A stretch of 64,000 nt of DNA, taken from the NCBI RefSeq assembly GCF_964048965.1, contig NZ_OZ040189.1, forward strand, positions 1,488,001 through 1,552,000, in the 5' to 3' direction. Position numbers and translations under genes: made by a program. Source of the stretch: Tenacibaculum sp. 190130A14a (lineage in GTDB: Bacteria > Bacteroidota > Bacteroidia > Flavobacteriales > Flavobacteriaceae). This document shows, piece by piece, positions 1 through 64,000 of the stretch. Numbering within the stretch: position 1 is the stretch's first letter; each line of letters begins with the position of its first letter. The notes under the pieces were generated by a model that did not search any database, was not told the origin of the DNA, and saw nothing but the letters and a program-made list of their open reading frames with translations.

Positions 1-150
1 GTTCATACGGGTACGCAAGTACACCCTCTAAAAAAAGAAATCTATAAACCTGTAGTTAAAAAAGATTTAATAGAAAAAATGGAGAAATGGTTAATGATTA
101 CAGACTTAGCCATTGAAAAAAACGAAAAATTGGTTGGAATAGGAGATTAA
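1..150 (+). CDS. C-terminal fragment of an unidentified protein
   Basis: An open frame enters from the left edge and ends at TAA (148-150), giving 49 codons of a charged, Lys/Glu-rich C-terminus ending LVGIGD. The start lies outside the window. The stop overlaps the last codons of the convergent XRE gene by 4 nt. I do not recognise the family, and no motif is visible in this fragment. Confidence 0.5.
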   Translation, partial: VHTGTQVHPLKKEIYKPVVKKDLIEKMEKWLMITDLAIEKNEKLVGIGD

Positions 151-362
151 AAATCAACCAACTCTTTTAGCGAAACTTCTAAAGCCTTAGCAATTTCCAA
201 AAGTGAATAAATAGTCGGATTGACTTTTCCGTTCTCCAACTTTTCAAGTGCTTGTCTGTCTTTATTGCAAGCTCTAGCCAAATCGGACTGACTCCAGCCT
301 TTTTGACTTCTTAACTCAACAATACGCTGACCGACTTTCTTTTTAAGTTGTTCTTTATTCAC
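147..362 (-). CDS. XRE-family HTH transcriptional regulator, 71 aa
   Basis: This small protein is almost entirely one helix-turn-helix domain of the HTH_3/Cro-C1 type. Residues 11-65 hold the pattern RIVELRSQKGWSQSDLAR, with a second helix NKDRQALEKLENGK and NPTIYSLLEIAKALEV. Such single-domain proteins usually act as dimeric repressors, often autoregulatory antitoxins. It is divergent from a SymE-like gene. The 95-bp gap holds dyads with TTGTCA/TGACAA half-sites that are good operator candidates. I infer that it represses both genes. Confidence 0.9.
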   Translation of the reverse strand: MNKEQLKKKVGQRIVELRSQKGWSQSDLARACNKDRQALEKLENGKVNPTIYSLLEIAKALEVSLKELVDF

Positions 363-369
363 AGAACAA

Positions 370-457
370 ATGTCAATTAATTATACGACAATTTTGTCAT
401 ATAAAAGTTTGACAACTCAATTTAAACTCTTATGTTTGTCATATAAATAGTTGACAA
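370..457. promoter_or_regulatory. Tandem dyad operators between XRE and SymE-like genes
   Basis: Two 22-bp imperfect palindromes, TTGTCA...TTGACAA at 394-415 and 436-457, are spaced 42 bp apart (four helical turns). A third degenerate copy (TGTCAA...CGACAA) lies near 370-392. The right dyad abuts the proposed TTG start of the SymE-like gene, so a bound repressor would block its expression. Binding by the neighbouring XRE protein is inferred from context. Confidence 0.65.
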
Positions 458-661
458 TTGAGTAATTTCAGGATTTTAAAAATATACAGTAAGTTCCGTT
501 ATCGAAGATGGGGGAGCAATTATACTGTACCTGAAATTAGGCTCGAAGGACAATGGCTTGAACAACTTGGATTTAAAAAAGGAGATACTGTAAAAATTGA
601 CCAGAAAAAAAACAAACTGATAATAACAGTGAGAAAAGAAAAAGAGCATAACAAGGTATAA
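458..661 (+). CDS. SymE-like type I toxin-family protein, 67 aa
   Basis: The C-terminal half (VPEIRLEGQWLEQLGFKKGD, then a beta-rich tail with KLIITV) matches the SymE_toxin domain, an AbrB-like fold. In E. coli SymE is an SOS-induced RNA-toxic or nucleoid-binding protein. The N-terminal RILKIYSKFRYR is also typical of SymE proteins. The start is a TTG immediately after the operator dyad, and no ATG precedes the domain. Classical symE is held off by the antisense RNA SymR. Here a divergent XRE gene with shared operators suggests protein-based repression instead. Confidence 0.7.
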   Translation: MSNFRILKIYSKFRYRRWGSNYTVPEIRLEGQWLEQLGFKKGDTVKIDQKKNKLIITVRKEKEHNKV

Positions 662-837
662 AGCAAATAGGGCGTTTGTGGTTACCGAAAGTTTTGTATT
701 TTTAAGCAATCACGCCAAAACAAAGTTTTGACGTTTAAGAAAATATAAATGTAAAAACGTTTGTTTTGGCTTAGTGCAAACTCAAAAGGTTATTTCCTTT
801 TACTGCCCTACTTGCCTTATACAAACCGTTAGCAATT
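646..837. repeat. attC-like cassette junction 1 (long type)
   Basis: The site runs from a weak left core (GCATAAC) to the right core GTTAGCAATT. The long interior shares segments with the junction at 9932-10138: GGTTACCGAAAG, GTGCAAA, and TTGCC before the outer arm. The inner arms GGTATAA and TTATACAAACC precede the right core. The right core matches the end of its own cassette (AATTGCTAAC at 1392-1401) exactly. Confidence 0.7.
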
Positions 838-842
838 ATTAG

Positions 843-1388
843 ATGAAAATAATCGAGTTAAAGAATTTTATAAAAACGGGGGATTTTGATAAAATCAAAG
901 TTGGGACATCTACAAAACAGGATGTGATTGACCTAATGGGGAATGATTTTGACTTCGGAGATTTTGGTGAAACTCAAATTATAAAATTTGGATGGTATGA
1001 ATTCTTTTACTGGACTGAATCTGAAATAGTATTTGCAATACAAAATGACCATTTACAATTTGATTGTTCAAATCATAATGAAATGATTGAATATCAAAAT
1101 GAGAATATAAAGATTGATAATTGGTTTTTACAGACGAATAAGAACATCAAATTTTCTGAGGTTATTCAAATTTTAAAAAGTGAGAAAATCCAATATGAAT
1201 TAGATAAACAAAATTTTGATGGAGCCCTAGAATATTTGAAACTCCAGAATGGATTAACTATGGATTTTGATAATGAATTAACAACTTGGATTTATAATGA
1301 ATCTGCGGATGAATGGGATATGAAAAACGAACTAATTAAAAACCAACAGGACTATATTCTTAACGGGATTAGGCTCTTTAAATATTAA
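843..1388 (+). CDS. Cassette-borne hypothetical protein, 181 aa
   Basis: This acidic cytosolic protein has no signal peptide or membrane segment. The stretch IKVGTSTKQDVIDLMGNDFDFGD, read with the following KFGWYEFFY, resembles small Bacteroidetes proteins of the kind often found as immunity or accessory proteins, but I cannot name the family. It is the only gene in a cassette whose ends match exactly over 10 bases (GTTAGCAATT at 828, AATTGCTAAC at 1392). The ATG lies 5 nt after the core. Confidence 0.75.
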   Translation: MKIIELKNFIKTGDFDKIKVGTSTKQDVIDLMGNDFDFGDFGETQIIKFGWYEFFYWTESEIVFAIQNDHLQFDCSNHNEMIEYQNENIKIDNWFLQTNKNIKFSEVIQILKSEKIQYELDKQNFDGALEYLKLQNGLTMDFDNELTTWIYNESADEWDMKNELIKNQQDYILNGIRLFKY

Positions 1389-1391
1389 AAC

Positions 1392-1453
1392 AATTGCTAA
1401 CAAAACCTAAACTGCATTAAAACGCAGCTTAGCCAAAACGTTGCGGTGCATTT
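1392..1453. repeat. attC-like junction 2 (short type)
   Basis: This junction is 62 bp long. The left core AATTGCTAAC belongs to the upstream cassette and the right core GTTGCGGTGCATTT to the downstream one. The interior palindrome is CTAAACTGC-loop-GCAGCTTAG. The same short interior occurs at 2657-2712 and 18734-18798. Confidence 0.8.
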
Positions 1454-1459
1454 AAGAAA

Positions 1460-1963
1460 ATGAGTGAATTAATAGAAAAATCGTCGGAAAAAGTAAAAGA
1501 CCAAATGGAATTTTGGTTTTTTGGATTTTTCGGCAAAGAGAAATCTGATTTCAATGGAACTGAATTATTTACTCTTTTCGATTTAATTCCTGAATCGGAA
1601 CAAAGTGTGTATAGGAAGAAAATGGAATTGAAAAAAAATGAAATTCCTGTATTGATTTTAAAAATATCTGAATCTGAATTTATTATAAACTCAACTCATA
1701 GATTTGTTCTTTTGGACAGTTCAAAATCTGAATTCATTGAATACTCTGAATTTGAACGGCACAACGGATTTATAGCTTTTGTGACTAACAGAGAAGATGG
1801 AATAAGTGTTAAACAAAATGGACATTTCGCTGATTTTAGAATTCGAAAGAAAAACGAAGAAATAATAACGCGAAAAATACCGACAGGCGAACCTGGTTTT
1901 GCTTTTTGGAATGTGACTAAAAAATGTGAGTTAATTGGTCGAAAATATAAAATAACTGAATAA
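1460..1963 (+). CDS. Cassette-borne hypothetical protein, 167 aa
   Basis: A soluble protein with no recognisable domain. It has an aromatic N-terminal patch (FWFFGFFGKEK), a beta-rich middle with two SESEF repeats, and a C-terminal KIPTGEPGFAFW segment. It is the single gene of a cassette whose start GTTGCGGTGCATTT pairs with its end GACACCACAAC, with a few mismatches. The ATG is 6 nt downstream of the start core. The function is unknown. Confidence 0.7.
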   Translation: MSELIEKSSEKVKDQMEFWFFGFFGKEKSDFNGTELFTLFDLIPESEQSVYRKKMELKKNEIPVLILKISESEFIINSTHRFVLLDSSKSEFIEYSEFERHNGFIAFVTNREDGISVKQNGHFADFRIRKKNEEIITRKIPTGEPGFAFWNVTKKCELIGRKYKITE

Positions 1964-1965
1964 AA

Positions 1966-2110
1966 ACGACACCACAACACCGTGTATAATTCATTGCTAG
2001 TTCTAGACTACTTTCCAAAGTTCTTGTAGCCCATGCTACCTTTGATTTATTTGTTAACTTTAGTGCTTAAAACACACTACTAATTTTATATAAACATGTT
2101 GGGTGTAATT
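1966..2110. repeat. attC-like junction 3 (long type with CTAG interior)
   Basis: The left core is ACACCACAAC and the right core GTTGGGTGTAATT. The inner segment CACCGTGTATAATTC... and the sequence ATTTATTTGTTAACTTTAGTGCTTAAA recur in the junctions at 6106, 10756, 18127 and 21211. The right half here is more diverged than in those copies. Confidence 0.7.
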
Positions 2111-2117
2111 AAACGAA

Positions 2118-2417
2118 ATGGGATTTAAAGTACCGAAAGACACTCCTCCAATGGAGCGAGAATTAATATATCTACTTGTAGACCTTTGCGTCAAATGGGG
2201 ATTTTGTATTCCTTCTGATAGTTTCGAGAAAATTTCAAAAATGGACTATTACAAGGACAAGGATTTTGCAATGGATGTGGTTGAAGCTGAAGGATTAGAT
2301 GGTTATTCAAGTTGGGTAAATAAGATTTCAGAAAGATTTAGAGAAAGGTTTGGTACAAACGAAATTGACTCTTTAACATTTGTTGACAGAGTAAGAGGTG
2401 TAAAGGAAAATTGGTAA
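2118..2417 (+). CDS. Cassette-borne hypothetical protein, 99 aa
   Basis: A small soluble protein beginning GFKVPKDTPPMERELIYLLVDLCVKWGFCIPSD, with a predicted helical C-terminus rich in Arg and Glu. I do not recognise it. It is the first of two genes in one cassette: the stop is 10 nt before the next ATG, so they are likely co-translated. Size and context would fit an immunity or antitoxin-like protein, but nothing in the sequence proves that. Confidence 0.7.
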   Translation: MGFKVPKDTPPMERELIYLLVDLCVKWGFCIPSDSFEKISKMDYYKDKDFAMDVVEAEGLDGYSSWVNKISERFRERFGTNEIDSLTFVDRVRGVKENW

Positions 2418-2427
2418 AATATCAGGA

Positions 2428-2655
2428 ATGAAAAAATTAGATGTGCAGCACTTTTTAGGAATATACCGAATAAGAATGCGAATGCAAGAAGATGGAATTA
2501 CTAATCCTACTGATGCAGTAAAACAATTCACGAAAGATTTTGTGACTAAATTATCTAAAATGGCGTTAGATGAAGAAGTAAAAATAGAAGGAAAATCATT
2601 CATTGATTCTAACGGTAAAATAATTGCGACTTTACCGTTTGAAAAAAACGAATAA
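2428..2655 (+). CDS. Cassette-borne hypothetical protein, 75 aa
   Basis: The second gene of a two-gene cassette, 10 nt after its partner. The sequence looks mostly helical at the N-terminus (FLGIYRIRMRMQEDG, AVKQFTKDFVTKLSKM). It ends in a short beta hairpin (SFIDSNGKIIATLPF). No known domain is recognisable. The cassette end (TACACTTAAT) only partly complements its start GTTGGGTGTA, so this cassette may be ageing. Confidence 0.65.
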   Translation: MKKLDVQHFLGIYRIRMRMQEDGITNPTDAVKQFTKDFVTKLSKMALDEEVKIEGKSFIDSNGKIIATLPFEKNE

Positions 2656-2656
2656 A

Positions 2657-2712
2657 CATACACTTAATAATACCTAAACTACATTAAAACACAGCTTAGC
2701 CAAACCGTTAGC
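2657..2712. repeat. attC-like junction 4 (short type), last in its unit
   Basis: The left core is TACACTTAAT and the interior CTAAACTAC-ATTAAAAC-ACAGCTTAG. The right core GTTAGC leads straight into the terminator block of the unit rather than into another gene. Confidence 0.7.
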
Positions 2713-2725
2713 AAAAACATATCAT

Positions 2726-2760
2726 CTTACCACAAAGTACCTTAATTAAGGTGTTTTTTT
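2726..2760 (+). terminator. Unit terminator with unit-end core CTTACCACAA
   Basis: The unit-end core CTTACCACAA (2726-2735) is followed by the palindrome ACCTTAATTAAGGT and a T7 run. This is an intrinsic terminator for the forward cassette unit. The same block recurs at 4049, 4822, 6906, 7442, 13858 and 23837. Confidence 0.8.
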
Positions 2761-2798
2761 ATGTCGAAAATTTAAAAGTAATATTAAAATAAGTGTAG

Positions 2799-2909
2799 TT
2801 ATTTTCTCCTTTTTTTAGCTAAGTAAATTGCGAGGTAACAAAGGGATATAGCAATAAAACTAAATACAAAAACGGGTGGCTTATTAGCCAAAATAATTAT
2901 CAAATTCAT
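2799..2909 (-). CDS. Tiny membrane protein, 36 aa
   Basis: The ORF MNLIIILANKPPVFVF... has one hydrophobic segment of about 20 residues and ends in the basic tail AKKRRK. The upstream TACTTTTG lies exactly 4 nt before the ATG, the spacing seen at many sister genes in this island, so the mRNA is probably leaderless. The TAA stop overlaps the conserved GTAGTTA motif that marks module boundaries. The function is unknown. Confidence 0.55.
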   Translation of the reverse strand: MNLIIILANKPPVFVFSFIAISLCYLAIYLAKKRRK

Positions 2910-2945
2910 GGATCAAAAGTAAGTAAACAAAAATAACTGTAGGTA

Positions 2946-3173
2946 TTATTTAATTAGTTTATCACCTAAACTGTATGAAATATAAATGATTATAAAGAGA
3001 GGTAAATAAAAAAGTAAGCTAGTGAAAAGCAATGCAAACGTACTAGTATCTTTTAACAACTCGTTAAATAATGGAATAATCTTATCTGATTTTAGCAAAA
3101 CTTTGAATAAGAAATATCCAGATAGTAGAAAAGCCAAGATTAATAATAAATAGCCTGCAATTTTTTTTATCAT
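2946..3173 (-). CDS. Small two-helix membrane protein, 75 aa
   Basis: The protein starts MIKKIAGYLLLILAFLLSGYFLF and has a second hydrophobic helix (FALLFTSLLFYLPLFIIIYISY), so it is an inner-membrane protein with two predicted spans. The MIKKI start recurs in the genes at 7518 and 7734. The promoter TATTTTTG lies 4 nt before the ATG. It is the second module of a two-gene opposite-strand cluster between two cassette units. The function is unknown. Confidence 0.65.
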   Translation of the reverse strand: MIKKIAGYLLLILAFLLSGYFLFKVLLKSDKIIPLFNELLKDTSTFALLFTSLLFYLPLFIIIYISYSLGDKLIK

Positions 3174-3204
3174 ACATCAAAAATAGCAAAATCGAAATAA
3201 ACAA

Positions 3205-3275
3205 AACTGTAGTTAGTTGGAACTACTAAAAAATCCGATAAGTTCATTGACATAATTGTGGTAAGCAAACTTTAA
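3205..3275 (+). promoter_or_regulatory. Unit promoter region 1 (TTGAC with core TTGTGGTAAG)
   Basis: The imperfect hairpin GTAGTTAGTTGGAACTAC is followed by TTGAC (3247-3251) and the unit-start core TTGTGGTAAG (3256-3265). This core is complementary to CTTACCACA at the end of the same unit (4049-4057). The -7 element is less clear here than in the other copies. Confidence 0.65.
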
Positions 3276-3308
3276 TATGTAATTTAGTATTCACAAATAA
3301 ATTTCCTA

Positions 3309-4025
3309 ATGAACTACAAAAAGGAAGAAGAATTAATATTAGACAAGTTTAAACTTCATTATGAGTCTTTTCCGGAAGGAAAAATATTACCTATAGAAAA
3401 ACCAGATTTTATAATCCAAGGTAAAAATAGAAAAATTGGAATTGAACTAACTGAAGTGTTCTTAGATTCTAATGATAATAATATGATGTCTAGACTTGAA
3501 CGAAAATATTCAGATAGACGCATTTTCACAAGTGTTTTAATCAATAAACTTCAATGCCTTGTCAATTTTAAGTTTTGTATCTCAGTGTTCTTTAATGATT
3601 ATAAACCTATTAGAAAACTTAAGAGAGAGAATATATCGAATATAATTGTCGATTTAGTAAAGGATAGTTTTAAGATTCTAGATGATAAGCAAGAATTAAT
3701 ATATGATGACCTTTTTAATTTACCTGAAGAAATTTATGCTGTTGAAATCCTTAGATATGATGGTCTTAGTGAGTCTTTTGATAGAATCGATGCAGGAGAA
3801 ATATTTTTTGATCTAACAGAAACTCATATTAATACTATATTATTAAAGAAAGAAGAATCATTAATAAACTATCAGAATTGTGATGAACAATGGTTGTTAA
3901 TTCATGAAGGGAAGGGGTTATCTGGGACTTTCAAAAATATTAATATTTCAAAACCGATTGAAAGTACCTTTGATAAAGTCGTTTTATTTAGAATTAACTC
4001 TTGTGAAATAATTGAGTTAAAATAA
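3309..4025 (+). CDS. Putative PD-(D/E)XK-like nuclease-fold protein, 238 aa
   Basis: Residues 32-49 read PDFIIQGKNRKIGIELTE. A PD motif, then a beta strand with E-L-T, resembles variant PD-(D/E)XK nuclease cores (P-D...E-x-T). The remainder is alpha/beta without a further recognisable domain. It stands alone between its own promoter and terminator, with no attC-like core next to the ATG. Such proteins can be restriction-like or accessory nucleases. Catalytic activity is uncertain because the Lys is replaced by Thr. Confidence 0.7.
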   Translation: MNYKKEEELILDKFKLHYESFPEGKILPIEKPDFIIQGKNRKIGIELTEVFLDSNDNNMMSRLERKYSDRRIFTSVLINKLQCLVNFKFCISVFFNDYKPIRKLKRENISNIIVDLVKDSFKILDDKQELIYDDLFNLPEEIYAVEILRYDGLSESFDRIDAGEIFFDLTETHINTILLKKEESLINYQNCDEQWLLIHEGKGLSGTFKNINISKPIESTFDKVVLFRINSCEIIELK

Positions 4026-4048
4026 AATTAGAAGCTTTAACTAATTAA

Positions 4049-4083
4049 CTTACCACATACACCTTTTATGGGTGTTTTTTTTA
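4049..4083 (+). terminator. Unit terminator with core CTTACCACA
   Basis: The unit-end core CTTACCACA is followed by the stem ACACC-TTTTATG-GGTGT and a T8-9 run. It closes the one-gene unit carrying the nuclease-like gene. Confidence 0.8.
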
Positions 4084-4119
4084 TGTCAAAATTTTAGTAA
4101 ACAAATATTAATATAAGTG

Positions 4120-4186
4120 TAGGTTCTCCGATACCTTAAAAACGGAAAAACGTTCTTTGACATTATTGTGATAAGAAATATTTTTC
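4120..4186 (+). promoter_or_regulatory. Unit promoter 2
   Basis: The hairpin-like GGTTCTCCGATACC is followed by TTGAC (4157), a 17-bp spacer and TATTTTTC (4179). The spacer holds the core TTGTGATAAG (4166-4175), which is the exact reverse complement of CTTATCACAA at the end of the same unit (4822-4831). Confidence 0.75.
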
Positions 4187-4262
4187 GGATAAACATAACT
4201 GTTTTGTTGGGTTATCCAGAAAAATATACCGGATAACATTTATATTTGTTTGAATATAACTA
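4187..4262 (+). repeat. Leader repeat type A (attI-like position), copy 1
   Basis: A conserved segment lies between the unit promoter and the first GTT core. It contains GGATAAACATAACTG, GGATAACATTTATATTTG and AATATAACTAGTT. A near-identical copy sits at 8584-8659. The position matches that of attI in an integron; the role is inferred. Confidence 0.6.
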
Positions 4263-4311
4263 GTTGTGCGTAAGCCAAAAATCATAACGTTAAAATCAAC
4301 CAATAGATAAA

Positions 4312-4785
4312 ATGAAATTTAAATATTTATACTATTTTTTATGCATTTTATTGTTAAATTCTTGTAATAAAAAAAACAATGGAAATATTTCTTGTAGATT
4401 GTTTGATACTGAAAATTTAAACCAAGAAATAAAGTCTGTATATGATTTGAAAAATCAAGGTTTTAATCCAATTAAAGGGAATATTTCATTACTTGAAAAG
4501 AAAAATAGAGATACAATAGTTCATCTACAAATAGATCATAAGTTTAACGATTTGAGATGTAAAATATGGTTAATAAAATTGAATTCAATTAAAATAGAAG
4601 AAATAAGTACTTTTTTATTAAAATATAATCTACATATGACATCTAGCAGGTGTTATGATTATGATAAAAAAAGTACTTGTCAATTTTCAGTTTTTAACCC
4701 TAAAAATAACAAGGTATATATTTGTGAAGCCTACCATATTGATAAAACTCCTACATTGAAAGTTATTTACTTTGTTCCTAGATAA
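4312..4785 (+). CDS. Lipoprotein of unknown function, 157 aa
   Basis: The N-terminus has a basic start, a hydrophobic stretch (YLYYFLCILLL) and the lipobox LNSC, so the mature protein begins at Cys18 and is membrane-anchored by lipid. Two later cysteine pairs (around SCRLF/RCKIW and SRCYDY/STCQF) could form disulphides. No family is recognised. It is the only gene of its unit; a GTTGTGCG core starts the cassette, but a matching end is not evident. Confidence 0.75.
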   Translation: MKFKYLYYFLCILLLNSCNKKNNGNISCRLFDTENLNQEIKSVYDLKNQGFNPIKGNISLLEKKNRDTIVHLQIDHKFNDLRCKIWLIKLNSIKIEEISTFLLKYNLHMTSSRCYDYDKKSTCQFSVFNPKNNKVYICEAYHIDKTPTLKVIYFVPR

Positions 4786-4821
4786 AGTGAAAATTATTAA
4801 AACGTTAGTAAAACATATCAT

Positions 4822-4857
4822 CTTATCACAAAGCACCTTAATTAAGGTGTTTTTTTA
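4822..4857 (+). terminator. Unit terminator with core CTTATCACAA
   Basis: The core CTTATCACAA is followed by the palindrome CACCTTAATTAAGGTG and T7. It pairs with the unit-start core at 4166. Confidence 0.85.
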
Positions 4858-4904
4858 TGTCGAAAATTTAAAAGTAATATTAAAATAAGTGTAATAAAAG
4901 AAAT

Positions 4905-5098
4905 ATGAAAACAGCAATAGCAGAAACACATTTAGAGATCTGGGTCGACTGCCCACACTGTGATAATTACCAAAATATTTTGAAAAAGTAAGAGAATGTT
5001 TAGGTGATGATTTAAGAGCTGAAAACATAGAAGAATTGATAACCTGTGATAATGATGATTGTGGGGAACAATTCAAGGTAACTGAAATCGAGTATTAA
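4905..5098 (+). pseudogene. Frameshifted small zinc-ribbon protein
   Basis: The frame from ATG 4905 reads MKTAIAETHLEIWVDCPHC and stops at 4989. In the next frame the protein continues through VRECLGDDLRAENIEELITC with CDNDDC and ends EFKV-like with TEIEY. Together they make a typical double-CxxC zinc-ribbon protein of about 64 residues. Adding one T in the TTTT run near 4978-4981 restores NIFEKVREC. The gene is flanked by a direct repeat TATTAAAATAAGTGTA at about 4879 and 5093, unlike its reverse-oriented neighbours. A sequencing error is possible. Confidence 0.65.
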
Positions 5099-5104
5099 AA
5101 TAAG

Positions 5105-5173
5105 TGTAGATAATCGGAACTACTAAAACATCCGATAAGTTCATTGACATAATTGTAGTAAATAATAATTTTT
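5105..5173 (+). promoter_or_regulatory. Unit promoter 3
   Basis: The imperfect hairpin GTAGATAATCGGAACTAC is followed by TTGAC (5144-5148), a 17-bp spacer and TAATTTTT (5166-5173). The core TTGTAGTAAATAATA (5153-5167) is the exact 15-bp reverse complement of the unit end at 6906-6920. Confidence 0.8.
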
Positions 5174-5265
5174 CTAAATTAGCATGGAAGATAAAGACAT
5201 TTAAATATGACGATTTCTGTACCAAATTTGGAGTATAACGACGTATTTTATGCGTATATAAACAA
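5174..5265 (+). repeat. Leader repeat type B (attI-like position), copy 1
   Basis: A conserved leader with AAATTAGC...GGAAGATAA, ACGATTTCTGTAC, GTATAACGACG and TATATAAACAA lies immediately before the first GTT core. Other copies are at 7049-7138 and 15032-15123. Confidence 0.65.
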
Positions 5266-5286
5266 GTTGTACAACATTTGACCAAA

Positions 5287-5727
5287 ATGAAAGTTGAGTT
5301 TAAAGAATTAAGAAAAGTGTATAAGGAAATTAAAGACTTCCTTGAAAATGCTTCTGGAGAAAATGTAAAAGGACTGAATACGAAAATTTGCGAAGATTTA
5401 GGGCTTTGGGGAGATGACAATTATTTTCTATTAGAGGAATTTGTGACAAAGAATAATCTGAATTTTGACAAGTTTGACTACAGCGAGCATTTTGAAAGTG
5501 AAGGAGAATTATTTAATGGCAGTAATGCTTTAATCGGACTTTTAACTTTACCATTTCTTATTGTCGCTCGAATTATAAAATGGATTTTCCCAAAGATTAA
5601 AACACCTTTTGACAATTCTTTTCTTCCTATGAAAAACGAAAGAATTGATTTGACATTTGGAGACTTAATAGTTTGTAAGTTAAAAGGAGAATTTTGCTTA
5701 CGAAAAAACACACTAATCGAAATATAA
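5287..5727 (+). CDS. DUF1493-like cassette protein, about 146 aa
   Basis: The N-terminal 75 residues (TKICEDLGLWGDDNYFLLEE, NNLNFDKFDYSEHF) resemble the DUF1493 family, a small acyl-carrier-like fold of unknown role. A hydrophobic segment (ALIGLLTLPFLIVARIIKWIF) follows, suggesting membrane association, and then a beta-rich tail. ATG 5287 is chosen over an in-frame TTG at 5278 that lies inside the cassette core. The stop overlaps the next gene, so the two are translationally linked in one cassette. Confidence 0.7.
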   Translation: MKVEFKELRKVYKEIKDFLENASGENVKGLNTKICEDLGLWGDDNYFLLEEFVTKNNLNFDKFDYSEHFESEGELFNGSNALIGLLTLPFLIVARIIKWIFPKIKTPFDNSFLPMKNERIDLTFGDLIVCKLKGEFCLRKNTLIEI

Positions 5728-6104
5728 CATTGGACGAAAGAGCATTTAAGACATTAATAGAATATTTAGAAAAAATACCTTCAATGACAAAACCTATTTC
5801 ATCTGGTTCTGATGATGAAGGATTTTGGTGGATAAAATTTCAACTTGACATAACGAATGAATTAGCTTGGAATGTAGTTCAAGAATTAGGTTGTGTTGTC
5901 AATTACCTTTCGATTAATGAAAGATTACCAACAGTTTTTTACCCAGTCTCACCTGCACCTTATATGAATGGTGGACCAGAAGACTTTTTGTCTTGGGTAA
6001 TTGAAACAAGGGATAAAGAATTTAAACCAGGAACATTAATGAAATGGTTGGATGGTAGATTACCAAATCCAGTAGATGACTTGGAACAATGGGAAATGGA
6101 ATAA
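5694..6104 (+). CDS. Conserved cassette protein, immunity-like, up to 136 aa
   Basis: The core reads WWIKFQLDITNELAWNVVQE, then LSINERLPTVFYPVSPAPYM, NGGPEDFLSWVIE and RLPNPVDDLEQW. I recall this as a conserved Bacteroidetes family of small cytosolic proteins but cannot name it. The start is uncertain: TTG at 5694 overlaps the previous gene and TTG at 5730 is an alternative. The cassette ends (GTTGTACAACATTT and AAACGTTGTACAAC) match almost perfectly. Confidence 0.7.
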   Translation: MLTKKHTNRNITLDERAFKTLIEYLEKIPSMTKPISSGSDDEGFWWIKFQLDITNELAWNVVQELGCVVNYLSINERLPTVFYPVSPAPYMNGGPEDFLSWVIETRDKEFKPGTLMKWLDGRLPNPVDDLEQWEME

Positions 6105-6105
6105 A

Positions 6106-6249
6106 AAACGTTGTACAACAATGGCTATAAGTAATTGCTTGTTCTCGCCTACTTCTGAAAATCCTCGCGGATTTTCAGTTTGGTGTGTATTTGCAAAGTT
6201 AAGTGCTAACCCACGCAACTACTCATAGCCGAGACCGTTGGCAATAATT
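6106..6249. repeat. attC-like junction 5 (long type)
   Basis: The left core is AAACGTTGTACAAC and the right core GTTGGCAATAATT. The interior has the arms GGCTATAAGTAATTGC and CTCATAGCC, and the hairpin GAAAATCCTCGCGGATTTTC. Confidence 0.85.
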
Positions 6250-6254
6250 AACGA

Positions 6255-6767
6255 ATGAATTTTTTAGAATCAAAATATTTTGAAAAACAACAACTTACAA
6301 AACCTGATAAATACAATAACCAATATTTAGATGGTAGATTTGAATTTATTAAATTAGGTTTAACATTGGACATTCAATTTCAAGTATTAAATGAAGATAT
6401 TGATACAGAAATATCGATGTCCATATTTGATGAATTGTTTGATAAGTTTCATAAGAAGTTTGATGATTTTTACTTTGAAAAACTAATTCATCAAACAACG
6501 AATAAATTAATTTCTTACATCAAAAAAGATAAAAGAAAAAACGAAATTGAACGATTAAGAAATAGAATGAAACTTGACTATATTACATTTTCATTCGAGA
6601 GATATTTAGATTTTCACACCGATGATAATGTGCCACCATATTCTGAAAGAATAGAAATTATCATGAGATTTTTAGACAGAGACTTTTTAAACTCTCATGA
6701 AATTATTGTAGAAATTGACCCAAATATTGATTTTGTTTTTAAAGACGCTTTCTTTGAACACATATAA
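6255..6767 (+). CDS. Cassette-borne hypothetical protein, 170 aa
   Basis: A charged, mostly helical soluble protein with a central helix of alternating Lys/Glu (SYIKKDKRKNEIERLRNRM). It has no signal peptide and no recognised domain. The cassette start GTTGGCAATAATT pairs with its end ACTATTACCAAC. It is the second cassette of the unit that begins at promoter 3. Confidence 0.7.
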   Translation: MNFLESKYFEKQQLTKPDKYNNQYLDGRFEFIKLGLTLDIQFQVLNEDIDTEISMSIFDELFDKFHKKFDDFYFEKLIHQTTNKLISYIKKDKRKNEIERLRNRMKLDYITFSFERYLDFHTDDNVPPYSERIEIIMRFLDRDFLNSHEIIVEIDPNIDFVFKDAFFEHI

Positions 6768-6770
6768 AAA

Positions 6771-6902
6771 ACTATTACCAACATGGTATAAACTTAATAA
6801 GGACTAAAAACCTAATATAAAGTTTGTTTTTACTTGCAAAAGTAGTTTCTAAACTGAAACTCATAGCATACAAATCCCTTACTAAGTTTATACAATACCG
6901 TT
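6771..6902. repeat. attC-like junction 6, last in unit 3
   Basis: The left core is ACTATTACCAAC. The arms GGTATAAACTTA and TAAGTTTATACAATACC are well paired. The right core GTTAAATATT runs into the terminator block. Confidence 0.75.
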
Positions 6903-6905
6903 AAA

Positions 6906-6945
6906 TATTATTTACTACAAACACCTTAGTTAAGGTGTTTTTTTA
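6906..6945 (+). terminator. Unit terminator with core TATTATTTACTACAA
   Basis: The core TATTATTTACTACAA is followed by the palindrome ACACCTTAGTTAAGGTGT and T7. It is exactly complementary to the unit-3 start at 5153. Confidence 0.85.
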
Positions 6946-6978
6946 TGTCCAAAATTTTAGAAACAAATATTAAAATAA

Positions 6979-7048
6979 TTGTAGTTAATTGTAACTATTA
7001 AAATATCCGAGGAGTTTATTGATATGGTTGTAGTAAATTATTATTTTT
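6979..7048 (+). promoter_or_regulatory. Unit promoter 4
   Basis: The sequence is TTGAT (7019), a 17-bp spacer holding TTGTAGTAAAT (7028-7038), then TTATTTTT. There is no gene between the previous terminator and this promoter, so it shows the empty form of the inter-unit block. Confidence 0.65.
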
Positions 7049-7138
7049 TTAATTTAGCTGGAAAGATAATGTCATATAAATACATCAATTTCTGTACTAA
7101 ATAAGGTGGGGTGACATATTTTATGGATATATAAACAA
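7049..7138 (+). repeat. Leader repeat type B, copy 2
   Basis: It shares AATTTAGCTGGAAAGATAAT, GTCATATAAATAC and TATATAAACAA with the copies at 5174 and 15032, and precedes the core GTTGGCATTCATTT. Confidence 0.65.
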
Positions 7139-7176
7139 GTTGGCATTCATTTAAGAAAAAAATAAAACAAATTACA

Positions 7177-7365
7177 ATGGGAAAAATGATAAAATATTTA
7201 TTCTTAGTAGCAGGAATAATAAATGTGGGATACTTTATCGGAACATTTTTTGGTGGTCAAAGTCCTCTATTTAATAATATGAATATTTGGATTCAAAGAT
7301 TACTTTTAGCAATATTAGCCGCTGGATTTTTTAGTTTATATTCAAAGAAGAATAAAACTAAATAA
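7177..7365 (+). CDS. Small two-helix membrane protein, 62 aa
   Basis: Two hydrophobic segments (YLFLVAGIINVGYFIGTFFG and LLLAILAAGFFSLY) are joined by a short polar loop (GQSPLFNNMNIWIQR). It ends in a basic tail, so a two-span inner-membrane protein is predicted. It is the only gene of unit 4. The cassette end (GAGTGCCTATT) complements the start GTTGGCATTC only partly. The function is unknown. Confidence 0.65.
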   Translation: MGKMIKYLFLVAGIINVGYFIGTFFGGQSPLFNNMNIWIQRLLLAILAAGFFSLYSKKNKTK

Positions 7366-7441
7366 TTTTAGAAGAGTGCCTATTCAGATTTTGAAAAATT
7401 TATAGAATCTAAAAACGAAGTTTAGCAAAAACATTAATATT

Positions 7442-7477
7442 ATTTGCTGTAAACACCTTAGTTAAGGTGTTTTTTTA
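7442..7477 (+). terminator. Unit 4 terminator
   Basis: The degenerate core ATTTGCTGTAA (8 of 11 complementary to the unit start) is followed by the palindrome ACACCTTAGTTAAGGTGT and T7. Confidence 0.8.
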
Positions 7478-7517
7478 TGTTTAGAATTTAAGAAAGAAAT
7501 ATTAAAAATAAGTGTAG

Positions 7518-7694
7518 TTATTTCTTAGAATTTTTAAAGCCTAAGTAGAATAATGAAAGAATTACTAAGAAAAAAAACACCAAGCCTAGTATATAACCAA
7601 TATCATTATTGTGGTCAGGAAAAACTCTAACAAAAACTGAGAGTAAGTATAAACCAAGAATAATGGAAATGAATTTTAAAATTTTCTTAATCAT
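7518..7694 (-). CDS. Tiny two-helix membrane protein, 58 aa
   Basis: The protein begins MIKKILKFISIILGLYLLSV. A short polar loop (PDHNNDIG) separates this from a second hydrophobic helix (YILGLVFFFLVILSLFYLGF), and the tail is KNSKK. TATTTTTG lies exactly 4 nt before the ATG. The TAA stop is followed directly by the CTAC module-boundary motif. It is the first of four opposite-strand modules between units 4 and 5. Confidence 0.6.
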   Translation of the reverse strand: MIKKILKFISIILGLYLLSVFVRVFPDHNNDIGYILGLVFFFLVILSLFYLGFKNSKK

Positions 7695-7733
7695 TTAACA
7701 AAAATAGTAAATCAAAATAAAGCAAAATCGTAG

Positions 7734-7910
7734 TTATCCTTCAATAATCTTAATTACTAAAATTATGAAACCGAAGAAGATTAGACTTACTCCAAGTAAC
7801 AAAAAGAAGCCTGAAAAGGGCAAGTAGTTCATCCATGCAAGAGCGTTAAATACGTAACCTAAAAGTATTAGAATAAGCCATAAGAGTTCTTTAGCAATTT
7901 TTTTGATCAT
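7734..7910 (-). CDS. Tiny two-helix membrane protein, 58 aa
   Basis: MIKKIAKELLWLILILLGYV is followed by ALAWMNYLPFSG and a strongly hydrophobic second helix (FFLLLGVSLIFFGFIILVI). Its N-terminus resembles the genes at 2946 and 7518. The promoter TATTTTTG is 4 nt before the ATG. The stop TAA runs into CTAC. The function is unknown. Confidence 0.6.
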   Translation of the reverse strand: MIKKIAKELLWLILILLGYVFNALAWMNYLPFSGFFLLLGVSLIFFGFIILVIKIIEG

Positions 7911-7971
7911 TTAACAAAAATAGTAAAACCAAAATAAGTGAAACAGTAGTTATAATGAAAACAAATAGCAA

Positions 7972-7996
7972 AAGAAAAGCGAACCGAAGTTCGCTT
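7972..7996 (-). terminator. Terminator of the 8023 gene
   Basis: The hairpin AAGCGAAC-CGAA-GTTCGCTT is followed on the minus strand by TTTCTTTT. The same stem terminates the GG-peptide genes near 27037 and 29649. Confidence 0.7.
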
Positions 7997-8022
7997 GAAA
8001 TATTAAGTTTAATACAAAGGAT

Positions 8023-8289
8023 TTATTTACCTACCTCATTAGGATCAACTAAGTCTTTACAAAGACCCGTTGAACCTCTATACCAAATAACTCTATTTTT
8101 TCCGCAAATACCATTTTCATTATTAATTTGAATTAATTCAATTGTTTCACATAAAGTATATCTGCTATAAATAATTGAAGATGTTTCTTCACATAATGAA
8201 GCATTTACATTTTCAACATTTTTTTTAAAAGAAGATAAAGTAATGAAGCCAGTTATTAAAACAAGACTTGTTAAAAGTAATTTTTTCAT
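8023..8289 (-). CDS. Small secreted Cys-containing protein, 88 aa
   Basis: A signal peptide (MKKLLLTSLVLITGFITLSS) precedes a mature part of about 65 residues with four cysteines, in SLCEE, TLCET, GICGK and GLCKD. Two disulphides are plausible, and the protein would be periplasmic or secreted. It has a longer leader than its neighbours and its own terminator, so it is a self-contained module in the cluster. No family is recognised. Confidence 0.65.
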   Translation of the reverse strand: MKKLLLTSLVLITGFITLSSFKKNVENVNASLCEETSSIIYSRYTLCETIELIQINNENGICGKNRVIWYRGSTGLCKDLVDPNEVGK

Positions 8290-8332
8290 AGAATATGATT
8301 TTAAATGAGGTACTAATATAAAAAAACTGTAG

Positions 8333-8488
8333 TTAAAGTTTGGATGATATGGCTGATAAAATTAGATACGAAAGAATAATTGTTCCAAAAAAGATGAAAT
8401 CATTAAAGCCAGGAAAAATTTCAGTTACTAATTGACCAATTATTAAGGAGAATAATAATCGCCAATACCATTTCTTTAATATACGCAT
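8333..8488 (-). CDS. Tiny membrane protein, 51 aa
   Basis: MRILKKWYWRLLFSLIIGQL, a Phe-rich loop and a second hydrophobic helix (FIFFGTIILSYLILSAISS) suggest two membrane spans. TACTTTTG precedes the ATG by exactly 4 nt. Upstream in-frame extension to 8593 is possible but would run into the forward unit promoter, so the ATG at 8488 is preferred. Confidence 0.6.
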   Translation of the reverse strand: MRILKKWYWRLLFSLIIGQLVTEIFPGFNDFIFFGTIILSYLILSAISSKL

Positions 8489-8512
8489 AAGGCAAAAGTA
8501 AAAAATTAAAAA

Positions 8513-8583
8513 TAACCGTAGGTTCTCTGATTTCTTATAAACGGAAACGTTCATTAACATAATTGTGGTAAGAAATATTTTTC
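8513..8583 (+). promoter_or_regulatory. Unit promoter 5
   Basis: The sequence is TTAAC (8554), a 17-bp spacer, then TATTTTTC (8576). The spacer core TTGTGGTAAG (8563-8572) is exactly complementary to CTTACCACAA at 13858-13867, five kilobases downstream at the end of the same unit. Confidence 0.8.
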
Positions 8584-8659
8584 GGATAAACATAACTGTT
8601 TTGTTGGGTTATTTGGAAATATATATCGGATAACATTTATATTTGTTTGAATATAACTA
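8584..8659 (+). repeat. Leader repeat type A, copy 2
   Basis: Near-identical to 4187-4262 (GGATAAACATAACTG, GGATAACATTTATATTTG). It leads into the first cassette core GTTGCCCACAATTT. Confidence 0.65.
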
Positions 8660-8671
8660 GTTGCCCACAAT

Positions 8672-9304
8672 TTGAAAAAGACTGTACTTAAAATATTAAT
8701 TCTTACTTTAATTTTGTTTTGTTGTAGACAAAACAACAAATCGGAATCAATAGCTGGTGAGTTAACTAAAATTGAAATTACTGATGAATTCAAACTTGAA
8801 TTTCTTACTCAAATCTTATTGGACAGTTCAAAATCTAGACTTTTATTTGATAAAAGGGAATTGATTTCAAATTTGCCTGCAATGGTTCCACCAAAATTAC
8901 CAATTGACCCAAATAGTTCCAGTAGAACAATCTCGCATTCTGAGTTTATATCTGATACTCTTAAAATTAATGATATTGACTTTGTCAGAAAACAATTTAG
9001 AGAAAATAAAGATTTTGATATTTCAACAATAGGAAAAAATGGTTTTAAAGTCATTGATGTAGAAAAATATAGAGAAAATGAAGTTCAATGGGATTCAATT
9101 AATAAGATTGCCGATAAATACTATGAAGAAAATAAAATGATTGATTTCTATTCATTTCTTCATATAACAAAACCAATATTTAATAAAGAATTAAATTTAG
9201 CATATGTGCGAATTAGCCTTGGATTTGGTGGAATGACTAGAATCTATGAAAAGCAAAATGGAATTTGGCAAATGAAATATGAATTTGATAATTGGATTGA
9301 ATAA
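8672..9304 (+). CDS. Lipoprotein of unknown function, 210 aa
   Basis: The TTG start lies within the cassette start core. The N-terminus KKTVLKILILTLILFCC is a lipoprotein signal with Cys17 or Cys18 as the anchor. The mature part is acidic and soluble. The C-terminus (LNLAYVRISLGFGGMTRIYE, GIWQMKYEFDNWIE) resembles beta-sheet proteins that describe a measured quantity, but no family is recognised. The cassette ends GTTGCCCACAATTT and AATTGAGGGCAAC are complementary with one mismatch in the core. Confidence 0.7.
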   Translation: MKKTVLKILILTLILFCCRQNNKSESIAGELTKIEITDEFKLEFLTQILLDSSKSRLLFDKRELISNLPAMVPPKLPIDPNSSSRTISHSEFISDTLKINDIDFVRKQFRENKDFDISTIGKNGFKVIDVEKYRENEVQWDSINKIADKYYEENKMIDFYSFLHITKPIFNKELNLAYVRISLGFGGMTRIYEKQNGIWQMKYEFDNWIE

Positions 9305-9306
9305 AA

Positions 9307-9452
9307 AATTGAGGGCAACGAGATGTATAATTAATTTCGACTGAATTTCCTCACCGGAAATTCAATCTTATTAATTATCTTTCCATAACAACGGAAAATG
9401 ACTCGCGTCCTTTTCCAGCAAAAAATCATACACAAATACGTTAGCAATAATT
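9307..9452. repeat. attC-like junction 7
   Basis: The left core is AATTGAGGGCAAC and the right core GTTAGCAATAATT. The arms ATGTATAATT and AATCATACAC are paired. The interior hairpin TGAATTTCC-TCAC-CGGAAATTCA is unique to this junction. Confidence 0.8.
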
Positions 9453-9460
9453 AAAAAAAA

Positions 9461-9931
9461 ATGAAAAGAACACTATCATTACTAATCGCAGTATTTTCAA
9501 TTATCCTTTTTACAGGTTGTAGTGCTTTAACAGGGGAAGAAATAGGCAGACTTCCAATTAATCAAGTTAGTAAAGATGATGACAACATGATTATTAAAGA
9601 AATATCATTAGACTTAAAGAAAGATGAAGAAATAGCCATATGGTCTGATATGGACATTGAATACGAAGGAAATGTTGTCTTAAGGTTTAGAATGGAAATT
9701 CTGAAAAATGGAGAAAATTTTGGTGGATTAGAAATTGACCCAACAGACAAAAACATTACTTTGGGAGAGGTAAAGACCTCTTTGATGAATAAAACTGATT
9801 GGAGTTTCTCAGGAAAAAACGCCGAAATTAAAATAGAAGAAGATGGAAATTATACTTTTAAAGGAATATTAATTGCATCTGAAAATTCGACTTTAAAAGT
9901 AAACAAAGCCGAAATTGTATTAAAGAAGTAA
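9461..9931 (+). CDS. Lipoprotein of unknown function, 156 aa
   Basis: A clear lipoprotein signal with lipobox FTGC (Cys20) is followed by a beta-rich domain. It contains IKEISLDLKKDEEIAIWSDM and paired strands ending KAEIVLKK. The fold looks like a single beta-sandwich. The cassette start GTTAGCAATAATT pairs with the end AATATTGCTAAT. The stop codon is 2 nt before the end core. No family name is possible from sequence reading. Confidence 0.75.
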   Translation: MKRTLSLLIAVFSIILFTGCSALTGEEIGRLPINQVSKDDDNMIIKEISLDLKKDEEIAIWSDMDIEYEGNVVLRFRMEILKNGENFGGLEIDPTDKNITLGEVKTSLMNKTDWSFSGKNAEIKIEEDGNYTFKGILIASENSTLKVNKAEIVLKK

Positions 9932-10138
9932 AATATTGCTAATAAAGTATATAATAAATTGTGTGTTAGATGGTTTACGAAAGTTTCGTGGTTGTCTGAA
10001 ATACCTCCAAATCGTTGATTTGACTTTTTTAAGAATGGGTAAATTAGAAACAAAATACAACGATTTGGCTCAGTGCAAAATTGAAAGTTTATTGCTTTCT
10101 ACTGGCATACTTGCCATATACTAAACGTTACCATACAT
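9932..10138. repeat. attC-like junction 8 (long type)
   Basis: The left core is AATATTGCTAAT and the right core GTTACCATACAT. The interior, about 180 bp, shares several blocks with the junction at 646-837: the region around GGTTTACGAAAG, AATCG...CGATTTGGCT and CAGTGCAAA. ORFs read here are artefacts of the repeat. Confidence 0.8.
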
Positions 10139-10753
10139 ATGAAAAAAAAAATGCTTATGTTATTCTTTTTGGGTTCAATTATCTGTTCCACATCCGCTCA
10201 AGAGCCACAAGAGTTTTGGGAATGGGAATTTGAGATGACCAAATATGATTCATTAATTCATGAAAAAATCTATAGAGTTTCAATAGGAGCTAATCAACAA
10301 GTAGAACTCATCAAATTTAAAAACGGAGATTATAAAGGGCACTTGAATAATGTGATTTGGACGACAAACAGTAAGGAAATAAGAAAGAAGAGAATAAGTA
10401 GTATTATAAGAATACAAGATTCAATTGCAGGAGAATTATTTAAGAATTTTGAAGAATTGAATTTTGAATACATTCCCGATTGTGAAAAAATTGAAAATTG
10501 TATTAATGGGCTTGATGGAGAAACTACTTTCTTTTCAACTGAAACAAAAAAAATAAATAAGACTGTGTCATTTTGGGAACTTACTTCAGATTACTATTAC
10601 AAAAAAGATATACCAAAAGAAGTAATGACAGCACGAAAAATAATGAGTCTTATAAATTCTGAATTTAATTTAAAAAAGCAGTTTGATGATTTCACAAACA
10701 GATTACCCAAAGGTAAATATATTATTAGTTCAATAATCATGGTGAAAAGATAA
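10139..10753 (+). CDS. Secreted protein of unknown function, 204 aa
   Basis: The Sec signal peptide KKKMLMLFFLGSIICSTSAQ has a probable cleavage after SAQ. The mature protein is rich in aromatic residues at the start (EFWEWEFEM) and contains a CEKIENC cysteine pair. The ATG follows the cassette core directly. The cassette ends GTTACCATACAT and ACGTATGGTAAC are complementary over 11 of 12 bases. The function is unknown. Confidence 0.75.
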   Translation: MKKKMLMLFFLGSIICSTSAQEPQEFWEWEFEMTKYDSLIHEKIYRVSIGANQQVELIKFKNGDYKGHLNNVIWTTNSKEIRKKRISSIIRIQDSIAGELFKNFEELNFEYIPDCEKIENCINGLDGETTFFSTETKKINKTVSFWELTSDYYYKKDIPKEVMTARKIMSLINSEFNLKKQFDDFTNRLPKGKYIISSIIMVKR

Positions 10754-10755
10754 AA

Positions 10756-10897
10756 ACGTATGGTAACACCGTATATAATTTATTCCTAATCTCAGTATAC
10801 TTTAGGAGATCCTCGCGGATTTTCTATTCGGTTTGTATTTGTTAAATTAGTTGCTGAAATACGCTACGAAATCATACACAAGACCGTTGCCAGTAAT
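10756..10897. repeat. attC-like junction 9 (long type)
   Basis: The left core is ACGTATGGTAAC and the right core GTTGCCAGTAAT. The arms GTATATAATTT and AAATCATACAC are paired; the interior has TCCTCGCGGATTTTC. Confidence 0.85.
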
Positions 10898-11668
10898 ATG
10901 AAAAAACTAATTTTAATTTTATCATTTGTAAACCAAACAACTTTTGGTCAAGAAGTTGTCATTGCTGGAAATGGTTTAAATGTTAGAAAAGAGCCAAATA
11001 CTAAATCTGAAAAAATTGGAAAGTTACATTTTGGAACTAAAGTTAACGTAGTTGAAAAAACGGGAAAATTACTTGAAATAAAAGATGGTAATGAAATTGT
11101 AAAAGGTGAATGGGTTAAAATAAAGTTTATCAATTCTCAAATACTTAGATCTGATAATAATTCAGGTTATGTTTTCAATGGTTACATAAAAAGTGAAAAA
11201 GAATTTAATTTATACCTTGAAAAAGAAATTTCAAAAATTGAAAAATTTCAGAATTATACAGTTCATTCAAAACCTAGTCCTTATTATATAAAAGGAGATT
11301 TCTTTGGAGATGGAGTTTCAGATTACGCTATAAAAGTGAGTAAAGAAAAAGACAATGTTGAAATTATTATTTTAGACATTGGAGGAAATAATACTCAAAT
11401 TTTGAAACCAGTTGAAGACCTCAAAGATGAAAATAATGAAAATAGGGTAATTGACGAATTTGGTTGGGCTGAAATATTTGAAAAAGTTGAATCTGGAACT
11501 ATTTTATGGTCAAACTTTATAGATGACTTTAGAAGTCTTGAAGAAGTTCCAAATTCTGAAAGAGTAATATTGAACTATGAAGCGATTTATGTTCACGCTT
11601 CTGAAAGTTGTGGTGGCGGATTTATTTTTTGGAAAGACGGAATTTTTAATTGGCTTCAGCAGGAATAA
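10898..11668 (+). CDS. Secreted protein with bacterial SH3 domain, 256 aa
   Basis: A short signal peptide ending TTFGQ is followed by a bacterial SH3 (SH3b) domain at about residues 20-95. Its marks are GNGLNVRKEPNTKSEKIGKL, FGTKVNVVEK and GEWVKIKF. SH3b domains usually bind peptidoglycan or mediate surface contacts. A second, uncharacterised domain follows, with GDFFGDGVSDYAIKVSK like an FG-GAP strand. The cassette ends GTTGCCAGTAAT and ATACTACTGGCAGC pair with small mismatches. Confidence 0.8.
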   Translation: MKKLILILSFVNQTTFGQEVVIAGNGLNVRKEPNTKSEKIGKLHFGTKVNVVEKTGKLLEIKDGNEIVKGEWVKIKFINSQILRSDNNSGYVFNGYIKSEKEFNLYLEKEISKIEKFQNYTVHSKPSPYYIKGDFFGDGVSDYAIKVSKEKDNVEIIILDIGGNNTQILKPVEDLKDENNENRVIDEFGWAEIFEKVESGTILWSNFIDDFRSLEEVPNSERVILNYEAIYVHASESCGGGFIFWKDGIFNWLQQE

Positions 11669-11671
11669 TAA

Positions 11672-11760
11672 ATACTACTGGCAGCAATGTGTATATTCAA
11701 TTGCTTGCTTAGTGCTTAAACCATTCAACGAAATCATACACAAAACCCTTATAGCCAATT
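11672..11760. repeat. attC-like junction 10 (shortened)
   Basis: The left core is ATACTACTGGCAGC. The arms ATGTGTATATTC and AAATCATACACAAAACC are paired. The right core reads CTTATAGCCAATT instead of GTT, so the downstream cassette end is damaged. It lacks the long hairpin. Confidence 0.65.
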
Positions 11761-11766
11761 AGAAGG

Positions 11767-12921
11767 ATGAATATGACACGAAAAGAATTTATTAAATTTT
11801 GTAGTTTATTAGGAATCAGCCTACCATTTCAAAATGCTATGGCAGTTTCTAATTACGTCAATCCTCAAAGTAAATTCAAAGGTAAAGTACTTATAATAGG
11901 TGCAGGCGCCGCAGGCTTAACAGCAGCATATCGACTGTCCCAATTAGGAATTAATTATCAAATTTTAGAAGCTTCATCCAACTTTGGGGGTAGAATGAAA
12001 ACAACAAATGATTTTGTTGACTTCCCAATTCCTTTAGGTGCTGAGTGGTTACATGTTAAAAGAAAAATTTTTGATGAAATCATTAACAACCCTACTAAAG
12101 AAATAAAAATTGAAACAACGCACTATAATGCATTAGATGATGCGTTATACGACGGAGAAGAAACATTTATGAATGAAATGGGGTTTGGTATTGATCAAAA
12201 ATTTATTGGTTCTTCTTGGTTAGATTTTTATAAACAATACATCTTACCTTCTATACAAGACAAAATAATGTATGAGCAAATTGCAAAATCTATTGATTAT
12301 ACTAGCGATAAAATTACAATCAAAACACAAAATGATAATTTTAAAGCAGACAAAGTAATTGTTACAATTCCTGTAAAAATGCTTCAAAATAATGCTATTA
12401 CATTTACGCCTCAATTACCTGAAGATAAACGAGAAGCTATAAAGGACGTTACTGTTTGGGACGGACTTAAAGCATTTATTGAGTTTTCAGAAAAATTTTA
12501 TCCTACTGCAACGGAATTTAATGTTTCGGGACAAAAAATGTACTATGATGCTTCTTATGGGCAAAATTCTGAGCGCAATGTTTTAGGTTTTTTTGTTGTC
12601 GGTGATGCATCGTTACCTTACCTACAATTATCAGACTCTGAGTTAATTAAATATATCTTAAAGGAATTAGACGAACTGTTTGATGGTAAAGCATCTCAAA
12701 GCTATATAAAGAAAATTTCGCAAAATTGGAGTAAAGAACCCTTTATTAAAGGCGCCTATGTTTATGACGAAGAAAGCTGGAGAACCGTTAGAACACTTGG
12801 AGAGTCAGTGAGCAATAAAATATTTTTTGCTGGAACAGCTTATACAGAAGGAGATGATTGGGGTGGAGTTCATTCGGCTGCACATTCAGCCATTAGGTCT
12901 GTAAATGAAATATTAGAATAA
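11767..12921 (+). CDS. Flavin-containing amine oxidoreductase, 384 aa
   Basis: The N-terminus has a leader-like segment (EFIKFCSLLGISLPFQNAMA), then the Rossmann FAD motif VLIIGAGAAGLTAAYRLSQLG at residues 39-59. The monoamine-oxidase motifs EASSNFGGRM and PLGAEWLH follow, with the C-terminal FAD signature FFAGTAYTEGDDWGGVHSA. These enzymes oxidise amines or related substrates with O2 using FAD; the substrate is unknown. The protein is shorter than typical MAO family members (about 450-500 residues), with a reduced substrate domain. Compared with neighbouring cassette cargo, it is the most clearly enzymatic. Confidence 0.85.
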   Translation: MNMTRKEFIKFCSLLGISLPFQNAMAVSNYVNPQSKFKGKVLIIGAGAAGLTAAYRLSQLGINYQILEASSNFGGRMKTTNDFVDFPIPLGAEWLHVKRKIFDEIINNPTKEIKIETTHYNALDDALYDGEETFMNEMGFGIDQKFIGSSWLDFYKQYILPSIQDKIMYEQIAKSIDYTSDKITIKTQNDNFKADKVIVTIPVKMLQNNAITFTPQLPEDKREAIKDVTVWDGLKAFIEFSEKFYPTATEFNVSGQKMYYDASYGQNSERNVLGFFVVGDASLPYLQLSDSELIKYILKELDELFDGKASQSYIKKISQNWSKEPFIKGAYVYDEESWRTVRTLGESVSNKIFFAGTAYTEGDDWGGVHSAAHSAIRSVNEILE

Positions 12922-12923
12922 AT

Positions 12924-13069
12924 ATAATTGGCAACAACACGGTGTATAACTAATAGCTATTCAAGAGATAAAACAAGAGTATAAACATAAAATAAAGGTT
13001 TGTGTAAAACTGAAGAGTTAAGGAGTAGAAAATCGCAACTACTCATACTCTAAACCGTTGCCAACAATG
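12924..13069. repeat. attC-like junction 11
   Basis: The left core is ATAATTGGCAAC and the right core GTTGCCAACAATG. The arms GGTGTATAACTAATAGC and ACTCATACTCTAAACC are weakly paired. The interior is unlike the other junctions. Confidence 0.75.
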
Positions 13070-13082
13070 CAAAATTGATACT

Positions 13083-13733
13083 ATGAAAATGACTAGATTC
13101 CTTATAATAGCAGTCTTAATAATATTTTCCTTTTCAAGTTGTCAAAATTATAACAGTGAGGAATATATTGAAATGGAAAAAGTAGCCATCAGTGATATAA
13201 TTCTTGAATTGACACAATTTGAAAAAATAAAAAATTCAAATCAATGGGAAAATGAAAAATTTAAACTTTACTTAATTTCAGAATTAGGGATATCAACAGC
13301 TTGGACAATAAAACCAACAGGTTATAATATTGGAGAAAACGGAATTGATTATAGCAAAGAAAAAATAGAAGAAAACAAAAAGGAATTTGAGAGAGAATTA
13401 GAAAAATATGAATATGAGGAAAAATTGTTTGCAAAACTTAAGAAAGGAAAAATCAGTAAACGTAAATTAAATACTTCTTTTGAAAATGATTTTTTAGAAA
13501 TTGAGTTAATTGACTCTGAAAAAATACGAGAATTAGAAAGTTTTAAAACTAAAAAGAACGAATTAGGTTATTTAAGTATTTCAAGAATTATTTTCAATCG
13601 TGATTTGAATAAAGGGTATTTACATTTTGACTTTATTTGTGGAGAAGGTTGCGCTTGGGATAATAATATTGAAATAAAAAAAATAAACGGAAAATGGAAA
13701 ATAACGAAATATTTTTCAGGTGGAATAGCTTAA
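13083..13733 (+). CDS. Lipoprotein of unknown function, 216 aa
   Basis: A lipoprotein signal ends FSFSSC (Cys20). The mature part contains a long charged helix (SKEKIEENKKEFERELEKYE) that may form a coiled coil. A C-terminal beta domain includes LGYLSISRIIFNRDLNKGYL and the pair FICGEGC. The layout (lipobox, helix, C-terminal GYLHF strand) resembles the lipoprotein at 8672. The ends GTTGCCAACAATG and CACTGTTGGCAAC are complementary except for one base. Confidence 0.75.
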   Translation: MKMTRFLIIAVLIIFSFSSCQNYNSEEYIEMEKVAISDIILELTQFEKIKNSNQWENEKFKLYLISELGISTAWTIKPTGYNIGENGIDYSKEKIEENKKEFERELEKYEYEEKLFAKLKKGKISKRKLNTSFENDFLEIELIDSEKIRELESFKTKKNELGYLSISRIIFNRDLNKGYLHFDFICGEGCAWDNNIEIKKINGKWKITKYFSGGIA

Positions 13734-13738
13734 AGTAA

Positions 13739-13846
13739 AACACTGTTGGCAACAAAGGCTAAAATTAAAACGGGTTTTGGCTAATCGCTTAATCCGAAAT
13801 TAAATGCTAATTTAATCCCATACTAACCTTAGTCTAAGCGTTAGTA
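13739..13846. repeat. attC-like junction 12, last in unit 5
   Basis: The left core is AACACTGTTGGCAAC. The arms GGCTAAAATTAAAACGGG... and CTTAGTCTAAGCG are loosely paired. The right core GTTAGTAAAACA leads into the terminator block. Confidence 0.7.
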
Positions 13847-13857
13847 AAACATATCAT

Positions 13858-13892
13858 CTTACCACAAAGCACCTTAATTAGGGTGTTTTTTT
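13858..13892 (+). terminator. Unit 5 terminator with core CTTACCACAA
   Basis: The core is followed by CACCTTAATTAGGGTG and T7. It is exactly complementary to the unit-5 start core at 8563. Confidence 0.85.
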
Positions 13893-13939
13893 ATGTCAAA
13901 AATTTAAAAATAAATATTAAAATAACTGTAGTTAAACAA

Positions 13940-14221
13940 TTAATGGAGTTGCGATATTACACCGAAGAATAACAAAACTGGTAGAATTAATGAAACGACA
14001 ATACCAAGTAAATTTAAGATTAATCCTTCCCGGAAATTGATTTGATAAGATTTTATTGAGTTAGTTATAGAAATGATTAAAAAGATTGAGCAAAATAAAA
14101 GCACCCAATTTCTGTAAAAAAAGATGTAGATATTGAACTTTGGAATATCTAAACTGCGGAAGATAATTATTCCTAAGCATATCAAAAAAATAGGATAAAA
14201 AGTGAAGAATATCTTTTTCAT
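13940..14221 (-). CDS. Small membrane protein, about three helices, 93 aa
   Basis: Hydrophobic segments occur at residues 4-20 (IFFTFYPIFLICLGIII), 38-55 (WVLLFCSIFLIISI) and 70-90 (LILNLLGIVVSLILPVLLFF). A three-span inner-membrane protein is predicted. A TGTTTTTG element sits 4 nt before the ATG. It is the last-transcribed position of a four-gene opposite-strand cluster between units 5 and 6. The function is unknown. Confidence 0.65.
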   Translation of the reverse strand: MKKIFFTFYPIFLICLGIIIFRSLDIPKFNIYIFFYRNWVLLFCSIFLIISITNSIKSYQINFREGLILNLLGIVVSLILPVLLFFGVISQLH

Positions 14222-14252
14222 ATAGCAAAAACAAAATAAAGCAAAACAGTAG

Positions 14253-14432
14253 TTAAGTCAATTTAAAAGCAATAAATGTAGAAATGATACAAATTACTAA
14301 TCGAATCGAGAATTGTTCTGATTTGAACCATTTTATTCTTTTCGGTGTTTTTGAGATATAAACTTTGTTAAAAATAAATTCAATTAATAAACAGAAGGAA
14401 ATTAAAAGAAGACCTCTTAAAAAATAAATCAT
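14253..14432 (-). CDS. Tiny two-helix membrane protein, 59 aa
   Basis: MIYFLRGLLLISFCLLIEFI, a basic loop (KVYISKTPKRIKW) and a second helix (SIRLVICIISTFIAFKLT) are visible. TACTTTTG is about 11 nt before the ATG. The TAA stop overlaps the CTAC boundary motif. No family is recognised. Confidence 0.55.
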   Translation of the reverse strand: MIYFLRGLLLISFCLLIEFIFNKVYISKTPKRIKWFKSEQFSIRLVICIISTFIAFKLT

Positions 14433-14482
14433 AAGTTTTTATTCAAAAGTAATTAAATCCAGATAAAGTAAAACAGTAGTTT

Positions 14483-14731
14483 TTATTCCTCATTTACATA
14501 TGTGATTGATAAAGCTATTACAATAGCACCAGACAAATAAAGAAATGGAGATCCGTTTTTGTCAAAGTCAGAAAGTGCAATTCCAGAAAGAAAAGATATA
14601 GATAAAAAAAACATTAAAAAATTTCTGAAGAAACTTTTACTCATCATGGATTTTTTACGAATAAGGATTATTAGAAACGAAGCTATTACTATGGTAACTA
14701 TTAAAAGAGGAATCGGATAAAAAACAGTCAT
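14483..14731 (-). CDS. Small membrane protein, FFRNFLMF family, 82 aa
   Basis: Three hydrophobic segments are predicted: LLIVTIVIASFLIILI, FLMFFLSISFLSGIAL and LYLSGAIVIALSITYV. The block FFRNFLMF...FLYLSGAIVIALSITY is shared with the gene at 25144, so this is a paralogous module in another cluster. ATG 14731 is chosen over 14749 because TATATTTG precedes it at a short distance and the earlier ATG lies in the promoter. The function is unknown. Confidence 0.65.
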   Translation of the reverse strand: MTVFYPIPLLIVTIVIASFLIILIRKKSMMSKSFFRNFLMFFLSISFLSGIALSDFDKNGSPFLYLSGAIVIALSITYVNEE

Positions 14732-14781
14732 GCAATTAATTTTTATCAAATATAGAAAATCAAAACAAAATAAACCTGTAG

Positions 14782-14943
14782 TTAGAAGAAGTCAACGTTA
14801 TCTCCGGGGTCATAATAATGATTAGAAGACTTGGTGTTTTCATCGTAACCAAGATAATCTCTAATAAGTCCGATTATAATTCCTAGAACTATGACAGAAA
14901 TAATAAACAATAGAATAAAACCTGCTTCTGTAATTAACATCAT
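14782..14943 (-). CDS. Tiny membrane protein, 53 aa
   Basis: MMLITEAGFILLFIISVIVL is followed by GIIIGLIRDYLGYDENT and the polar acidic tail HYYDPGDNVDFF, so a single membrane span is likely. TATTTTTG is exactly 4 nt before the first of two adjacent ATG codons. It is the first gene of the cluster, next to forward promoter 6. Confidence 0.6.
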   Translation of the reverse strand: MMLITEAGFILLFIISVIVLGIIIGLIRDYLGYDENTKSSNHYYDPGDNVDFF

Positions 14944-14962
14944 AAATCAAAAATAGTAAAAC

Positions 14963-15031
14963 AGTAGTTAATTGGAACTATTAAAATATTCGAGGAGTTC
15001 ATTGATATGGTTGTAGTAAATTATAATTTTT
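14963..15031 (+). promoter_or_regulatory. Unit promoter 6
   Basis: The sequence is TTGAT (15002), a 17-bp spacer, then TAATTTTT (15024). The core TTGTAGTAAATTATAATTT (15011-15029) pairs with AAATATTATTTACTACAA at 23837-23854, nearly 9 kb downstream. Confidence 0.75.
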
Positions 15032-15123
15032 TTAATTTAGCTGGAAAGATAATGTCATATAAATACGTCGATTTCTGTACCAAATTTGGAGTATAACGAC
15101 GTATTTTATAAGTATATAAACAA
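15032..15123 (+). repeat. Leader repeat type B, copy 3
   Basis: It shares TAGCTGGAAAGATAATGTC, CGATTTCTGTACCAAATTTG, GTATAACGACGTATTTTAT and ATATAAACAA with copies 1 and 2, and precedes the core GTTACCTACCATTT. Confidence 0.7.
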
Positions 15124-15144
15124 GTTACCTACCATTTGACCAAA

Positions 15145-15828
15145 ATGACATATTTTACATTTCATATTGATGATTCAGGAGCTATTGAGGATATTGACTA
15201 TAAAAAAGTGAACGGACAAACTATTCCGGTTTGTAAAATGTATGATGATAATGATTTTAATAAGCTTAATGACATCTTACATTCTTTAGACGATTATATT
15301 CTAAACGAAAAAGCTTTGAATATTTTTAAAGAAAGTAAGACAATAAAGTACGATTTAACAAAAGCTGTTGTAATCAGAAAAGAAAAAATACTAGGCATTT
15401 TAAAAAGGAGTAAATCATATGAATATTACCATTTAAATTTTTTAAAAGATTACGCTACTCAATGCTATGATTGGATTGATTTTGAGAAAAGTGAAATATA
15501 TGCTATTGATAATAAAAATCAGAAAAGATTAAAAATTCTATCTCATCTAAATAAACTTGAACTAATTGCTGAAAATAAATCAGACTCTAATCAAAGTTTT
15601 TCATTTGAAGTCAAAAAAATAGTTTTTGGTGAAAAATTTGACTTTGAAATTGATTTCTTTAAAATTCCTTTATACTCTTCAGGTGAGTACATTTCGGAAA
15701 GGTTAAAAAATAAATTTGAAAAAGCAGGAATAACGGACATAGGATTTGCGGAGAGAACAGAACAATTAAATAAAGTTTGGCAACCTATGTTTCCAATAAT
15801 AGAATTCGAAAATAAACACGGTAGGTAA
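15145..15828 (+). CDS. Cassette-borne immunity-like protein, about 227 aa
   Basis: The protein begins MTYFTFHIDDSGAIEDIDY and ends with YISERLKNKFEKAGITDIGF. The latter resembles the C-terminal segment of DUF1629/Imm11-type and related immunity proteins; the assignment is tentative. ATG 15145 is chosen over an in-frame TTG at 15136 within the core. The TAA stop lies inside the cassette end core (GGTAGGTAAC), so the recombination end supplies the stop. The ends GTTACCTACC and GGTAGGTAAC match perfectly. Confidence 0.7.
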   Translation: MTYFTFHIDDSGAIEDIDYKKVNGQTIPVCKMYDDNDFNKLNDILHSLDDYILNEKALNIFKESKTIKYDLTKAVVIRKEKILGILKRSKSYEYYHLNFLKDYATQCYDWIDFEKSEIYAIDNKNQKRLKILSHLNKLELIAENKSDSNQSFSFEVKKIVFGEKFDFEIDFFKIPLYSSGEYISERLKNKFEKAGITDIGFAERTEQLNKVWQPMFPIIEFENKHGR

Positions 15829-16023
15829 CACCATGTATAAAACATAGCTAATAATTGCTAAATCGGAGGTTTTGTCTATATTTGGTTAGTCCGCCAAATT
15901 TTTAATTTGGCTTTTAAAATGAAAAAAATTAAAAAGAAAATATAAAAATTCGGCTTTGTATTAATCCAAAATGTAAGTGTCTTTTTGCACGCTACGTTTC
16001 ATACACAAACCGTTGGCATTAAT
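15815..16023. repeat. attC-like junction 13 (long)
   Basis: The left core is AACACGGTAGGTAAC and the right core GTTGGCATTAAT. The arms ATGTATAAAACATAGC and CGTTTCATACACAAACC are paired. The interior contains GCCAAATTTTTAATTTGGC. Confidence 0.8.
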
Positions 16024-16043
16024 ATAAAACTGACCAAAAATAA

Positions 16044-16517
16044 ATGGCAAAAATCTCTCTTTTCGAAAAAGGACAAATCATTTTAACAAATCCAGAAAAT
16101 GGATTTTATGGAATTGCTGTAGTTTTATCCGAAACGGAAAAAACGCCTGAATTTCATCCAAGATGTCATATTGCTATAACACCTCTGATTTTTGACCGAA
16201 AGGTAGAATTTTCTGAACTGAATATGGAGGAACTAAAACCATTGGAGTTTGAACGAATTTATAATTTAAAAACCGAAGAGGAATTCAGTAAAAAGGAAAT
16301 TTGTATTGGAGTTTACACTCGGAAAAATAAGCACAATTTTGAGATTTTAGGAAAAGTAGACCCTGAAAAAATCTACGATGGACCTTTACCATTTGAACCG
16401 TTAACTGACTTAGAAATAACCTATCCGATTTATGGTGATACGGAGAATTATTTGGGAAGAGAAGCCTATATAAATTGGAGTCGGAAAATAAAAAATACTA
16501 ATGCCAACAATGTATAA
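16044..16517 (+). CDS. Imm26-like immunity protein candidate, 157 aa
   Basis: The N-terminal layout (FEKGQIILTNPENGFYGIAVVL, then a strand with HIAITPLIFD) resembles immunity protein 26-type domains. Those begin with a GDIF-like strand and a G-Y/F-G-A-V strand. They protect against polymorphic toxins; here no toxin gene is adjacent. The reading frame runs through the cassette end core, so the last residues (NANNV) are encoded by the recombination site. The ends GTTGGCATTAAT and ACTAATGCCAAC pair. Confidence 0.65.
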   Translation: MAKISLFEKGQIILTNPENGFYGIAVVLSETEKTPEFHPRCHIAITPLIFDRKVEFSELNMEELKPLEFERIYNLKTEEEFSKKEICIGVYTRKNKHNFEILGKVDPEKIYDGPLPFEPLTDLEITYPIYGDTENYLGREAYINWSRKIKNTNANNV

Positions 16518-16640
16518 CCGCAATTACGGCGGATTCGACTACGTCCGAATCCACTCGGAATTGCGAGCGTCAGTGCTTAATCGAAAAACAGAAACTTTAA
16601 ACCCGTAACTGACGGTTATACGAGACCGTTGTAAGCAATC
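16495..16640. repeat. attC-like junction 14
   Basis: The left core is ATACTAATGCCAAC and the right core GTTGTAAGCAATC. The arms ATGTATAACCGC and GACGGTTATACGAGACC are strong. The interior hairpin is GGATTCGACTACGTCCGAATCC. A related arm is at 19861-19957. Confidence 0.8.
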
Positions 16641-16654
16641 TAAACTCACTAAAA

Positions 16655-17332
16655 ATGTTTTTTCCTTCAGATACAAAATACAAACAAACAAAACTTATTA
16701 AACAAGGAAAAAGTAGAATTGAAGAAAAATTTAAGCTTCTTTCAAAATGGATTTCTGAAAATTATAATGTAAGAGTACTTAATATTCAAGAGAATCTTGA
16801 TGAAGATAACGATAGATTAACGATTGATGTGCATGTAGAAACTATTGAAGAGGAACTTAAACTTACAATGAGTGAAGAGTATTACTTCAATGATATTACT
16901 ACTAACAAACAGAAAGAGATTACAGAGAAATATATTCAAATCATAAATCCCTCAAATAACCTAAGTATATCTCCAAAAATAAATGATATATCTATTTATT
17001 GTTTCGCTTTTGAACGAATTGCCAAAGAGGAAGTTAACCTATTAATCCCTGAAAAAAGAATTAAGGAAATTTACAAAGAATTAGAACTCCCCGAAATTTG
17101 GACAATTTCTAGATTTTTTGAATATGCTACCTTATTTGTTTATAAGGATGGACAAAAAGATAACATTAAAAATTCAGCTAAATTTAAGCTGATAGAAGAC
17201 AAATATTTTGACCTATTAAATGAATACGATGAGTTCAATTATTGGGAAAGGGAAAGCTTTAAAATGAGATTAGACTCAAAACAAAATTTTGACGATAATT
17301 ATGAAAGTAATTGGATTAATTATTATAATTAA
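16655..17332 (+). CDS. Cassette-borne hypothetical protein, 225 aa
   Basis: A charged soluble protein, mostly helical, starting MFFPSDTKYKQTKLIKQGKS and ending in an aromatic, acidic tail (YESNWINYYN). It has no signal peptide or known motif. The ends GTTGTAAGCAATC and ACTGCTTACAAC are complementary in the core. The stop codon sits 1 nt from the end core. The function is unknown. Confidence 0.7.
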   Translation: MFFPSDTKYKQTKLIKQGKSRIEEKFKLLSKWISENYNVRVLNIQENLDEDNDRLTIDVHVETIEEELKLTMSEEYYFNDITTNKQKEITEKYIQIINPSNNLSISPKINDISIYCFAFERIAKEEVNLLIPEKRIKEIYKELELPEIWTISRFFEYATLFVYKDGQKDNIKNSAKFKLIEDKYFDLLNEYDEFNYWERESFKMRLDSKQNFDDNYESNWINYYN

Positions 17333-17515
17333 AAACTGCTTACAACAACATATATGTGCCATAGCAGCAAAGTGATCAATAGATTGGTTGTTTTATATTT
17401 ATGAAGGCGCAATGCTTGCAAAAGGTAAAAATTAGCAATCAATGCGCAGAAAAATCGAAAAGCAAGGTAACATTTTGCTCAGCTACGAAACATATATTAA
17501 ACGTTACCTGCAATT
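17333..17515. repeat. attC-like junction 15 (long)
   Basis: The left core is AAACTGCTTACAAC and the right core GTTACCTGCAATT. The arms ATATATGTGCCATAGC and GAAACATATATTAAACG are partly paired. The interior contains GGCGCAATGC and GCATTGATTGC-related segments. Confidence 0.75.
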
Positions 17516-17613
17516 ATGAAAAAACACCTGTAACTAATCAAAAACGACTGTTCACTCATTTAAGGTTTTTGAATAATTAAACAAAAAGTAAATTTGGACA
17601 CAAATAGAAACGA

Positions 17614-18138
17614 ATGAAAAAAATTGGTTTAATAATATCAATTCTACTTCTGAATCTCAACTCGGGATTTTCTCAAACCGAATCTGAAATTGACTCTTTG
17701 CTAATTGGAATTGCGGAAACGGAAAACTCAAAAGAAATAATAAAAACCGTTCAAGCCGAAAAAATAAAAGCATTTGGAGAAAATTCTTTGATAATTCTTG
17801 CGGAGTATTTTACTGATACAACTTTGACAAAAATTAAATCGGAATGCCATAATAGGAATTTGACAAAAGGAGAAATTGCAATCATAATGGCTGATAGAAT
17901 TGAGCCTATGCCATATTTTACTGTTACTCAAATTCAAAATTGCACACTGACTTTTTGCGAAAATAATCCAAATAGAATTGAATATTATTTTAGTACAAAC
18001 AATTATCTTAATAACAAAGTATTTAAAGAAAGATACGTGGAATGGTTATTTAGTGAGGATAGATTAAAAAGCGTAAAAGGAAAAGACAGAAAAAAGAGAA
18101 AGAAAATATTAACTGAATGGAAAAATAACAGCAGGTAA
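17614..18138 (+). CDS. Secreted protein of unknown function, 174 aa
   Basis: The Sec signal KKIGLIISILLLNLNSGFSQ is followed by a helical mature domain. It contains HNRNLTKGEIAIIMADRIEP and CTLTFCENN, and a basic C-terminus (GKDRKKRKKILTEWKNNSR). The TAA stop is formed by the cassette end core GCAGGTAAC. About 100 bp of untranslated sequence separates the start core from the ATG. No family is recognised. Confidence 0.7.
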   Translation: MKKIGLIISILLLNLNSGFSQTESEIDSLLIGIAETENSKEIIKTVQAEKIKAFGENSLIILAEYFTDTTLTKIKSECHNRNLTKGEIAIIMADRIEPMPYFTVTQIQNCTLTFCENNPNRIEYYFSTNNYLNNKVFKERYVEWLFSEDRLKSVKGKDRKKRKKILTEWKNNSR

Positions 18139-18270
18139 CACCGTGTATAATTCACTGCTAGTACTCGCCTACTTACGAAAGTCCTCGCGGACTTTCTATC
18201 TGTGATTTATTTGCTAACTTTAGTGCTTAAACCACGCAACGAAATCATACACTAGACCGTTGTGCATAAT
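18127..18270. repeat. attC-like junction 16 (long type)
   Basis: The left core is AACAGCAGGTAAC and the right core GTTGTGCATAAT. The arms GTGTATAATTC and AAATCATACAC are paired; the hairpin is CGAAAGTCCTCGCGGACTTTC. It is almost identical to junction 19. Confidence 0.9.
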
Positions 18271-18286
18271 AATATAGAAAACGAAA

Positions 18287-18733
18287 TTGGGATACACATT
18301 AAAAGCATATATTGGAAAAGAAGAAAATTTAAATCCTATACTTGAAAGGTATAGTGAATCAAAAAAAGTTAATCTGAACGGAGGGATCTCTATGATTCCA
18401 ATGACTGACGAATTATTTGATGAAATTAACGAAATGAAACCTTCTTCTGGAATATCGACATTCGAGTTTTTAACCAAGAATATTGAAAAAAAAACAATTC
18501 AAACAATAGAAAATCGAGAAATAGCATATGTAGAATCTGATTTTTTCGGAGGACAAGGAGGACATATCGGAATTATATGGAAAAATGGAAAACGTGATTT
18601 CTTGACTAAATCGGATATAAGCTCTATGAATAAAATTTTAAAAAGATTAGGTGTAAATCGAACGTTACTTAAAGACGAATTTGAAAATGTTGGTTTAGAT
18701 AAAAATCGACATACTGAAGATTGGATTGAATAA
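18287..18733 (+). CDS. Conserved cassette protein of unknown function, 148 aa
   Basis: The TTG start begins GYTLKAYIGKEENLNPILER. Later segments IPMTDELFDEINEM and IAYVESDFFGGQGGHIGIIW are characteristic of a small conserved bacterial family seen in Bacteroidetes and Actinobacteria. I cannot give its name or function. It is cytosolic and is the single gene of its cassette. The ends GTTGTGCATAAT and ACTATGCACAAC pair over 11 of 12 bases. Confidence 0.7.
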   Translation: MGYTLKAYIGKEENLNPILERYSESKKVNLNGGISMIPMTDELFDEINEMKPSSGISTFEFLTKNIEKKTIQTIENREIAYVESDFFGGQGGHIGIIWKNGKRDFLTKSDISSMNKILKRLGVNRTLLKDEFENVGLDKNRHTEDWIE

Positions 18734-18798
18734 AACACTATGCACAACACCACCTAAACTGCATTAAAACGCAGCTTAGCCAAACCGTTGGCAACAAT
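18734..18798. repeat. attC-like junction 17 (short type)
   Basis: The left core is ACTATGCACAAC and the right core GTTGGCAACAAT. The interior CCTAAACTGC-ATTAAAAC-GCAGCTTAGCC equals that of junctions 2 and 4. Confidence 0.85.
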
Positions 18799-19386
18799 AT
18801 GAATAAGAAATTAAGAAATAAAAAAACTCAAAACCCATTTTCAGTCTTAGTTATACTTTTAATTATAGTTGGACTTGGTTGTATGTTTCTTACTTCGATG
18901 TATTATGAACCAAGTTGGAACTTTAATTGGAATAATATTAGAAAAAGCATTAGAGATTCGATAACATTATCGAAACAAAAAGGAATTACTAGTGGTGTTG
19001 GGGGTATGGGAATCTCAACTGAAAGCGAAGTTAGAACTAGGATTTGGGTAATGAAGAATGCTACTGAACATGAATTATTAAAACTTACAGAATATCCGAA
19101 TGGTACGATAAAAACTATTGCTTATGAGGGTTTATTAAGAAAAAAAGAATTTAGTAAAAAGGCTGAATTAACATTAAGAGCCTTAAAAGACACAACTTAT
19201 CTTTTGAGTTATCAATCTGGTTGTATAGGCTGGGAAAGAAAAATTGGAGATTATCTTATTCAGGACATTCTAATGATTGACGATGAAATGCCTCCATCAC
19301 CACCCGGAATGAATTCAAATATTAAATTGACTGAACTGGAAAAGACACAAATTTTATTAGAATACAAAAAAACAAAAGGGAACTGA
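18799..19386 (+). CDS. Membrane-anchored cassette protein, 195 aa
   Basis: A basic N-terminus is followed by one transmembrane helix (FSVLVILLIIVGLGCMFLTS, about residues 14-34). The rest is a soluble domain with helical repeats (EHELLKLTEYPNGTIKTIAY, then LTLRALKDTTYL) reminiscent of HEAT-like repeats. The ATG directly follows the core GTTGGCAACAAT. Its own end core is nearly lost (ACAGTTGCCAAC fused to the next start). The function is unknown. Confidence 0.7.
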   Translation: MNKKLRNKKTQNPFSVLVILLIIVGLGCMFLTSMYYEPSWNFNWNNIRKSIRDSITLSKQKGITSGVGGMGISTESEVRTRIWVMKNATEHELLKLTEYPNGTIKTIAYEGLLRKKEFSKKAELTLRALKDTTYLLSYQSGCIGWERKIGDYLIQDILMIDDEMPPSPPGMNSNIKLTELEKTQILLEYKKTKGN

Positions 19387-19390
19387 ATAA

Positions 19391-19408
19391 TACAGTTGCC
19401 AACAATTT
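19391..19408. repeat. Collapsed attC-like junction 18
   Basis: Only CAGTTGCCAACAATTT remains between two genes, with no arms or loop. An interior deletion seems to have fused two cassettes, because the next end core (ACTGTTGCCAAC at 19863) complements the start at 18787. Confidence 0.6.
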
Positions 19409-19413
19409 GAGAA

Positions 19414-19860
19414 ATGACGAAATACATCAAAATAATAGTTTTGTTTTTGACTTTATCTGCTTCTGGACAAAATGCAACTAAAATGAAAACACCCGAAAAT
19501 GCGACTGAAAAGTTTACTGAGTTTATCGTAAAGAAAAAGTTCTATGCGGAAAATCATTCACCTAATATATCGTATGAAAAATTGAGACCAATATTGACAA
19601 AAAAAATCAATGAAGTGGCAAACGATTTTAAACAAATTGCGGAATCTGAAAATCCGACGGACAAAAAATACCAAGAAGCAATAAGAATCGGACTTTTAAA
19701 ATTCCCGGAAATTGAATTGGGCTATGACTCTGAGGATAGAGAAAGGATTTTGCTTTATTTTCAAGAGATAATGGACATAGTTGGGCTAAAAAGTTCTAAT
19801 GGACAATTAAATAACTTTTATTATGGATTTGACCTAAATACTGTTGATAAAAAAAATTAA
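19414..19860 (+). CDS. DUF4844-like secreted protein, 148 aa
   Basis: A signal peptide (KYIKIIVLFLTLSASGQ) precedes a domain that looks like DUF4844. The pattern FYAENHSPNISYEKLRPILT is followed by YDSEDRERILLYFQEIMDIV, GLKSSNGQLNNF and YGFDL. The biochemical role of this family is not known to me. It is transcribed with the upstream gene in what is now a fused two-gene cassette. Confidence 0.7.
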   Translation: MTKYIKIIVLFLTLSASGQNATKMKTPENATEKFTEFIVKKKFYAENHSPNISYEKLRPILTKKINEVANDFKQIAESENPTDKKYQEAIRIGLLKFPEIELGYDSEDRERILLYFQEIMDIVGLKSSNGQLNNFYYGFDLNTVDKKN

Positions 19861-19957
19861 AAACTGTTGCCAACAATGTATAACCGCAATATTAAACCGA
19901 AAATTATCACTAATTTGCCCGTAACTGACAGTTATACCAGACCGTTAGGTGCAATTT
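19861..19957. repeat. attC-like junction 19a (medium)
   Basis: The left core is AAACTGTTGCCAAC and the right core GTTAGGTGCAATTT. The arms ATGTATAACCGC and CAGTTATACCAGACC are related to junction 14, but the internal hairpin is missing. Confidence 0.8.
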
Positions 19958-20175
19958 GAGCGCTGACCTAAGAATTAATTGATAATTATCAAAAATTAAA
20001 AATCATCAATAAAAAAAGAAAAATTCAATACGCACTGTTATTATTTCTATTCTTAAGTGTAGTAGGTTTCTATTCAATTCAGAACAAAAAAGACCTTACC
20101 TTAGAGGAACCGAATAGAATTAAAGTTGTTGAGGAAATCGAACATTATAAGATTCTTGTTTCTGGTGGTTTCAAT

Positions 20176-21210
20176 ATGGATGCAAATTTAAGCTACGCAG
20201 TTCCACAATTAAAATTCAATCTAACTGACTCTTTACCTAATTTACAAATAGGTTCTGAAAAAACAATTCAATTATCTGCATATGACTCAATGATTCCATC
20301 ATTGGTAAAATTGGCAAAATTATTAAATCACAACTTGAATTTGAAGAATAGTAAGCCTTATCAATTTTACAATCCTTATTTAAGAGAATCAGAGTCTATT
20401 GATTTAATAAAAACCACAAAAGAAAAAACAGAAAGAAAGCGAATTTCTGGACATCGATTTATAAACGAAAAAGACATAAACTATTTGGAGTTAGATAGTT
20501 TGGATTTAAAGATGTCTTATTTATTGCATAATTATTTGATTTCAGTAGCTGAAAAAGAATGGATAGACACAATTTCAACTAACGGCTTAAGAGAAGAATT
20601 TTCTTTAAGTAAAGCTTTGAAAAACTCTGATAGTGTTTACAAACTTAATCTAAGACGTAAAAGAATGAGTTCAATTCCGCCTGAAATAGGAAAATTGAAA
20701 AATCTAGAGGTCCTGATAATTTCTGGTTCTACAATAAAATCTCTTCCAGATGAAATTGAGGAATGCAAGAATCTGAAATCAATAATTGCGAACTCTAGTA
20801 AATTAGAAGAAATTCCTGCAACTTTAGGGAATTTAAAGAAATTAAGAACTTTAAAAATTGGTCATTGCAACATAAAGTCTATACCAAAAGAAATTGGTAA
20901 TATAGAAAGTCTATGGCATTTATCTATTGGAGATAATAGTATTAAATATGTTCCAAAGGAATTATCTAAACTCAAAAATTTGACTTGGTTAGATATAAGT
21001 GACAATCCAATAGAAGAATTTCCTGAATGCATTTTAGAAATGGAAAATCTAGAAAGGTTCTGGCTATATGGAACTAACATAAAAGAAATTCCTTTTGAAT
21101 TTAAGAGATTAAAATATTTAGACCATGTTAGATTAAATAAGACAAAAGTTTTAAATATAGATTCATTGGCTTCAGTAATGCCAGAGGTAATGTTTTTAAA
21201 TAAAAATTAA
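20176..21210 (+). CDS. Leucine-rich repeat protein, 344 aa or longer
   Basis: The C-terminal half contains about seven leucine-rich repeats of the bacterial SDS22/internalin-like type: IPPEIGKLKNLEVLIISGST, IPATLGNLKKLRTLKIGHCN and KYVPKELSKLKNLTWLDISD. LRR arrays bind proteins. The same frame stays open upstream to 19972 and encodes a basic segment plus a hydrophobic anchor (YALLLFLFLSVVGFY), but no ATG, GTG or TTG. The true protein is probably membrane-anchored and starts from a non-standard or mutated codon near 19978-20002. Confidence 0.8.
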   Translation: MDANLSYAVPQLKFNLTDSLPNLQIGSEKTIQLSAYDSMIPSLVKLAKLLNHNLNLKNSKPYQFYNPYLRESESIDLIKTTKEKTERKRISGHRFINEKDINYLELDSLDLKMSYLLHNYLISVAEKEWIDTISTNGLREEFSLSKALKNSDSVYKLNLRRKRMSSIPPEIGKLKNLEVLIISGSTIKSLPDEIEECKNLKSIIANSSKLEEIPATLGNLKKLRTLKIGHCNIKSIPKEIGNIESLWHLSIGDNSIKYVPKELSKLKNLTWLDISDNPIEEFPECILEMENLERFWLYGTNIKEIPFEFKRLKYLDHVRLNKTKVLNIDSLASVMPEVMFLNKN

Positions 21211-21357
21211 AAACTGCACCTAACAATGTGTATAATTCATTGCTAGCTAGAGCCTACTTACGAAAGTCCTCGCGGACTTTCTATCTGTGATTTATTTGCT
21301 AACTTTAGTTCCTAAACCACGCAACGAAATCATACACTAGACCGTTGTAAGTCATTT
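21211..21357. repeat. attC-like junction 19 (long type)
   Basis: The left core is AAACTGCACCTAAC and the right core GTTGTAAGTCATTT. The arms GTGTATAATTC and AAATCATACAC are paired; the hairpin is CGAAAGTCCTCGCGGACTTTC. It is nearly identical to the junction at 18127. Confidence 0.9.
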
Positions 21358-21434
21358 AGACAAAACCGCAAGAATCGGGTTTTTCAATGATTAAATATTT
21401 CAGAATATTGTCAAAACATTAAACCATACAGAAA

Positions 21435-22856
21435 ATGAATTTTGATTTTGACGATAAACAACGTAAAGAAATATTAAATACTGTTTTAGATAAAGTAGAA
21501 CATTTTTATGCTAACACCAAAGATTACAGCACTACGCCTAAACTAAATTTACAAGAAATACGAAATTTAGTCGAAACACCAGATTTAATTTCAGGAAATA
21601 AACCTAATGAGGCTATAGAACATATAATCAATGGTCTTGAAAATTATTCGGTGCATACACCACATCCAAACTATTTTGGTTTATTCAATCCACGTGCAAA
21701 TTTTGCTGGAATTATAGCAGATTTCATAACTGCTTCATATAATCCTCAATTAGCAGCGTGGAGTCACGCCCCTTTTGCTGTGGAAGTAGAAGCACACGTG
21801 ATTAGAGAATTTATTGAAAAATTTGGACTGGACAAAAAAAAATCTGATGGTGTTTTTACAACTGGGGGTGCTGAAGCAAATTTAACTGCTGTATTATGTG
21901 CGTTAAACAATAAATATCCAAATTTTGCTAAAAATGGAATGTTTGGTTTAGATAAAAAACCTATTATTTTTTGTTCTCAAGAAGCACATCACTCTGTACA
22001 AAAAGCAGCAAAAGTTGTAGGTTTAGGATATGATTTTGTAAAAACTATTCACACTAATAAAGATTTAAAAATTGACACTTTTCTATTAGAGAAAGAAATC
22101 AAAAAACTTAATGCTTCAACTCAAAGTCCATTAATGGTTATTGGTACAGCTGGAACAACAGGAACAGGAACAATTGATGATTTAGAAAGTATATCTAAAA
22201 TTTGTAAAACTCACGACATTTGGTTTCACGTTGATGCTGCTTATGGTGGAGCAGCTGTTTTAAGTTCAAAACTAAAACAGTTATTAAGTGGTATTCCAGT
22301 TTCCGATTCTATAACATTTGATGCACATAAATGGATGTCTGTTCCTATGGGAACAAGTATATTTTTGACCTCTCACCAAGAAATCCTTAATAAAACATTT
22401 AGAATAACCACAGAATATATGCCTAAAGAGGCAAGTGAAATGAAAATTATTGAACCTTTCTCGCATTCCATTCAATGGTCAAGACGATTTATTGGTTTAA
22501 AGGTATATTTATCTTTATTATTTTATGGTTGGGATGGTTATGAAAAAGTAATCAATCATCAAGCTAAAATGGGAGAATATTTAAGGCTAAAACTAACTGA
22601 AAACAACTGGATTATTAAAAATAATACTGAATTACCAGTAGTTTGTTTTACAGACCAACAATTTGAATCGGATTTGAACTTTACAAAAACCATTTTAAAT
22701 AAAATATTGACTAGAGGAAATTCTTGGTTGTCGGTTTATCCAATAGAAAATGTTCCAACATTTAGAGCTTGTATTACTAACTATAATACAACAGAAACAG
22801 AAATTGATGAATTAATTGAAGAATTGAATAAAGAACGAGAAACATATCAATCTTAA
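21435..22856 (+). CDS. PLP-dependent group II decarboxylase, 473 aa
   Basis: A full-length fold-type I PLP enzyme of the aromatic amino acid/glutamate/diaminobutyrate decarboxylase family. Motifs include HTPHPNYFGLFNPRANFAG, the TTGGAEANLTA cofactor loop and the HVDAAYGGAAVL aspartate. The Schiff-base lysine is in FDAHKW (Lys299). The amino-acid substrate cannot be read with confidence. It is followed after 2 nt by an AraC-Ogt gene in the same 2.35-kb cassette, unusually large cargo for this array. Confidence 0.9.
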   Translation: MNFDFDDKQRKEILNTVLDKVEHFYANTKDYSTTPKLNLQEIRNLVETPDLISGNKPNEAIEHIINGLENYSVHTPHPNYFGLFNPRANFAGIIADFITASYNPQLAAWSHAPFAVEVEAHVIREFIEKFGLDKKKSDGVFTTGGAEANLTAVLCALNNKYPNFAKNGMFGLDKKPIIFCSQEAHHSVQKAAKVVGLGYDFVKTIHTNKDLKIDTFLLEKEIKKLNASTQSPLMVIGTAGTTGTGTIDDLESISKICKTHDIWFHVDAAYGGAAVLSSKLKQLLSGIPVSDSITFDAHKWMSVPMGTSIFLTSHQEILNKTFRITTEYMPKEASEMKIIEPFSHSIQWSRRFIGLKVYLSLLFYGWDGYEKVINHQAKMGEYLRLKLTENNWIIKNNTELPVVCFTDQQFESDLNFTKTILNKILTRGNSWLSVYPIENVPTFRACITNYNTTETEIDELIEELNKERETYQS

Positions 22857-22858
22857 CA

Positions 22859-23701
22859 ATGTTAAGCAAAAAAGACACATACCAATATAGCAAGATAGCT
22901 GAAGCTATTAGCTTTATAGAAAATAATTTTCAAGAACAACCTTCATTAAATGATATTGCAAATCATATACATTTAAGCCCACATCATTTTCAACGTTTAT
23001 TTAAAGATTGGGTTGGAATAAGTCCTAAAAAATATTTAAAATTTGTTAGTTCTAAATATGCTAAAAGTCTATTAAAAAAGACAGATTCAAATCTTTTTGA
23101 TACAGCCTACAAAACAGGTCTTTCAGGTACAGGAAGGCTTCACGATTTATTCATAACTTTAGATGGTATGACACCAGGCGAATATAAAAATGGAGGTGTA
23201 AATTTAACTATCTACTATTCATTTGCTACAACGCCTTTTGGAGAAATTTTGGTAGCTTCAACCAAAAAAGGTATATGTCATATGGCATTCTCTGATAATC
23301 AAGAAAACACATTTCATAACTTACAATCAAAATTCCCAAATGCGATTTATAAAAACCAAATAGATGAGGCACAACAAAACGCATTGCTGATTTTTAAAAA
23401 CGATTGGAGTCAATTAAACAACATTAAACTACATTTAAAAGGAACAGATTTTCAATTAAAAGTATGGGAAGTTTTATTATCTATTCCTTTTGGAGAATTA
23501 TCTAGTTATGGTACAATAGCTCAAATGATTGGAAATCCCAAAGCATCTAGAGCAGTAGGCACTGCAATTGGAAATAATCCTGTGGCATATCTAATTCCTT
23601 GCCATAGAGTAATACAACAATCTGGACAAATAGGTGGTTATCATTGGAATCCAATAAGAAAAAAAATAATAATAGGTTGGGAAGCATCTAAATTGGATTA
23701 A
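22859..23701 (+). CDS. AraC-type regulator fused to O6-methylguanine-DNA methyltransferase, 280 aa
   Basis: Residues 10-105 form a double helix-turn-helix AraC domain (LNDIANHIHLSPHHFQRLFK). Residues 115-280 form an Ogt/Ada-C domain with the alkyl-acceptor cysteine in PCHRV (Cys248). Its DNA-binding motif precedes it, with SRAVGTAIGNNP. It repairs O6-alkylguanine by suicidal transfer. It lacks the N-terminal zinc domain of E. coli Ada, so methylphosphotriester sensing is absent. The cassette ends GTTGTAAGTCATTT and ACGCCTTACAAC pair in the core. Confidence 0.9.
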   Translation: MLSKKDTYQYSKIAEAISFIENNFQEQPSLNDIANHIHLSPHHFQRLFKDWVGISPKKYLKFVSSKYAKSLLKKTDSNLFDTAYKTGLSGTGRLHDLFITLDGMTPGEYKNGGVNLTIYYSFATTPFGEILVASTKKGICHMAFSDNQENTFHNLQSKFPNAIYKNQIDEAQQNALLIFKNDWSQLNNIKLHLKGTDFQLKVWEVLLSIPFGELSSYGTIAQMIGNPKASRAVGTAIGNNPVAYLIPCHRVIQQSGQIGGYHWNPIRKKIIIGWEASKLD

Positions 23702-23836
23702 AAACGCCTTACAACAACGTATATAAAGAATAGTGGTTTAAGTGCTTAACCTAAAAGCATTTTGTAATTTTAGCCTTAGTAATAACTCGAAAAGTTTGTG
23801 CGTAAAAACCCACTACTTTTCATATACGAACCCATT
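23702..23836. repeat. attC-like junction 20, last in unit 6
   Basis: The left core is AAACGCCTTACAAC. The arms CGTATATAAAGAATAG and TTTTCATATACGAACCC are paired. The position of the right core reads CATTAAATATT and enters the terminator block. Confidence 0.75.
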
Positions 23837-23878
23837 AAATATTATTTACTACAAACACCTTAATTAAGGTGTTTTTTT
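23837..23878 (+). terminator. Unit 6 terminator
   Basis: The core AAATATTATTTACTACAA is followed by the perfect 18-bp palindrome ACACCTTAATTAAGGTGT and T7. It pairs with the unit-6 start at 15011. Confidence 0.85.
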
Positions 23879-23917
23879 ATGTTAAAAATTTAAAGGTAAA
23901 TATTAAAATAAGTGTAG

Positions 23918-23975
23918 GTATCTCCGATACCTTAAAAACGGAAAAGTTCATTAATATAACTGTGGTAAGTAAAAC
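23918..23975 (+). promoter_or_regulatory. Unit promoter 7
   Basis: The hairpin GGTATCTCCGATACC is followed by TTAAT (23951) and the core TGTGGTAAGTAA. The -7 element is not obvious. No tiny genes occur between this and the previous terminator, so it is an empty inter-unit block. Confidence 0.55.
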
Positions 23976-24053
23976 ATAATGTTTTGTTATCACGAAAAAT
24001 CAATTAGATATTTAATAATTTTGTTTATGTATAACCAGTTAGATTTAATAAGA

Positions 24054-24719
24054 ATGAAATACTTATTTATATTAATATTTTTTAGTTTAGTTAGTTGTTC
24101 ATCAACAAAGAAATTGACAGAAAACAGTACGAAACCTACAAAGTTTGTTTTTAAAGAATCTATGGTTTCAATACAAACTGGAATTTCGGATTTGGAAACG
24201 AAAACGAAAGGAAAAGATTCTTTATTAAACAAAAAACTAAATGGAATAAAGATGTCTCAATTGCTATTGAAAAAACCAAATACAGAGATTTATGTTGAAA
24301 TTGAAAATGATACGGTTTGGCGTTATACCAAACAAGAAGGTATAATGATTGGCGATTATTTTATGATTCAAAAAAATACTGGAGTTTTACATTATTATGA
24401 TAAATCCAAATCTATCAATTATAAAAAGTATGATCTATTTGCAAAAAACCACGAATATGAAATAATTGAAAATAGAGAAGATGTTAAAGAGATAAAAGGA
24501 TTTAAATGTTATAAGCTCACTCTGATTAAAAAGGAGAGAGAAAGTGATTTAGGATATACGAAATATGAAATGTATGTCTCTGATCAGATAGAATTGCCAA
24601 TTCATTCTGTAATTAACTTGACTAAATTTATGCCTAATACTTTTCCAATGGAGATAAGAATTTCAAATGGGGATTTTTCAGGAGTTACCCAATTATATGA
24701 ATTAATAAAAATTGATTAA
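24054..24719 (+). CDS. Lipoprotein of unknown function, 221 aa
   Basis: From ATG 24054 the protein has a textbook lipoprotein signal (MKYLFILIFFSLVSCSS, Cys15). An upstream in-frame ATG at 23979 would place 25 extra residues before the signal and is rejected. The mature protein is a beta-rich domain (YVEIENDTVWRYTKQEG, YEIIENREDVKEIKGFKCYK, LPIHSVI). It resembles the GLPGLI/DUF4412-like outer-surface sheets common in Bacteroidetes. It is the single gene of unit 7, and the exact role is unknown. Confidence 0.75.
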   Translation: MKYLFILIFFSLVSCSSTKKLTENSTKPTKFVFKESMVSIQTGISDLETKTKGKDSLLNKKLNGIKMSQLLLKKPNTEIYVEIENDTVWRYTKQEGIMIGDYFMIQKNTGVLHYYDKSKSINYKKYDLFAKNHEYEIIENREDVKEIKGFKCYKLTLIKKERESDLGYTKYEMYVSDQIELPIHSVINLTKFMPNTFPMEIRISNGDFSGVTQLYELIKID

Positions 24720-24771
24720 CATACTGCAATACCCTATACAATAAATAAGTTGAAGCATTGCTTACTATAGG

Positions 24772-24798
24772 TCAACACTCAAAAGTGTTGATTTTTTT
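24772..24798 (+). terminator. Unit 7 terminator
   Basis: The stem TCAACACT-CAAA-AGTGTTGA is followed by T7. The preceding GCTTACTATAG is a weak complement of the unit start core. Confidence 0.8.
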
Positions 24799-24837
24799 AT
24801 GTCCAAAATTTTAGAAATGATTACCAAATAATTGTAA

Positions 24838-24954
24838 TTAATCTCGATTAAATTTTCTTTTGAAGTAGTCAGACTTAACTTTATTAGATTTTGGATTGCT
24901 GAAATTTTTAAAAATAAAGTAAGCGAGTAAGAAAAGGATAAAAGCGATTATCAT
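24838..24954 (-). CDS. Tiny membrane protein, 38 aa
   Basis: MIIAFILFLLAYFIFKNFSN is one hydrophobic helix followed by a basic tail (KVKSDYFKRKFNRD). TATCTTTG lies 14 nt upstream of the ATG. It is the distal gene of a three-gene opposite-strand cluster between units 7 and 8. Confidence 0.5.
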   Translation of the reverse strand: MIIAFILFLLAYFIFKNFSNPKSNKVKSDYFKRKFNRD

Positions 24955-24986
24955 AGTTAATTTTTAATCAAAGATAAATATTACAT

Positions 24987-25112
24987 TTATATGAGATTTA
25001 TAATAATGCTAATAATTATAGCAAGTACAATAATTATTAAACAACCATATTTTTTTTCAATAAAAAATTGAACGAAAAAATCAGCAATAGCTTGAAGGAT
25101 GAAGTCAAACAT
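24987..25112 (-). CDS. Tiny membrane protein, 41 aa
   Basis: An amphipathic N-terminus (MFDFILQAIADFFVQFFIEK) is followed by an extremely Ile-rich helix (CLIIIVLAIIISIIINLI). TATATTTG is exactly 4 nt before the ATG, as in other modules. Its small size and hydrophobicity also resemble type I toxin peptides, but no antitoxin is evident. Confidence 0.5.
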   Translation of the reverse strand: MFDFILQAIADFFVQFFIEKKYGCLIIIVLAIIISIIINLI

Positions 25113-25143
25113 AATTCAAATATATTGAAATCAATTATTGGTT

Positions 25144-25308
25144 TTAGTCTTCTTTTAGATATGTAATTGAAAGAGCTAATACTATAGCACCACATAAATA
25201 AAGAAAAGGAGCTCCATTCATGTTTGAATTAGTGTAGTGTATACCTGCTAAAAATGAAATTAATAATAAAAACATTAAAAAGTTTCTGAAGAAGTTTTTT
25301 CCTTTCAT
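25144..25308 (-). CDS. Tiny membrane protein, FFRNFLMF family, 54 aa
   Basis: FFRNFLMFLLLISFLAGIHY, then PFLYLCGAIVLALSITYLKE, aligns along its length with the C-terminal part of the gene at 14483. Two hydrophobic segments are present. It shows that the same module type occurs in two clusters 10 kb apart. A TATTTTTA element is about 20 nt upstream of the ATG. Confidence 0.6.
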   Translation of the reverse strand: MKGKNFFRNFLMFLLLISFLAGIHYTNSNMNGAPFLYLCGAIVLALSITYLKED

Positions 25309-25390
25309 AGAGTTTAAAATTTTTATTGTAAAAATAATAAAGTGAGATTAAAGTAAGACGGTAGATTGAAGAAAAAGAGTAAAAGAAATA

Positions 25391-25408
25391 CGAACCTAGG
25401 TTCGCTTT
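25391..25408. terminator. Hairpin CGAACCTAGGTTCG
   Basis: A perfect 14-bp palindrome followed by CTTTT on the plus strand. It lies downstream (minus strand) of a C-rich transcript candidate. The coding potential between it and 25540 is unconvincing. Confidence 0.5.
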
Positions 25409-25529
25409 TGAATAAGTTAGAAAATCTTAACAAGAATGCGGTATTACAAACATGTGTTCGAAAGGGATGCATATACCAAAACTATTAATGTATAAACGAT
25501 TTAAAGTCAAACAGTAGCATAAGTGATAA

Positions 25530-25630
25530 AATGAAACCCACTCAAAGGTTGAGTGGGTAAAGGGGGAGTTTCTATTAAAAAAAGGGGAGTTAATAAGTCT
25601 TTTATGGGGACGCAATAATAAATAGATTCC
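25530..25630 (-). ncRNA. C-rich small RNA candidate with terminator
   Basis: On the minus strand this segment contains three separated C-runs (GTCCCC, CTCCCC, CTCCCCC). It ends in the hairpin ACCCACTCAA-CCT-TTGAGTGGGT followed by TTTCATTTT. It lies downstream of a promoter motif shared with the GG-peptide genes (25649-25669). C-rich motifs of this kind pair with G-rich RNA in small RNAs of other bacteria; the role here is inferred. Confidence 0.45.
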
Positions 25631-25648
25631 AACAAATAAATTAACGGA

Positions 25649-25669
25649 AATCCGTAAAAAGAGTAAGGT
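25649..25669 (-). promoter_or_regulatory. Shared promoter motif, copy 1
   Basis: The minus-strand sequence reads CCTTACTCTTTTTACGGATT. The pattern CTTACT...TTYTAYGGWTT also stands upstream of both GG-peptide genes (27274, 29910) and, partly, of the gene at 37395. Confidence 0.5.
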
Positions 25670-25732
25670 TTACCTTAAAGTTTAAGAAATGTATAACCGT
25701 AGGGGCTCAGATCGTCAAAACTGAAAAGGTTT

Positions 25733-25763
25733 TTGACATGATTGGGATAAATAATAATTTTTC
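25733..25763 (+). promoter_or_regulatory. Unit promoter 8
   Basis: TTGAC (25733), a 17-bp spacer (with ATTGGGATAAATAATAA), then TAATTTTTC. It matches the other unit promoters and is followed by CTAAATTAGCTAGAAAGATAA, a truncated type-B leader. Confidence 0.7.
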
Positions 25764-25784
25764 TAAATTAGCTAGAAAGATAAA

Positions 25785-26258
25785 ATGAAAATTAGAGAAG
25801 TACATAGAAATGATTATACCATTTCAACTGATAAGGATAGATTAGATATTTTAAGTATTCATAAATTTCTTTCAAACGAAACTGATTGGGCAAAAGGAAT
25901 TCCATTGCATACTTTGAAGACATCAATTGAAAATTCATTGAATTTTGGACTTTATCATAAAAAACAACAAATTGGATTTGCTAGGGTCATTTCAGATTAT
26001 TCAACTATTGCATACTTGGGAGATGTTTATGTTTTGGAGGAGTATAGGGGAAAGGGATTGAGTAAATGGTTGATAAATGAAATAATAGAGCATCCTAATC
26101 TTCAGAGGTTAAGACGCTGGATTTTGTTAACTAATACAGCTGAATGGCTTTATGAAAAATTTGGTTTTACCGAAATACCTAATCCTGAATTTTATATGGA
26201 GAAACATAATCCAAATGTATATAAGGAAATAGATCAAATTACTGTGAACGACGCATAA
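25785..26258 (+). CDS. GNAT-family N-acetyltransferase, 157 aa
   Basis: A complete small GNAT domain. The acetyl-CoA binding motif A is visible as YLGDVYVLEEYRGKGLSKWL (R/Q-x-x-G-x-G/A pattern), with a final strand ending YEKFGFTEIPNPEFYM. The acceptor is unknown; the similarity to small GNATs next to tRNA or peptide modifiers is too general to be informative. It is the only gene of unit 8, directly behind the truncated leader without a GTT core. Confidence 0.85.
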   Translation: MKIREVHRNDYTISTDKDRLDILSIHKFLSNETDWAKGIPLHTLKTSIENSLNFGLYHKKQQIGFARVISDYSTIAYLGDVYVLEEYRGKGLSKWLINEIIEHPNLQRLRRWILLTNTAEWLYEKFGFTEIPNPEFYMEKHNPNVYKEIDQITVNDA

Positions 26259-26334
26259 AAATCAAATAAGTAATATTTGAATGACTTTGTTAGATTTCAT
26301 TTGGCGAAATAAATCAATTTAAAACTTTAGTCAA

Positions 26335-26439
26335 CTAAGACTTTTTCTTTCTAAACGCAAGAAATATTGCAAACAGAATTACAAGAACAATTGCACCGAG
26401 AATAATAAATAGCGGTAAAAAATTAATTGGTTTACACAT
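26335..26439 (-). CDS. Tiny membrane protein, 34 aa
   Basis: MCKPINFLPLFIILGAIVLV, then ILFAIFLAFRKKKS, is a single long hydrophobic helix with a basic cytoplasmic tail. It lacks the exact TAnnTTTG-N4 arrangement seen at other modules. It is the distal member of a three-gene opposite-strand cluster after unit 8. Confidence 0.5.
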   Translation of the reverse strand: MCKPINFLPLFIILGAIVLVILFAIFLAFRKKKS

Positions 26440-26489
26440 GATATAAGATTTGTAATAACAAATAAAATAAATCTATAAATAGTTTAAGG

Positions 26490-26738
26490 TTAGTTTGGTA
26501 TTGGAAGTGGTGTGAATTGCAAAGGTTCAAAGGGATATAAATAAATATCAGCACCAACAATACAACTATAATTTGATGTATGAGGAGCAGCGTAATTATA
26601 ATCTATTACATCACTCAATTCTGCTAAAGGAATAAAGATAAAAACTAAAATTAAAATGACAGTAGTGTACCAGATAAAAGAAGAAACATTTTTGGTTTCT
26701 ACATATTCGATGTTTAATTGGTCATAGCTATTTTTCAT
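26490..26738 (-). CDS. Small membrane protein, 82 aa
   Basis: From ATG 26738 (MKNSYDQLNIEYVETKNVSS) there is a short cytosolic segment, one membrane helix (FIWYTTVILILVFIFIPLA) and a polar C-terminal tail with Pro residues ending PLPIPN. TATTTTTA stands exactly 4 nt before this ATG, which supports it over the upstream start at 26759. The function is unknown. Confidence 0.55.
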   Translation of the reverse strand: MKNSYDQLNIEYVETKNVSSFIWYTTVILILVFIFIPLAELSDVIDYNYAAPHTSNYSCIVGADIYLYPFEPLQFTPLPIPN

Positions 26739-26787
26739 AAAGTAAAAATAGAAAAACAAAATGAAGTATGATAGTTTTAGTACTATA

Positions 26788-26979
26788 TTAGATGTAATTT
26801 AAGATTAAAAAAAAGAAAAAATAAGGAATGCCAAAGCAAAAAAAAGTAATTGATACAAATACAAATGAAAGAATAAGAAAGTTTTTCTTATTTCTATTTA
26901 GAACATAAAATTTTTGATAACTAAGATTGGTTAAAAGTATTGATATAGGTAAGGAACAAAGAAATATAAAAAAAAACAT
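26788..26979 (-). CDS. Small two-helix membrane protein, 63 aa
   Basis: Two hydrophobic segments (FFFIFLCSLPISILLTNLSY and FLILSFVFVSITFFCFGIPY) are separated by a basic loop (KFYVLNRNKKN). Another hydrophobic stretch ends the protein. TATTTTAG lies just upstream of the ATG. The very high Phe content is in line with the AT-rich context. Confidence 0.5.
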   Translation of the reverse strand: MFFFIFLCSLPISILLTNLSYQKFYVLNRNKKNFLILSFVFVSITFFCFGIPYFFFFLILNYI

Positions 26980-27029
26980 TCAGCTAAAATAGCAAAGAAA
27001 AACACTAATAGTTAGAATGAATATAAAAC

Positions 27030-27060
27030 AAAAGAAAAGCGAACCGAAGTTCGCTTTTTT
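27030..27060 (-). terminator. Terminator of GG-peptide gene 1
   Basis: The hairpin AAGCGAAC-CGAA-GTTCGCTT is flanked by T and A runs. It is nearly identical to the hairpins at 7977 and 29649. Confidence 0.8.
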
Positions 27061-27062
27061 AC

Positions 27063-27215
27063 TTATCCGTTGGTTGGAACACATTCACATAAACCAAAAT
27101 CCCATATCTCATCTACTTCACATGGAACAAATGGAAAGCATTTACTTCCTCCATTGATAGATTGTTGTTCTGGTTTGTTTAATTCTTTACCTAAATTTTG
27201 AATGTTCTTAATCAT
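27063..27215 (-). CDS. Double-glycine leader peptide (natural product precursor-like), 50 aa
   Basis: The leader LGKELNKPEQQSINGG is typical of Bacteroidetes GG-leader precursors processed by C39-type peptidase transporters. The core is about 27 residues with four cysteines (KCF, PCE, GLCECV), so disulphides or thioether rings are possible. No maturation enzyme or transporter is in the window, so export must rely on genes elsewhere. It shares leader type, promoter motif and terminator stem with the gene at 29675. Too short to be called by standard ORF cut-offs. Confidence 0.75.
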   Translation of the reverse strand: MIKNIQNLGKELNKPEQQSINGGSKCFPFVPCEVDEIWDFGLCECVPTNG

Positions 27216-27273
27216 AATTTTGAATTTTAAAATTTATGTAATCTATTAATCTATTTGTAGATATAATAAAATA

Positions 27274-27293
27274 AAACCATAGAAAAAGTAAGG
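27274..27293 (-). promoter_or_regulatory. Shared promoter motif, copy 2
   Basis: The minus-strand sequence CCTTACTTTTTCTATGGTTT lies 58 bp before the GG-peptide ATG. Copy 3 lies at the same distance (59 bp) before the second GG-peptide gene. Confidence 0.55.
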
Positions 27294-27338
27294 TTTTTCC
27301 TTACTTAACTAAAATTAACATTTAAACAGAATTATTAG

Positions 27339-27479
27339 TTTGTAGCGTCAATAGAAGTAAATGATAATTGGGAGCAGTTAGACGAGTTTGAGGGTACTGC
27401 ATATCAAAGAATAAAAACAATCGTAATTTTAGAGGAGACCAACGAGGAGGTTGAAGCATACATTTATGTTTTAAAGTAA
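27339..27479 (+). pseudogene. C-terminal remnant of an AIG2/gamma-glutamylcyclotransferase-like gene
   Basis: The frame reads VNDNWEQLDEFEGTAYQRIK and then ETNEEVEAYIYVLK to a TAA at 27477. The WE.LDEFEG...Y.R and V.AYIYVL pattern is the end of the AIG2-like/GGCT family. There is no start codon or N-terminal domain (YGSL motif) upstream, so about two thirds of the gene is missing. Confidence 0.6.
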
Positions 27480-27759
27480 AACTTCAGTTATGTAAAAAAG
27501 GAACCGATTAAAGTTCCTTTATTAAATCGCTTAGTTTTAGCCCCTGGAGCACTACGCGATTTTTGCTAAAGTATTGAAAATTAGTGGTTTTTTTTAAGTT
27601 GTTCGTCGAAAAATAAGTACGATGTGAATGTTTTTGATTTTTTTAAATAAATTACATTGGGTATAGTAAAAATATACTGAAGTAATCGTAGCGAACAATA
27701 ACTTTCTACTTTAGTAGAAGTTCCTTTTTATTGATAGACTAAACTATTAAAAAGAAATT

Positions 27760-28140
27760 ATGGAGACCAAGAAAAGAGAAATTGTAAAGAATTATGTACT
27801 TTCTTATAACAACTTTGATATAGAAGGAATGACGAAATATTTAGCGAAAAATATTGTTTTTGAAAATATTTCCAATGGAAAAGTTAATTTGAAAACCGAA
27901 GGTTTAGAAGCATTCAAAGAGCAAGCTACGATAGCTAAGGAGTATTTCAAACAAAGAGAACAGAATATTGAATCATGGGAAATACAAGATTCAACAATTA
28001 CGATTGAAATATCGTACAAAGCGATTTTGGCAATTGATCTTCCAAACGGTTTAAAAATAGGAGATACCTTGGAATTAAAAGGAGTGTCGCATTTTGAGTT
28101 TGAAAATGGAAAAATTAAGCGAATAACGGATAAAAGTTGA
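27760..28140 (+). CDS. NTF2-like (SnoaL-type) protein, 126 aa
   Basis: Length and layout fit the NTF2/SnoaL fold. An N-terminal helix (EIVKNYVLSYNNFDIEGMTK) is followed by curved strands (IVFENISNGKVNLKTEG) and a final strand pair (LELKGVSHFEFENGKIKRIT). Such proteins are small ligand-binding or isomerase-like enzymes of varied function. It stands 66 nt upstream of a formyltransferase-like gene on the same strand, so the two may be co-transcribed. Confidence 0.8.
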   Translation: METKKREIVKNYVLSYNNFDIEGMTKYLAKNIVFENISNGKVNLKTEGLEAFKEQATIAKEYFKQREQNIESWEIQDSTITIEISYKAILAIDLPNGLKIGDTLELKGVSHFEFENGKIKRITDKS

Positions 28141-28205
28141 TGAGCGATTCTAAAAATTAAAAGAAAATAATCATCTATAAGTGATAGAAAACAAAAGATG
28201 ACTTT

Positions 28206-28922
28206 ATGATAGGGATTATAACATACGATAAACCACACCGTAAAACTCAAGATTTAATTACAAAATTAATACTTAATGGGTATTCTGAACTTCATTTAAT
28301 AGTAATTCCTTGGGTTGAAAGAAAAAACTTTCAACCAATATTTAAACATAGACCTTCAACATGTGTGAATATTAATATTGAAGAACTAACAAGTAGGTTT
28401 AAATTGTCATATTCAAAAGTTGATGTACATAATTTAAATAGCTTTTTCTCTAAGAAGATATTTAGACATGTATTAATTGCTGGAGCGGGATTATTGCCTG
28501 AAGAGTTAGTCATAAATCATAAAATAATCAACGCACATCCAGGTTTTCTACCCAATGTAAAAGGATTGGATGCTTTAAAATGGGCAATATATCAAGAGCA
28601 ACCAATAGGGGTAACAACCCATTATATTTCTGAAAAGGCTGATGAAGGAGAGTTAATAAAGAAGGTTATAGTACCAATTTATTATGAAGATACTTTTCAT
28701 AGTCTTGCCTACAGGATATACGAAACAGAAATTGAAATGCTTGTCGCTGCAATTGAACATGTAGAAAGTAAGGGTTTCAAAGTAGAGTCTTTAGCCGATG
28801 AAAGATTTTTTGCAAATAAGAGAATGCCACATCGTTTAGAAATTGTTATGATGGATAGATTTGAAAAACTACGTATAAAATCTAGATCATTTCGAAAAAA
28901 AATAAAGGACAACCAAGTATAG
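28206..28922 (+). CDS. Formyltransferase-family protein, 238 aa
   Basis: The central signature HVLIAGAGLLPEELV, then INAHPGFLPNVKGLDALKWA, matches the formyl_trans_N fold. It carries the conserved His-Pro-Gly and the LP..KG loop, and the GVTTHYISEKADEGELI segment with the catalytic Asp. Relatives act in methionyl-tRNA formylation or sugar N-formylation for surface glycans. No C-terminal Fmt domain is present, so a sugar or natural-product substrate is more likely than tRNA. Confidence 0.85.
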   Translation: MIGIITYDKPHRKTQDLITKLILNGYSELHLIVIPWVERKNFQPIFKHRPSTCVNINIEELTSRFKLSYSKVDVHNLNSFFSKKIFRHVLIAGAGLLPEELVINHKIINAHPGFLPNVKGLDALKWAIYQEQPIGVTTHYISEKADEGELIKKVIVPIYYEDTFHSLAYRIYETEIEMLVAAIEHVESKGFKVESLADERFFANKRMPHRLEIVMMDRFEKLRIKSRSFRKKIKDNQV

Positions 28923-28951
28923 TCAGATTGGTGATTTTTTATGTATGTGAT

Positions 28952-29059
28952 TTAAAGGTAAATTACTATAGCCCAGTATAAATAAGGAAAAGACGCACCT
29001 TGAATTCCTGAACTAATCAGAATAACTCCTATTAAAAAAGAAACAGAGAAAAAGATCAT
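28952..29059 (-). CDS. Tiny membrane protein, degenerate FFRNFLMF-family member, 35 aa
   Basis: MIFFSVSFLIGVILISSGIQ followed by GASFPYLYWAIVIYL can be aligned with the C-terminal part of the genes at 14483 and 25144 (SFL.G, G.PFLYL.GAIV). It is shorter than both and lacks the conserved promoter spacing, so it may be a decaying copy. Confidence 0.4.
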   Translation of the reverse strand: MIFFSVSFLIGVILISSGIQGASFPYLYWAIVIYL

Positions 29060-29139
29060 CTATAAACTTCTAAAGAAACTTAACTTTTGTAAATAGTTTT
29101 CTGCTTTAAAGTATAATATTATAAAAATTAAATAGCTAA

Positions 29140-29195
29140 TAAAAAAGCTCCAAATGGAGCTTAGTAAGGGGTAAACAAAGGGGAAAGTCAACTAG
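29140..29195 (-). ncRNA. C-rich transcript end with terminator
   Basis: The minus strand reads TTTCCCCTTTG and TACCCCTTAC, then the hairpin AAGCTCCA-TT-TGGAGCTT and T6. The motif ACCCCTTAC recurs in the leader of the tiny gene at 33323. Whether it is a separate RNA or read-through from L2 is not clear. Confidence 0.4.
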
Positions 29196-29227
29196 GAATT
29201 TATAATGGGTTGTAATGAGATCAATGT

Positions 29228-29294
29228 TAAAAAAGGGAGCGAACTCCCTTTTCATACTAAAAATTTGAGTCCCCCGATCCAAACGTAGTATTTA
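29228..29294 (-). ncRNA. Small RNA L2 with GGGGGACT motif
   Basis: About 66 nt, from a predicted start near 29293 to the hairpin AAAGGGAG-TTCG-CTCCCTTT and T6 (29229-29252). It carries CGGGGGACTC in a probably unpaired region (29268-29276). No ORF of useful length is inside. The promoter is of the LytTR-like type. Confidence 0.6.
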
Positions 29295-29299
29295 TAGTG

Positions 29300-29369
29300 T
29301 GAAGATAGATAAATACAAGAATGACTTCTTTGAGATTCCGATGAATGGAAGTTTAGGCTCGGTGAATGG
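29300..29369 (-). promoter_or_regulatory. LytTR-like operator and promoter for L2
   Basis: Minus strand: CCATTCACC, 12 nt, CCATTCATC, exactly 32 nt, then the -7 element TATCTTCA (29300-29307). The 21-bp repeat spacing and CCATTCATC-like half-sites are typical of LytTR regulators (compare the AlgR site CCGTTCGTC). The same 32-nt spacing occurs at L1, L3 and L4. Confidence 0.7.
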
Positions 29370-29419
29370 TGAAAAACTGAAGATGAAATAAAGTAGCTAT
29401 TTAATGTAGATTTCGGTAA

Positions 29420-29515
29420 TAAAAAAAGAAGCAGTCCCCCCCGGAATACTTCTTTTCTTCAAACTAACTAAACTTTAACTATTAACTAAAAAAATGAAAA
29501 TCAATTTCTAATCTA
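29420..29515 (-). ncRNA. Small RNA L1 with G7 loop
   Basis: About 95 nt, from a predicted start near 29514 to a terminator hairpin with stem AGAAG/CTTCT, inner pairs TCC/GGA and a T7 tail. The apical loop on the transcript is G-rich (CCGGGGGGGACTG). No ORF is evident. A run of seven G in such AT-rich DNA is striking. Confidence 0.65.
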
Positions 29516-29520
29516 TACTA

Positions 29521-29590
29521 TAAAGATAGTTGAAGAAAGAAGTGTTTAATTGAGGTATTTGTTGAATGGTGGGTTTGTGTAGATGAATGG
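29521..29590 (-). promoter_or_regulatory. LytTR-like operator and promoter for L1
   Basis: Minus strand: CCATTCATC, 12 nt, CCATTCAAC, exactly 32 nt, then TATCTTTA (29521-29528). Confidence 0.7.
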
Positions 29591-29642
29591 TAGATTATGA
29601 GCTATTGAGCCTTTAAGAATAGAAAGAAGTAAAGAGAAAATT

Positions 29643-29668
29643 ATAAAAAAGCGAACAAGAGTTCGCTT
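29643..29668 (-). terminator. Terminator of GG-peptide gene 2
   Basis: The hairpin AAGCGAAC-TCTT-GTTCGCTT is followed by T6 on the minus strand. Confidence 0.8.
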
Positions 29669-29674
29669 TTAATG

Positions 29675-29851
29675 CTAACAAAGTTCTTGTCTGCAATCAT
29701 GAAAACAATTACTGAATTCAATTTTTGTTTGAAAGTTTTGAGATCTACAGTAGTCTAGACATACAGAGCAAATAAGTGGACTGCCTCCTTGAATATTTTG
29801 TTGATCTGTTTTGTTTAAAGAATTTCCTAAGTTTAAAATGTTTTTTAGCAT
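29675..29851 (-). CDS. Double-glycine leader peptide, six-Cys core, 58 aa
   Basis: The leader LNLGNSLNKTDQQNIQGG ends at GG. The core of about 35 residues has six cysteines spaced C-x2-C-x3-C, then CFHDC and a terminal ELC, so three disulphides or several thioethers are possible. The arrangement parallels the gene at 27063. As there, no dedicated transporter or modifying enzyme is nearby. Only the leader and the Cys pattern are evidence; bioactivity is not shown. Confidence 0.75.
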   Translation of the reverse strand: MLKNILNLGNSLNKTDQQNIQGGSPLICSVCLDYCRSQNFQTKIEFSNCFHDCRQELC

Positions 29852-29909
29852 AACATAAGATTTAAAGTTTGTTCAATTTAAAAACAGATTGTTTAGTTGA
29901 AAAAATAAT

Positions 29910-29945
29910 AACCATAAAATAAGTAAGGGAAAACCGTAAAATTAT
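29910..29945 (-). promoter_or_regulatory. Shared promoter motif, copy 3
   Basis: Minus strand CCTTACTTATTTTATGGTTA lies 59 bp before the GG-peptide ATG. A second TTTTACGGTTTT element sits just upstream, so two regulator half-sites may be present. Confidence 0.5.
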
Positions 29946-30151
29946 CAAAATAGTAAAAAAGGTTTACGAGAGGAAGTAGGTTGAATATATGTACATTTGT
30001 TATATGATGTATGTAATTTAGATATTGCTCAAGTAGCTTTAATGAATCTTAAATGTATTTGAATTTTGTTTAACTATTTATATTATGGTATTTCATTATA
30101 CATACATAGTGTTGCTTTTAGGTAAATTGGAAGTTTAAGATAGATTAAAAT
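29946..30151. other. Intergenic stretch without gene
   Basis: About 200 bp of AT-rich sequence lies between the GG-peptide promoter and the Crp/Fnr gene. I see no ORF or hairpin of note. A promoter for the Crp/Fnr operon presumably lies here, but no clear TAnnTTTG with a -33 element stands out. Confidence 0.4.
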
Positions 30152-30760
30152 TTGAATTCATTGAACGAAATAGAAAGATATAGATCGTATATAGAAAAGA
30201 AACTGAACGAATACACTTTTGTAGGAAGTAAATCTATAACTTCTTTATTATCTATTTGTAAAATACAAAAATTGAAGAAGGGAGAATTATTACTGCAGAT
30301 AGGTAAAATATCTCAACAAAAACATATTTTATACAGAGGAGCAATTGTTTCGTGTTACATTAATAGCGAGGGAAATGTATACCACAAAAATATTTTTTTA
30401 GGAGGTGATTTTGTAGGGTCAACGGTTTCAGCTTTACTAAATAAAGCTTCTAATTTTGCCCTTGAAGCTATTGAAGATTCAATCGTGATTAGTTTCGACT
30501 ATGGTAAGTTTAGAGAGCTTACAGAACAAGAATTGGATCTTAAAAATTTTTATATTTCTTATTTAGAAAAGAATTGGGTTGTTGATAAAGAAAAACGAGA
30601 ACTGGATATTGTTTTGAAAGAAGCCAATGAAAGATATCTTGATTTTATTACAAAACATCCAGAAATTGAGAAGCGTATCCCTTTATATTATATAGCATCA
30701 CATTTAGGAATTACACCAACACAATTAAGCAGAATTAGAAGAGATTTAAAAGAAAAATAA
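30152..30760 (+). CDS. Crp/Fnr-family transcriptional regulator, 202 aa
   Basis: An N-terminal cyclic-nucleotide-binding-like jelly roll (about residues 25-125; KKGELLLQIGKISQQKHILY) precedes a winged HTH whose recognition part reads YYIASHLGITPTQLSRIRRD. The cNMP pocket lacks the full phosphate-binding cassette, as is usual for Bacteroidetes members. The TTG start is used; no upstream ATG is in frame nearby. It precedes, on the same strand, a transporter, acetyltransferase and nitroreductase gene set that it probably regulates. Confidence 0.85.
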   Translation: MNSLNEIERYRSYIEKKLNEYTFVGSKSITSLLSICKIQKLKKGELLLQIGKISQQKHILYRGAIVSCYINSEGNVYHKNIFLGGDFVGSTVSALLNKASNFALEAIEDSIVISFDYGKFRELTEQELDLKNFYISYLEKNWVVDKEKRELDIVLKEANERYLDFITKHPEIEKRIPLYYIASHLGITPTQLSRIRRDLKEK

Positions 30761-30814
30761 TTTCAATCAACATATGTAAAGGAATGGAATAAATGATTCT
30801 TTCACCTTTGTAAT

Positions 30815-31264
30815 ATGAAATTAATACTTAATTGTACATTGGCGTTTATAGGAGGTGTTTTTCTCGCTATGCAAGCTGGATTAAATACGAAACTCAGTAC
30901 CGCTTTAAAACAACCTATATTAGCAGTTATATCAACATCTTTTACAAGTTTCATCCTTGGGATATTCCTTATTTTGTTTTTTACGAAAGGCAGAATTCAG
31001 TTAGATTTAATTCAGAAAGTGCCTTGGTATTTATGGTTTATTGGAGGTGTTTTTAGCATGATTGGCATTTCTCTATATTTTTATACAATACCAAAATTAG
31101 GGATATCAAAAATGATTGCATTAGGCTTATGTGGGCAGCTTATATTTTCTTTAATCGCAGGAAAATATGGTTGGCTCAACCTTCCAGTAGAAGCTTTAAC
31201 AACTAATCGGATATTCGGAGCGATTTCAATGCTAGTAGGAATTATTTTAATCAATTCAAAATGA
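30815..31264 (+). CDS. DMT-family transporter (DUF606/YdcZ-like), 149 aa
   Basis: Five hydrophobic segments in 149 residues and the start NCTLAFIGGVFLAMQAGLNT fit the DUF606 half-size drug/metabolite transporters, which work as dimers in the inner membrane. The stop overlaps the next ATG (ATGA), so the two genes are translationally coupled. The substrate is unknown. Confidence 0.8.
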   Translation: MKLILNCTLAFIGGVFLAMQAGLNTKLSTALKQPILAVISTSFTSFILGIFLILFFTKGRIQLDLIQKVPWYLWFIGGVFSMIGISLYFYTIPKLGISKMIALGLCGQLIFSLIAGKYGWLNLPVEALTTNRIFGAISMLVGIILINSK

Positions 31265-31983
31265 TAAAAACAGAACTAAATATTAAAAACTTGACCAATT
31301 TATGGAAAGTAGCAGGGGAAGCATTTAATGGTTATGTTGAAAATGAAAGGACGTTTTATGCTAGTATGAAAGGATTAGCATGGCCAAATCGTATTTGGGT
31401 AAATGATTTGGTAGATATTAAAGTTGCTCAAGAAATACAAGAAACGATGAAGAGACATGAAGGAATGACTTTTTCCTATTTCAATAAAAGTAAGGCTAAG
31501 AGTAATTTAACATTTGAGACTAATATGTACCTTAAATCGGTACAATATGGAATGAGTTTAACTCCAAAAAACTATTATAAGGCACAAAAAGAAATTACTC
31601 TTGTAAGAGTAAAAGATAAAGAGAATGCCGATTTATGGAGTGCAACATTTTATAAGGCTTTCAATTACCAAATCAATGCAGAAGTTATTTTAAGAACTTT
31701 AAATGATGTTCTATATTTTCTGATTTATTCCAAGAAAGAATTGTTAGGAACAGTGGTTGTTTTTGTTACAAATAGGATTGGAGGAATACATAGTTTAGGA
31801 GTAGTTCCTTCAAAGAGAAAACAAGGTTTTGCTCTTGATATTATGAGAGAGGTTTTAAATTTTTTAAAGGAAAAGAAAATAGAGTTAGTAACATTGCAAG
31901 CATCCGAAATGGCTAAAGAAATGTACTTGAAACTTGGTTTCTCAGTTGATTTTTTAATGGAAAATTATATGCTTAAAAAATAG
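31261..31983 (+). CDS. GNAT-family acetyltransferase, 240 aa
   Basis: The C-terminal 110 residues hold a GNAT fold with LGVVPSKRKQGFALDIMREV (motif A) and YLKLGFSVDF near the end. The N-terminal half is a poorly conserved domain, as in two-domain GNATs. It overlaps the transporter gene by 4 nt and is 4 nt before the nitroreductase, so the three form one operon. The acceptor is unknown. Confidence 0.8.
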   Translation: MIKTELNIKNLTNLWKVAGEAFNGYVENERTFYASMKGLAWPNRIWVNDLVDIKVAQEIQETMKRHEGMTFSYFNKSKAKSNLTFETNMYLKSVQYGMSLTPKNYYKAQKEITLVRVKDKENADLWSATFYKAFNYQINAEVILRTLNDVLYFLIYSKKELLGTVVVFVTNRIGGIHSLGVVPSKRKQGFALDIMREVLNFLKEKKIELVTLQASEMAKEMYLKLGFSVDFLMENYMLKK

Positions 31984-31987
31984 AATT

Positions 31988-32617
31988 ATGAGTTTGATAG
32001 AAAATTTAAATTGGCGCTATGCGACCAAAAAGTTTGATTCTAGTAAAAAGATAACAATTACAGATTTAAATCATATAGAAAGTGCAATTCAGTTATCTGC
32101 ATCTTCTTATGGATTACAATTGTACAAGGTTTTTATCATAGAAGATATAGATCTTAGAAGTAAGTTAAAAGCTGTTTCTTGGAATCAAAGTCAAATAACC
32201 GAAGCATCACATCTATTTGTATTTTGTAACTATATAAATAATATAACAACTGAAGTAGATAATCATATTAAGTTAACAGCAAAGACAAGAAATCTTGATG
32301 AAGAAATGTTAAATGAGTATGGTAGTTTTATTTTAGAGAAAATATTTGCGAAGTCGGAGATAGAAAGATGTAACTGGACCCGAAATCAAACCTATATTGC
32401 TCTAGCAAATTTACTTTCTATATGTGCTGAGTTGAAAATAGATGCTTGTCCAATGGAAGGGTTTGATTCGGTTAGGTATAATGAAATCTTAGGCTTAAAT
32501 CAAATAGGGTTAAACGCTTGTGTATTGGCTGCAGTAGGTTATAGAGATAAAGAAGATAAAACACAGTATTTGGAGAAAGTTAGAAAATCGAAAGATGTAC
32601 TATTTGAGTATTTATAA
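31988..32617 (+). CDS. NAD(P)H-dependent nitroreductase-family oxidoreductase, 209 aa
   Basis: The start NLNWRYATKKFDSSKKI contains the FMN-binding R-x-A-x-K-x-F/Y pattern of NfsB-type nitroreductases. Later segments SASSYGLQLYKVFIIED and CPMEGFD are also typical of that family. It is a dimeric flavoprotein that reduces nitro compounds or quinones. It is the last gene of a regulator-transporter-acetyltransferase-reductase cluster, which suggests a detoxification role. Confidence 0.85.
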   Translation: MSLIENLNWRYATKKFDSSKKITITDLNHIESAIQLSASSYGLQLYKVFIIEDIDLRSKLKAVSWNQSQITEASHLFVFCNYINNITTEVDNHIKLTAKTRNLDEEMLNEYGSFILEKIFAKSEIERCNWTRNQTYIALANLLSICAELKIDACPMEGFDSVRYNEILGLNQIGLNACVLAAVGYRDKEDKTQYLEKVRKSKDVLFEYL

Positions 32618-32735
32618 TACGCCAATTTAGTGATCTAAAACTTTTAGATACTTGTAAAAAAGATTTTTTTAGTTAATGTTACGCAACCTTTAAGGAATTA
32701 GTGTATCTACAATGTAAAACTGAAAATGAAATATT

Positions 32736-33134
32736 ATGAGAATACAAATGATTATTTTATGGTGTGCAATATTTTTTGTTTCATGTAATGAAGAAGATCA
32801 AGGCGATGGAGATATCTCCGTGATAGGAAAATGGAAATTGATTGAGGTATTGGCTGATCCTGGAGATGGTAGCGGCACTTTTAAAGAAGTAAAGAGTAAT
32901 AAAACGATTGAATTAAAAAGTAATGGAACGATAACAACAAATGAATCTTTGTGTAGTCCATATTCAGACGAAATAATAAATGAAGGGACTTATAGCTTAA
33001 AGGATAAATTAATTATAACCAATTGTCAAAACTCCAACATAGCAAAGATATTTTTTGAATTTACTGATGATCATCTTATCTTAAATTTTGTTTCGAATGA
33101 AGGGTATTCTCAAAAATTTCAAAAAGTTAACTAA
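32736..33134 (+). CDS. Lipocalin-like lipoprotein, 132 aa
   Basis: A lipoprotein signal with FFVSC (Cys17) is followed by an acidic linker. The beta domain starts VIGKWKLIEVLADPGDGSGT, typical of Bacteroidetes lipocalin-like proteins, with further strands ending KFQKVN. The ligand is unknown. A hairpin about 60 nt downstream may terminate it. Confidence 0.75.
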   Translation: MRIQMIILWCAIFFVSCNEEDQGDGDISVIGKWKLIEVLADPGDGSGTFKEVKSNKTIELKSNGTITTNESLCSPYSDEIINEGTYSLKDKLIITNCQNSNIAKIFFEFTDDHLILNFVSNEGYSQKFQKVN

Positions 33135-33194
33135 ATTGAAAGAGATTACAATATAAAGATTAGAAAGCGCTTGTTAATACTTAGTAAACAAAGA

Positions 33195-33240
33195 AAAACC
33201 CACCGAAGTGGGAGCTTTTTAGGGAATGTTTAATAAAGAA
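33195..33240 (-). terminator. C-rich segment with UUCG terminator
   Basis: The minus strand reads ATTCCC and GCTCCCAC, then CCCAC-TTCG-GTGGG and T5. It may end a transcript that begins at L3. On the plus strand it could also terminate the lipoprotein gene. Confidence 0.6.
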
Positions 33241-33322
33241 AACTTAATATAAACATGCCACTAATAAGTATGATTTAAAGTTAAAAAAAATAGGAACAGG
33301 AAAAAACCTGAATTTTTACTGG

Positions 33323-33406
33323 TTATTTGGATTTAGGTTTACTGAAACAAACGAAACATATCAAAACAAACAGGCAAGACAGAATAAATTTAAAGGCAAT
33401 AGCCAT
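33323..33406 (-). CDS. Very small hydrophobic peptide, 27 aa
   Basis: The ORF MAIAFKFILSCLFVLICFVC plus a basic tail (FSKPKSK) forms one membrane helix, reminiscent of type I toxin peptides. It lies about 25 nt behind the predicted start of L3. Its leader has CCCCTTACCCCC rather than a Shine-Dalgarno. It shares the operator design with the G-rich small RNAs. Translation is not proven. Confidence 0.45.
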   Translation of the reverse strand: MAIAFKFILSCLFVLICFVCFSKPKSK

Positions 33407-33438
33407 GATAAAAGGGGGTAAGGGGTTATCGGTAGATA

Positions 33439-33487
33439 CCAATTTATCACGACTTTTTTAAGAAACTATTAGCGATTCGATGAATAG
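33439..33487 (-). promoter_or_regulatory. LytTR-like half operator and promoter L3
   Basis: Minus strand CTATTCATC (33479-33487), exactly 32 nt, then TAAATTGG (33439-33446). The second 9-mer 21 bp upstream is degenerate (TTAATGAAC). Confidence 0.55.
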
Positions 33488-33569
33488 CAGTATTAAGCCG
33501 TTCATTAATGATAAACCAGAGATATAGATAAGAGACTTTATCTTAAGAATGTGGAAACTTATGTTTTAA

Positions 33570-33725
33570 CTAAATAAACTTATATTTTTGGGGGTTATTA
33601 GACATTCTAGTATAATAATAACGATTTATGGTTAACTTAAGTTTAAGTTCAGGAAACCGAACGTCGTATTCATTTCCATATGATTTAATAAGTTTTACTA
33701 ATGTAGGTTTAGGTGTCATAATCAT
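33570..33725 (-). CDS. Possible small protein, 51 aa
   Basis: The frame from ATG 33725 reads MIMTPKPTLVKLIKSYGNEY, then VRFPELKLKLTINRYYYTRM, and ends QKYKFI. The composition looks like real protein rather than random AT-rich sequence, but there is no recognised domain and no clear promoter. Confidence 0.35.
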   Translation of the reverse strand: MIMTPKPTLVKLIKSYGNEYDVRFPELKLKLTINRYYYTRMSNNPQKYKFI

Positions 33726-33961
33726 GAAATTTTTTGAGAAGATAATTCATAAAAATCAGCAATGGTTATTATTTAGATGAAGCTAAGTATAAGTATAGGT
33801 ATAAAGGAATCAAGGAGCGATGAGCAATAGATTTTGAAAAAAATAAACTAAAAGACTATCTGCATCACAGGACTAGTTGAAAAATCTTTATTATTTTTAG
33901 CAGTAAGTACTCTAAGAGATAACTATCTTGGAGGGTGTTAAATTATCAACCAAACTAAAAT

Positions 33962-34432
33962 ATGAAAAAGCAATATAAATTGAGGCTATATATATCTGGG
34001 CTGTTTATAATGATCGCACTTATAATATTGGCAGATTTTGTTATACCTGCGGAAACAGTCAATGAAAAAATTATAAAAGTTGAAAGAGAAATTGAGAATT
34101 ATTACAATGCAGGAGGAAATTCACACAACACATATAAAGTAATTACAAATTCGTATAAATTTTCTGTAGAGGAAGATTTTGCAAAATTAGCAAGAGGAAA
34201 GGAAAATATATCATTCGGAGTTTCCATGATATTCAATAAAGTAAATTGGTATACGCTTAATTTATCCAATGGAAAATCCTTTCATTCTTTACGTATAGCT
34301 TCAGGTTTTGTGCTTCCTTTGTTATTCATAATAGCATTTTTTGTAGCACATCGTTTTAAAAAGAACATAAACACGATTGTTTTAATACTGAAAGTATTGT
34401 TAATTATTGATATTATATATTTATGGAGCTGA
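33962..34432 (+). CDS. Membrane protein of unknown function, 156 aa
   Basis: A basic N-terminus precedes a first helix (LYISGLFIMIALIILADFVI). An extracytoplasmic domain of about 75 residues with a YKVITNSYKFSVEEDFAKLA segment follows. Two more hydrophobic helices (LPLLFIIAFFVAHRF and IVLILKVLLIIDIIYLW) close the protein. No family is recognised, and neighbouring genes give no hint. Confidence 0.65.
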   Translation: MKKQYKLRLYISGLFIMIALIILADFVIPAETVNEKIIKVEREIENYYNAGGNSHNTYKVITNSYKFSVEEDFAKLARGKENISFGVSMIFNKVNWYTLNLSNGKSFHSLRIASGFVLPLLFIIAFFVAHRFKKNINTIVLILKVLLIIDIIYLWS

Positions 34433-35135
34433 TTCAGTTCAGTTCGCTGTTTATTTAGGTATTTTAACTTTTTCTAAACTCCAATAAGAAAGTGAAATAG
34501 AAAAGAAACAATAATGCAAAAAGGTTACTTTTACAAGACATTTCTTTTCTATTTGGACTCCATAATTAAAACAGAAAGAACGGTTTTTGAAACCACTTAA
34601 AACTACACATTAAATTCAAGAAAGTTTTAACTATTCGATGTTTGACTTATATCTATAGATAAATTCATTGAACATACTTATCAATTGTAAATTTTATTCA
34701 AAATTGTAGAAAATAGAAAAGCCATATCAACGTATGATATGACTTTGTAATTTGATTTTTTGTTAAAAAAGATATAGTGAGTACAATTTCAATGTTTAGA
34801 TATGAAACAAAAAACACAACTCAACAAATGAGCTGTGTTATATAGGTGAATTTAATTCTAGTCCCCACTAAATCAAATCTACACAAACCTAAATATTAAC
34901 TTAATACCGTCCAAAAGAATCCCTCTTTTAGCAAGCAGGAATTTTTGAAAAGACAACATATGTTAATATTTTTTCAAAAAATAGAATAAAAAAGAAGTGA
35001 ATTCTTTGAAAAGGAATACTTGTGTGTAGAAATTATTTAAAATAGTAAGTCATTTAATACATTATATTTGTCAAAGAGAGATATAAGAATTTTCTTAAAG
35101 AAAGTCTCAAGCAAAACAAGGTAGTAATAAATTAA
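34433..35135. other. 700-bp non-coding stretch
   Basis: No ORF with coding character is visible. It holds the small RNA candidate at 34808-34868, and AT-rich sequence whose end (35060-35130) presumably contains the promoter of the polysaccharide deacetylase gene. Confidence 0.5.
34808..34868 (-). ncRNA. Small RNA candidate L5 with GGGGACT motif
   Basis: On the minus strand a perfect -7 element TAGATTTG (34874-34881) is followed by AGTGGGGACTAG. After about 30 nt comes the hairpin AACACAGCTCA...TGAGTTGTGTT with T6. It carries the same GGGGACT motif as L1, L2 and L4 but lacks their LytTR-like operator. Confidence 0.5.
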
Positions 35136-36137
35136 ATGGGGTTAGTAAAAGATATACTTAGAAAGGTTGATCCTGTAATGAAACCTTTTCATTCATACCA
35201 GGCACCGATATTTCCTTATTATCATACAGTTTCGAACGAAGATTTATCACATATAAAAGGTCTCTATAATTATAAAAATGAGAAGGATTTTATAAGAGAT
35301 TTAGATTTTCTTTTAAAAAAGTACAAGGTTTTAGAACCAAGAAAGTTACTTGAAGCAATTCGAAGGAAAGAAAAGATACCTAACAATTCATTTTTATTAT
35401 CTTTTGATGATGGGCTTTCAGAAGTATATAAAACCATTGTTCCGATATTAAATCGAAAAGGAATTCCGGCCATTTTCTTTATCAATAATAAGTATGTTGA
35501 CAATACAACTTTATTTTATAAACATAAAATATCTATTATTGTACAATACCTCTTATCAAATGAAAATGATGATGCAATTAACAATATTTTAAACCTTCAA
35601 AATGTTTCAAAGGCTCATCTTATAAAAAAGATAAAAACTATTCATTATACCCAAGAAGAGGTCATAGACAAGATGTTAGATACAATAGGAGTAAACGTTC
35701 AAGAGTTTTTGAAAAATCAAAAACCATACGTAACGTTTGCAGAACTTAATGAGATTAAAAATCAAGGACATTATTTAGGTGGACATACAGTGAGTCATTT
35801 TCCTTTACATCAATTAAGTTTGGAAGAACAAGTTGTTGAAATACTCGATTCAATTGTTTGGCTTAAAACGAATTTTAGCCTCAATTATGAGCTATTTTCT
35901 TTTCCATTTTCAGATATATTTGCAACCAAAACTCTTTTAGATAAGCTGTTTCAGCAAATGCCTAATTTAGTTCTAATGGGAAATCAAGGAATGAGAAAAG
36001 ATATTTCCGATCAAATTATTCAGCGTTTTTCACTAGAAAAAGAAGCACAAGCAGATATAGGAGTTCGTATGAATATTATTTATAGGAAGTACCTTTCCCT
36101 TATTGGTAAACAAAAAATAACTCGAAAGTCATTATGA
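35136..36137 (+). CDS. Polysaccharide deacetylase-family protein, 333 aa
   Basis: It carries the NodB-fold motif 1 as FLLSFDDGLSEVYKTIVPIL (two Asp) and motif 2 as GHYLGGHTVSHFPLHQL (H-x3-H metal site). These metal-dependent enzymes N-deacetylate glycan or peptidoglycan sugars. There is no signal peptide, so it may be cytosolic or act on nucleotide- or lipid-linked sugars. It overlaps the next gene by 4 nt (ATGA), a translational coupling that suggests one glycan-modification pathway. Confidence 0.85.
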   Translation: MGLVKDILRKVDPVMKPFHSYQAPIFPYYHTVSNEDLSHIKGLYNYKNEKDFIRDLDFLLKKYKVLEPRKLLEAIRRKEKIPNNSFLLSFDDGLSEVYKTIVPILNRKGIPAIFFINNKYVDNTTLFYKHKISIIVQYLLSNENDDAINNILNLQNVSKAHLIKKIKTIHYTQEEVIDKMLDTIGVNVQEFLKNQKPYVTFAELNEIKNQGHYLGGHTVSHFPLHQLSLEEQVVEILDSIVWLKTNFSLNYELFSFPFSDIFATKTLLDKLFQQMPNLVLMGNQGMRKDISDQIIQRFSLEKEAQADIGVRMNIIYRKYLSLIGKQKITRKSL

Positions 36138-37255
36138 ACATAAGAATCCAAGAATTTAGAAAATTTGAGATACCAAATATTTTAAATGATGAAATGGTTT
36201 GGAATCATAGTTTTTTAATAGGAACAAAACATAGGTTATTGGCGCATTATAAAAACCCTAAATCAAATGATGATGATATCGCTTTGTTAGTTGCTTATAT
36301 AGATGCTCAAATTGTTGGATACATGGGGGTTTATATCGATTATATTCATATTGGTGATAAGGCTGAAAAAATCGGATGGTTGTCTACTTGGTGGTTGCAT
36401 AAAAGTTCGGCTGGTAAGGGTATTGGTAAAGAGATGCTTAAGAAAATGTATGAGTTGAACGATGGAAGAATAGGTATTTCTCAATTTACTCCTAGTGCGA
36501 AAAGAGTATATGATAAGTCAGGTTTTTTTAATTATTTAAAAAAGTTAGTAGGTTGTAAAATTGATCTTAGGTTGAATTTAGAATATCTTTTACCCGCTTA
36601 TAAAGAATCATTAAGAAAATATACTTGGTTGTTTAGAACGATTGATACTACCTTTAACGTTGTAAATGAGTTCAAGCTTAAAATGGTATACAGTTCTTAT
36701 AAAAAATCAATGAAGAACTATTCAATTGATTATTTAACTCATATTGACTCTAAGATGGCATCTTTTTTACAGGAAAAGCAACATAAGAATCTTACAAAAA
36801 GAGATGCAGATTTTTTTCAGTTTATAAAAACATATCAATGGATAGAGGAAGCACCATTGGTTGATTTTGTTACTAATAAGAAAAAGTATTTCTTTTCTGA
36901 TTACAATAAGAACTTTAATATTTATTTAGTAAAAGTAGAAGATAAGGAGGCTAATATAGTTGGATTTATTTGTTTACTAAGAAAAGATGCAGAGCTTAAA
37001 GTATTACAAATATTTTATTTGGAAGGAATGCATTCATTAATGGCTAAATTGGTTATTATGCATGGAATAAAGCTTGGTACAAGAACAATTATTACTTATG
37101 ATGAAAACTTAACTAAAGAGTTTAAACGTTTAAAATCAGCCAGAATACGCTTCAAGAAAAAAGATAGAGAATCCATTGTGTCTAAGATATATGGAGAAAT
37201 TAATAGTGAAGAGTTTAATTTTCAATATGGAGACGGAGATTGTTCCTTTGCATAA
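36134..37255 (+). CDS. GNAT-like acyltransferase, 373 aa
   Basis: The N-terminal 140 residues form a GNAT domain (IGWLSTWWLHKSSAGKGIGK as motif A). The second half is less conserved and may be a second, degenerate GNAT domain, as in FemAB-like or glycan-acylating proteins. Coupling to the deacetylase suggests that it acylates the amino group that the deacetylase frees; this is inference from context only. Confidence 0.75.
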   Translation: MNIRIQEFRKFEIPNILNDEMVWNHSFLIGTKHRLLAHYKNPKSNDDDIALLVAYIDAQIVGYMGVYIDYIHIGDKAEKIGWLSTWWLHKSSAGKGIGKEMLKKMYELNDGRIGISQFTPSAKRVYDKSGFFNYLKKLVGCKIDLRLNLEYLLPAYKESLRKYTWLFRTIDTTFNVVNEFKLKMVYSSYKKSMKNYSIDYLTHIDSKMASFLQEKQHKNLTKRDADFFQFIKTYQWIEEAPLVDFVTNKKKYFFSDYNKNFNIYLVKVEDKEANIVGFICLLRKDAELKVLQIFYLEGMHSLMAKLVIMHGIKLGTRTIITYDENLTKEFKRLKSARIRFKKKDRESIVSKIYGEINSEEFNFQYGDGDCSFA

Positions 37256-37394
37256 GAAGTAATGTAGCTTTATTATAAAAGAATAAAAATGCTACTATAT
37301 ATTTTTAAAAAAAGTGATTATGACTATATAAAACCATTTAAAATCAGTTTGGCTGAGATTAAATGATTTTATAAGTCACAACTAACCATAAATT

Positions 37395-37601
37395 TTACAA
37401 AGATTGATCGATGGAATGGATTAAATGATCGATTTCAGTTTCATTACCTGAAATTGTAAGTCGTATCCACGATTTTCTCTTAATAATAAAATTATCTGGA
37501 ATGATGTTCAATTTGTTCTTTGGATTTTCCGTAACAAATTTGTTCAAAACATCGGTTAAAGTTAACCGATATTTACCTTGGTATTCGATTGTTTTTGTCA
37601 T
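37395..37601 (-). CDS. Small protein with C-run in place of Shine-Dalgarno, 68 aa
   Basis: From ATG 37601: MTKTIEYQGKYRLTLTDVLN, then FIIKRKSWIRLTISGNETEI, with a helical tail ending HSIDQSL. It is soluble and unrecognised. An earlier in-frame start (37655) would place the C-run inside the coding region and is less likely. Just upstream the mRNA reads AGUCCCCCC, complementary to the GGGGGGACU loops of the small RNAs. Confidence 0.55.
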   Translation of the reverse strand: MTKTIEYQGKYRLTLTDVLNKFVTENPKNKLNIIPDNFIIKRKSWIRLTISGNETEIDHLIHSIDQSL

Positions 37602-37605
37602 GTCT

Positions 37606-37614
37606 GGGGGGACT
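37606..37614 (-). promoter_or_regulatory. C-run at the translation start, candidate small-RNA target
   Basis: AGTCCCCCC ends 4 nt before the ATG, where a Shine-Dalgarno would normally lie. It is the exact complement of GGGGGGACT in small RNA L1 and pairs over 8 nt with L2 and L4. Confidence 0.5.
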
Positions 37615-37664
37615 ATTGGTTGTTTTTCAACAAGATATAAAAAAATAAAGAACAATTTTGAGGG

Positions 37665-37685
37665 GAATCCGTAAAAAGATAAAAC
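37665..37685 (-). promoter_or_regulatory. Shared promoter motif, copy 4 (partial)
   Basis: Minus strand TTTTATCTTTTTACGGATTC lies 64 bp before the ATG at 37601. It matches the second half of the motif upstream of the GG-peptide genes. Confidence 0.4.
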
Positions 37686-37715
37686 ACTACATTTTTTTGA
37701 TATAAAAAACCGAAA

Positions 37716-37745
37716 ATTTAAAAAGCCACACTATTACAGCATGGC
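37716..37745 (-). terminator. Intrinsic terminator, minus strand
   Basis: The stem GCCATGCT-GTAAT-AGTGTGGC (with two wobble pairs) is followed by T5AAATTTT. It ends an unidentified transcript from the right, in which I see no ORF. Confidence 0.6.
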
Positions 37746-37999
37746 AATTTGTTTCTAATTCAAAATCTAAATGACAACAACTAAATGTGAGTCAAAATTA
37801 GGTTTAGAATTAGAATGTATAGTAAATAAAAGGTTATATAAATATTATGAAATGAAGATGTAATAAGTAGCTATGACATACTTTTATGCACATATCATAA
37901 GTTGTGAACGTATATTAAGTATAAAACAGCAAGTGAATTAACTTATTTATTCAATATACTTCGTAAAAGAAAAATTAAAGAATCAAGATATTGAGTAAA

Positions 38000-38080
38000 A
38001 AAGAAGAAGAAAAGAAGTCGTCCCCCCCAGGATCTTTCTTTTCTTCTAAAATCTTCAATTTTTGTGAAAAATGAATTTGT
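38000..38080 (-). ncRNA. Small RNA L4 with G7 motif
   Basis: About 80 nt from a start near 38079 to a hairpin AGAAAAGA...TCTTTTCT with a T-rich tail. The loop region carries CCTGGGGGGGACGAC (38019-38031). It is closely similar in architecture to L1. Longer ORFs crossing this place also cross the operator and are not credible. Confidence 0.65.
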
Positions 38081-38085
38081 TGATG

Positions 38086-38176
38086 TAAAGATACTGGACA
38101 ATAAATGTTTAAATGTGAAGGAATAGACGAAATGCATTTTTGTATCGGTGAATAGTCTTTAGCTACCGATGAAAAG
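38086..38176 (-). promoter_or_regulatory. Triple LytTR-like operator and promoter for L4
   Basis: Three 9-mers on the minus strand (CTTTTCATC, CTATTCACC, CATTTCGTC) are spaced 21 bp apart. The last is followed by exactly 32 nt and TATCTTTA (38086-38093). The third half-site is the closest to the AlgR consensus. Confidence 0.75.
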
Positions 38177-38247
38177 TAATGCGTCAAAAAGTAGAGTGAA
38201 ATGTATATATAATGTTCTACGAAGAGGTATAAGGCTAATAAATAAGT

Positions 38248-38526
38248 TTAGCAAGCTTGCATAAAACGTTGTTGATCTAACCATTGATGTACACTTCCTA
38301 ATTCACGCGCCTTGAAGAAGTTATTTTCTTTATAAATATAATTTCCTTTTGGTGGAACCTTTTTTACTTTTATAAACTTATATAGAACTAGTTTAATAAT
38401 GGCTTCTTTAATATCTTCTTTGGTAATATCTTCTTGGCTATTTGCTTCGAGTACTTCTTTAATAAAAGTATCAACTTCAATATGTTTCGTATTGAAAATT
38501 AAAGCTTTAAAAACAATTTCTTCCAT
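38248..38526 (-). CDS. Conserved hypothetical protein, 92 aa
   Basis: A small acidic-then-basic protein with a helical centre (EVLEANSQEDITKEDIKEAI) and a winged-helix-like end (KLVLYKFIKVKKVPPKGNYI). No signal peptide or metal site is visible. It marks the start of the chromosomal core block on this strand. The function is unknown. Confidence 0.6.
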   Translation of the reverse strand: MEEIVFKALIFNTKHIEVDTFIKEVLEANSQEDITKEDIKEAIIKLVLYKFIKVKKVPPKGNYIYKENNFFKARELGSVHQWLDQQRFMQAC

Positions 38527-38627
38527 AATGCATTGATTATAAGCACAAAGATATGGGCAAGTTTGAAGTCTAAAAAGGGGAATACCGCAGCAAAAAATGT
38601 AAAAATCCGAAGAAAATAATTTTATAA

Positions 38628-39203
38628 TTATCTGTTTTTTTGAATCAAAGTTAGAATTTTTCTACCTCTGGCTTTACAACCTTTACTTTCATGAATAACC
38701 TTCGTTCTAATAATATGTTCTAATTCATCAAAAACCCAGTCTTTATGCAATCCAAAAAGATATAATGTTTGCATGGAGTAAGCTTTTACTGCAATTTTTT
38801 GCTCGCTAATGAGCCAGTCGAAACCTGTTTCAATGATGAGGTCAATATGTGTTTGAGTTAAGATTTGTTGAATTGAATGCTCTTTTTTAGAGGTGTACGC
38901 TTTTGCTATGTGTTCACATATTTTAGCACAAGGCCTCACAGCACTGTCTAAATAGACCTTTTGTATATTTTCTGTGAAACTATCAATATAGGGAATGATG
39001 TATTCAATTCCATGGTGTGTACAGATCCATTCAAGTACCCAAGCGGCCTTGATAGAAAGTTTATTATCAACATCAAATGTAAGAGCTACTAAATTTTTTA
39101 TTAAATTAGGATTGTTTAATACAATATTTGAGGCTGTTTTTCTGTTTTCTCTAGCAGGATTGGCCATATTGTTTAAAACAGAAATTAAAAAATCAATACT
39201 CAT
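38628..39203 (-). CDS. HEAT-repeat-like conserved protein, 191 aa
   Basis: ATG 39203 (MSIDFLISVLNNMANPAREN) fits the start of a Flavobacteriaceae family of helical-repeat proteins, some of which are mislabelled adenylosuccinate lyase in databases. Conserved pieces are KAAWVLEWIC, YLDSAVRPCAKICEHIAKAY and KAYSMQTLYLFG. No lyase active-site motif is present. The biochemical role is not known. Confidence 0.7.
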   Translation of the reverse strand: MSIDFLISVLNNMANPARENRKTASNIVLNNPNLIKNLVALTFDVDNKLSIKAAWVLEWICTHHGIEYIIPYIDSFTENIQKVYLDSAVRPCAKICEHIAKAYTSKKEHSIQQILTQTHIDLIIETGFDWLISEQKIAVKAYSMQTLYLFGLHKDWVFDELEHIIRTKVIHESKGCKARGRKILTLIQKNR

Positions 39204-39264
39204 ATTGGTATGGTTTATGTACTTTTGGTGCAATAAGATTTAAAATTAGAAAAAAGAAATCATA

Positions 39265-39966
39265 ATGATTTATTTAAAAAGAATATTTTCAATAATCCTT
39301 GTAAGTTCAATTGCTTTTACGGCAACTGTTTCGGCGCAAAAAACAAACCAGTTTGATGAAAATGGTAAACGTACTGGAGTTTGGAAGAAGTTTTATAACA
39401 ATAACAAATTACGTTACTCAGGAAAGTTCAAGGCAGGAAAAGAAATAGGTGTTTTTAAGTTTTATAATATAGACTCTTATGGAACTCCAGCTATTGTTAA
39501 AGAGTTTTCTTCAAAATCAGATAGTGCTTTTGTTAAGTTTTATACACCAAAAGGAAAGGTAAAAAGTAAAGGTTGGATGATTGGAAAAAATAGAGAGGGT
39601 AAATGGATGTATTATTTTGGAAACGGAAAAGTTTTTTCAGAAGAAAACTATAAGGATGGAAAATTGGAAGGTGTTGTGAGAAATTATTATCCAAATGGAA
39701 AATTAACAGAGGAAACATATTATAAAGAAGGTAAAAAAGAAGGAAGTTCAAAGGTATATACCGATGATGGAATTTTAATAGAAGAAGTAGCTTATGTTAA
39801 TGGAAAGCTTCATGGTTTTGGAAAGTATTTTAACTTAAAAGGTCAGCTTCAAGAAAGAGGGAACTATGAAAATGGAGTTAGAAAAGGAAAATGGGAGTTT
39901 TTTATTGATGGAGAGGTAGTTACTAAAAGAAAGCGTAAAAACCTTTCTGATTTAAAGAATAAATAG
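39265..39966 (+). CDS. Secreted MORN-repeat protein (YwqK-like), 233 aa
   Basis: A signal peptide ending TVSAQ is followed by about six MORN-type repeats of the form NGKRTGVWKKFYNNNKLRYS and NGKLEGVVRNYYPNGKLTEE. Such antitoxin YwqK-like proteins in Bacteroidetes are usually exported and of unknown role. The following lipoprotein gene starts 13 nt later, so they form an operon. Confidence 0.8.
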   Translation: MIYLKRIFSIILVSSIAFTATVSAQKTNQFDENGKRTGVWKKFYNNNKLRYSGKFKAGKEIGVFKFYNIDSYGTPAIVKEFSSKSDSAFVKFYTPKGKVKSKGWMIGKNREGKWMYYFGNGKVFSEENYKDGKLEGVVRNYYPNGKLTEETYYKEGKKEGSSKVYTDDGILIEEVAYVNGKLHGFGKYFNLKGQLQERGNYENGVRKGKWEFFIDGEVVTKRKRKNLSDLKNK

Positions 39967-39978
39967 ACAAACGAAATA

Positions 39979-40668
39979 ATGAGAAGTCTAACTTATATAT
40001 TGTTTATCAGTCTTGTTATTTCTTGTAAAAAAAAGGAAGATACTTCAATAATTGGTATGTGGAGTGTTGAAAAAGTAGCAATAGGAAATAATGAAATGAC
40101 GCCTAATGCTAGGTGGATGAAATTTAATGCCGACTCTTCTCAAGTTTCTGGAAATGGTTGGTTTCAACATTCTCTAGGTACTTGGAAATTAACTGAAGAC
40201 AATCTTTCATTTGAAAACACTAATGGAACGCAAGATAATTATGCTCCATTTAAAGTTGAGGTCAGTGAAAACACGATGCAATGGAAGAGAATCGAAGACG
40301 GGGAAGAAGTAAAAGTGCATTTAAAAAGAATTGAAAATATTCCAGCATCAGAAGGAAATAAATTGTTAGGCTTATGGAAATTGGAATCAATGGATGTAGG
40401 AAAAGGTAAAACTTCACAATTAGATAACAAGAGTACATTGTTTTTAAGATGGGATAATACCTATGTAAAAGAAGGAACTTTAAAGGGGAAGGAATATGGT
40501 GTTTATAAAATACATGGTCATAAGCCTGAATTACAGCTCGTAAATTATGGTGATGATCCTAAATTTAGTTTTTATCAATTTACAATTAGTCAGAATAAAT
40601 TGTTTTTAAAATCTACTGATGGAACTGAAGCATATACATATAGTAGGACGTATCAATTTCTTCAATAA
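39979..40668 (+). CDS. Lipocalin-like lipoprotein with two similar halves, 229 aa
   Basis: A lipoprotein signal ends LVISC (Cys16). Two lipocalin-like segments follow: IIGMWSVEKVAIGNNEMTPN and KLLGLWKLESMDVGKGKTSQ, each starting a G-x-W strand. The duplication suggests two small beta-barrels in tandem. It lies 13 nt behind the MORN gene. The ligand is unknown. Confidence 0.75.
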   Translation: MRSLTYILFISLVISCKKKEDTSIIGMWSVEKVAIGNNEMTPNARWMKFNADSSQVSGNGWFQHSLGTWKLTEDNLSFENTNGTQDNYAPFKVEVSENTMQWKRIEDGEEVKVHLKRIENIPASEGNKLLGLWKLESMDVGKGKTSQLDNKSTLFLRWDNTYVKEGTLKGKEYGVYKIHGHKPELQLVNYGDDPKFSFYQFTISQNKLFLKSTDGTEAYTYSRTYQFLQ

Positions 40669-40737
40669 TACCATCAATTCTTTCCATATAAAAACAGAAA
40701 ACAAATTCGTAAATTTGCACCTCAAATTTAAAAAGAG

Positions 40738-41925
40738 ATGAAAAGAGTAGTAGTAGGACTTTCAGGAGGTGTAGATAGTAGTGTTACCGCATATTTGTTA
40801 AAAGAACAAGGGTATGACGTTATCGGGCTATTCATGAAAAATTGGCATGATGATACGGTAACTATTTCTGATGAATGTCCTTGGTTAGAAGACAGTAATG
40901 ATGCTATGATTGTTGCTGATAAGTTGGGAATTCCTTTTCAAACAGTAGATTTGAGTGAACAATACAAAGAACGTATTGTTGACTATATGTTTAATGAGTA
41001 CGAAAAAGGTCGTACTCCGAATCCAGATGTTTTGTGTAATCGAGAAATTAAGTTTGATGTATTTATGGATATCGCATTAAGCTTGGGAGCAGATTACGTG
41101 GCAACTGGACATTATTGTAGAAAAGGAGAAGAAGTTATAAATGGTAAGCCAGTATATAAATTATTAGCGGGTAAAGACGGTAATAAGGATCAATCATATT
41201 TCCTATGTCAGCTATCACAAGAGCAATTATCAAAAGCATTATTCCCAATTGGAGAATTAACGAAGCCTGAGGTTAGAGAAATTGCAAAAGAAGCTGATTT
41301 AATTACTGCCGATAAGAAAGATTCTCAAGGATTATGTTTTATAGGCAAAGTAAGGTTGCCAGATTTTCTACAGCAAAAATTGCAACCTAAAGAAGGAGAG
41401 ATTATTCAAATACCTTCAGATTTTAATGAATATACAAAATCAACACCTAGGTTTGCTGATAAAGAAGCTGAATTAGCATATCGCGCTACTAAGTTTTCTT
41501 ATCATAAAGAAGATGGTAAAGTAGTGGGGAAACATCAAGGAGCGCATTATTTTACAAAAGGACAACGTAAAGGTTTAGCAGTTGGAGGTACCAAAGAACC
41601 ATTATTTGTAATTGAAACAGATGTAGATACAAACATTATTTATACGGGTGAAGGTAAAAATCACCAAGGACTATATAGAAATGTTCTTTTTGTATCTAAT
41701 GAAGAACTGCATTGGGTGCGTGAGGATTTAGCTTTGAAGACAGACGAAACAATGGAAGTGGAAGCGAGGATTCGCTATCGTCAAGCTTTGGAGAAAGCAA
41801 CTTTATACAAAACAGACAAAGGATTATATGTAGAGTTTGAAAATGCTCAATCAGCAATTCAAGAAGGACAGTTTGTTGCTTGGTATAAAGAAGAAGAATT
41901 ATTAGGCTCTGGTGTGATTTCTTAA
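40738..41925 (+). CDS. mnmA: tRNA-specific 2-thiouridylase MnmA, 395 aa
   Basis: It catalyses s2 formation at U34 of tRNA-Lys, Glu and Gln, using ATP and a persulfide relay. The PP-loop [20 protein letters not shown] is at the N-terminus. The catalytic cysteines sit in [11 protein letters not shown] and SQGLCFIGK. The QSYFLCQL and [11 protein letters not shown] segments are also conserved. The length is close to bacterial MnmA. It is separately transcribed, with a good terminator just after it. Confidence 0.95.
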
Positions 41926-41954
41926 ATATACATTTATCAAAGGATCTTTATAAG

Positions 41955-41979
41955 ACCTCGAAAAATTCGAGGTTTTTTT
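41955..41979 (+). terminator. mnmA terminator
   Basis: The stem ACCTCGAA-AAA-TTCGAGGT is followed by T7. Confidence 0.85.
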
Positions 41980-42012
41980 GTGCTTATTCGTTAATGATTG
42001 TACATTTACCCT

Positions 42013-42945
42013 ATGCAAAATACGATTACCAAACTTTTTAATATACAATATCCAATTGTTCAAGGAGGAATGATTTGGGTTTCAGGCTGGAAATTAGCTT
42101 CTGCAGTTTCTAACGCTGGCGGATTAGGTTTAATAGGAGCAGGGTCTATGTACCCAGATGTGTTAAGAGAGCATATTCAAAAATGTAAAAAGGCGACGGA
42201 TAAACCTTTTGGAGTAAATGTTCCAATGTTATATCCTGATATAGAACAAATAATGGATATTATAGTTGAAGAAGGAGTGAAGATTGTGTTTACTTCAGCA
42301 GGAAACCCAAAAACATGGACGAATTTTTTGAAAGAAAAAGGAATCACTGTTGTACATGTTGTAAGCTCTGTTAAGTTTGCCTTAAAAGCTGAGGCAGCCG
42401 GAGTAGATGCTGTAGTATGTGAAGGGTTTGAAGCAGGTGGACATAACGGACGGGAAGAAACCACCACATTTACTCTTATTCCTATGGTTAAAGAGCAGGT
42501 GAGAATACCTGTAATAGCAGCTGGAGGAATTGGTTCTGGAAGAGGTATGTTGGCAGCAATGGTTTTAGGAGCAGATGGAGTACAAATAGGAAGTCGTTTT
42601 GCGGCAACAAAAGAATCTTCGGCTCATGAAAATTTCAAAAAAACAATTGTTGATGTAAAAGATGGAGGAACTCACCTTACTTTAAAAGAGTTGGCTCCTG
42701 TGAGATTAGTAAAGAATAAGTTCTATAATGATGTGCAAGAGTTATATGCAAGTAATCCTACTGTAGAACAAATTAAAGAGCTATTAGGTCGTGCTAGAGC
42801 CAAAAGAGGGATGTTTGAAGGTGATTTAGAAGAAGGAGAGTTAGAAATAGGACAAATTGCCGGATTAATTCACGAGATAAAATCAGCAAAAGAAGTTATC
42901 GAAGAAATTATAACTGAATTTAATACCGTAAAAGGCAATTTTTAA
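42013..42945 (+). CDS. Nitronate monooxygenase-family flavoprotein, 310 aa
   Basis: A TIM-barrel FMN enzyme of the NMO/2-nitropropane dioxygenase family. Motifs are IQYPIVQGGMIWVSG, SNAGGLGLIGAGS, and the FMN loops VCEGFEAGGHNG and VIAAGGIGSGRGMLAAMVLG, where the conserved His of class I enzymes is seen. It detoxifies alkyl nitronates; some relatives are enoyl reductases. ATG 42013 (MQNTITKLFN) is preferred over a TTG five codons earlier. Confidence 0.9.
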   Translation: MQNTITKLFNIQYPIVQGGMIWVSGWKLASAVSNAGGLGLIGAGSMYPDVLREHIQKCKKATDKPFGVNVPMLYPDIEQIMDIIVEEGVKIVFTSAGNPKTWTNFLKEKGITVVHVVSSVKFALKAEAAGVDAVVCEGFEAGGHNGREETTTFTLIPMVKEQVRIPVIAAGGIGSGRGMLAAMVLGADGVQIGSRFAATKESSAHENFKKTIVDVKDGGTHLTLKELAPVRLVKNKFYNDVQELYASNPTVEQIKELLGRARAKRGMFEGDLEEGELEIGQIAGLIHEIKSAKEVIEEIITEFNTVKGNF

Positions 42946-42973
42946 GAGCCTTGTAAAGTGAGATAATGAAAAT

Positions 42974-43009
42974 AAAAAAGAGGAATGAATTCAATTCATT
43001 CCTCTTTTT
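42974..43009. terminator. Bidirectional terminator between NMO and ribBA genes
   Basis: The palindrome AGAGGAATGAATTCAATTCATTCCTCT is flanked by A5 and T5. It serves both convergent genes. Confidence 0.9.
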
Positions 43010-43029
43010 ATTTTATATAGTTGTTGAAA

Positions 43030-44166
43030 TTAGTAATTTACGTAATCAACAATTTCTAATCCGTATCCAATCATACCAACGCGTTTCGTTTGTTTTGTAT
43101 TTGAAACTAAGCGTAACTTATGAATATGTAAATCATGTAAAATTTGAGCACCAATTCCAAAATCTTTATTATCCATTACTACATTTGGAGCTTTCATAAT
43201 TCCGTTTTCCTGATTCTCTCTTAATAAACGTAAACGACTTAATAAGTTTAAAGCTTCTCTTTGTTGGTTGATAAAGATAATAGCACCTCTACCTTCTTCA
43301 TTTACCACCTTAAACATTTGATCTAATTTTTTATCAGCATTATTAGTCAAAGTTCCTAATATATCGTTGTTTACTAAAGTGGAATTTACCCTTGTAAGTA
43401 TCGCTTCATTTTTGGTCCAAGTACCTTTAGTTAAAGCAATATGAATTTGTTTATTTGTTGTTTGTTGGTAAGCTCTCAATCTAAATTCACCAAAACGAGT
43501 TTCTACGGTGAAGTCTTCTTTCTTTTCAATTAAAGAATCGTGCTCCATTCGATAAGCTACAAGGTCTTCAATCGAAACAATTTTTAAATCAAATTTTTGA
43601 GCTACTTCTAGAAGTTGAGGTAAACGAGCCATGGTACCATCTTCATTCATGATTTCTACAATCACTCCAGCAGGTTGTAAACCAGCAAGACGAGCAAAGT
43701 CGATTGCAGCTTCTGTATGACCAGTTCTTCGTAAAACACCACCATTTTTAGCTTTTAAAGGAAATATATGTCCTGGACGAGCCAAATCAAAAGGTTTAGT
43801 TTCTGCATCTATCAAAGCCATGATTGTTTTTGCTCTATCTGAAGCAGAAATTCCGGTTGTAACACCTTTCCCTCTTAAATCTACAGATACAGTGAAGGCA
43901 GTTTCCATAGGATCAGTGTTATTGCTAACCATCATCCCTAATTCTAATTCTTTGCAACGATCTTCGGTAAGAGGTGTACAAATAAGACCTCTACCATGGG
44001 TAGCCATAAAATTAATCATTTCAGGAGTTACCATTTCTGCGGCAGCAACAAAATCACCTTCATTTTCTCTGTCTTCATCATCAACCACTATAATTACTTT
44101 ACCATTTTTAATATCTTCAATGGCTTCTTCTATGGTGTTTAACTGTATTTTAGTTTGTGTTGTCAT
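43030..44166 (-). CDS. ribB: 3,4-dihydroxy-2-butanone 4-phosphate synthase with degenerate GTP cyclohydrolase II domain, 378 aa
   Basis: Residues 1-205 form a complete DHBP synthase: IIVVDDEDRENEGDFVAAAE with acidic metal ligands, HGRGLICTPLT, and RRTGHTEAAIDFARLAGLQP. They make the 4-carbon unit of riboflavin from ribulose 5-phosphate. Residues 206-378 have the RibA fold but lack the three zinc cysteines (SEC...RCDCG replaced by VNSTLVNNDILGTLTNNADK). The cyclohydrolase half is therefore probably inactive and a separate ribA is expected elsewhere. Confidence 0.9.
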   Translation of the reverse strand: MTTQTKIQLNTIEEAIEDIKNGKVIIVVDDEDRENEGDFVAAAEMVTPEMINFMATHGRGLICTPLTEDRCKELELGMMVSNNTDPMETAFTVSVDLRGKGVTTGISASDRAKTIMALIDAETKPFDLARPGHIFPLKAKNGGVLRRTGHTEAAIDFARLAGLQPAGVIVEIMNEDGTMARLPQLLEVAQKFDLKIVSIEDLVAYRMEHDSLIEKKEDFTVETRFGEFRLRAYQQTTNKQIHIALTKGTWTKNEAILTRVNSTLVNNDILGTLTNNADKKLDQMFKVVNEEGRGAIIFINQQREALNLLSRLRLLRENQENGIMKAPNVVMDNKDFGIGAQILHDLHIHKLRLVSNTKQTKRVGMIGYGLEIVDYVNY

Positions 44167-44168
44167 TG

Positions 44169-45614
44169 TTATGTTGTTTTCTCTTTAGAGAATAGTTTTT
44201 TGAAAAATTGTGTAATTGGAGCAAAGAAGCTACTTACATTAAACAAACCTTTGTCTTGTGTGGCTCTAATAGTTAATGTTAATGCCAAAGGAAACATAAG
44301 AGCAACGGATAGCCAAGAGCCTGTGATGGCTGTTAATGAACTTTCTTCGGCTAAGTTACGTCCAAATGTATTAGAAAAAAAGTACAAAACATAAATAGAA
44401 ATAGCCAATATCATAGGTAATCCCATTCCACCTTTTCTGATAATAGATCCTAGAGGTGCTCCAATAAAGAATAATATCAGGCAAGAGAGTGAAAATGCAA
44501 TACGGTTATAGTACTCAATATCGTAAAGATTTAAGTACTTTCGTTTGTTTTTCAGAGTCTCTTTGTTAGCCTTATTATTATTCAAAGTACGTTCCATTTT
44601 AGAAACTGCAGTGGTTAACACATTTACTTTCTCCCTAAGATCAAAATTAGAAAGTATATCTAATGATAAATCTTTGTTTTTAAGAGAATCAGGGTAGGAG
44701 TGTAAATCTTCAATATCGATACTTAAAAATAAGTTTTTAGCTCTACTTTCTATAAATTCATCATAACTAACCTTTAGGGTTGGAATGGTATCTTTTAATT
44801 GCTGTAAACTAAGCATGTTAAAGTTACTCTTATACTTTTCTTCACCAATATCATCCTGTGAAAAAGAAGAAATATCTATGTTTATAGTATATTCATCAAA
44901 TTTTGCTTGTGAAGCAGGCATCCTTTGTCGTTCCTTGTAGGAAGTTCCAGATTTAACATGGTGTTCAAAATAATGACCATCTTTTAGAATTAAAGTCATG
45001 TATTTACTACCTTCTTCAGAAATAATTTCCCCTTTTTTTGCTGTTATTATTTTATTATTCCCCTTTTTACTAGATAGGTCATAAATCATAACGTCTTTTA
45101 AAAGATTGTCATCCTCTCCATATTTTTCTTCAAACTTGATTTGAAAATTAGGTATTTCTGTATTGAAACCACCAGGAACTAGTGCTAAAGCAGGTTGTTT
45201 CTTTTTAATGTTTACCTTCATGTTTAATTGCTTTAACATGGCATAAGGATATACATTATTTAAGAAGATAAAATTTAATCCGCTCATTAAAACCGCTAAA
45301 AGAACTAAAGGGCGAACCATACGTTGTAAAGAAACTCCAGCAGATTTTGCAGCGGCAAACTCATAGTTTTCAGATAAACTACCAAGAGTCATAATGGAAG
45401 AAAGCAGCACACCAATGGGTAATGCCTGAGGCGTTACAATTAGGGCTGTGTACCAAAGGAATTTTAAAATAATAACAATTCCAATCCCTTTTCCTGCAAT
45501 GTTATCAAAACCAAGCCATAAGGCTTGCATTACCAATACAAATAAGATGATGAAAAAGGTTGCTAAAAAGGGAATTAAGAAACTCTTTAATATATATCTG
45601 TCTAATGTTTTCAC
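44169..45614 (-). CDS. LptF/LptG-family permease, about 481 aa
   Basis: A YjgP/YjgQ permease of the LPS export ABC complex LptB2FG. Helices at the N-terminus (LDRYILKSFLIPFLATFFII, then LPIGVLLSSIMTLGSLSENY) and C-terminus (IAFSLSCLILFFIGAPLGSI) flank a periplasmic beta-jellyroll, here enlarged. GTG 45614 (VKTLDRY) is preferred over a TTG 13 codons upstream. It lies 2 nt before ribBA. Confidence 0.9.
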   Translation of the reverse strand: MKTLDRYILKSFLIPFLATFFIILFVLVMQALWLGFDNIAGKGIGIVIILKFLWYTALIVTPQALPIGVLLSSIMTLGSLSENYEFAAAKSAGVSLQRMVRPLVLLAVLMSGLNFIFLNNVYPYAMLKQLNMKVNIKKKQPALALVPGGFNTEIPNFQIKFEEKYGEDDNLLKDVMIYDLSSKKGNNKIITAKKGEIISEEGSKYMTLILKDGHYFEHHVKSGTSYKERQRMPASQAKFDEYTINIDISSFSQDDIGEEKYKSNFNMLSLQQLKDTIPTLKVSYDEFIESRAKNLFLSIDIEDLHSYPDSLKNKDLSLDILSNFDLREKVNVLTTAVSKMERTLNNNKANKETLKNKRKYLNLYDIEYYNRIAFSLSCLILFFIGAPLGSIIRKGGMGLPMILAISIYVLYFFSNTFGRNLAEESSLTAITGSWLSVALMFPLALTLTIRATQDKGLFNVSSFFAPITQFFKKLFSKEKTT

Positions 45615-45651
45615 AGAAGCAAAGTTACTAGTTAGTTGGTACAAATAACAC

Positions 45652-45694
45652 AAAAGTTTTGTTAATGATTCACATTTTCATTAACAAAACTTTT
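45652..45694. terminator. Terminator between lolA and lptF/G genes
   Basis: A long stem AAAAGTTTTGTTAATG...CATTAACAAAACTTTT is flanked by T-rich sequence on the minus strand. It ends the ftsK-lolA operon. Confidence 0.8.
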
Positions 45695-45704
45695 GGGCAG
45701 GTAA

Positions 45705-46358
45705 TTAATCGATATAATACCCTTGTTTTTCGTATTTACTTTTGTCAAAAGTAAATAGCTTTTCCGATATAGGTTGGTTACTTTTAAACTTTGTAATGGT
45801 AAAAGTTGTTTCGGCACCATTAGAACCTATTTGTACCAATTTATATATATGTTTTGTTTTAGCGTCAATTCCTAATTGCACCTTAATAATGTCTGAATTA
45901 CTATCAATAGGAGTTAAATCTACAAATTGAATTTTACGTCCTTTACTATTTTTTAAAGCACCCATTTTATAAGTATATCCTTCTTTATAAAAAGTTAATA
46001 ATTTAGAAGGGTAAATAAATCCATCTTCTTCTTCTAAATCCCCATTTGTGATATTAACTTCCTTTTCATCAGCATTAATTACTACTAATTTTTTTCCGTC
46101 AAAAACAAAATTGTTTCCTAAGTAATTTAAATTATATTTTTCTCCAGATAATGTGATTTCACCTCTAATAGGAGGGTCGTTTGTAATTCCTGCTTCTTTA
46201 TTAACTAAAGTAGAATTAAAACCAATAACCATATTTTTATAAGCTCCCATTTTTGTTGACACTTCATCTAAAAGACTTTTAGCTTCTGAAGAAGTACTCT
46301 GAGCACTTATTTGTACACTTAAAAATATACTCGCTATTAATATTCCTAGTTTTTTCAT
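45705..46358 (-). CDS. lolA: Outer-membrane lipoprotein carrier protein LolA, 217 aa
   Basis: A signal peptide (KKLGILIASIFLSVQISAQ) precedes the LolA half-barrel, which carries lipoproteins from LolCDE through the periplasm. Typical pieces are LLDEVSTKMGAYKNMVIGFN, IRGEITLSGEKYNLNYLGNN and the terminal KYEKQGYYID. It stands 16 nt behind ftsK on the same strand, as in many Flavobacteriaceae. Confidence 0.9.
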   Translation of the reverse strand: MKKLGILIASIFLSVQISAQSTSSEAKSLLDEVSTKMGAYKNMVIGFNSTLVNKEAGITNDPPIRGEITLSGEKYNLNYLGNNFVFDGKKLVVINADEKEVNITNGDLEEEDGFIYPSKLLTFYKEGYTYKMGALKNSKGRKIQFVDLTPIDSNSDIIKVQLGIDAKTKHIYKLVQIGSNGAETTFTITKFKSNQPISEKLFTFDKSKYEKQGYYID

Positions 46359-46374
46359 TTTACGAATTTAATTC

Positions 46375-48786
46375 TTATTTGTTGTTTTTTTCATTCTCCA
46401 ATAATTGCTCTAAAGCAATCAAATCAGGAACTAACACTTGTCGAGCTTTACTACCTTCAAATGGACCTACAATACCTGCAGCTTCCAATTGATCAATTAA
46501 TCTACCCGCTCTGTTATATCCTAGTTTTAACTTTCGTTGCAATAACGATGCCGAACCTTGCTGAGCTGTTACAATAACTTCAGCTGCTTCTTTAAATAGT
46601 TTATCCCTATCTGCTATATCAATATCAAGATTTGTGCCACCTTCTTCGCCAACATATTCAGGAAGTAAATGTGCATCTGGATAAGCTCTTTGGGAACCAA
46701 TATAATCTGTTATTTTTTCTACCTCTGGTGTATCTACAAAAGCACATTGAATACGGGTAATATCGTTTCCTCCAGAATATAACATATCTCCACGTCCAAT
46801 TAATTGATCGGCTCCAGGAGCATCTAATATTGTTCTACTATCAATTTTAGAAGTTACTCTAAAAGCAATTCTAGAGGGGAAGTTAGCTTTAATAATACCA
46901 GTAATTACATTTACAGAAGGACGCTGTGTTGCCACAATTAAATGGATTCCGATAGCACGAGCTAATTGGGCTAAACGAGCAATTGGAGTTTCTACTTCCT
47001 TACCTGCAGTCATAATTAAATCAGCAAATTCATCAATAACCAATACAATATATGGTAAGAACATATGACCATTTTCTGGATTTAGTTTACGAGCTTTAAA
47101 TTTAGTATTGTACTCTTTGATGTTACGAACCATTGCGTTTTTTAATAATTCATAACGGTTGTCCATTTCAATACAAAGTGAATTTAATGTATTGATTACT
47201 TTAGTGTTGTCTGTAATAATAGCCTCTTCAGAATCGGGTAGTTTGGCTAAATAATGACGTTCTATTTTATTAAATAAAGTAAGTTCTACTTTTTTAGGAT
47301 CTACCAGCACAAATTTAACTTCAGCAGGGTGTTTACGGTATAATAACGAAGTTAAAATAGCATTCAATCCAACAGATTTACCTTGTCCGGTTGCACCTGC
47401 CATTAATAAGTGAGGCATTTTAGCCAAATCAACTACAAAGGTTTCATTTGAAATTGTTTTACCTAATGCAATAGGAAGTTCCATAGCCGATTCTTGGAAT
47501 TTCTTTGAAGAAATTACAGAATGCATAGAAACGATGGTTGCTTTCTTATTAGGAACTTCAATACCAATAGTACCTTTACCTGGAATAGGAGCGATAATAC
47601 GAATTCCTAATGCAGATAAAGATAAAGCGATATCATCTTCTAAATTTTTAATTTTTGAAATACGGACTCCAGCTTCAGGAACTATTTCATATAATGTAAT
47701 TGTAGGACCTACAGTAGCTTTAATTTGAGCAATACCAATTTTGTAATTTTTTAAGGTTTCTACAATTTGGTTTTTATTAGCTTCAAGTTCTGCAGGATCT
47801 ATAGAAATACTTTCGTTATATTCTTTTAATAAGTTGAAGGTAGGAAACTTGTAGTTACCTAATTCTAATTTAGGATCAAACTCTCCAAAATCTTTAACCA
47901 ATTGATCCGAAAGATTTTCCGAAACATGAGATTCTTCGGCTATTTTTTCAATAGCAACTTCAACCTCTTTTTTAGTTTCTTCAGAAACAATAAGAGTAGG
48001 TTCTTGTGCGGGTTCTACTTCTAAAGAAAGTTCTTCTTTTACGGGGTCTTCCGATTTTATTTCTGAATGATTACTTATGGTAGGTTGTAAATTCTCTACT
48101 GATAGTTCAAAATCAGATTTTGAATCAACTATGGTTTCTTCAACCGGTACTTTAGGTGTTTCTTCTTTAATTGATTCGTTCTCTTTTTGCGAAGCTTTTA
48201 CTTTTTCATCAACAAGTTCTGGAGTTATTTTAAAACGAAGAATGATATAAGCGACAAGCAAAAAGAGTAGTAGTATAACCAGTCCTATTTTCCCTAAGAA
48301 GGCTTGTAAATATTCATTTAGCTCAAAACCTATAATACCAGATAATAGAGCCAGTTTTTTATCAACAAATCCAAGGGCTACAGAAATCCATAGCATACCT
48401 AATAATCCCCAATTCCATGAAGAAATAATACGCTTTAAGTTACTTTGTAAAAGTATTCTTACTCCACTAATAAAAAACAAGAAAACAAGCATAAAACCAC
48501 CAATTCCAAATCCTTTATAGATAAATAAATTACTTAATTTGGCGCCAATTTGGCCTAATAAATTCTTTGCTTTTATAGCTTTATCAGGAAATTGACTCAA
48601 TGCACTTTGATCTTCTTGCCATGAAAAGAAAAAAGAAATAAAGGCAACCAACAGGGCTAAAGAAAAAAGAATCAAAAATGATCCTAAAATACTTTGATTT
48701 TGTCTGTTATTTATAAAAGATTTTACTTTTGAAATAGCAGAAGGTTTTGTTGAAGTTTTCTTTTTTACGGTTTTCTTTTTGGCCAT
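46375..48786 (-). CDS. ftsK: DNA translocase FtsK/SpoIIIE, 803 aa
   Basis: A septal DNA pump for chromosome dimer resolution. Four N-terminal membrane helices are visible (from FLILFSLALLVAFISFFFSW to ILLLFLLVAYIIL), followed by an acidic Glu/Pro-rich linker. The RecA-like motor has Walker A GATGQGKSVGLNAI and Walker B IVLVIDEFADLIM. The C-terminal gamma winged helix reads LQRKLKLGYNRAGRLIDQLE. The protein has a normal length for Bacteroidetes. Confidence 0.97.
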   Translation of the reverse strand: MAKKKTVKKKTSTKPSAISKVKSFINNRQNQSILGSFLILFSLALLVAFISFFFSWQEDQSALSQFPDKAIKAKNLLGQIGAKLSNLFIYKGFGIGGFMLVFLFFISGVRILLQSNLKRIISSWNWGLLGMLWISVALGFVDKKLALLSGIIGFELNEYLQAFLGKIGLVILLLFLLVAYIILRFKITPELVDEKVKASQKENESIKEETPKVPVEETIVDSKSDFELSVENLQPTISNHSEIKSEDPVKEELSLEVEPAQEPTLIVSEETKKEVEVAIEKIAEESHVSENLSDQLVKDFGEFDPKLELGNYKFPTFNLLKEYNESISIDPAELEANKNQIVETLKNYKIGIAQIKATVGPTITLYEIVPEAGVRISKIKNLEDDIALSLSALGIRIIAPIPGKGTIGIEVPNKKATIVSMHSVISSKKFQESAMELPIALGKTISNETFVVDLAKMPHLLMAGATGQGKSVGLNAILTSLLYRKHPAEVKFVLVDPKKVELTLFNKIERHYLAKLPDSEEAIITDNTKVINTLNSLCIEMDNRYELLKNAMVRNIKEYNTKFKARKLNPENGHMFLPYIVLVIDEFADLIMTAGKEVETPIARLAQLARAIGIHLIVATQRPSVNVITGIIKANFPSRIAFRVTSKIDSRTILDAPGADQLIGRGDMLYSGGNDITRIQCAFVDTPEVEKITDYIGSQRAYPDAHLLPEYVGEEGGTNLDIDIADRDKLFKEAAEVIVTAQQGSASLLQRKLKLGYNRAGRLIDQLEAAGIVGPFEGSKARQVLVPDLIALEQLLENEKNNK

Positions 48787-48817
48787 GAATGTAAATTAGG
48801 TTGAGTGAATTACAACG

Positions 48818-49198
48818 TTAAAATATAACTATAATTTTAGGAAGGTAAATAATAAAAAATATAATTATAGAAACGAAAGCAGCAAAGGCAGGAGCACCTG
48901 CTGCTATATCTTTAATAAAACCAATTTTTTCGTGATAATCTGGATGAATAAAATCGGCAACTTTTTCAACGGCAGTGTTTAAAGCTTCTGCAACTAATAC
49001 CAGTCCAATAGCTAAACATTGGATCATCCATTCAACAGAGGAGATATCAAGATAGAAACCTAAAATAGTAACCAAAACGGCTATAGAAAACTGCACTTTA
49101 ATACTATCTTCTGTAGTTAAGAGTAGCCACATACCCTTTAAGGCAAACTTAATACTTCGTAATCTGCCTATAATAAAACCATCATTTGGGTTTTTCAT
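48818..49198 (-). CDS. Diacylglycerol/undecaprenol kinase family protein, 126 aa
   Basis: Three membrane helices and the signature EALNTAVEKVADFIHPDYHE followed by KDIAAGAPAFAAF identify the DgkA fold. These trimeric enzymes phosphorylate undecaprenol or diacylglycerol. In Gram-negatives they recycle diacylglycerol, while the Bacteroidetes type is closer to undecaprenol kinase; the substrate is not decided by sequence. It lies 7 nt downstream of tpx. Confidence 0.85.
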   Translation of the reverse strand: MKNPNDGFIIGRLRSIKFALKGMWLLLTTEDSIKVQFSIAVLVTILGFYLDISSVEWMIQCLAIGLVLVAEALNTAVEKVADFIHPDYHEKIGFIKDIAAGAPAFAAFVSIIIFFIIYLPKIIVIF

Positions 49199-49205
49199 AC
49201 TATAA

Positions 49206-49703
49206 TTATAATGCTTTTAAAGCCGCTTCGTAATTTGGTTCGTCAACAATTTCAGAAACTTGTTCTGTATGCGTAACAACACCTTCTTCATTAATTACTA
49301 CGATGCAACGAGAGTGTAAACTTGTTAAAGGTCCGCTTGTAATTTCTAAACCAAAATTTTTACCAAAATTACCATCAACAAAATCAGATAACATTACTAC
49401 ATTTTCGATACCCTCAGCTCCACAAAATCTACCTTGAGCAAATGGTAAATCCTTAGAAATACATAAAACCTTTGTGTTATCTAAACCAGCAGCTTGTTCA
49501 TTAAACTTTCTTACAGAGGTTGCACAAGTTCCTGTATCGACACTAGGAAAAATGTTTAATACTAATTTTTGTCCTTTAAAATCTGCAATGCTTTTTCGTG
49601 ATAAGTCACCTGCAACTAATTCAAAATCAGGTGCTTTTTTTCCGGTTTCAGGTAAGTTTCCGCTTGTATTTACTGGGTTTCCTTGTAAAGTAATTGCTGC
49701 CAT
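49206..49703 (-). CDS. tpx: Thiol peroxidase Tpx, 165 aa
   Basis: An atypical 2-Cys peroxiredoxin that reduces peroxides with thioredoxin. The peroxidatic Cys is in SVDTGTCATSVRKFNE and the resolving Cys in LPFAQGRFCGAEGIENV. The start MAAITLQGNPVNTSGNLPET and the length are typical. Divergent from the MATE gene. Confidence 0.95.
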   Translation of the reverse strand: MAAITLQGNPVNTSGNLPETGKKAPDFELVAGDLSRKSIADFKGQKLVLNIFPSVDTGTCATSVRKFNEQAAGLDNTKVLCISKDLPFAQGRFCGAEGIENVVMLSDFVDGNFGKNFGLEITSGPLTSLHSRCIVVINEEGVVTHTEQVSEIVDEPNYEAALKAL

Positions 49704-49819
49704 TTTCTTTTTGTTTTATCGAAATTCAAAGGTAACTAAATAATTTTGAAAATTGAAGGTTGAAAATTCATTCAAGCTTTAAAAGTCCTATCTTCGCGAT
49801 TCTAAACTTATAACATAAA

Positions 49820-51208
49820 TTGAAGCTATCACGTTATACATCTGAGTTTAAATATAATTGGCAATTGGCAGCACCAGTAATGCTGGGTATGTTAGGACAT
49901 ACATTTGTAAGTTTTATTGATAATATTATGGTAGGGCAATTAGGAACGGCTGAATTGGCAGCGGTTTCTTTGGGCAATAGTTTTATGTTTATTGCCATGT
50001 CTTTAGGAATTGGTTTTTCTACTGCAATAACTCCGTTAATTGCTGAAGCCGATGCAGCAGAAAATTTTAATAATGCTAAATCTACGTTTAAACATGGATT
50101 GTTCCTTTGTACATCTTTAGGTATCTTGATGTTTTTAGTAGTGTTTTTTTCAAAACCATTATTATATGCTATGGGGCAGCCTTATGAAGTGGTTGAATTG
50201 GCAATTCCATATTTAGATTTAGTGGCTTTTTCATTAATTCCATTGATTGTTTTTCAGGCATTTAAACAGTTTAGTGATGGAATGTCAATGACTAGATACC
50301 CTATGTATGCTACTATAGTGGCTAACGTTGCTAATGTTGTTTTAAACTATGTACTGATTTTTGGAAAATTTGGATTTCCAAAAATGGGTATTGTTGGAGC
50401 TGCTTATGGAACGTTGTTGTCACGTTTTATTATGGTTTTTTATTTATGGTGGTTGCTAACGCAAAAAGAACGATCTCAACGAATAGTAACAAATATTAAG
50501 ATTTTTATTCTTGATAAATTCATGTTGAAAAAAATTGTTAGCCTGGGTGCACCTAGTGCAATGCAAATGTTTTTTGAGGTAGCTATTTTTACTGCAGCCA
50601 TTTGGTTAAGTGGTTTGTTAGGGAAGAATCCTCAGGCGGCTAATCAAATAGCTTTAAACTTATCATCAATGACATTTATGGTGGCAATGGGGCTGAGTGT
50701 AGCAGCTATGGTACGCGTAGGAAATCAAAAGGGATTGAAAAATTATATAGAACTGAGACGAATAGCTTTTTCAATTTTTTTATTGGGAATAATGTTAGCT
50801 GTAGGATTTGCAATTATTTTCTTTATTTTTCACAAGAGTTTACCAAACATTTATGTTGATTTAAATGATGCAAAAAACTTATCTGATAATATGGAGGTGA
50901 TAAAAATTGCATCAATGTTGTTAATTGCGGCAGCATTTTTTCAAATTAGTGATAGTATACAAGTAATGGTATTAGGTGCATTAAGAGGTCTACAAGATGT
51001 AGCTATTCCAACAGTGATTACATTCATTTCGTATTGGTTGATTGGATTTCCGGTAAGTTATTTCTTAGGGAAAGAAGATGCTTACGGAAGTTTTGGGATT
51101 TGGCTAGGATTGCTAGCAGGATTGACATCAGCTTCGATATTATTATATATGAGATTTAATTATTTAACTTTGAAATTAATTAGAAAAGAACAAAATGAAC
51201 TTACCTAA
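49820..51208 (+). CDS. MATE-family efflux transporter, 462 aa
   Basis: Twelve hydrophobic helices are organised as two MatE repeats. The first starts AAPVMLGMLGHTFVSFIDNI, with MVGQLGTAELAAVSLGNSFM; the second starts SLGAPSAMQMFFEVAIFTAA. It exports drugs or cations by Na+ or H+ antiport. TTG is the start codon. The last codons overlap the next gene's ATG by 14 nt. Confidence 0.9.
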   Translation: MKLSRYTSEFKYNWQLAAPVMLGMLGHTFVSFIDNIMVGQLGTAELAAVSLGNSFMFIAMSLGIGFSTAITPLIAEADAAENFNNAKSTFKHGLFLCTSLGILMFLVVFFSKPLLYAMGQPYEVVELAIPYLDLVAFSLIPLIVFQAFKQFSDGMSMTRYPMYATIVANVANVVLNYVLIFGKFGFPKMGIVGAAYGTLLSRFIMVFYLWWLLTQKERSQRIVTNIKIFILDKFMLKKIVSLGAPSAMQMFFEVAIFTAAIWLSGLLGKNPQAANQIALNLSSMTFMVAMGLSVAAMVRVGNQKGLKNYIELRRIAFSIFLLGIMLAVGFAIIFFIFHKSLPNIYVDLNDAKNLSDNMEVIKIASMLLIAAAFFQISDSIQVMVLGALRGLQDVAIPTVITFISYWLIGFPVSYFLGKEDAYGSFGIWLGLLAGLTSASILLYMRFNYLTLKLIRKEQNELT

Positions 51209-51419
51209 ATTTTTATTAGCAGATAATAGTAGTCATCCTGAAGATATTTTTGTATTACATACAGAATATCCGAGGTTTTTAATAAACTTGAAAGATGATG
51301 AAATAGAATGGTTTGAAGATTTATCCAATGAAAACGAACAAGACTTGGCAAATGAAATGGAAAATTTAATCGAAGCCGCAGGTTCATTTTATGATGAAGA
51401 GATGAGTAAATACGAATAA
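51195..51419 (+). CDS. Small conserved acidic protein, 74 aa
   Basis: The sequence PKFLLADNSSHPEDIFVLHT, EYPRFLINLKDDEIEWFED and a very acidic tail is a conserved small protein found in Flavobacteriaceae next to various genes; no function is known to me. It overlaps the MATE gene end by 14 nt, so translation is likely coupled. A strong bidirectional terminator follows. Confidence 0.75.
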   Translation: MNLPKFLLADNSSHPEDIFVLHTEYPRFLINLKDDEIEWFEDLSNENEQDLANEMENLIEAAGSFYDEEMSKYE

Positions 51420-51421
51420 AT

Positions 51422-51450
51422 AAAAAGAGAAGGAATTTCCTTCTCTTTTT
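51422..51450. terminator. Bidirectional terminator
   Basis: The palindrome AGAGAAGGAATTTCCTTCTCT is flanked by A5 and T5, between convergent genes. Confidence 0.9.
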
Positions 51451-51452
51451 AT

Positions 51453-51965
51453 TTATTCGTCAGTGTTTATATTTAATAGTTGTTCTGCCTGTGCTTTCCA
51501 ATTATCTCGTTTGATTCTTCCTGGGAAAAATTGAATTAAGTTGGTAACCGTTTCTATATCCTTTTCTGTAAAATTACTTATTTGTTTATAGGTGAAAATA
51601 CCAATACTATTCAGCTTCTTTTCAATAAAAGAGCCAACTCCTTTAATTTTAGATAAGTCATCTTTATCATCTTCTGAGGCAGTTCCAATTCTTTTGAAGT
51701 TAAGTTTTTCTGGTTTTTTTATTTCGACACCACCACGATCAACAGTTTTTCGAGCTCTAATGATTAATTCTTGTGGTTCATCATCAATATCTTTTTCGCG
51801 AATGAAATTGTTGTTTTGTATGGTAGGTTCGATATTCTGAATAGGTGCTGGAGAATTTTTGCTGTAAAAAGTCATCGCAAAAATATAACCAATTAAAAAA
51901 GAACCTAGCATCCATAAGAAAAGTTCTATGGAAAACGAGATTGCTATAAAATTAATAAAATGCAT
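51453..51965 (-). CDS. Membrane-anchored protein with helix-hairpin-helix domain, 170 aa
   Basis: An N-terminal hydrophobic segment (FIAISFSIELFLWMLGSFLI, then GYIFAMTFY) is followed by a polar linker. The C-terminal 60 residues form a helix-hairpin-helix domain (LSKIKGVGSFIEKKLNSIGI, then YKQISNFTEKDIETVTNLI). This resembles the NuoE-like/DUF4332 fold seen in ribosomal L21-adjacent or quinone oxidoreductase-fused proteins. It is 12 nt behind the OmpA-like gene. Confidence 0.75.
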   Translation of the reverse strand: MHFINFIAISFSIELFLWMLGSFLIGYIFAMTFYSKNSPAPIQNIEPTIQNNNFIREKDIDDEPQELIIRARKTVDRGGVEIKKPEKLNFKRIGTASEDDKDDLSKIKGVGSFIEKKLNSIGIFTYKQISNFTEKDIETVTNLIQFFPGRIKRDNWKAQAEQLLNINTDE

Positions 51966-51977
51966 TATGGGGATTTT

Positions 51978-52913
51978 TTAGTTGATTACTATTTCAATTC
52001 TTCTGTTTTTTGCTCTACCTAATGGAGTATTATTATCTGCCAAGGGAGCTAATTCTCCTTTAGATAGGGTAGTTATTTTTAATGAGTCAATACCTTGTTG
52101 CACAAAATATTTTGCAACATTTTTGGCGCGTTGTAAACTGATCCACTCATTGGTTTGTTCTTCTCCAACATTATCAGTATGACCAGTTATGGTTAATTTT
52201 TTATTCGGATGCTTTTTTAAATAACTCTTTGCTTCTAGCAGGTAAGCGTATAAAGTTCTATCTGGTTTGAAATTTTCATTGCCAAAATGCGCATATAAAA
52301 CCTTGTTAGTTACTTCCTTTTGGATCGCTTGAAGTTTTTCTGGAGATATATTTTGATGAGCTATTCTAATACCATCTGCATAAAAACCTTCCAGATCATA
52401 AGTGTAATTGCCTAGTTGGCTCTTTAAAATGATTTTTTTAGGGTTGACACCATATTTCACTAGTTTGTCTTTTAAGTAGCTAGCTCTTGCCATACCAAAG
52501 TTTTGTCCATCTTCTAAAATTTCTCCATCCAAATAATCTGCAGTAATAAGTATTTCTTTTTCTTGATTGTTATTCAAAAAATTGAAAATGGAGTCTTTAA
52601 AATAATAAAACTGCTTAGGAAAAAGTACTCGAATGTTATTAGAGGATGTAACAAATTTGTGAGCAAAGTTAAGTTGTGCAAGTTGTTTGGTAAAAACAGG
52701 TTTTGTAACCTTCTCTTTTTTAGGGGTTGAATCTTTCTTTTTACTGTGTGCGGTATCGAGTGGTTGCTTTATTTTTTGAACAACCTTTGTTTTCGAAATT
52801 TTGTCAGGCGTCTTTAGTTCATCATTAGGAATTTGAGTATTACTTTGATAAACGAATTGCGCAACAATTGCGAATACAGTAAAAACGAGAAAAGCTTTTA
52901 AAAAGTTTCTCAT
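51978..52913 (-). CDS. OmpA-family peptidoglycan-associated protein, 311 aa
   Basis: An N-terminal membrane anchor (FLKAFLVFTVFAIVAQFVYQ) and a Lys/Pro-rich linker lead to two OmpA-like regions. The second is complete: LTITGHTDNVGEEQTNEWIS, SLQRAKNVAKYFVQQGI and the terminal PLGRAKNRRIEIVI, which bind diaminopimelate in peptidoglycan. The first is a partial, diverged copy (ILITADYLDGEILEDGQNFG, ARASYLKDKLVKYGV). The anchor suggests an inner-membrane location facing the cell wall. Confidence 0.85.
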   Translation of the reverse strand: MRNFLKAFLVFTVFAIVAQFVYQSNTQIPNDELKTPDKISKTKVVQKIKQPLDTAHSKKKDSTPKKEKVTKPVFTKQLAQLNFAHKFVTSSNNIRVLFPKQFYYFKDSIFNFLNNNQEKEILITADYLDGEILEDGQNFGMARASYLKDKLVKYGVNPKKIILKSQLGNYTYDLEGFYADGIRIAHQNISPEKLQAIQKEVTNKVLYAHFGNENFKPDRTLYAYLLEAKSYLKKHPNKKLTITGHTDNVGEEQTNEWISLQRAKNVAKYFVQQGIDSLKITTLSKGELAPLADNNTPLGRAKNRRIEIVIN

Positions 52914-53064
52914 TAGTATAGGGGATTTTAGTTAGTAGGTTTGATTAAAGCATAAAGATATAAAAAAAAACTACTCTTAAATAGGTAATTTTTAAAGATT
53001 TATAGATGGATACTTTATTTTGTTTAAAAAAAATGTATTTTTGTTAAACAAAATATTAATAATC

Positions 53065-53895
53065 ATGAAATCAATTGTTTTAAAACTTATCAGTTTAATA
53101 TTTCTATTACCCGTTACTCATAATGTTGAAATACAGGAGTTTCAGGGGCAGGCAGTTTATTTTTCCAAAGCAAAACTTGAATTGGGAAGATGGGGTGCAC
53201 GAATGAGTGAGGCTCAAAAGAAACAGATACAAGCAAGATTAAAAAATAGATTAGAGAAGACTTATATCTTAAATTTTAATAAGCAAGAATCGTTTTTTGA
53301 AGAAGAGGAGAAATTAGATGCAATATCAGGAGCTACGGATTCTTGGGGGAATAATTTCTCTCAAGGGGATCAATATAAAAATATAAAAGAGAACCGAATA
53401 GTTCAAAATCAAGAGTTCTATGGGAAACAATTTTTGGTAAAAGATAAACTTCAACAGATTGATTGGAAAATAGGTAAAGAATCTAAGAAAATAGGGAAGT
53501 ATTTATGCTTTAAAGCAACGGCTTCAATTCCTAAAAATGAACTTACTTGGTATAATTTTTCATGGAGCGATTTAAGAAAATCTGAAAGAAAAACAGATTC
53601 AACAGGTGTAAAGGGAGAACAAACTGTTGATTTGATAGCGGTTGAAGCTTGGTACACTCCACAAATACCAGTTAGCCATGGACCTGGTGAGTATTGGGGG
53701 TTACCAGGACTTATTTTAGAGGTGAGTGCGGGTAACAGAGTAATGTTATGCTCAAAAGTGATTATCAACCCTTCAGAGAAACTCATTATAGAAGCTCCTT
53801 CTAAAGGAAAAGAAATTACAAAAATGAAGTATCAAGAAACAATTAGAGGCAAAATGATGGAAATGAGAAACAATAGAGGTAGAAGAAGAAGGTAA
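53065..53895 (+). CDS. GLPGLI-family protein, 276 aa
   Basis: A signal peptide (MKSIVLKLISLIFLLPVTHN) and the family signature WGLPGLILEVSAGN are present, within a beta-rich domain ending in a basic tail (NNRGRRRR). GLPGLI proteins are encoded with TonB-dependent receptors in Bacteroidetes and are thought to act with them at the outer membrane. The start at 53065 is preferred over an in-frame start 15 codons upstream. The receptor gene follows after 33 nt. Confidence 0.85.
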   Translation: MKSIVLKLISLIFLLPVTHNVEIQEFQGQAVYFSKAKLELGRWGARMSEAQKKQIQARLKNRLEKTYILNFNKQESFFEEEEKLDAISGATDSWGNNFSQGDQYKNIKENRIVQNQEFYGKQFLVKDKLQQIDWKIGKESKKIGKYLCFKATASIPKNELTWYNFSWSDLRKSERKTDSTGVKGEQTVDLIAVEAWYTPQIPVSHGPGEYWGLPGLILEVSAGNRVMLCSKVIINPSEKLIIEAPSKGKEITKMKYQETIRGKMMEMRNNRGRRRR

Positions 53896-53928
53896 ATAAA
53901 ATGTAAAAATGTTACAATCAAACTTAGT

Positions 53929-56643
53929 ATGAAAAATATCGTAATCATATCGTTTTTACTGATTGCTCAAAATCTTTTTTCGCAAGTTGTTTTCAAGGGA
54001 GTGGTTAAAGATACTCTTAATAAACCTTTAGAACTGGCGAATGTTATTGCCATTAACAACAAAACTGAGGTTTTAGAGTCGTATGCAATTACAGATGAAC
54101 TTGGTAGGTATCAATTAAAACTAACAAAAAATAGCGGCTATAAAATACAGGTGAGTTATGTAGGAATGAAAACCAAAGAAAGTTTGGTAGTTGTTCAAGA
54201 AAATAATTTTACAAAAGATTTCATACTAAAATTAGATAATAGTCTTGATGAAGTTGAAATTACTTATGAGATGCCCGTTGTGGTGAAGGGAGATACATTG
54301 ATTTATAATGCAGATTCTTTTAAAAATGGAACAGAAAGAAAGTTGGAAGATGTATTGGAAAAATTACCTGGAGTAGAGATTAATGAAGAAGGTCAGGTCG
54401 AAGTTGAAGGGAAAGTAGTAAACAAGCTAATGGTAAATGGAAAAGATTTTTTTGATGGAGATACCAAATTAGCAACCAAAAACATACCATCAAAGGCTGT
54501 AGATAAGATTCAGGTTTTAAGAAACTATGCAGAGGTTGGTCAGCTAAGTGGTGTTCGTAATAACCAAGATAATGTAGCATTAAATATAAAGTTAAAAAAA
54601 GGAAAGGAAAGTTTTTGGTTTGGAAATGTTACTGTTGGAGCGGGGAATGCTCCTACAGATGAATTGTATTTGCTGCAGCCAAAACTGTTTTATTACAATC
54701 CCAAGTACAGTATTAACTTTATTGGTGATTTTAATAATATCGGAGAGGTAGCGCTCAGCAGGCGAGATATTAGAGGATTTGGAGGAGGTTTTAGAGCTCC
54801 TAGCAGAAGTAGTGGAACTAATATTAACTTAGGAGACAACAGCTTAAATTTTTTAACGAGTCAAGGAAATGCTTTAAAGATTGAAAACAAATTGGCTTCA
54901 GCAAACTTTAGTTATTCTCCCAAAAACACTTTAGATTTTAGTGGTTTTCTTATTTTTAATAGTAGTAAAATTCTATCAAGAGAATCTAATTTTATTCAGT
55001 ATTCAAATCAAGAGTTAGGGATACCAGATGAATCTACCGAACAAACCAGTACAGAGCGTTCCAATCAAGGTTTAATAAAATTAAGTCTTTCCTATAAGCC
55101 TAATTTTAATAATCAACTAGATTATGATGTGCTAGCAAGAGTTTCTAATGATCGTCAAAATCGAAATTTATTATCATCAGTATTAGGAGGTATTACTCAG
55201 ATAGATGAAGTGACACCTTATAGTGTAAACCAAAATTTCAACTATTATTATACTTTAAATGATACCAATATATTTGCATTAGAAGCACAATATTTAATAA
55301 AGAATGAAGATCCTTTTTACAATGCTATTTTAGAAAATACTTCGGCTAATACTGATTCTTTTGATGCTACAGCAGAAGCTCTAGGTTTAGATACAACCCA
55401 AAGTAGTTATGATCTTACTCAAAATAGGAGAATAAAATCAAATCAATTGGATGCTAAGCTAGATTATTATAAAATATTAAATACAAAAAGTAATCTTAAT
55501 TTGACGCTAGGTGTTATTGTGAGTAATCAAGAGTTTGATTCTAATATATTCCAATTTTTAGATAATAATTTGAAATTTAATCCAATACCTATTTTTAACG
55601 AGGGTAAAGTATCAAATAATACATCCTATAATTTTAGCGATGTTTATTTAGGGGCTCATTATAGATTTCGAAAAGGTAAATTCACTATTACTCCTGGTTT
55701 TTCTGTTCATGCTTATGGAAACAAGAATGTACAATTTGGCGAGGTGTATAAAGATAACTTTTTAAGAGTATTACCAGATTTTGAAACTAGAATTCAGTTA
55801 AAAAAAAGTGAAGCTTTAACTTTTAGATATGAAATGCGTAATCAATTTACAGATGTAACGAGGTTGGCAGAAGGAGTTGTTTTGAATAGTTTTAATGATA
55901 TACAATTTGGAGAACCAGCTTTGCAAAATGCACTTTCGCACAATTTAAGCCTTTTTTATAGTAGTTTTAACCTGTTTAATTACACAAATGTCTTTGCAAG
56001 AGCTTCTTATTCGAAAAATATCGACCAAATTAGAAGTTTGACAAGTTTTGAAAATGTAATAAGAACTAGTACTTTTTTTAATTCAAGTTTCGCAGATGAA
56101 AATATTAATGTGTTTGGTAGAGTGCAAAGAACTTTTGGTAAAATTAGAGCGAGTTTAAATGCAAGTTTCAATTACAGTAAATTAAATCAATTTATTCAAG
56201 ACAGGCAATCGCTAAACGAACGTTTTGTACAATCTTACACTCCTGGTATAAGAACTAATTATTTAGAAGCACCTAATGTGAATATCAGATATAGATATAG
56301 TGTTTCTAATAACAATCAAGGAAGTAGAAAAACAACATTTATAACCAATGCACCATCAATTGAATTTGATGCGTACTTATGGAAAAAAATCACGTTTAGA
56401 ACAGATTATACATATACCGATCAAGATTTAGGAGATGGTAACTCTCAATCGTTTCAAACATGGAATGCAACACTATCTTACAGGAAAAATAGAGATGCTA
56501 AGTGGGAGTATGAATTAAAAGCAACGAATTTATTAAATATTGATGCTCAAGTAAGAAATAATGCCAATGACATTTCCGTATTTAATTCAGAAGTTTTTAT
56601 TCAACCAAGGTTTATAACCTTCAGGTTTATATATAATTTGTAA
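53929..56643 (+). CDS. TonB-dependent receptor-like outer-membrane beta-barrel protein, 904 aa
   Basis: A signal peptide ends LFSQ. A carboxypeptidase-regulatory-like (CarboxypepD_reg) domain (FKGVVKDTLNKPLELANVIA) follows, then a plug domain (KLEDVLEKLPGVEINEEGQV, VNGKDFFDGDTKLATKNIPS). A long C-terminal beta-barrel ends in an aromatic strand (FITFRFIYNL). The layout matches the outer-membrane receptors paired with GLPGLI proteins. The cargo is unknown. The unusual Phe/Arg/Gly patch GRGFGGGFRAPSR-like near residue 290 is a loop. Confidence 0.88.
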   Translation: MKNIVIISFLLIAQNLFSQVVFKGVVKDTLNKPLELANVIAINNKTEVLESYAITDELGRYQLKLTKNSGYKIQVSYVGMKTKESLVVVQENNFTKDFILKLDNSLDEVEITYEMPVVVKGDTLIYNADSFKNGTERKLEDVLEKLPGVEINEEGQVEVEGKVVNKLMVNGKDFFDGDTKLATKNIPSKAVDKIQVLRNYAEVGQLSGVRNNQDNVALNIKLKKGKESFWFGNVTVGAGNAPTDELYLLQPKLFYYNPKYSINFIGDFNNIGEVALSRRDIRGFGGGFRAPSRSSGTNINLGDNSLNFLTSQGNALKIENKLASANFSYSPKNTLDFSGFLIFNSSKILSRESNFIQYSNQELGIPDESTEQTSTERSNQGLIKLSLSYKPNFNNQLDYDVLARVSNDRQNRNLLSSVLGGITQIDEVTPYSVNQNFNYYYTLNDTNIFALEAQYLIKNEDPFYNAILENTSANTDSFDATAEALGLDTTQSSYDLTQNRRIKSNQLDAKLDYYKILNTKSNLNLTLGVIVSNQEFDSNIFQFLDNNLKFNPIPIFNEGKVSNNTSYNFSDVYLGAHYRFRKGKFTITPGFSVHAYGNKNVQFGEVYKDNFLRVLPDFETRIQLKKSEALTFRYEMRNQFTDVTRLAEGVVLNSFNDIQFGEPALQNALSHNLSLFYSSFNLFNYTNVFARASYSKNIDQIRSLTSFENVIRTSTFFNSSFADENINVFGRVQRTFGKIRASLNASFNYSKLNQFIQDRQSLNERFVQSYTPGIRTNYLEAPNVNIRYRYSVSNNNQGSRKTTFITNAPSIEFDAYLWKKITFRTDYTYTDQDLGDGNSQSFQTWNATLSYRKNRDAKWEYELKATNLLNIDAQVRNNANDISVFNSEVFIQPRFITFRFIYNL

Positions 56644-56644
56644 A

Positions 56645-58852
56645 TTACTTTTTAGCTGCTTGTACCAATTCTAACTTGGTTAAACTTACTTCAGTAGTAA
56701 ATAGACCATAATTAATAAAGGCTTTCTTTTTTTCAATTTTATCAATTGTTCCAACGGCATTTCCGTCTTCTAAGCGAACACGGTCTCCCGCTTTGAAAAT
56801 ATAGTTAGCCTTAGCTTCTGCTATTTTAGCAGCTTCTTTTTTCTTTTCTTCTCTAACCTTAACGACCTTTTTTAATACTTCATTTTCTACTTTTTTAATA
56901 GCCTCTTTTTGTTTTTGTACAGCTATCTTATCCTGTTTCTTTTCGGCTTTGTTTTTTTTCTTTGGTGGATTTTTCTTTATGTATTTTGTTTTTTCGGAAG
57001 TAGCCCATTTAAAGAAATTTGCAGAAAGTTCTTTTTTATTGTTGGTTTGAAAATACTTGTTTAACATTTCATTGATGCTTCTTCCTAAAGAAAGCATGCG
57101 TTGGTTATTGTCATACAGCTCTTGGAAGCCTTCTAGCTTTTCCTTGATTTTTGACTCTTTTTCTTGTAAACTTTCAATATGCTCTTGACCTTTCGATTTT
57201 TGTTTTTCCAGCGTATCAGAGGTTTTTTGAAGTCTGTTTCTTTCCTTTTGAAGTTTAGAAATCGTTTTATCTAAGCGGACTTTTTCAGTTTCAACACGTT
57301 TCTTTGCTCGATTAATCAAACTGAATGGAATCCCATTCTTTTGAGCAACTTCAAAAGTAAACGAACTACCAGCCTGACCAATGAATAACTTATATAAAGG
57401 TTCAAGTGTTCGTTCGTCAAATTGCATATTAGCATTAGTCACATTTTCTAATTCATTAGCTAGTACTTTTAAATTAGCATAATGTGTAGTTATAATACCA
57501 AAAGCTTTTTTATCGTAAAACTCCTCTAAGAATATTTCTGCCAATGCACCACCGAGCTCAGGATCCGATCCTGTTCCAAACTCATCTATTAAAAAAAGTG
57601 TATTATCGTTACACTTTCGCAAGAAATAGCGCATGTTTTTCAATCGATAACTATAGGTACTCAATTGGTTTTCTATAGATTGATTGTCACCAATATCAGT
57701 AAGAATAGTATTAAACAAGGTGGTTTCACTGCGCTCATGAACAGGTATTAACAATCCACTTTGTAACATTAGTTGTAGTAAACCAATGGTTTTTAAGGTG
57801 ATACTTTTACCACCGGCATTGGGTCCAGAAATGACAATTATTTGTTGTTTGTCATTTAATTGAATGGTTTGCGGAATTGTTAGTATGTCTTGAGCTTTAT
57901 TTTTTCTCCATAAAACAGGGTGATATGCGTCCTTTAAAAATACCTTTCTGTTTTTGGTAATCTTTGGTAATAAAGCATTGATTTCCTTAGCATATTTGGC
58001 TTTTGAACCAACAGTGTCTAAATGTGTTAGGAATGTTAGGTACTCTTCGAGTAATGGTGTATAAGGTCTGATTTCTTCAGCAAGCGCTCTCAAAACTTTT
58101 ACCACTTCTTGCTTTTCTTCATAGACAAGGTTTTGAAGCTCTCTACTATATGCCAAGGTTGCTTGTGGAGCGATATAAACAATATTTCCAGATTTAGATG
58201 AACCTAATAAACTACCTTTAACTTTTTTTCGATGCATTGCAGTAACCGCTAATACTCGTTGATTATCAATAATAGTTTCTTTAATATCATCTAAATAACC
58301 ACTTGAAATATTTCTACTTAAAGCTCTAGAAAAGCTTTCAGAGATTTTTCCACGAACATTACCTATGTCTTTTCTAATTTGTTTTAGTGCTGGAGAAGCA
58401 TTGTCTGCAACTTCGCCATACGAAGTAATAATTTTTTTGATGGCATCTGAAACAAAGGTTGTGAATTCTATGTTATCACTTAACAAGAAAAGATTAGGAT
58501 AATATGTTTTAAATTTTTCAAGAAACTTTTTGAGCTCATTTACTGTTTCGGTAACGCTAGCTATTTTTAAAAAGTTTTCAGTTTCTAAGAAACTATTCTC
58601 AATAGCAAGGCGTTTTGTTTCTTCAGAGATGTCTTCAAAAAAATGATTTGGAATACGGTTTTCATTTTCAAAAGAAGCAAGGTATTCGTTAACCATATTT
58701 AATTCAAAAAAAAGCTTCTTTTTGTTTGTTAGAGGTTGAATGCTCAGAACGTTTTGTTTACCTAAATCTGAAATACTAAACTCTGCAACCTGTTCTAAAA
58801 CCGTTGTAAATTCTAAATCTTGAAGTGTCTTTTCTGAAATGTTTTTACTCAA
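56645..58852 (-). CDS. MutS2-like ATPase without Smr domain, 735 aa
   Basis: A MutS-family ABC ATPase. The N-terminal connector/core (LEFTTVLEQVAEFSISDLGK) precedes Walker A GPNAGGKSITLKTIGLLQLM and Walker B LFLIDEFGTGSDPELGGALA. A long coiled coil with Lys/Glu runs follows (KAKKRVETEKVRLDKTISKL). Canonical MutS2 ends with an Smr nuclease domain; here only a short KOW-like beta domain (AGDRVRLEDGNAVGTIDKIE) closes the protein. It probably acts in recombination control or ribosome rescue rather than mismatch repair. Confidence 0.88.
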   Translation of the reverse strand: MSKNISEKTLQDLEFTTVLEQVAEFSISDLGKQNVLSIQPLTNKKKLFFELNMVNEYLASFENENRIPNHFFEDISEETKRLAIENSFLETENFLKIASVTETVNELKKFLEKFKTYYPNLFLLSDNIEFTTFVSDAIKKIITSYGEVADNASPALKQIRKDIGNVRGKISESFSRALSRNISSGYLDDIKETIIDNQRVLAVTAMHRKKVKGSLLGSSKSGNIVYIAPQATLAYSRELQNLVYEEKQEVVKVLRALAEEIRPYTPLLEEYLTFLTHLDTVGSKAKYAKEINALLPKITKNRKVFLKDAYHPVLWRKNKAQDILTIPQTIQLNDKQQIIVISGPNAGGKSITLKTIGLLQLMLQSGLLIPVHERSETTLFNTILTDIGDNQSIENQLSTYSYRLKNMRYFLRKCNDNTLFLIDEFGTGSDPELGGALAEIFLEEFYDKKAFGIITTHYANLKVLANELENVTNANMQFDERTLEPLYKLFIGQAGSSFTFEVAQKNGIPFSLINRAKKRVETEKVRLDKTISKLQKERNRLQKTSDTLEKQKSKGQEHIESLQEKESKIKEKLEGFQELYDNNQRMLSLGRSINEMLNKYFQTNNKKELSANFFKWATSEKTKYIKKNPPKKKNKAEKKQDKIAVQKQKEAIKKVENEVLKKVVKVREEKKKEAAKIAEAKANYIFKAGDRVRLEDGNAVGTIDKIEKKKAFINYGLFTTEVSLTKLELVQAAKK

Positions 58853-58957
58853 AATATCATGTTTGAAACCAAGGCAAAAATAAGAGATACAAGGTAAAAA
58901 TAACCCTTTATAGAAGCTCTTTTTTGCTGATTTTTGGTTATATTTGAGATAAAAACG

Positions 58958-60091
58958 ATGAAAACAAAAATAATTACTCTAATCGGTTTGTTCTTTTTCT
59001 CTGTTTTAACTGCTCAGGTTGAAAAAGTTAGTGTTAAAAAAGCTGAAAAATTAAATGAAGTACTTGTCAAAGGAAAAAGAAAATTGAAAAAGACGCTTCA
59101 TTATGAAAAAATAGCCACATTAAAAAAGAGAGTTTACTCTTTTGATTCCCATTTAGAAGATCATAAAATTTATGTTTTTGGAGGAGATGTTTCATCTACT
59201 GTAAATAGGGCTAAAGGAGCTATTGACATTTCGGGAGTGGATTTTGTTACTTTTGGACAACTGCTAAAAGTATTAAGAAGATTTGGGCCAGATCACCATG
59301 CATATAGTGATAAGCTTCAAATATTCGATTTAAAATCTGGTAAATGGCTACAGAATAAGGTAAAGCTTTCCAATAGGGCATATCACAATGTAAATTATTA
59401 CAAAGGAGATTTTTATGTTTTAGGAGGTAAAAGACTTTCAAAAAATAGACAAATTGAATATTTAAGTGACAAGATTGAAATTGTCAATAAAGATGCTTTG
59501 TCAATTACGGTTGATGGTACCAATCCACACCAAGGAATTAATTTTGCATCTACGGTTTATAAGAATTATTTAGTGGTTATGGGAGGGTCTTCTAAAAAGA
59601 ATGCACGTAGTAAAGTAAAGTACTCAAAAGATTCTCATTTCTTTGATTTTACGACTGGATTATGGTATGAGCTCCCTAAAATGATGGAAGCTAAGGAAAG
59701 TAAAGGAATATTGGTAAGGCATAAGTTTTATTTAATAGGTGGCTATAATGGAGAAGAACTTTCAGGAATAGAGTCTTTCGATTTTGTAAGTGGAGAATGG
59801 AAAAGAGAAATGAATTTACCAGTAGCAATGAAAAAACCAGGTTTAGCTGTTTCAAAAGAGTTAATTTATATTTATGATAAAAATGTAATTTTTGTTTACA
59901 ATACTAGTAAGAATGAATTACAAAAGTACTATGTCGGGCTTGAGTTAGCAGAAAGTACCTTACATGTTGATGGAGAAAATTTATATATCTTAGGTGGTTT
60001 TGTATCGAATAGATTTTCAAAAGAACCAAGTGGAAGTATCTACAAAATAGCGTTAAAAGAATTTAATAAAACAAAATATTTTAATCAATAA
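58958..60091 (+). CDS. Secreted Kelch-repeat protein, 377 aa
   Basis: A signal peptide (MKTKIITLIGLFFFSVLTAQ) is followed by about five Kelch-like blades, each with a -GG- strand: KIYVFGGDVSS, DFYVLGGKRLS, YLVVMGGSSKK, KFYLIGGYNGE and NLYILGGFVSN. The region forms a beta-propeller. These surface or periplasmic proteins bind glycans or proteins. ATG 58958 is chosen because the earlier in-frame ATG adds residues before the signal. The ung gene follows after 5 nt. Confidence 0.85.
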   Translation: MKTKIITLIGLFFFSVLTAQVEKVSVKKAEKLNEVLVKGKRKLKKTLHYEKIATLKKRVYSFDSHLEDHKIYVFGGDVSSTVNRAKGAIDISGVDFVTFGQLLKVLRRFGPDHHAYSDKLQIFDLKSGKWLQNKVKLSNRAYHNVNYYKGDFYVLGGKRLSKNRQIEYLSDKIEIVNKDALSITVDGTNPHQGINFASTVYKNYLVVMGGSSKKNARSKVKYSKDSHFFDFTTGLWYELPKMMEAKESKGILVRHKFYLIGGYNGEELSGIESFDFVSGEWKREMNLPVAMKKPGLAVSKELIYIYDKNVIFVYNTSKNELQKYYVGLELAESTLHVDGENLYILGGFVSNRFSKEPSGSIYKIALKEFNKTKYFNQ

Positions 60092-60096
60092 AAAGA

Positions 60097-60762
60097 ATGC
60101 TTATAAAGATAGCAGATAGTTGGAAGAATATATTAGCTGAGGAGCTTGAAAAAGAGTATTTTAAAGAATTAATTTATTTTATAAAGAAAGAGTATCAAGA
60201 GCATACGTGTTACCCTAAAGAAACTGATATTTTTGCTGCTTTTGATTACTGTCGTTTTGAAGATATAAAAGTAGTTGTCATTGGTCAGGATCCTTATCAT
60301 GGAGTAGGACAAGCAAACGGATTATGCTTTTCTGTTCATGAAGGAATGAAACATCCTCCTTCATTAATCAATATTTTTAAAGAAATTGAAACTGATTTAG
60401 GGATTTCAATACCAAAATCTGGAGACCTGTCACGATGGGCGCAACAAGGAGTATTGTTGTTGAATGCAACATTAACGGTAAGAGCTCATGAAGCAGGAAG
60501 TCATCAACAAAAAGGATGGGAACAATTTACAGATACTGTGATTCAAAAGATATCTGAAAATAGAGAAGATGTGGTTTTTTTGCTTTGGGGAGGATATGCG
60601 AAGAAGAAAGGAGCAAAGATTGATAAAAAGAAACATCACGTATTAACTTCGGGGCATCCTTCACCATTAAGTGCCAATAGAGGATATTGGTTTGGGAACA
60701 AACATTTTTCTCAAACAAATAATTTTTTAGTCGCAAATCAAATGGAAAAAATTAGATGGTAA
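60097..60762 (+). CDS. ung: Uracil-DNA glycosylase Ung, 221 aa
   Basis: Family 1 uracil-DNA glycosylase. The catalytic water-activating motif VVVIGQDPYHGVGQANGLCF and the DNA intercalation loop HPSPLSANRGYWFGNKHFSQ are intact, as is LLLNATLTV. It removes uracil from DNA to start base-excision repair. The length is typical (about 220 residues). Confidence 0.96.
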   Translation: MLIKIADSWKNILAEELEKEYFKELIYFIKKEYQEHTCYPKETDIFAAFDYCRFEDIKVVVIGQDPYHGVGQANGLCFSVHEGMKHPPSLINIFKEIETDLGISIPKSGDLSRWAQQGVLLLNATLTVRAHEAGSHQQKGWEQFTDTVIQKISENREDVVFLLWGGYAKKKGAKIDKKKHHVLTSGHPSPLSANRGYWFGNKHFSQTNNFLVANQMEKIRW

Positions 60763-60820
60763 GCACGGACGCTGCCTAATAAGTAGTAACGATTATTTTA
60801 AGTAAAGAATATAAATTGAA

Positions 60821-60852
60821 AAAGGGTTTGCTCACTGCAACCCCTTTTTTTT
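60821..60852. terminator. Terminator after ung
   Basis: An imperfect stem AAAGGGTTTGC...GCAACCCCTTT is followed by T8 on the plus strand. Confidence 0.8.
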
Positions 60853-61864
60853 ATAATACAATGCTAGGTAAAACAGTTTGGTTGTAATATGGTAGGATGA
60901 TGGCTTCTAAAATGTCTTCTGTACTATCAGGATACTGTACTTGTATTATTTTATCAGATTTAATCCACTTAGAAATTTTGTTAGTTTGTTTCTTGTTGAA
61001 TTTTTTCAAAACAGTGACTCCCATTTCTTTTAAACTTAGTGCATTGCACTGTTGTTCGTATTGGTTTCTCATAGGAATAACTAGTAGCTTTTTTTGAAGG
61101 TAAAGCGCTTCAGCGGGAGTTTCAAAACCAGCACCACAGAGTACGCCATTAGAAGAAGCCATACTCCTAATAAAATCGGCTCCATTTACAGGTTGAATGG
61201 TAATGTTGTTGTGCAATTGATATTCTTTGGTATGCTTTGAGAATACTTGCCATTTCACTTTTTTGAAAGTAGATAATACTTTGATGATCTTTTTGTCGCT
61301 ATATGCTGGAAGATATACAGTATAATGACCTTTGTTAGTACTGTTACTATACCTAATTTCTCTACGAATAATTGGCGGAAAGATAGCTGAAGAATATGGT
61401 TGAAAATGAAAACCAAACTTAATTTTTGCAGGGGCATAATACTTTAATATTAGTCTTTCAAATTTATACTTTCCATATTTTGGGGATTGTTCATCTAAAA
61501 CAGCATTTTGGTGACTTAATGATATAATAGGGATGTTTTTTAGTTTTGCGGCCCATGCTGTTACTGGTTCAAAATCGTTGATGATAAGATCGTATTCTTG
61601 AATAGGAATTGATTGTACTTCTTTTAATAAGTTACGTAATCGAAGTTTTTGTAGAGTAAGTTTAAAATCTACGCCTCCTTTTTTACCAAATATAAAGCTT
61701 AGCCCATATAAAGAATACTTTATGTCAAAAGGAAATTTAAGGTCGCATTGATATCCGCTAATTAAAACATCAACTTCAGCTTTTCTTTGTAGGTAAGGTA
61801 CTATTTCTAAAGCTCTACTAGCATGCCCGTTTCCTGTTCCCTGAATAGCATATAATATTTTCAT
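60851..61864 (-). CDS. Glycosyltransferase-like protein, GT28/MurG-type fold, 337 aa
   Basis: The start MKILYAIQGTGNGHASRALE has the glycine-rich nucleotide-sugar loop of GT-B enzymes. The C-terminal CGAGFETPAEALYLQKKLLV, then MRNQYEQQCNALSL, is the donor-binding site of GT28-type transferases. The acceptor is unknown; linkage to a phosphoesterase 8 nt away suggests a lipid-sugar pathway. Confidence 0.8.
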   Translation of the reverse strand: MKILYAIQGTGNGHASRALEIVPYLQRKAEVDVLISGYQCDLKFPFDIKYSLYGLSFIFGKKGGVDFKLTLQKLRLRNLLKEVQSIPIQEYDLIINDFEPVTAWAAKLKNIPIISLSHQNAVLDEQSPKYGKYKFERLILKYYAPAKIKFGFHFQPYSSAIFPPIIRREIRYSNSTNKGHYTVYLPAYSDKKIIKVLSTFKKVKWQVFSKHTKEYQLHNNITIQPVNGADFIRSMASSNGVLCGAGFETPAEALYLQKKLLVIPMRNQYEQQCNALSLKEMGVTVLKKFNKKQTNKISKWIKSDKIIQVQYPDSTEDILEAIILPYYNQTVLPSIVL

Positions 61865-61872
61865 AATGAGGT

Positions 61873-62751
61873 TTATTTAAAAGGTTTGTTAATATCGAAT
61901 TCAGCTAATAGCTCTTCAAAAATTTCTGAATTGTTTCCTTCTGTACCTATTAACTCATAATCGTTTACTTCATAATTATGATACAGGCTTTTTGCGGTAT
62001 TATCTTTTTCGTATTCATACAAACTCCATTTTTTGTTGTTATATTCAAGAGCAGTAAGATTTTCTACCCAATCGCCAGAATTTAAGTACAGTGTTTTTCC
62101 ATTTTCGTTAAAAATCTCTCTAATTTCTGGTTGATGTATATGACCACAAACAACATAGTCATATCCTTTCTCAATGGCAATATCAGAAGCAGTAGTTTCA
62201 AAGTTGTTAATAAACTTAACAGCACTTTTTACACTGTTTTTAATTTTTTTAGAAAAAGACAATCTGCCATAGCCTAATTTTTCATTCACCCAATTAACAG
62301 CGGTATTTATCATAATTAACATATCGTATCCTATACCGCCAAGTTTAGCTAACCATTTAGAATGTTGCATCGTAACGTCAAAAACATCACCATGAAAAAA
62401 CCAAGCTTTTTTTCCATCTAAGTTGAGAACCACTTTATTGACTATTTCAAAACTACCTAGCTTAAATCCTTTAAACTTTCTGAGCGTTTCATCATGATTT
62501 CCGGTTACATAATAAACTTTAGTGCCAGAAGTAATGAATGACATTAGTTGTTTTATGACTTTTAAATGTGGTTTTGGAAAATATCGTTTGTTAAACTGCC
62601 AGATATCTATAATATCACCGTTTAAAATTAGAATTGCTGGATTAATGGTTTTTAAATAATTGTTTAATTGCGTTGCTCTACAACCATATGTTCCTAAATG
62701 TACATCCGATATCACAGCGATATCGATTTTTCGTTTCTTAGTTTTATTCAT
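61873..62751 (-). CDS. Calcineurin-like metallophosphoesterase, LpxH-type, 292 aa
   Basis: All five phosphoesterase motifs are present: DVHLGTYGC, LNGDIIDIWQ, VTGNHDETLR, FFHGDVFD and CGHIHQPEI. The layout resembles UDP-2,3-diacylglucosamine diphosphatase (LpxH) and its relatives, which hydrolyse the lipid A precursor at the membrane. Bacteroidetes carry several members, so lipid A specificity is a hypothesis. Confidence 0.85.
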   Translation of the reverse strand: MNKTKKRKIDIAVISDVHLGTYGCRATQLNNYLKTINPAILILNGDIIDIWQFNKRYFPKPHLKVIKQLMSFITSGTKVYYVTGNHDETLRKFKGFKLGSFEIVNKVVLNLDGKKAWFFHGDVFDVTMQHSKWLAKLGGIGYDMLIMINTAVNWVNEKLGYGRLSFSKKIKNSVKSAVKFINNFETTASDIAIEKGYDYVVCGHIHQPEIREIFNENGKTLYLNSGDWVENLTALEYNNKKWSLYEYEKDNTAKSLYHNYEVNDYELIGTEGNNSEIFEELLAEFDINKPFK

Positions 62752-62876
62752 TTTAAAAGATATACTTAATGTATCATCTCAAATATACTTTTGAGATGTT
62801 TTGTTAAAATGAAATTATTGTAAACTGTTGTTAATTAAACTGTTGTTAATTTGTGAGCGAAAGGTTATGTAAAAGT

Positions 62877-62903
62877 AAAGGCTCGGAATTTCCGAGCCTT
62901 TTT
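62877..62903. terminator. secA terminator region
   Basis: The palindrome AAAGGCTCGGAATTTCCGAGCCTTT with T5 lies downstream of secA and upstream of the phosphoesterase. Confidence 0.85.
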
Positions 62904-62926
62904 ATGTATTGTATGTAAAGAGTATT

Positions 62927-64000
62927 TTACTTATTGTATAACACCCAAGTTCCCTTTTCTAATAAAGGAATAGCTTGTTTGTATTTTACTTCTTTCTCTT
63001 CTCCGGTCATTACATTCTTTATTGTAACGCGTTCATTTCTTCCGATTTTTGGTTGTTCTCTAACAACTGTTTCAACTACTTGTTGTTCTTGAGTTTGTTG
63101 ATTACGAGCATTAGAAATAGCTTGTTGAGTTGAGTTTTGTACTTCATCCTTGCTATAATCTAATTGTTCACGTTGTTGTTCATGAGCTTCAGATACTTGA
63201 GAAACATCTTGTGTAGGTAACTGTCCTTTGAATAAGAAAGAAAGAACCTCTTTGTTTACTTTATCTATCGTTTGTTGGAATAATTCAAAAGCCTCAAACT
63301 TATAGATTAATAACGGGTCTTTTTGTTCGTACGTAGCGTTTTGAACTGTTTGTTTAAGTTCATCCATTTTACGTAAGTGATCTTTCCAGTTTTCATCAAT
63401 AATGGCTAATGTGATGTTCTTTTCAAAGTCATTTACTAATGATTTTCCTTCAGATTCATATGCTTCTTTAAGGTTTGTAACTACTTGTAAAGTTTTAATA
63501 CCATCTGTAAAAGGAACAACAATACGCTCATAACGATCTCCTTCATTTTCAAAAACATTTTTGATAACAGGGTAGGCTTGAGATGCATTTCTGTCTGAAT
63601 CCTTTTTATAATGTTCAGTTACAATAGTATATAACTTATCAGTTAATTCTTGCTCAGTTAGTCTGTTGAATTCTTCTTCAGAGAAAGGAGAAGTCATTGA
63701 TGAAAAACGGATTAACTCAAATTCAAAGTTTTGGAAATTTTTAGTTGCTTTATTTTGTCTTACAACAGCATCACATGTGTCATAAATCATATTTGCAATA
63801 TCAATTTGTAAGCGTTGACCATCTAAAGCATGACGACGACGTTTGTAAACGAATTCACGTTGCGAATTCATTACATCATCATATTCTAATAATCGTTTAC
63901 GAATTCCGAAGTTATTTTCTTCTACTTTCTTTTGAGCTCTTTCAATAGATTTGGTAATCATAGAATGTTGAATAACTTCACCTTCTTTTAATCCCATTCT
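62927..64000 (-). CDS. secA: Preprotein translocase ATPase SecA, C-terminal part
   Basis: The frame enters from the right edge and covers about 357 residues. These are the helical scaffold and wing domains: KSIERAQKKVEENNFGIRKR, LLEYDDVMNSQREFVYKRR and DENWKDHLRKMDELKQTVQN. A Gln-rich linker follows, then a short terminal domain typical of Bacteroidetes (RNERVTIKNVMTGEEKEVKY). No zinc-binding C-terminal motif is present. The N-terminal motor lies outside the window. Confidence 0.95.
   Translation of the reverse strand, partial: RMGLKEGEVIQHSMITKSIERAQKKVEENNFGIRKRLLEYDDVMNSQREFVYKRRRHALDGQRLQIDIANMIYDTCDAVVRQNKATKNFQNFEFELIRFSSMTSPFSEEEFNRLTEQELTDKLYTIVTEHYKKDSDRNASQAYPVIKNVFENEGDRYERIVVPFTDGIKTLQVVTNLKEAYESEGKSLVNDFEKNITLAIIDENWKDHLRKMDELKQTVQNATYEQKDPLLIYKFEAFELFQQTIDKVNKEVLSFLFKGQLPTQDVSQVSEAHEQQREQLDYSKDEVQNSTQQAISNARNQQTQEQQVVETVVREQPKIGRNERVTIKNVMTGEEKEVKYKQAIPLLEKGTWVLYNK

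What the first reader, a model, noticed from the sequence alone, without database searches (positions are those of the whole stretch)
3246..24800. Second, nested level: promoter-to-terminator units with their own unit-specific matching ends
Cassette runs are grouped in units that start inside a forward promoter and end at a palindromic terminator. Start and end cores are complementary within each unit and vary together: unit 1 TGTGGTAAG/CTTACCACA; unit 2 TTGTGATAAG/CTTATCACAA; unit 3 TTGTAGTAAATAATA/TATTATTTACTACAA (15 of 15); unit 5 TTGTGGTAAG/CTTACCACAA (5.3 kb apart); unit 6 TTGTAGTAAAT.../...ATTTACTACAA (8.8 kb apart). Several adjacent cores across the block between units do not match (units 1-2, 2-3, 5-6). 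The rule seen for small cassettes is therefore repeated one level up. I know of no description of such a cassette-of-cassettes layout.
Basis: seen in the sequence. Interest (0 to 1): 0.93.

Follow-up and report, generated by a model that had tools for sequence, protein, structure and literature searches.

The report
Nested gene cassettes with matching ends
A marine bacterium packs runs of small exchangeable genes into larger packages, each with its own promoter, loading site and terminator and with two ends that base-pair with each other, which looks like a gene-capture system working at two levels.

Summary
Unit ends pair and vary together: own genome, 9 units, 1 of 5000 shuffles as good; 41 distinct units from 13 Tenacibaculum genomes, 0 of 2000. 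Compensatory double changes occur at pairs 1, 5, 6, 10 and 11; pairs 5 and 10 switch independently.

What it is: the inner cassettes are integron-type. Their sites match arrays directly behind a tyrosine recombinase in related genomes (79 of 81 hits); the one examined lacks the IntI-specific segment. The leader of unit 2 matches that gene's 3' end plus attI. So a unit is promoter + attI-like site + cassettes + terminator: an integrase-less integron. The frame also carries single genes. Units join unrelated neighbours at TGTAG, about 47 bp outside the start core.

Best mechanism (inferred): the paired ends form a folded single-strand recombination site, attC-like in layout, letting whole units move. 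No excision or empty site was seen and no enzyme identified; RNA end-pairing is the main rival. Exceptions: unit 0 does not pair; this genome has no close copy of the recombinase. New variant of a known kind.

The parts
2726..2762 (+). end core CTTACCACAA and terminator of unit 0, whose leader lies upstream of the window (genome 1486432) and does not pair with it
3209..3255 (+). TGTAG joint and folded head of unit 1, with TTGACATAA
3256..3265 (+). unit 1 start core TTGTGGTAAG
4049..4057 (+). unit 1 end core CTTACCACA
4119..4165 (+). joint and head of unit 2
4166..4175 (+). unit 2 start core TTGTGATAAG
4211..4267 (+). unit 2 leader segment that matches the recombinase gene's 3' end plus attI in L152 (81% over 57) and L157, and attI in L154
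4822..4831 (+). unit 2 end core CTTATCACAA, followed by terminator
5153..5167 (+). unit 3 start core TTGTAGTAAATAATA; attI-like motif of the second kind about 102 bases further on
6906..6920 (+). unit 3 end core TATTATTTACTACAA, followed by terminator
7028..7038 (+). unit 4 start core TTGTAGTAAAT
7442..7452 (+). unit 4 end core ATTTGCTGTAA (three G.T pairs)
8563..8572 (+). unit 5 start core TTGTGGTAAG; attI-like motif at about 8651
13858..13867 (+). unit 5 end core CTTACCACAA
15011..15021 (+). unit 6 start core TTGTAGTAAAT
18124..18263 (+). example of an inner attC-like site (90% like 21209-21348), matching arrays behind the recombinase in L152, L153, L154 and L156
23844..23854 (+). unit 6 end core ATTTACTACAA
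23960..23969 (+). unit 7 start core CTGTGGTAAG
24761..24770 (+). unit 7 end core CTTACTATAG, followed by a different terminator hairpin
25742..25751 (+). start-like site TTGGGATAAA before an acetyltransferase gene; no end found

Best explanation
Each unit is an expression frame: TGTAG joint, folded head, promoter region holding the start core, a leader that in many units contains an attI-like loading site, one gene or a run of attC-type cassettes, the end core, a terminator, a tail and the next joint. Inner cassettes are loaded and shuffled by a Xer-like, integron-type recombinase acting on attI and attC sites, in trans because relatives encode it elsewhere (shown: homology of sites and attI; inferred: the reaction). 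The matching outer ends make a second recombination site: when a unit is circular or sits head to tail, end core, terminator hairpin and TTATGTC tail fold on the sense strand against TTGACATAA plus start core into an attC-shaped hairpin of about 136 bases with the joint in its variable top. That would let whole units move as super-cassettes (inferred; enzyme unknown). The genome of the window has no close copy of the loading recombinase, so its inner level is probably idle.
For: Covariation and permutation tests. Deviations at positions 2-10 in 39 units are 16 G.T, 3 A.C, 7 others, so the sense strand is the one that folds (p=0.002). Own end joined to own start at the joint folds better than mixed partners: -19.7 vs -17.5, sd 0.32, 43 units, 30 shuffles. 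-7-like TANNTTT boxes start at +9 to +17 in 19 of 51 leaders vs 5.0 expected, maximum 13, so the start core probably lies in the promoter and outside the RNA. Alignment ends fall at GTAG/CTAC in 43 of 329 vs 16.3 expected, maximum 28. Inner sites match recombinase-linked arrays, 79 of 81 hits downstream on the same strand, 2 straddling the stop codon, 0 in 79.8 kb upstream. attI-like motifs in leaders: 6 of 50 and 12 of 52 vs about 1.1 and 0.24 expected.
Against: No excision, circle or empty site seen. No enzyme for the outer site: a tyrosine recombinase stops 11 bp before the joint of the first unit of one G320 array, but 0 of its 5 close homologues elsewhere is followed by a unit. Many leaders, notably those of G320, lack a clear -7 box at that place; the perfect box TANNTTTG is in only 7 of 51. 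The strand bias has a second possible source: the start is more conserved than the end, and the end core's letters change to G.T more easily than to A.C. The pairing of TTATGTC with GACATAA is nearly constant, so it could not be tested for covariation. Exceptions: unit 0, G277, G351 C7 7409.
Confidence: 0.45

Rival explanations
1. RNA clasp: transcripts begin at or before the start core, and the mRNA's 5' end pairs with its 3' end beside the terminator, protecting the message or linking its ends. The head stems would then be a 5' leader structure.
For: Pairing prefers the sense strand (16 G.T vs 3 A.C); the end core sits right before the terminator; the head holds two interleaved covarying stems, as RNA pseudoknots do.
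Against: TANNTTT boxes cluster downstream of the core (19 of 51 vs 5.0) and TANNTTTG upstream of the joint is 0 of 46, so the core is probably not transcribed; TTATGTC behind the terminator is kept in 9 of 10 core-preceded terminators of this genome, which RNA pairing does not explain.
Confidence: 0.27
2. Inverted repeats of a non-autonomous transposon or a REP/IS200-like element cut at GTAG; the pairing only reflects that both ends are the same recognition sequence.
For: GTAG next to a palindrome is the layout of GTAG-tagged REPs (PMC3733652, search listing with start of abstract); alignment ends are enriched at GTAG.
Against: No Y1 transposase (PF01797) in this genome while the control rings in 5 of 14 genomes; the G.T excess is not expected of repeats read as double strand; single-base covariation among units of one genome is not expected either. 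Other transposase families were not searched.
Confidence: 0.12
3. Plain inheritance: a few leader/trailer families were copied whole, and the cores match only because each family has one start and one end.
For: Leaders and trailers do fall into families, and in G320 most starts and ends are alike.
Against: Within near-identical families pairs change together (unit 2 vs units 5 and 1574162; G264 vs G320), pairs 5 and 10 occur in all four combinations with matching ends, and the 31 GG-type units alone pass the permutation.
Confidence: 0.08

Closest known systems
Integron gene cassettes with attC sites (arrays, CALIN)
   Same: Inner cassettes: start and end cores complementary, palindromic site of about 70-150 bp behind each gene, fixed site orientation, arrays behind a tyrosine recombinase and attI in relatives
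   Different: Recombinase lacks the IntI-specific segment; cassettes lie in many separate promoter-to-terminator units, not in one array
attI-bearing (delta-attI) cassettes of mobile integrons, PMC12901181 (abstract and outline read)
   Same: attI sequence away from the integrase, inside movable units
   Different: There attI replaces attC behind a gene; here attI opens a whole unit behind its own promoter, and the unit ends pair with each other
Promoter-bearing cassettes of Vibrio superintegrons, PMC11014356 (search listing and start of abstract)
   Same: Extra promoters spread through an array
   Different: Those are cassettes with promoters inside one array; here promoter and terminator frame groups of cassettes
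GTAG-tagged REP elements and TnpA-REP, PMC3733652 and PMC8266576 (search listing)
   Same: GTAG next to a small palindrome
   Different: No Y1 transposase in this genome; the palindrome is part of a head of about 47 bp on a gene-bearing unit

Membership tests
Integron (complete) | Integrase with the IntI-specific segment | tested here: not met
   TIGR02249 over cut-off in 0 of 166 Tenacibaculum genomes; one recombinase (L152) aligns to IntI 2a3v in two pieces, residues 181-238 of the chain left out, and to XerA in one; this genome: two Xer-like proteins at 30-33% identity and weaker matches only
Integron (complete) | attI beside the integrase, array in one orientation behind it | tested here: met
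   in relatives: 79 of 81 hits of window sites downstream on the same strand; in this genome no recombinase is beside the units
Integron cassette array (CALIN-like) - inner level | Cassettes with attC-type sites, R'' and R' complementary, joint at G^TT | tested here: met
   16 of 32 candidate joints (the pattern also hits non-sites) match recombinase-linked arrays; start/end complements in those arrays, e.g. GTTGGGCAC/GTGCCCAAC in L156. A curated attC model was not available
Integron cassette - outer level (whole unit) | Start and end cores complementary within the unit and covarying | tested here: met
Integron cassette - outer level (whole unit) | R' box with GTT at the joint | tested here: not met
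   the base before the start core is A in most starts; only units 4 and 6 of this genome read GTTGTAGTAA
Integron cassette - outer level (whole unit) | Excision as a circle and insertion by the recombinase | not testable with these tools
   needs long reads or an assay
REP/RAYT or IS200/IS605-type element | Y1 (PF01797) transposase in the genome | tested here: not met
   0 matches in this genome, control positive in 5 of 14; relatives not tested
Known structured RNA | Match to an Rfam family | tested here: not met
   0 matches at gathering score in the window

The most novel reading that the evidence does not exclude
A two-level gene-capture system: an integron-type recombinase without the IntI segment loads promoterless cassettes into many attI-bearing packages, and the packages themselves move as super-cassettes through a second, sense-strand-folded recombination site that carries the terminator of one unit and the promoter of the next.
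Probability: 0.35. Interest if true: 0.95.

Novelty: new variant of a known kind. Interest (0 to 1): 0.84.

Why it matters
Integrons are described as one platform with one attI and one promoter (recalled). Here one genome has ten framed units, eight of them with an attI-like motif, each with its own promoter region and terminator; that would ease the known problem that cassettes far from the platform promoter stay silent. The linked recombinase lacks the segment held to mark IntI, so a laboratory assay could test whether that segment is needed for folded-site recombination. Paired outer ends would be the cassette rule applied one level up, of which my searches (listed below) found no description.

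Tried and rejected
Known RNA: no Rfam match at gathering score in the window. REP/RAYT: no Y1 transposase in this genome. Canonical IntI: none over cut-off in this genome or in 166 of the genus. Outside the genus: a loose start pattern in one genome each of 197 other genera gave at most 4 hits per strand, much like its reversed control; I take the frame as confined to Tenacibaculum, but the pattern is weak; one named hit is titled only Flavobacteriaceae (L083). Presence of the frame does not follow the loading recombinase: 15 of 166 genomes have the start pattern with at most 3 mismatches, 10 of them are among the 116 with the recombinase match; G277 and G286 hold units that this pattern misses. 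Enzyme for the outer level: tyrosine recombinases lie in three fetched array regions; the one in G320 stops 11 bp before the first unit's joint, but none of five homologues at 59-61% identity has a unit behind it, so I do not build on it. A first motif for the second attI kind was written wrongly and found nothing; one search holds the corrected one. Covariation of TTATGTC with GACATAA could not be shown because both are nearly constant. Literature searches listed no paper whose title or abstract start describes paired-end cassette units or this recombinase-plus-array in Flavobacteriia; only CC-licensed PMC papers are held, and subscription papers and preprints were not seen.

Dropped rows: of 59 starts, 14 had no terminator behind them by the rule hairpin + T run + ATGT and were not scored; 45 units became 41 by merging those alike in core within a genome; 2 of the 41 scored under 8 and were left out of the pair table. 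One false start was removed; units 4 and 6 were added by hand because their context failed the filter. Of 13 further starts (some already among the 59 but unpaired, four with changed spacing before the core) 8 got an end by a second rule, scores 7.7-12.0; these are not in the permutation. One of them, G242 C8 21357, has GG..AAAT with an end that fits GG..AAG. Five heads were not parsed and about three were cut at the wrong GTA, but kept.
Full report
CHECK OF THE OBSERVATION. The window is bases 1488001-1552000 of a 3.94-Mb single-contig genome. Eleven of twelve titled hits to the start pattern are Tenacibaculum and one is titled Flavobacteriaceae bacterium; contigs of the same length occur among the same-genus handles, so I take the genome as Tenacibaculum (inference). 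All five quoted pairs are present. I collected starts here and in same-genus genomes by upstream context and core, and ends by a hairpin, T run and ATGT without the core. 59 starts gave 45 start-end units from 13 genomes. Over 12 bases, ends fit their own starts better than ends dealt out anew: 10.69 vs 9.88 (sd 0.12; 0 of 2000) for 41 distinct units, 10.71 vs 9.51 (1 of 5000) for 9 units of this genome, 10.55 vs 10.16 (1 of 5000) for the 31 GG-type units. Of 18 neighbour pairs less than 3 kb apart, 11 have different start cores; the own start fits better than the next start in 10.

COVARIATION. In 39 units pair 5 is G-C 29 times and A-T 8 times, pair 10 G-C 30 and A-T 7, pair 11 T-A 28 and A-T 6; pair 6 is once A-T (unit 2) and pair 1 once C-G (unit 7). 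Pairs 5 and 10 occur in all four combinations with matching ends: GG..AAG, AG..AAAT, AG..AAG (1573269 of this genome, and G264) and GG..AAAT (G351 C7 4793). A few inherited families do not explain this easily. Deviations at positions 2-10 are 16 G.T, 3 A.C and 7 others (p=0.002). G.T pairs on the sense strand are C.A mismatches on the other, so the sense strand, as RNA or single-stranded DNA, is what folds. Caution: the start is more conserved than the end, and the end core's letters change to G.T more readily than to A.C.

ANATOMY. Left to right: TGTAG; a head with two interleaved stems (GTAGTT/AACTAC with GTTGGA/TCCGAT in unit 1; AGGT/ACCT with TCCG/CGGA in unit 2; TTTTCAG/CTGAAAA in relatives), whose halves fit better within than between 46 heads (second stem 11.5 vs 8.8, best of 300 shuffles 9.9; first 10.8 vs 9.8, best 10.6); GTTC, A or T, TTGACATAA; start core; leader; gene or cassettes; end core; hairpin and T run; ATGTC; A-rich tail; TGTAG. 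Directly adjoining units are 104-109 bp apart, hairpin to next core (10 of the 18 rows). TANNTTT starts at +9 to +17 in 19 of 51 leaders against 5.0 expected (maximum 13 of 1000 shuffles); the full box TANNTTTG at +10 to +45 is in 7 of 51 against 1.8 (maximum of 500 shuffles 7), and in 0 of 46 just upstream of the joint. With the Bacteroidota promoter TTTG...TAnnTTTG (recalled) this puts the start core in the promoter spacer, outside the transcript. It is suggestive, not proof.

INNER CASSETTES AND THEIR RECOMBINASE. 116 of 166 Tenacibaculum genomes have a protein, in the listed rows mostly of about 370-410 residues, that matches TIGR02249 at E up to 1e-25, none over the cut-off; shorter ones among them may be ordinary XerC/D. 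Three examined fit the XerA/integron-integrase model NF040815 best, one of them over its cut-off. One aligned to solved IntI 2a3v in two pieces with the segment between missing, and to XerA in one piece. PMC9024848 (passages) states that an extra domain near the C-terminus tells IntI from other integrases, and names a complete integron in Bacteroidetes only for Salinibacter. PMC10013915 (passages) ran IntegronFinder 2.0 on one Tenacibaculum and found no integron. I fetched seven recombinase loci. Of 32 candidate joints of the window used as queries, 16 have matches there; 79 of 81 matches lie behind the recombinase on its strand, 2 straddle its stop, none lies in the 79.8 kb upstream or on the other strand. 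Two of the seven loci hold little sequence behind the gene (2.0 and 0.1 kb).

UNITS CARRY AN ATTI. A segment of unit 2's leader (4211-4267) aligns with the last bases of the recombinase gene plus the region behind it in L152 (81%) and L157 (77%), and with the region just behind the gene in L154 (77%). The leader of unit 5 is 92% like that of unit 2 and matches the attI part. In G242 a unit's leader on another contig matches the same genome's recombinase 3' end plus attI over 78 bp at 87% (E 5e-17). One attI motif is in 6 of 50 leaders, a second in 12 of 52, against about 1.1 and 0.24 expected; the second also occurs in 4 of 13 regions behind recombinase genes. In this genome 8 of 10 units have one of the two. 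No unit was found within the stretches read around the seven recombinase loci.

JOINTS. Ends of alignments between fetched regions (88% or more, 120-3000 bp) fall in a 13-base box with GTAG or CTAC in 43 of 329 cases against 16.3 at random positions (maximum 28 of 500); most ends are elsewhere. Clear cases: a unit 93% identical over 705 bp in G354 and G319 whose left neighbour changes at GTAG; a 736-bp stretch 99% identical at two places of this genome, ending at GTAG; G242 modules that end at GTAG before different neighbours. In G320 one leader follows different heads, which points to a further breakpoint near the core or to homologous recombination in the conserved block. In G286 the same chromosomal place (flanks 89-91% and 79-85% identical) holds different content.

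MECHANISM. The outer junction (end core, hairpin, tail, joint, head, start core; median 136 bases) folds better from one unit's own ends than from mixed ends: -19.7 vs -17.5, sd 0.32, 43 units, 30 shuffles. Its layout, two paired boxes on each side of a variable top with bases left out on one side, is that of attC. Matching within a unit is what a circle needs; in the array an end faces the next unit's start. Shown: pairing, covariation, strand bias, joints, attI homology, cassette type. Inferred: recombination at the outer junction, circles, and the enzyme. In one G320 array a tyrosine recombinase stops 11 bp before the first unit's joint, but five homologues have no unit behind them. The RNA clasp stays open at about a quarter.

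EXCEPTIONS. Unit 0 (end at 2726) has a leader at 1486432 whose start no longer pairs (4.2). The start at 25742 has no end found. The G277 start does not pair with the next end in register. G351 C7 7409 fits the next unit's start better than its own. In most neighbouring G320 units all starts are equal, so within and between cannot be told apart.

Noticed in passing
same-genus loci L145-L157: Flavobacterial integron-like systems: a recombinase of about 370-400 residues without the IntI-specific segment, attI directly behind it and attC-type arrays; 116 of 166 genomes have a match. This may deserve its own study.
   Followed up: partly
window 2800-3212, 7500-8340, 13930-14960; L038 about 293-1028 and L039 13585-14314: Small genes on the minus strand between units, bounded by the same TGTAG joint; a 736-bp stretch ending at the joint is 99% identical at two places 2 Mb apart.
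   Followed up: partly
window about 27148-27293 and 29784-29928; many relatives: Repeated minus-strand reading frames that look by eye like double-glycine leader peptides (bacteriocin-like); no family search was run.
   Followed up: no
window 11767-12918, 20176-21207, 21435-22853, 22859-23698: Large cassettes in units 5 and 6: flavin amine oxidase, leucine-rich repeat protein, pyridoxal-dependent decarboxylase, and an AraC-type HTH joined to O6-methylguanine-DNA methyltransferase.
   Followed up: partly
L119 9303-10502 (minus strand): Tyrosine recombinase (Arm-DNA-bind_5, Phage_int_SAM_5, Phage_integrase) whose stop lies 11 bp before the joint of the first unit of a G320 array; five homologues at 59-61% have no unit behind them.
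   Followed up: yes
L071 8131-8428 and 10053-10349: In G286 part of the flanking acetyltransferase gene plus a unit leader is duplicated (90% over 298 bp), and in the first copy the leader starts at the GTAG inside the start core.
   Followed up: no
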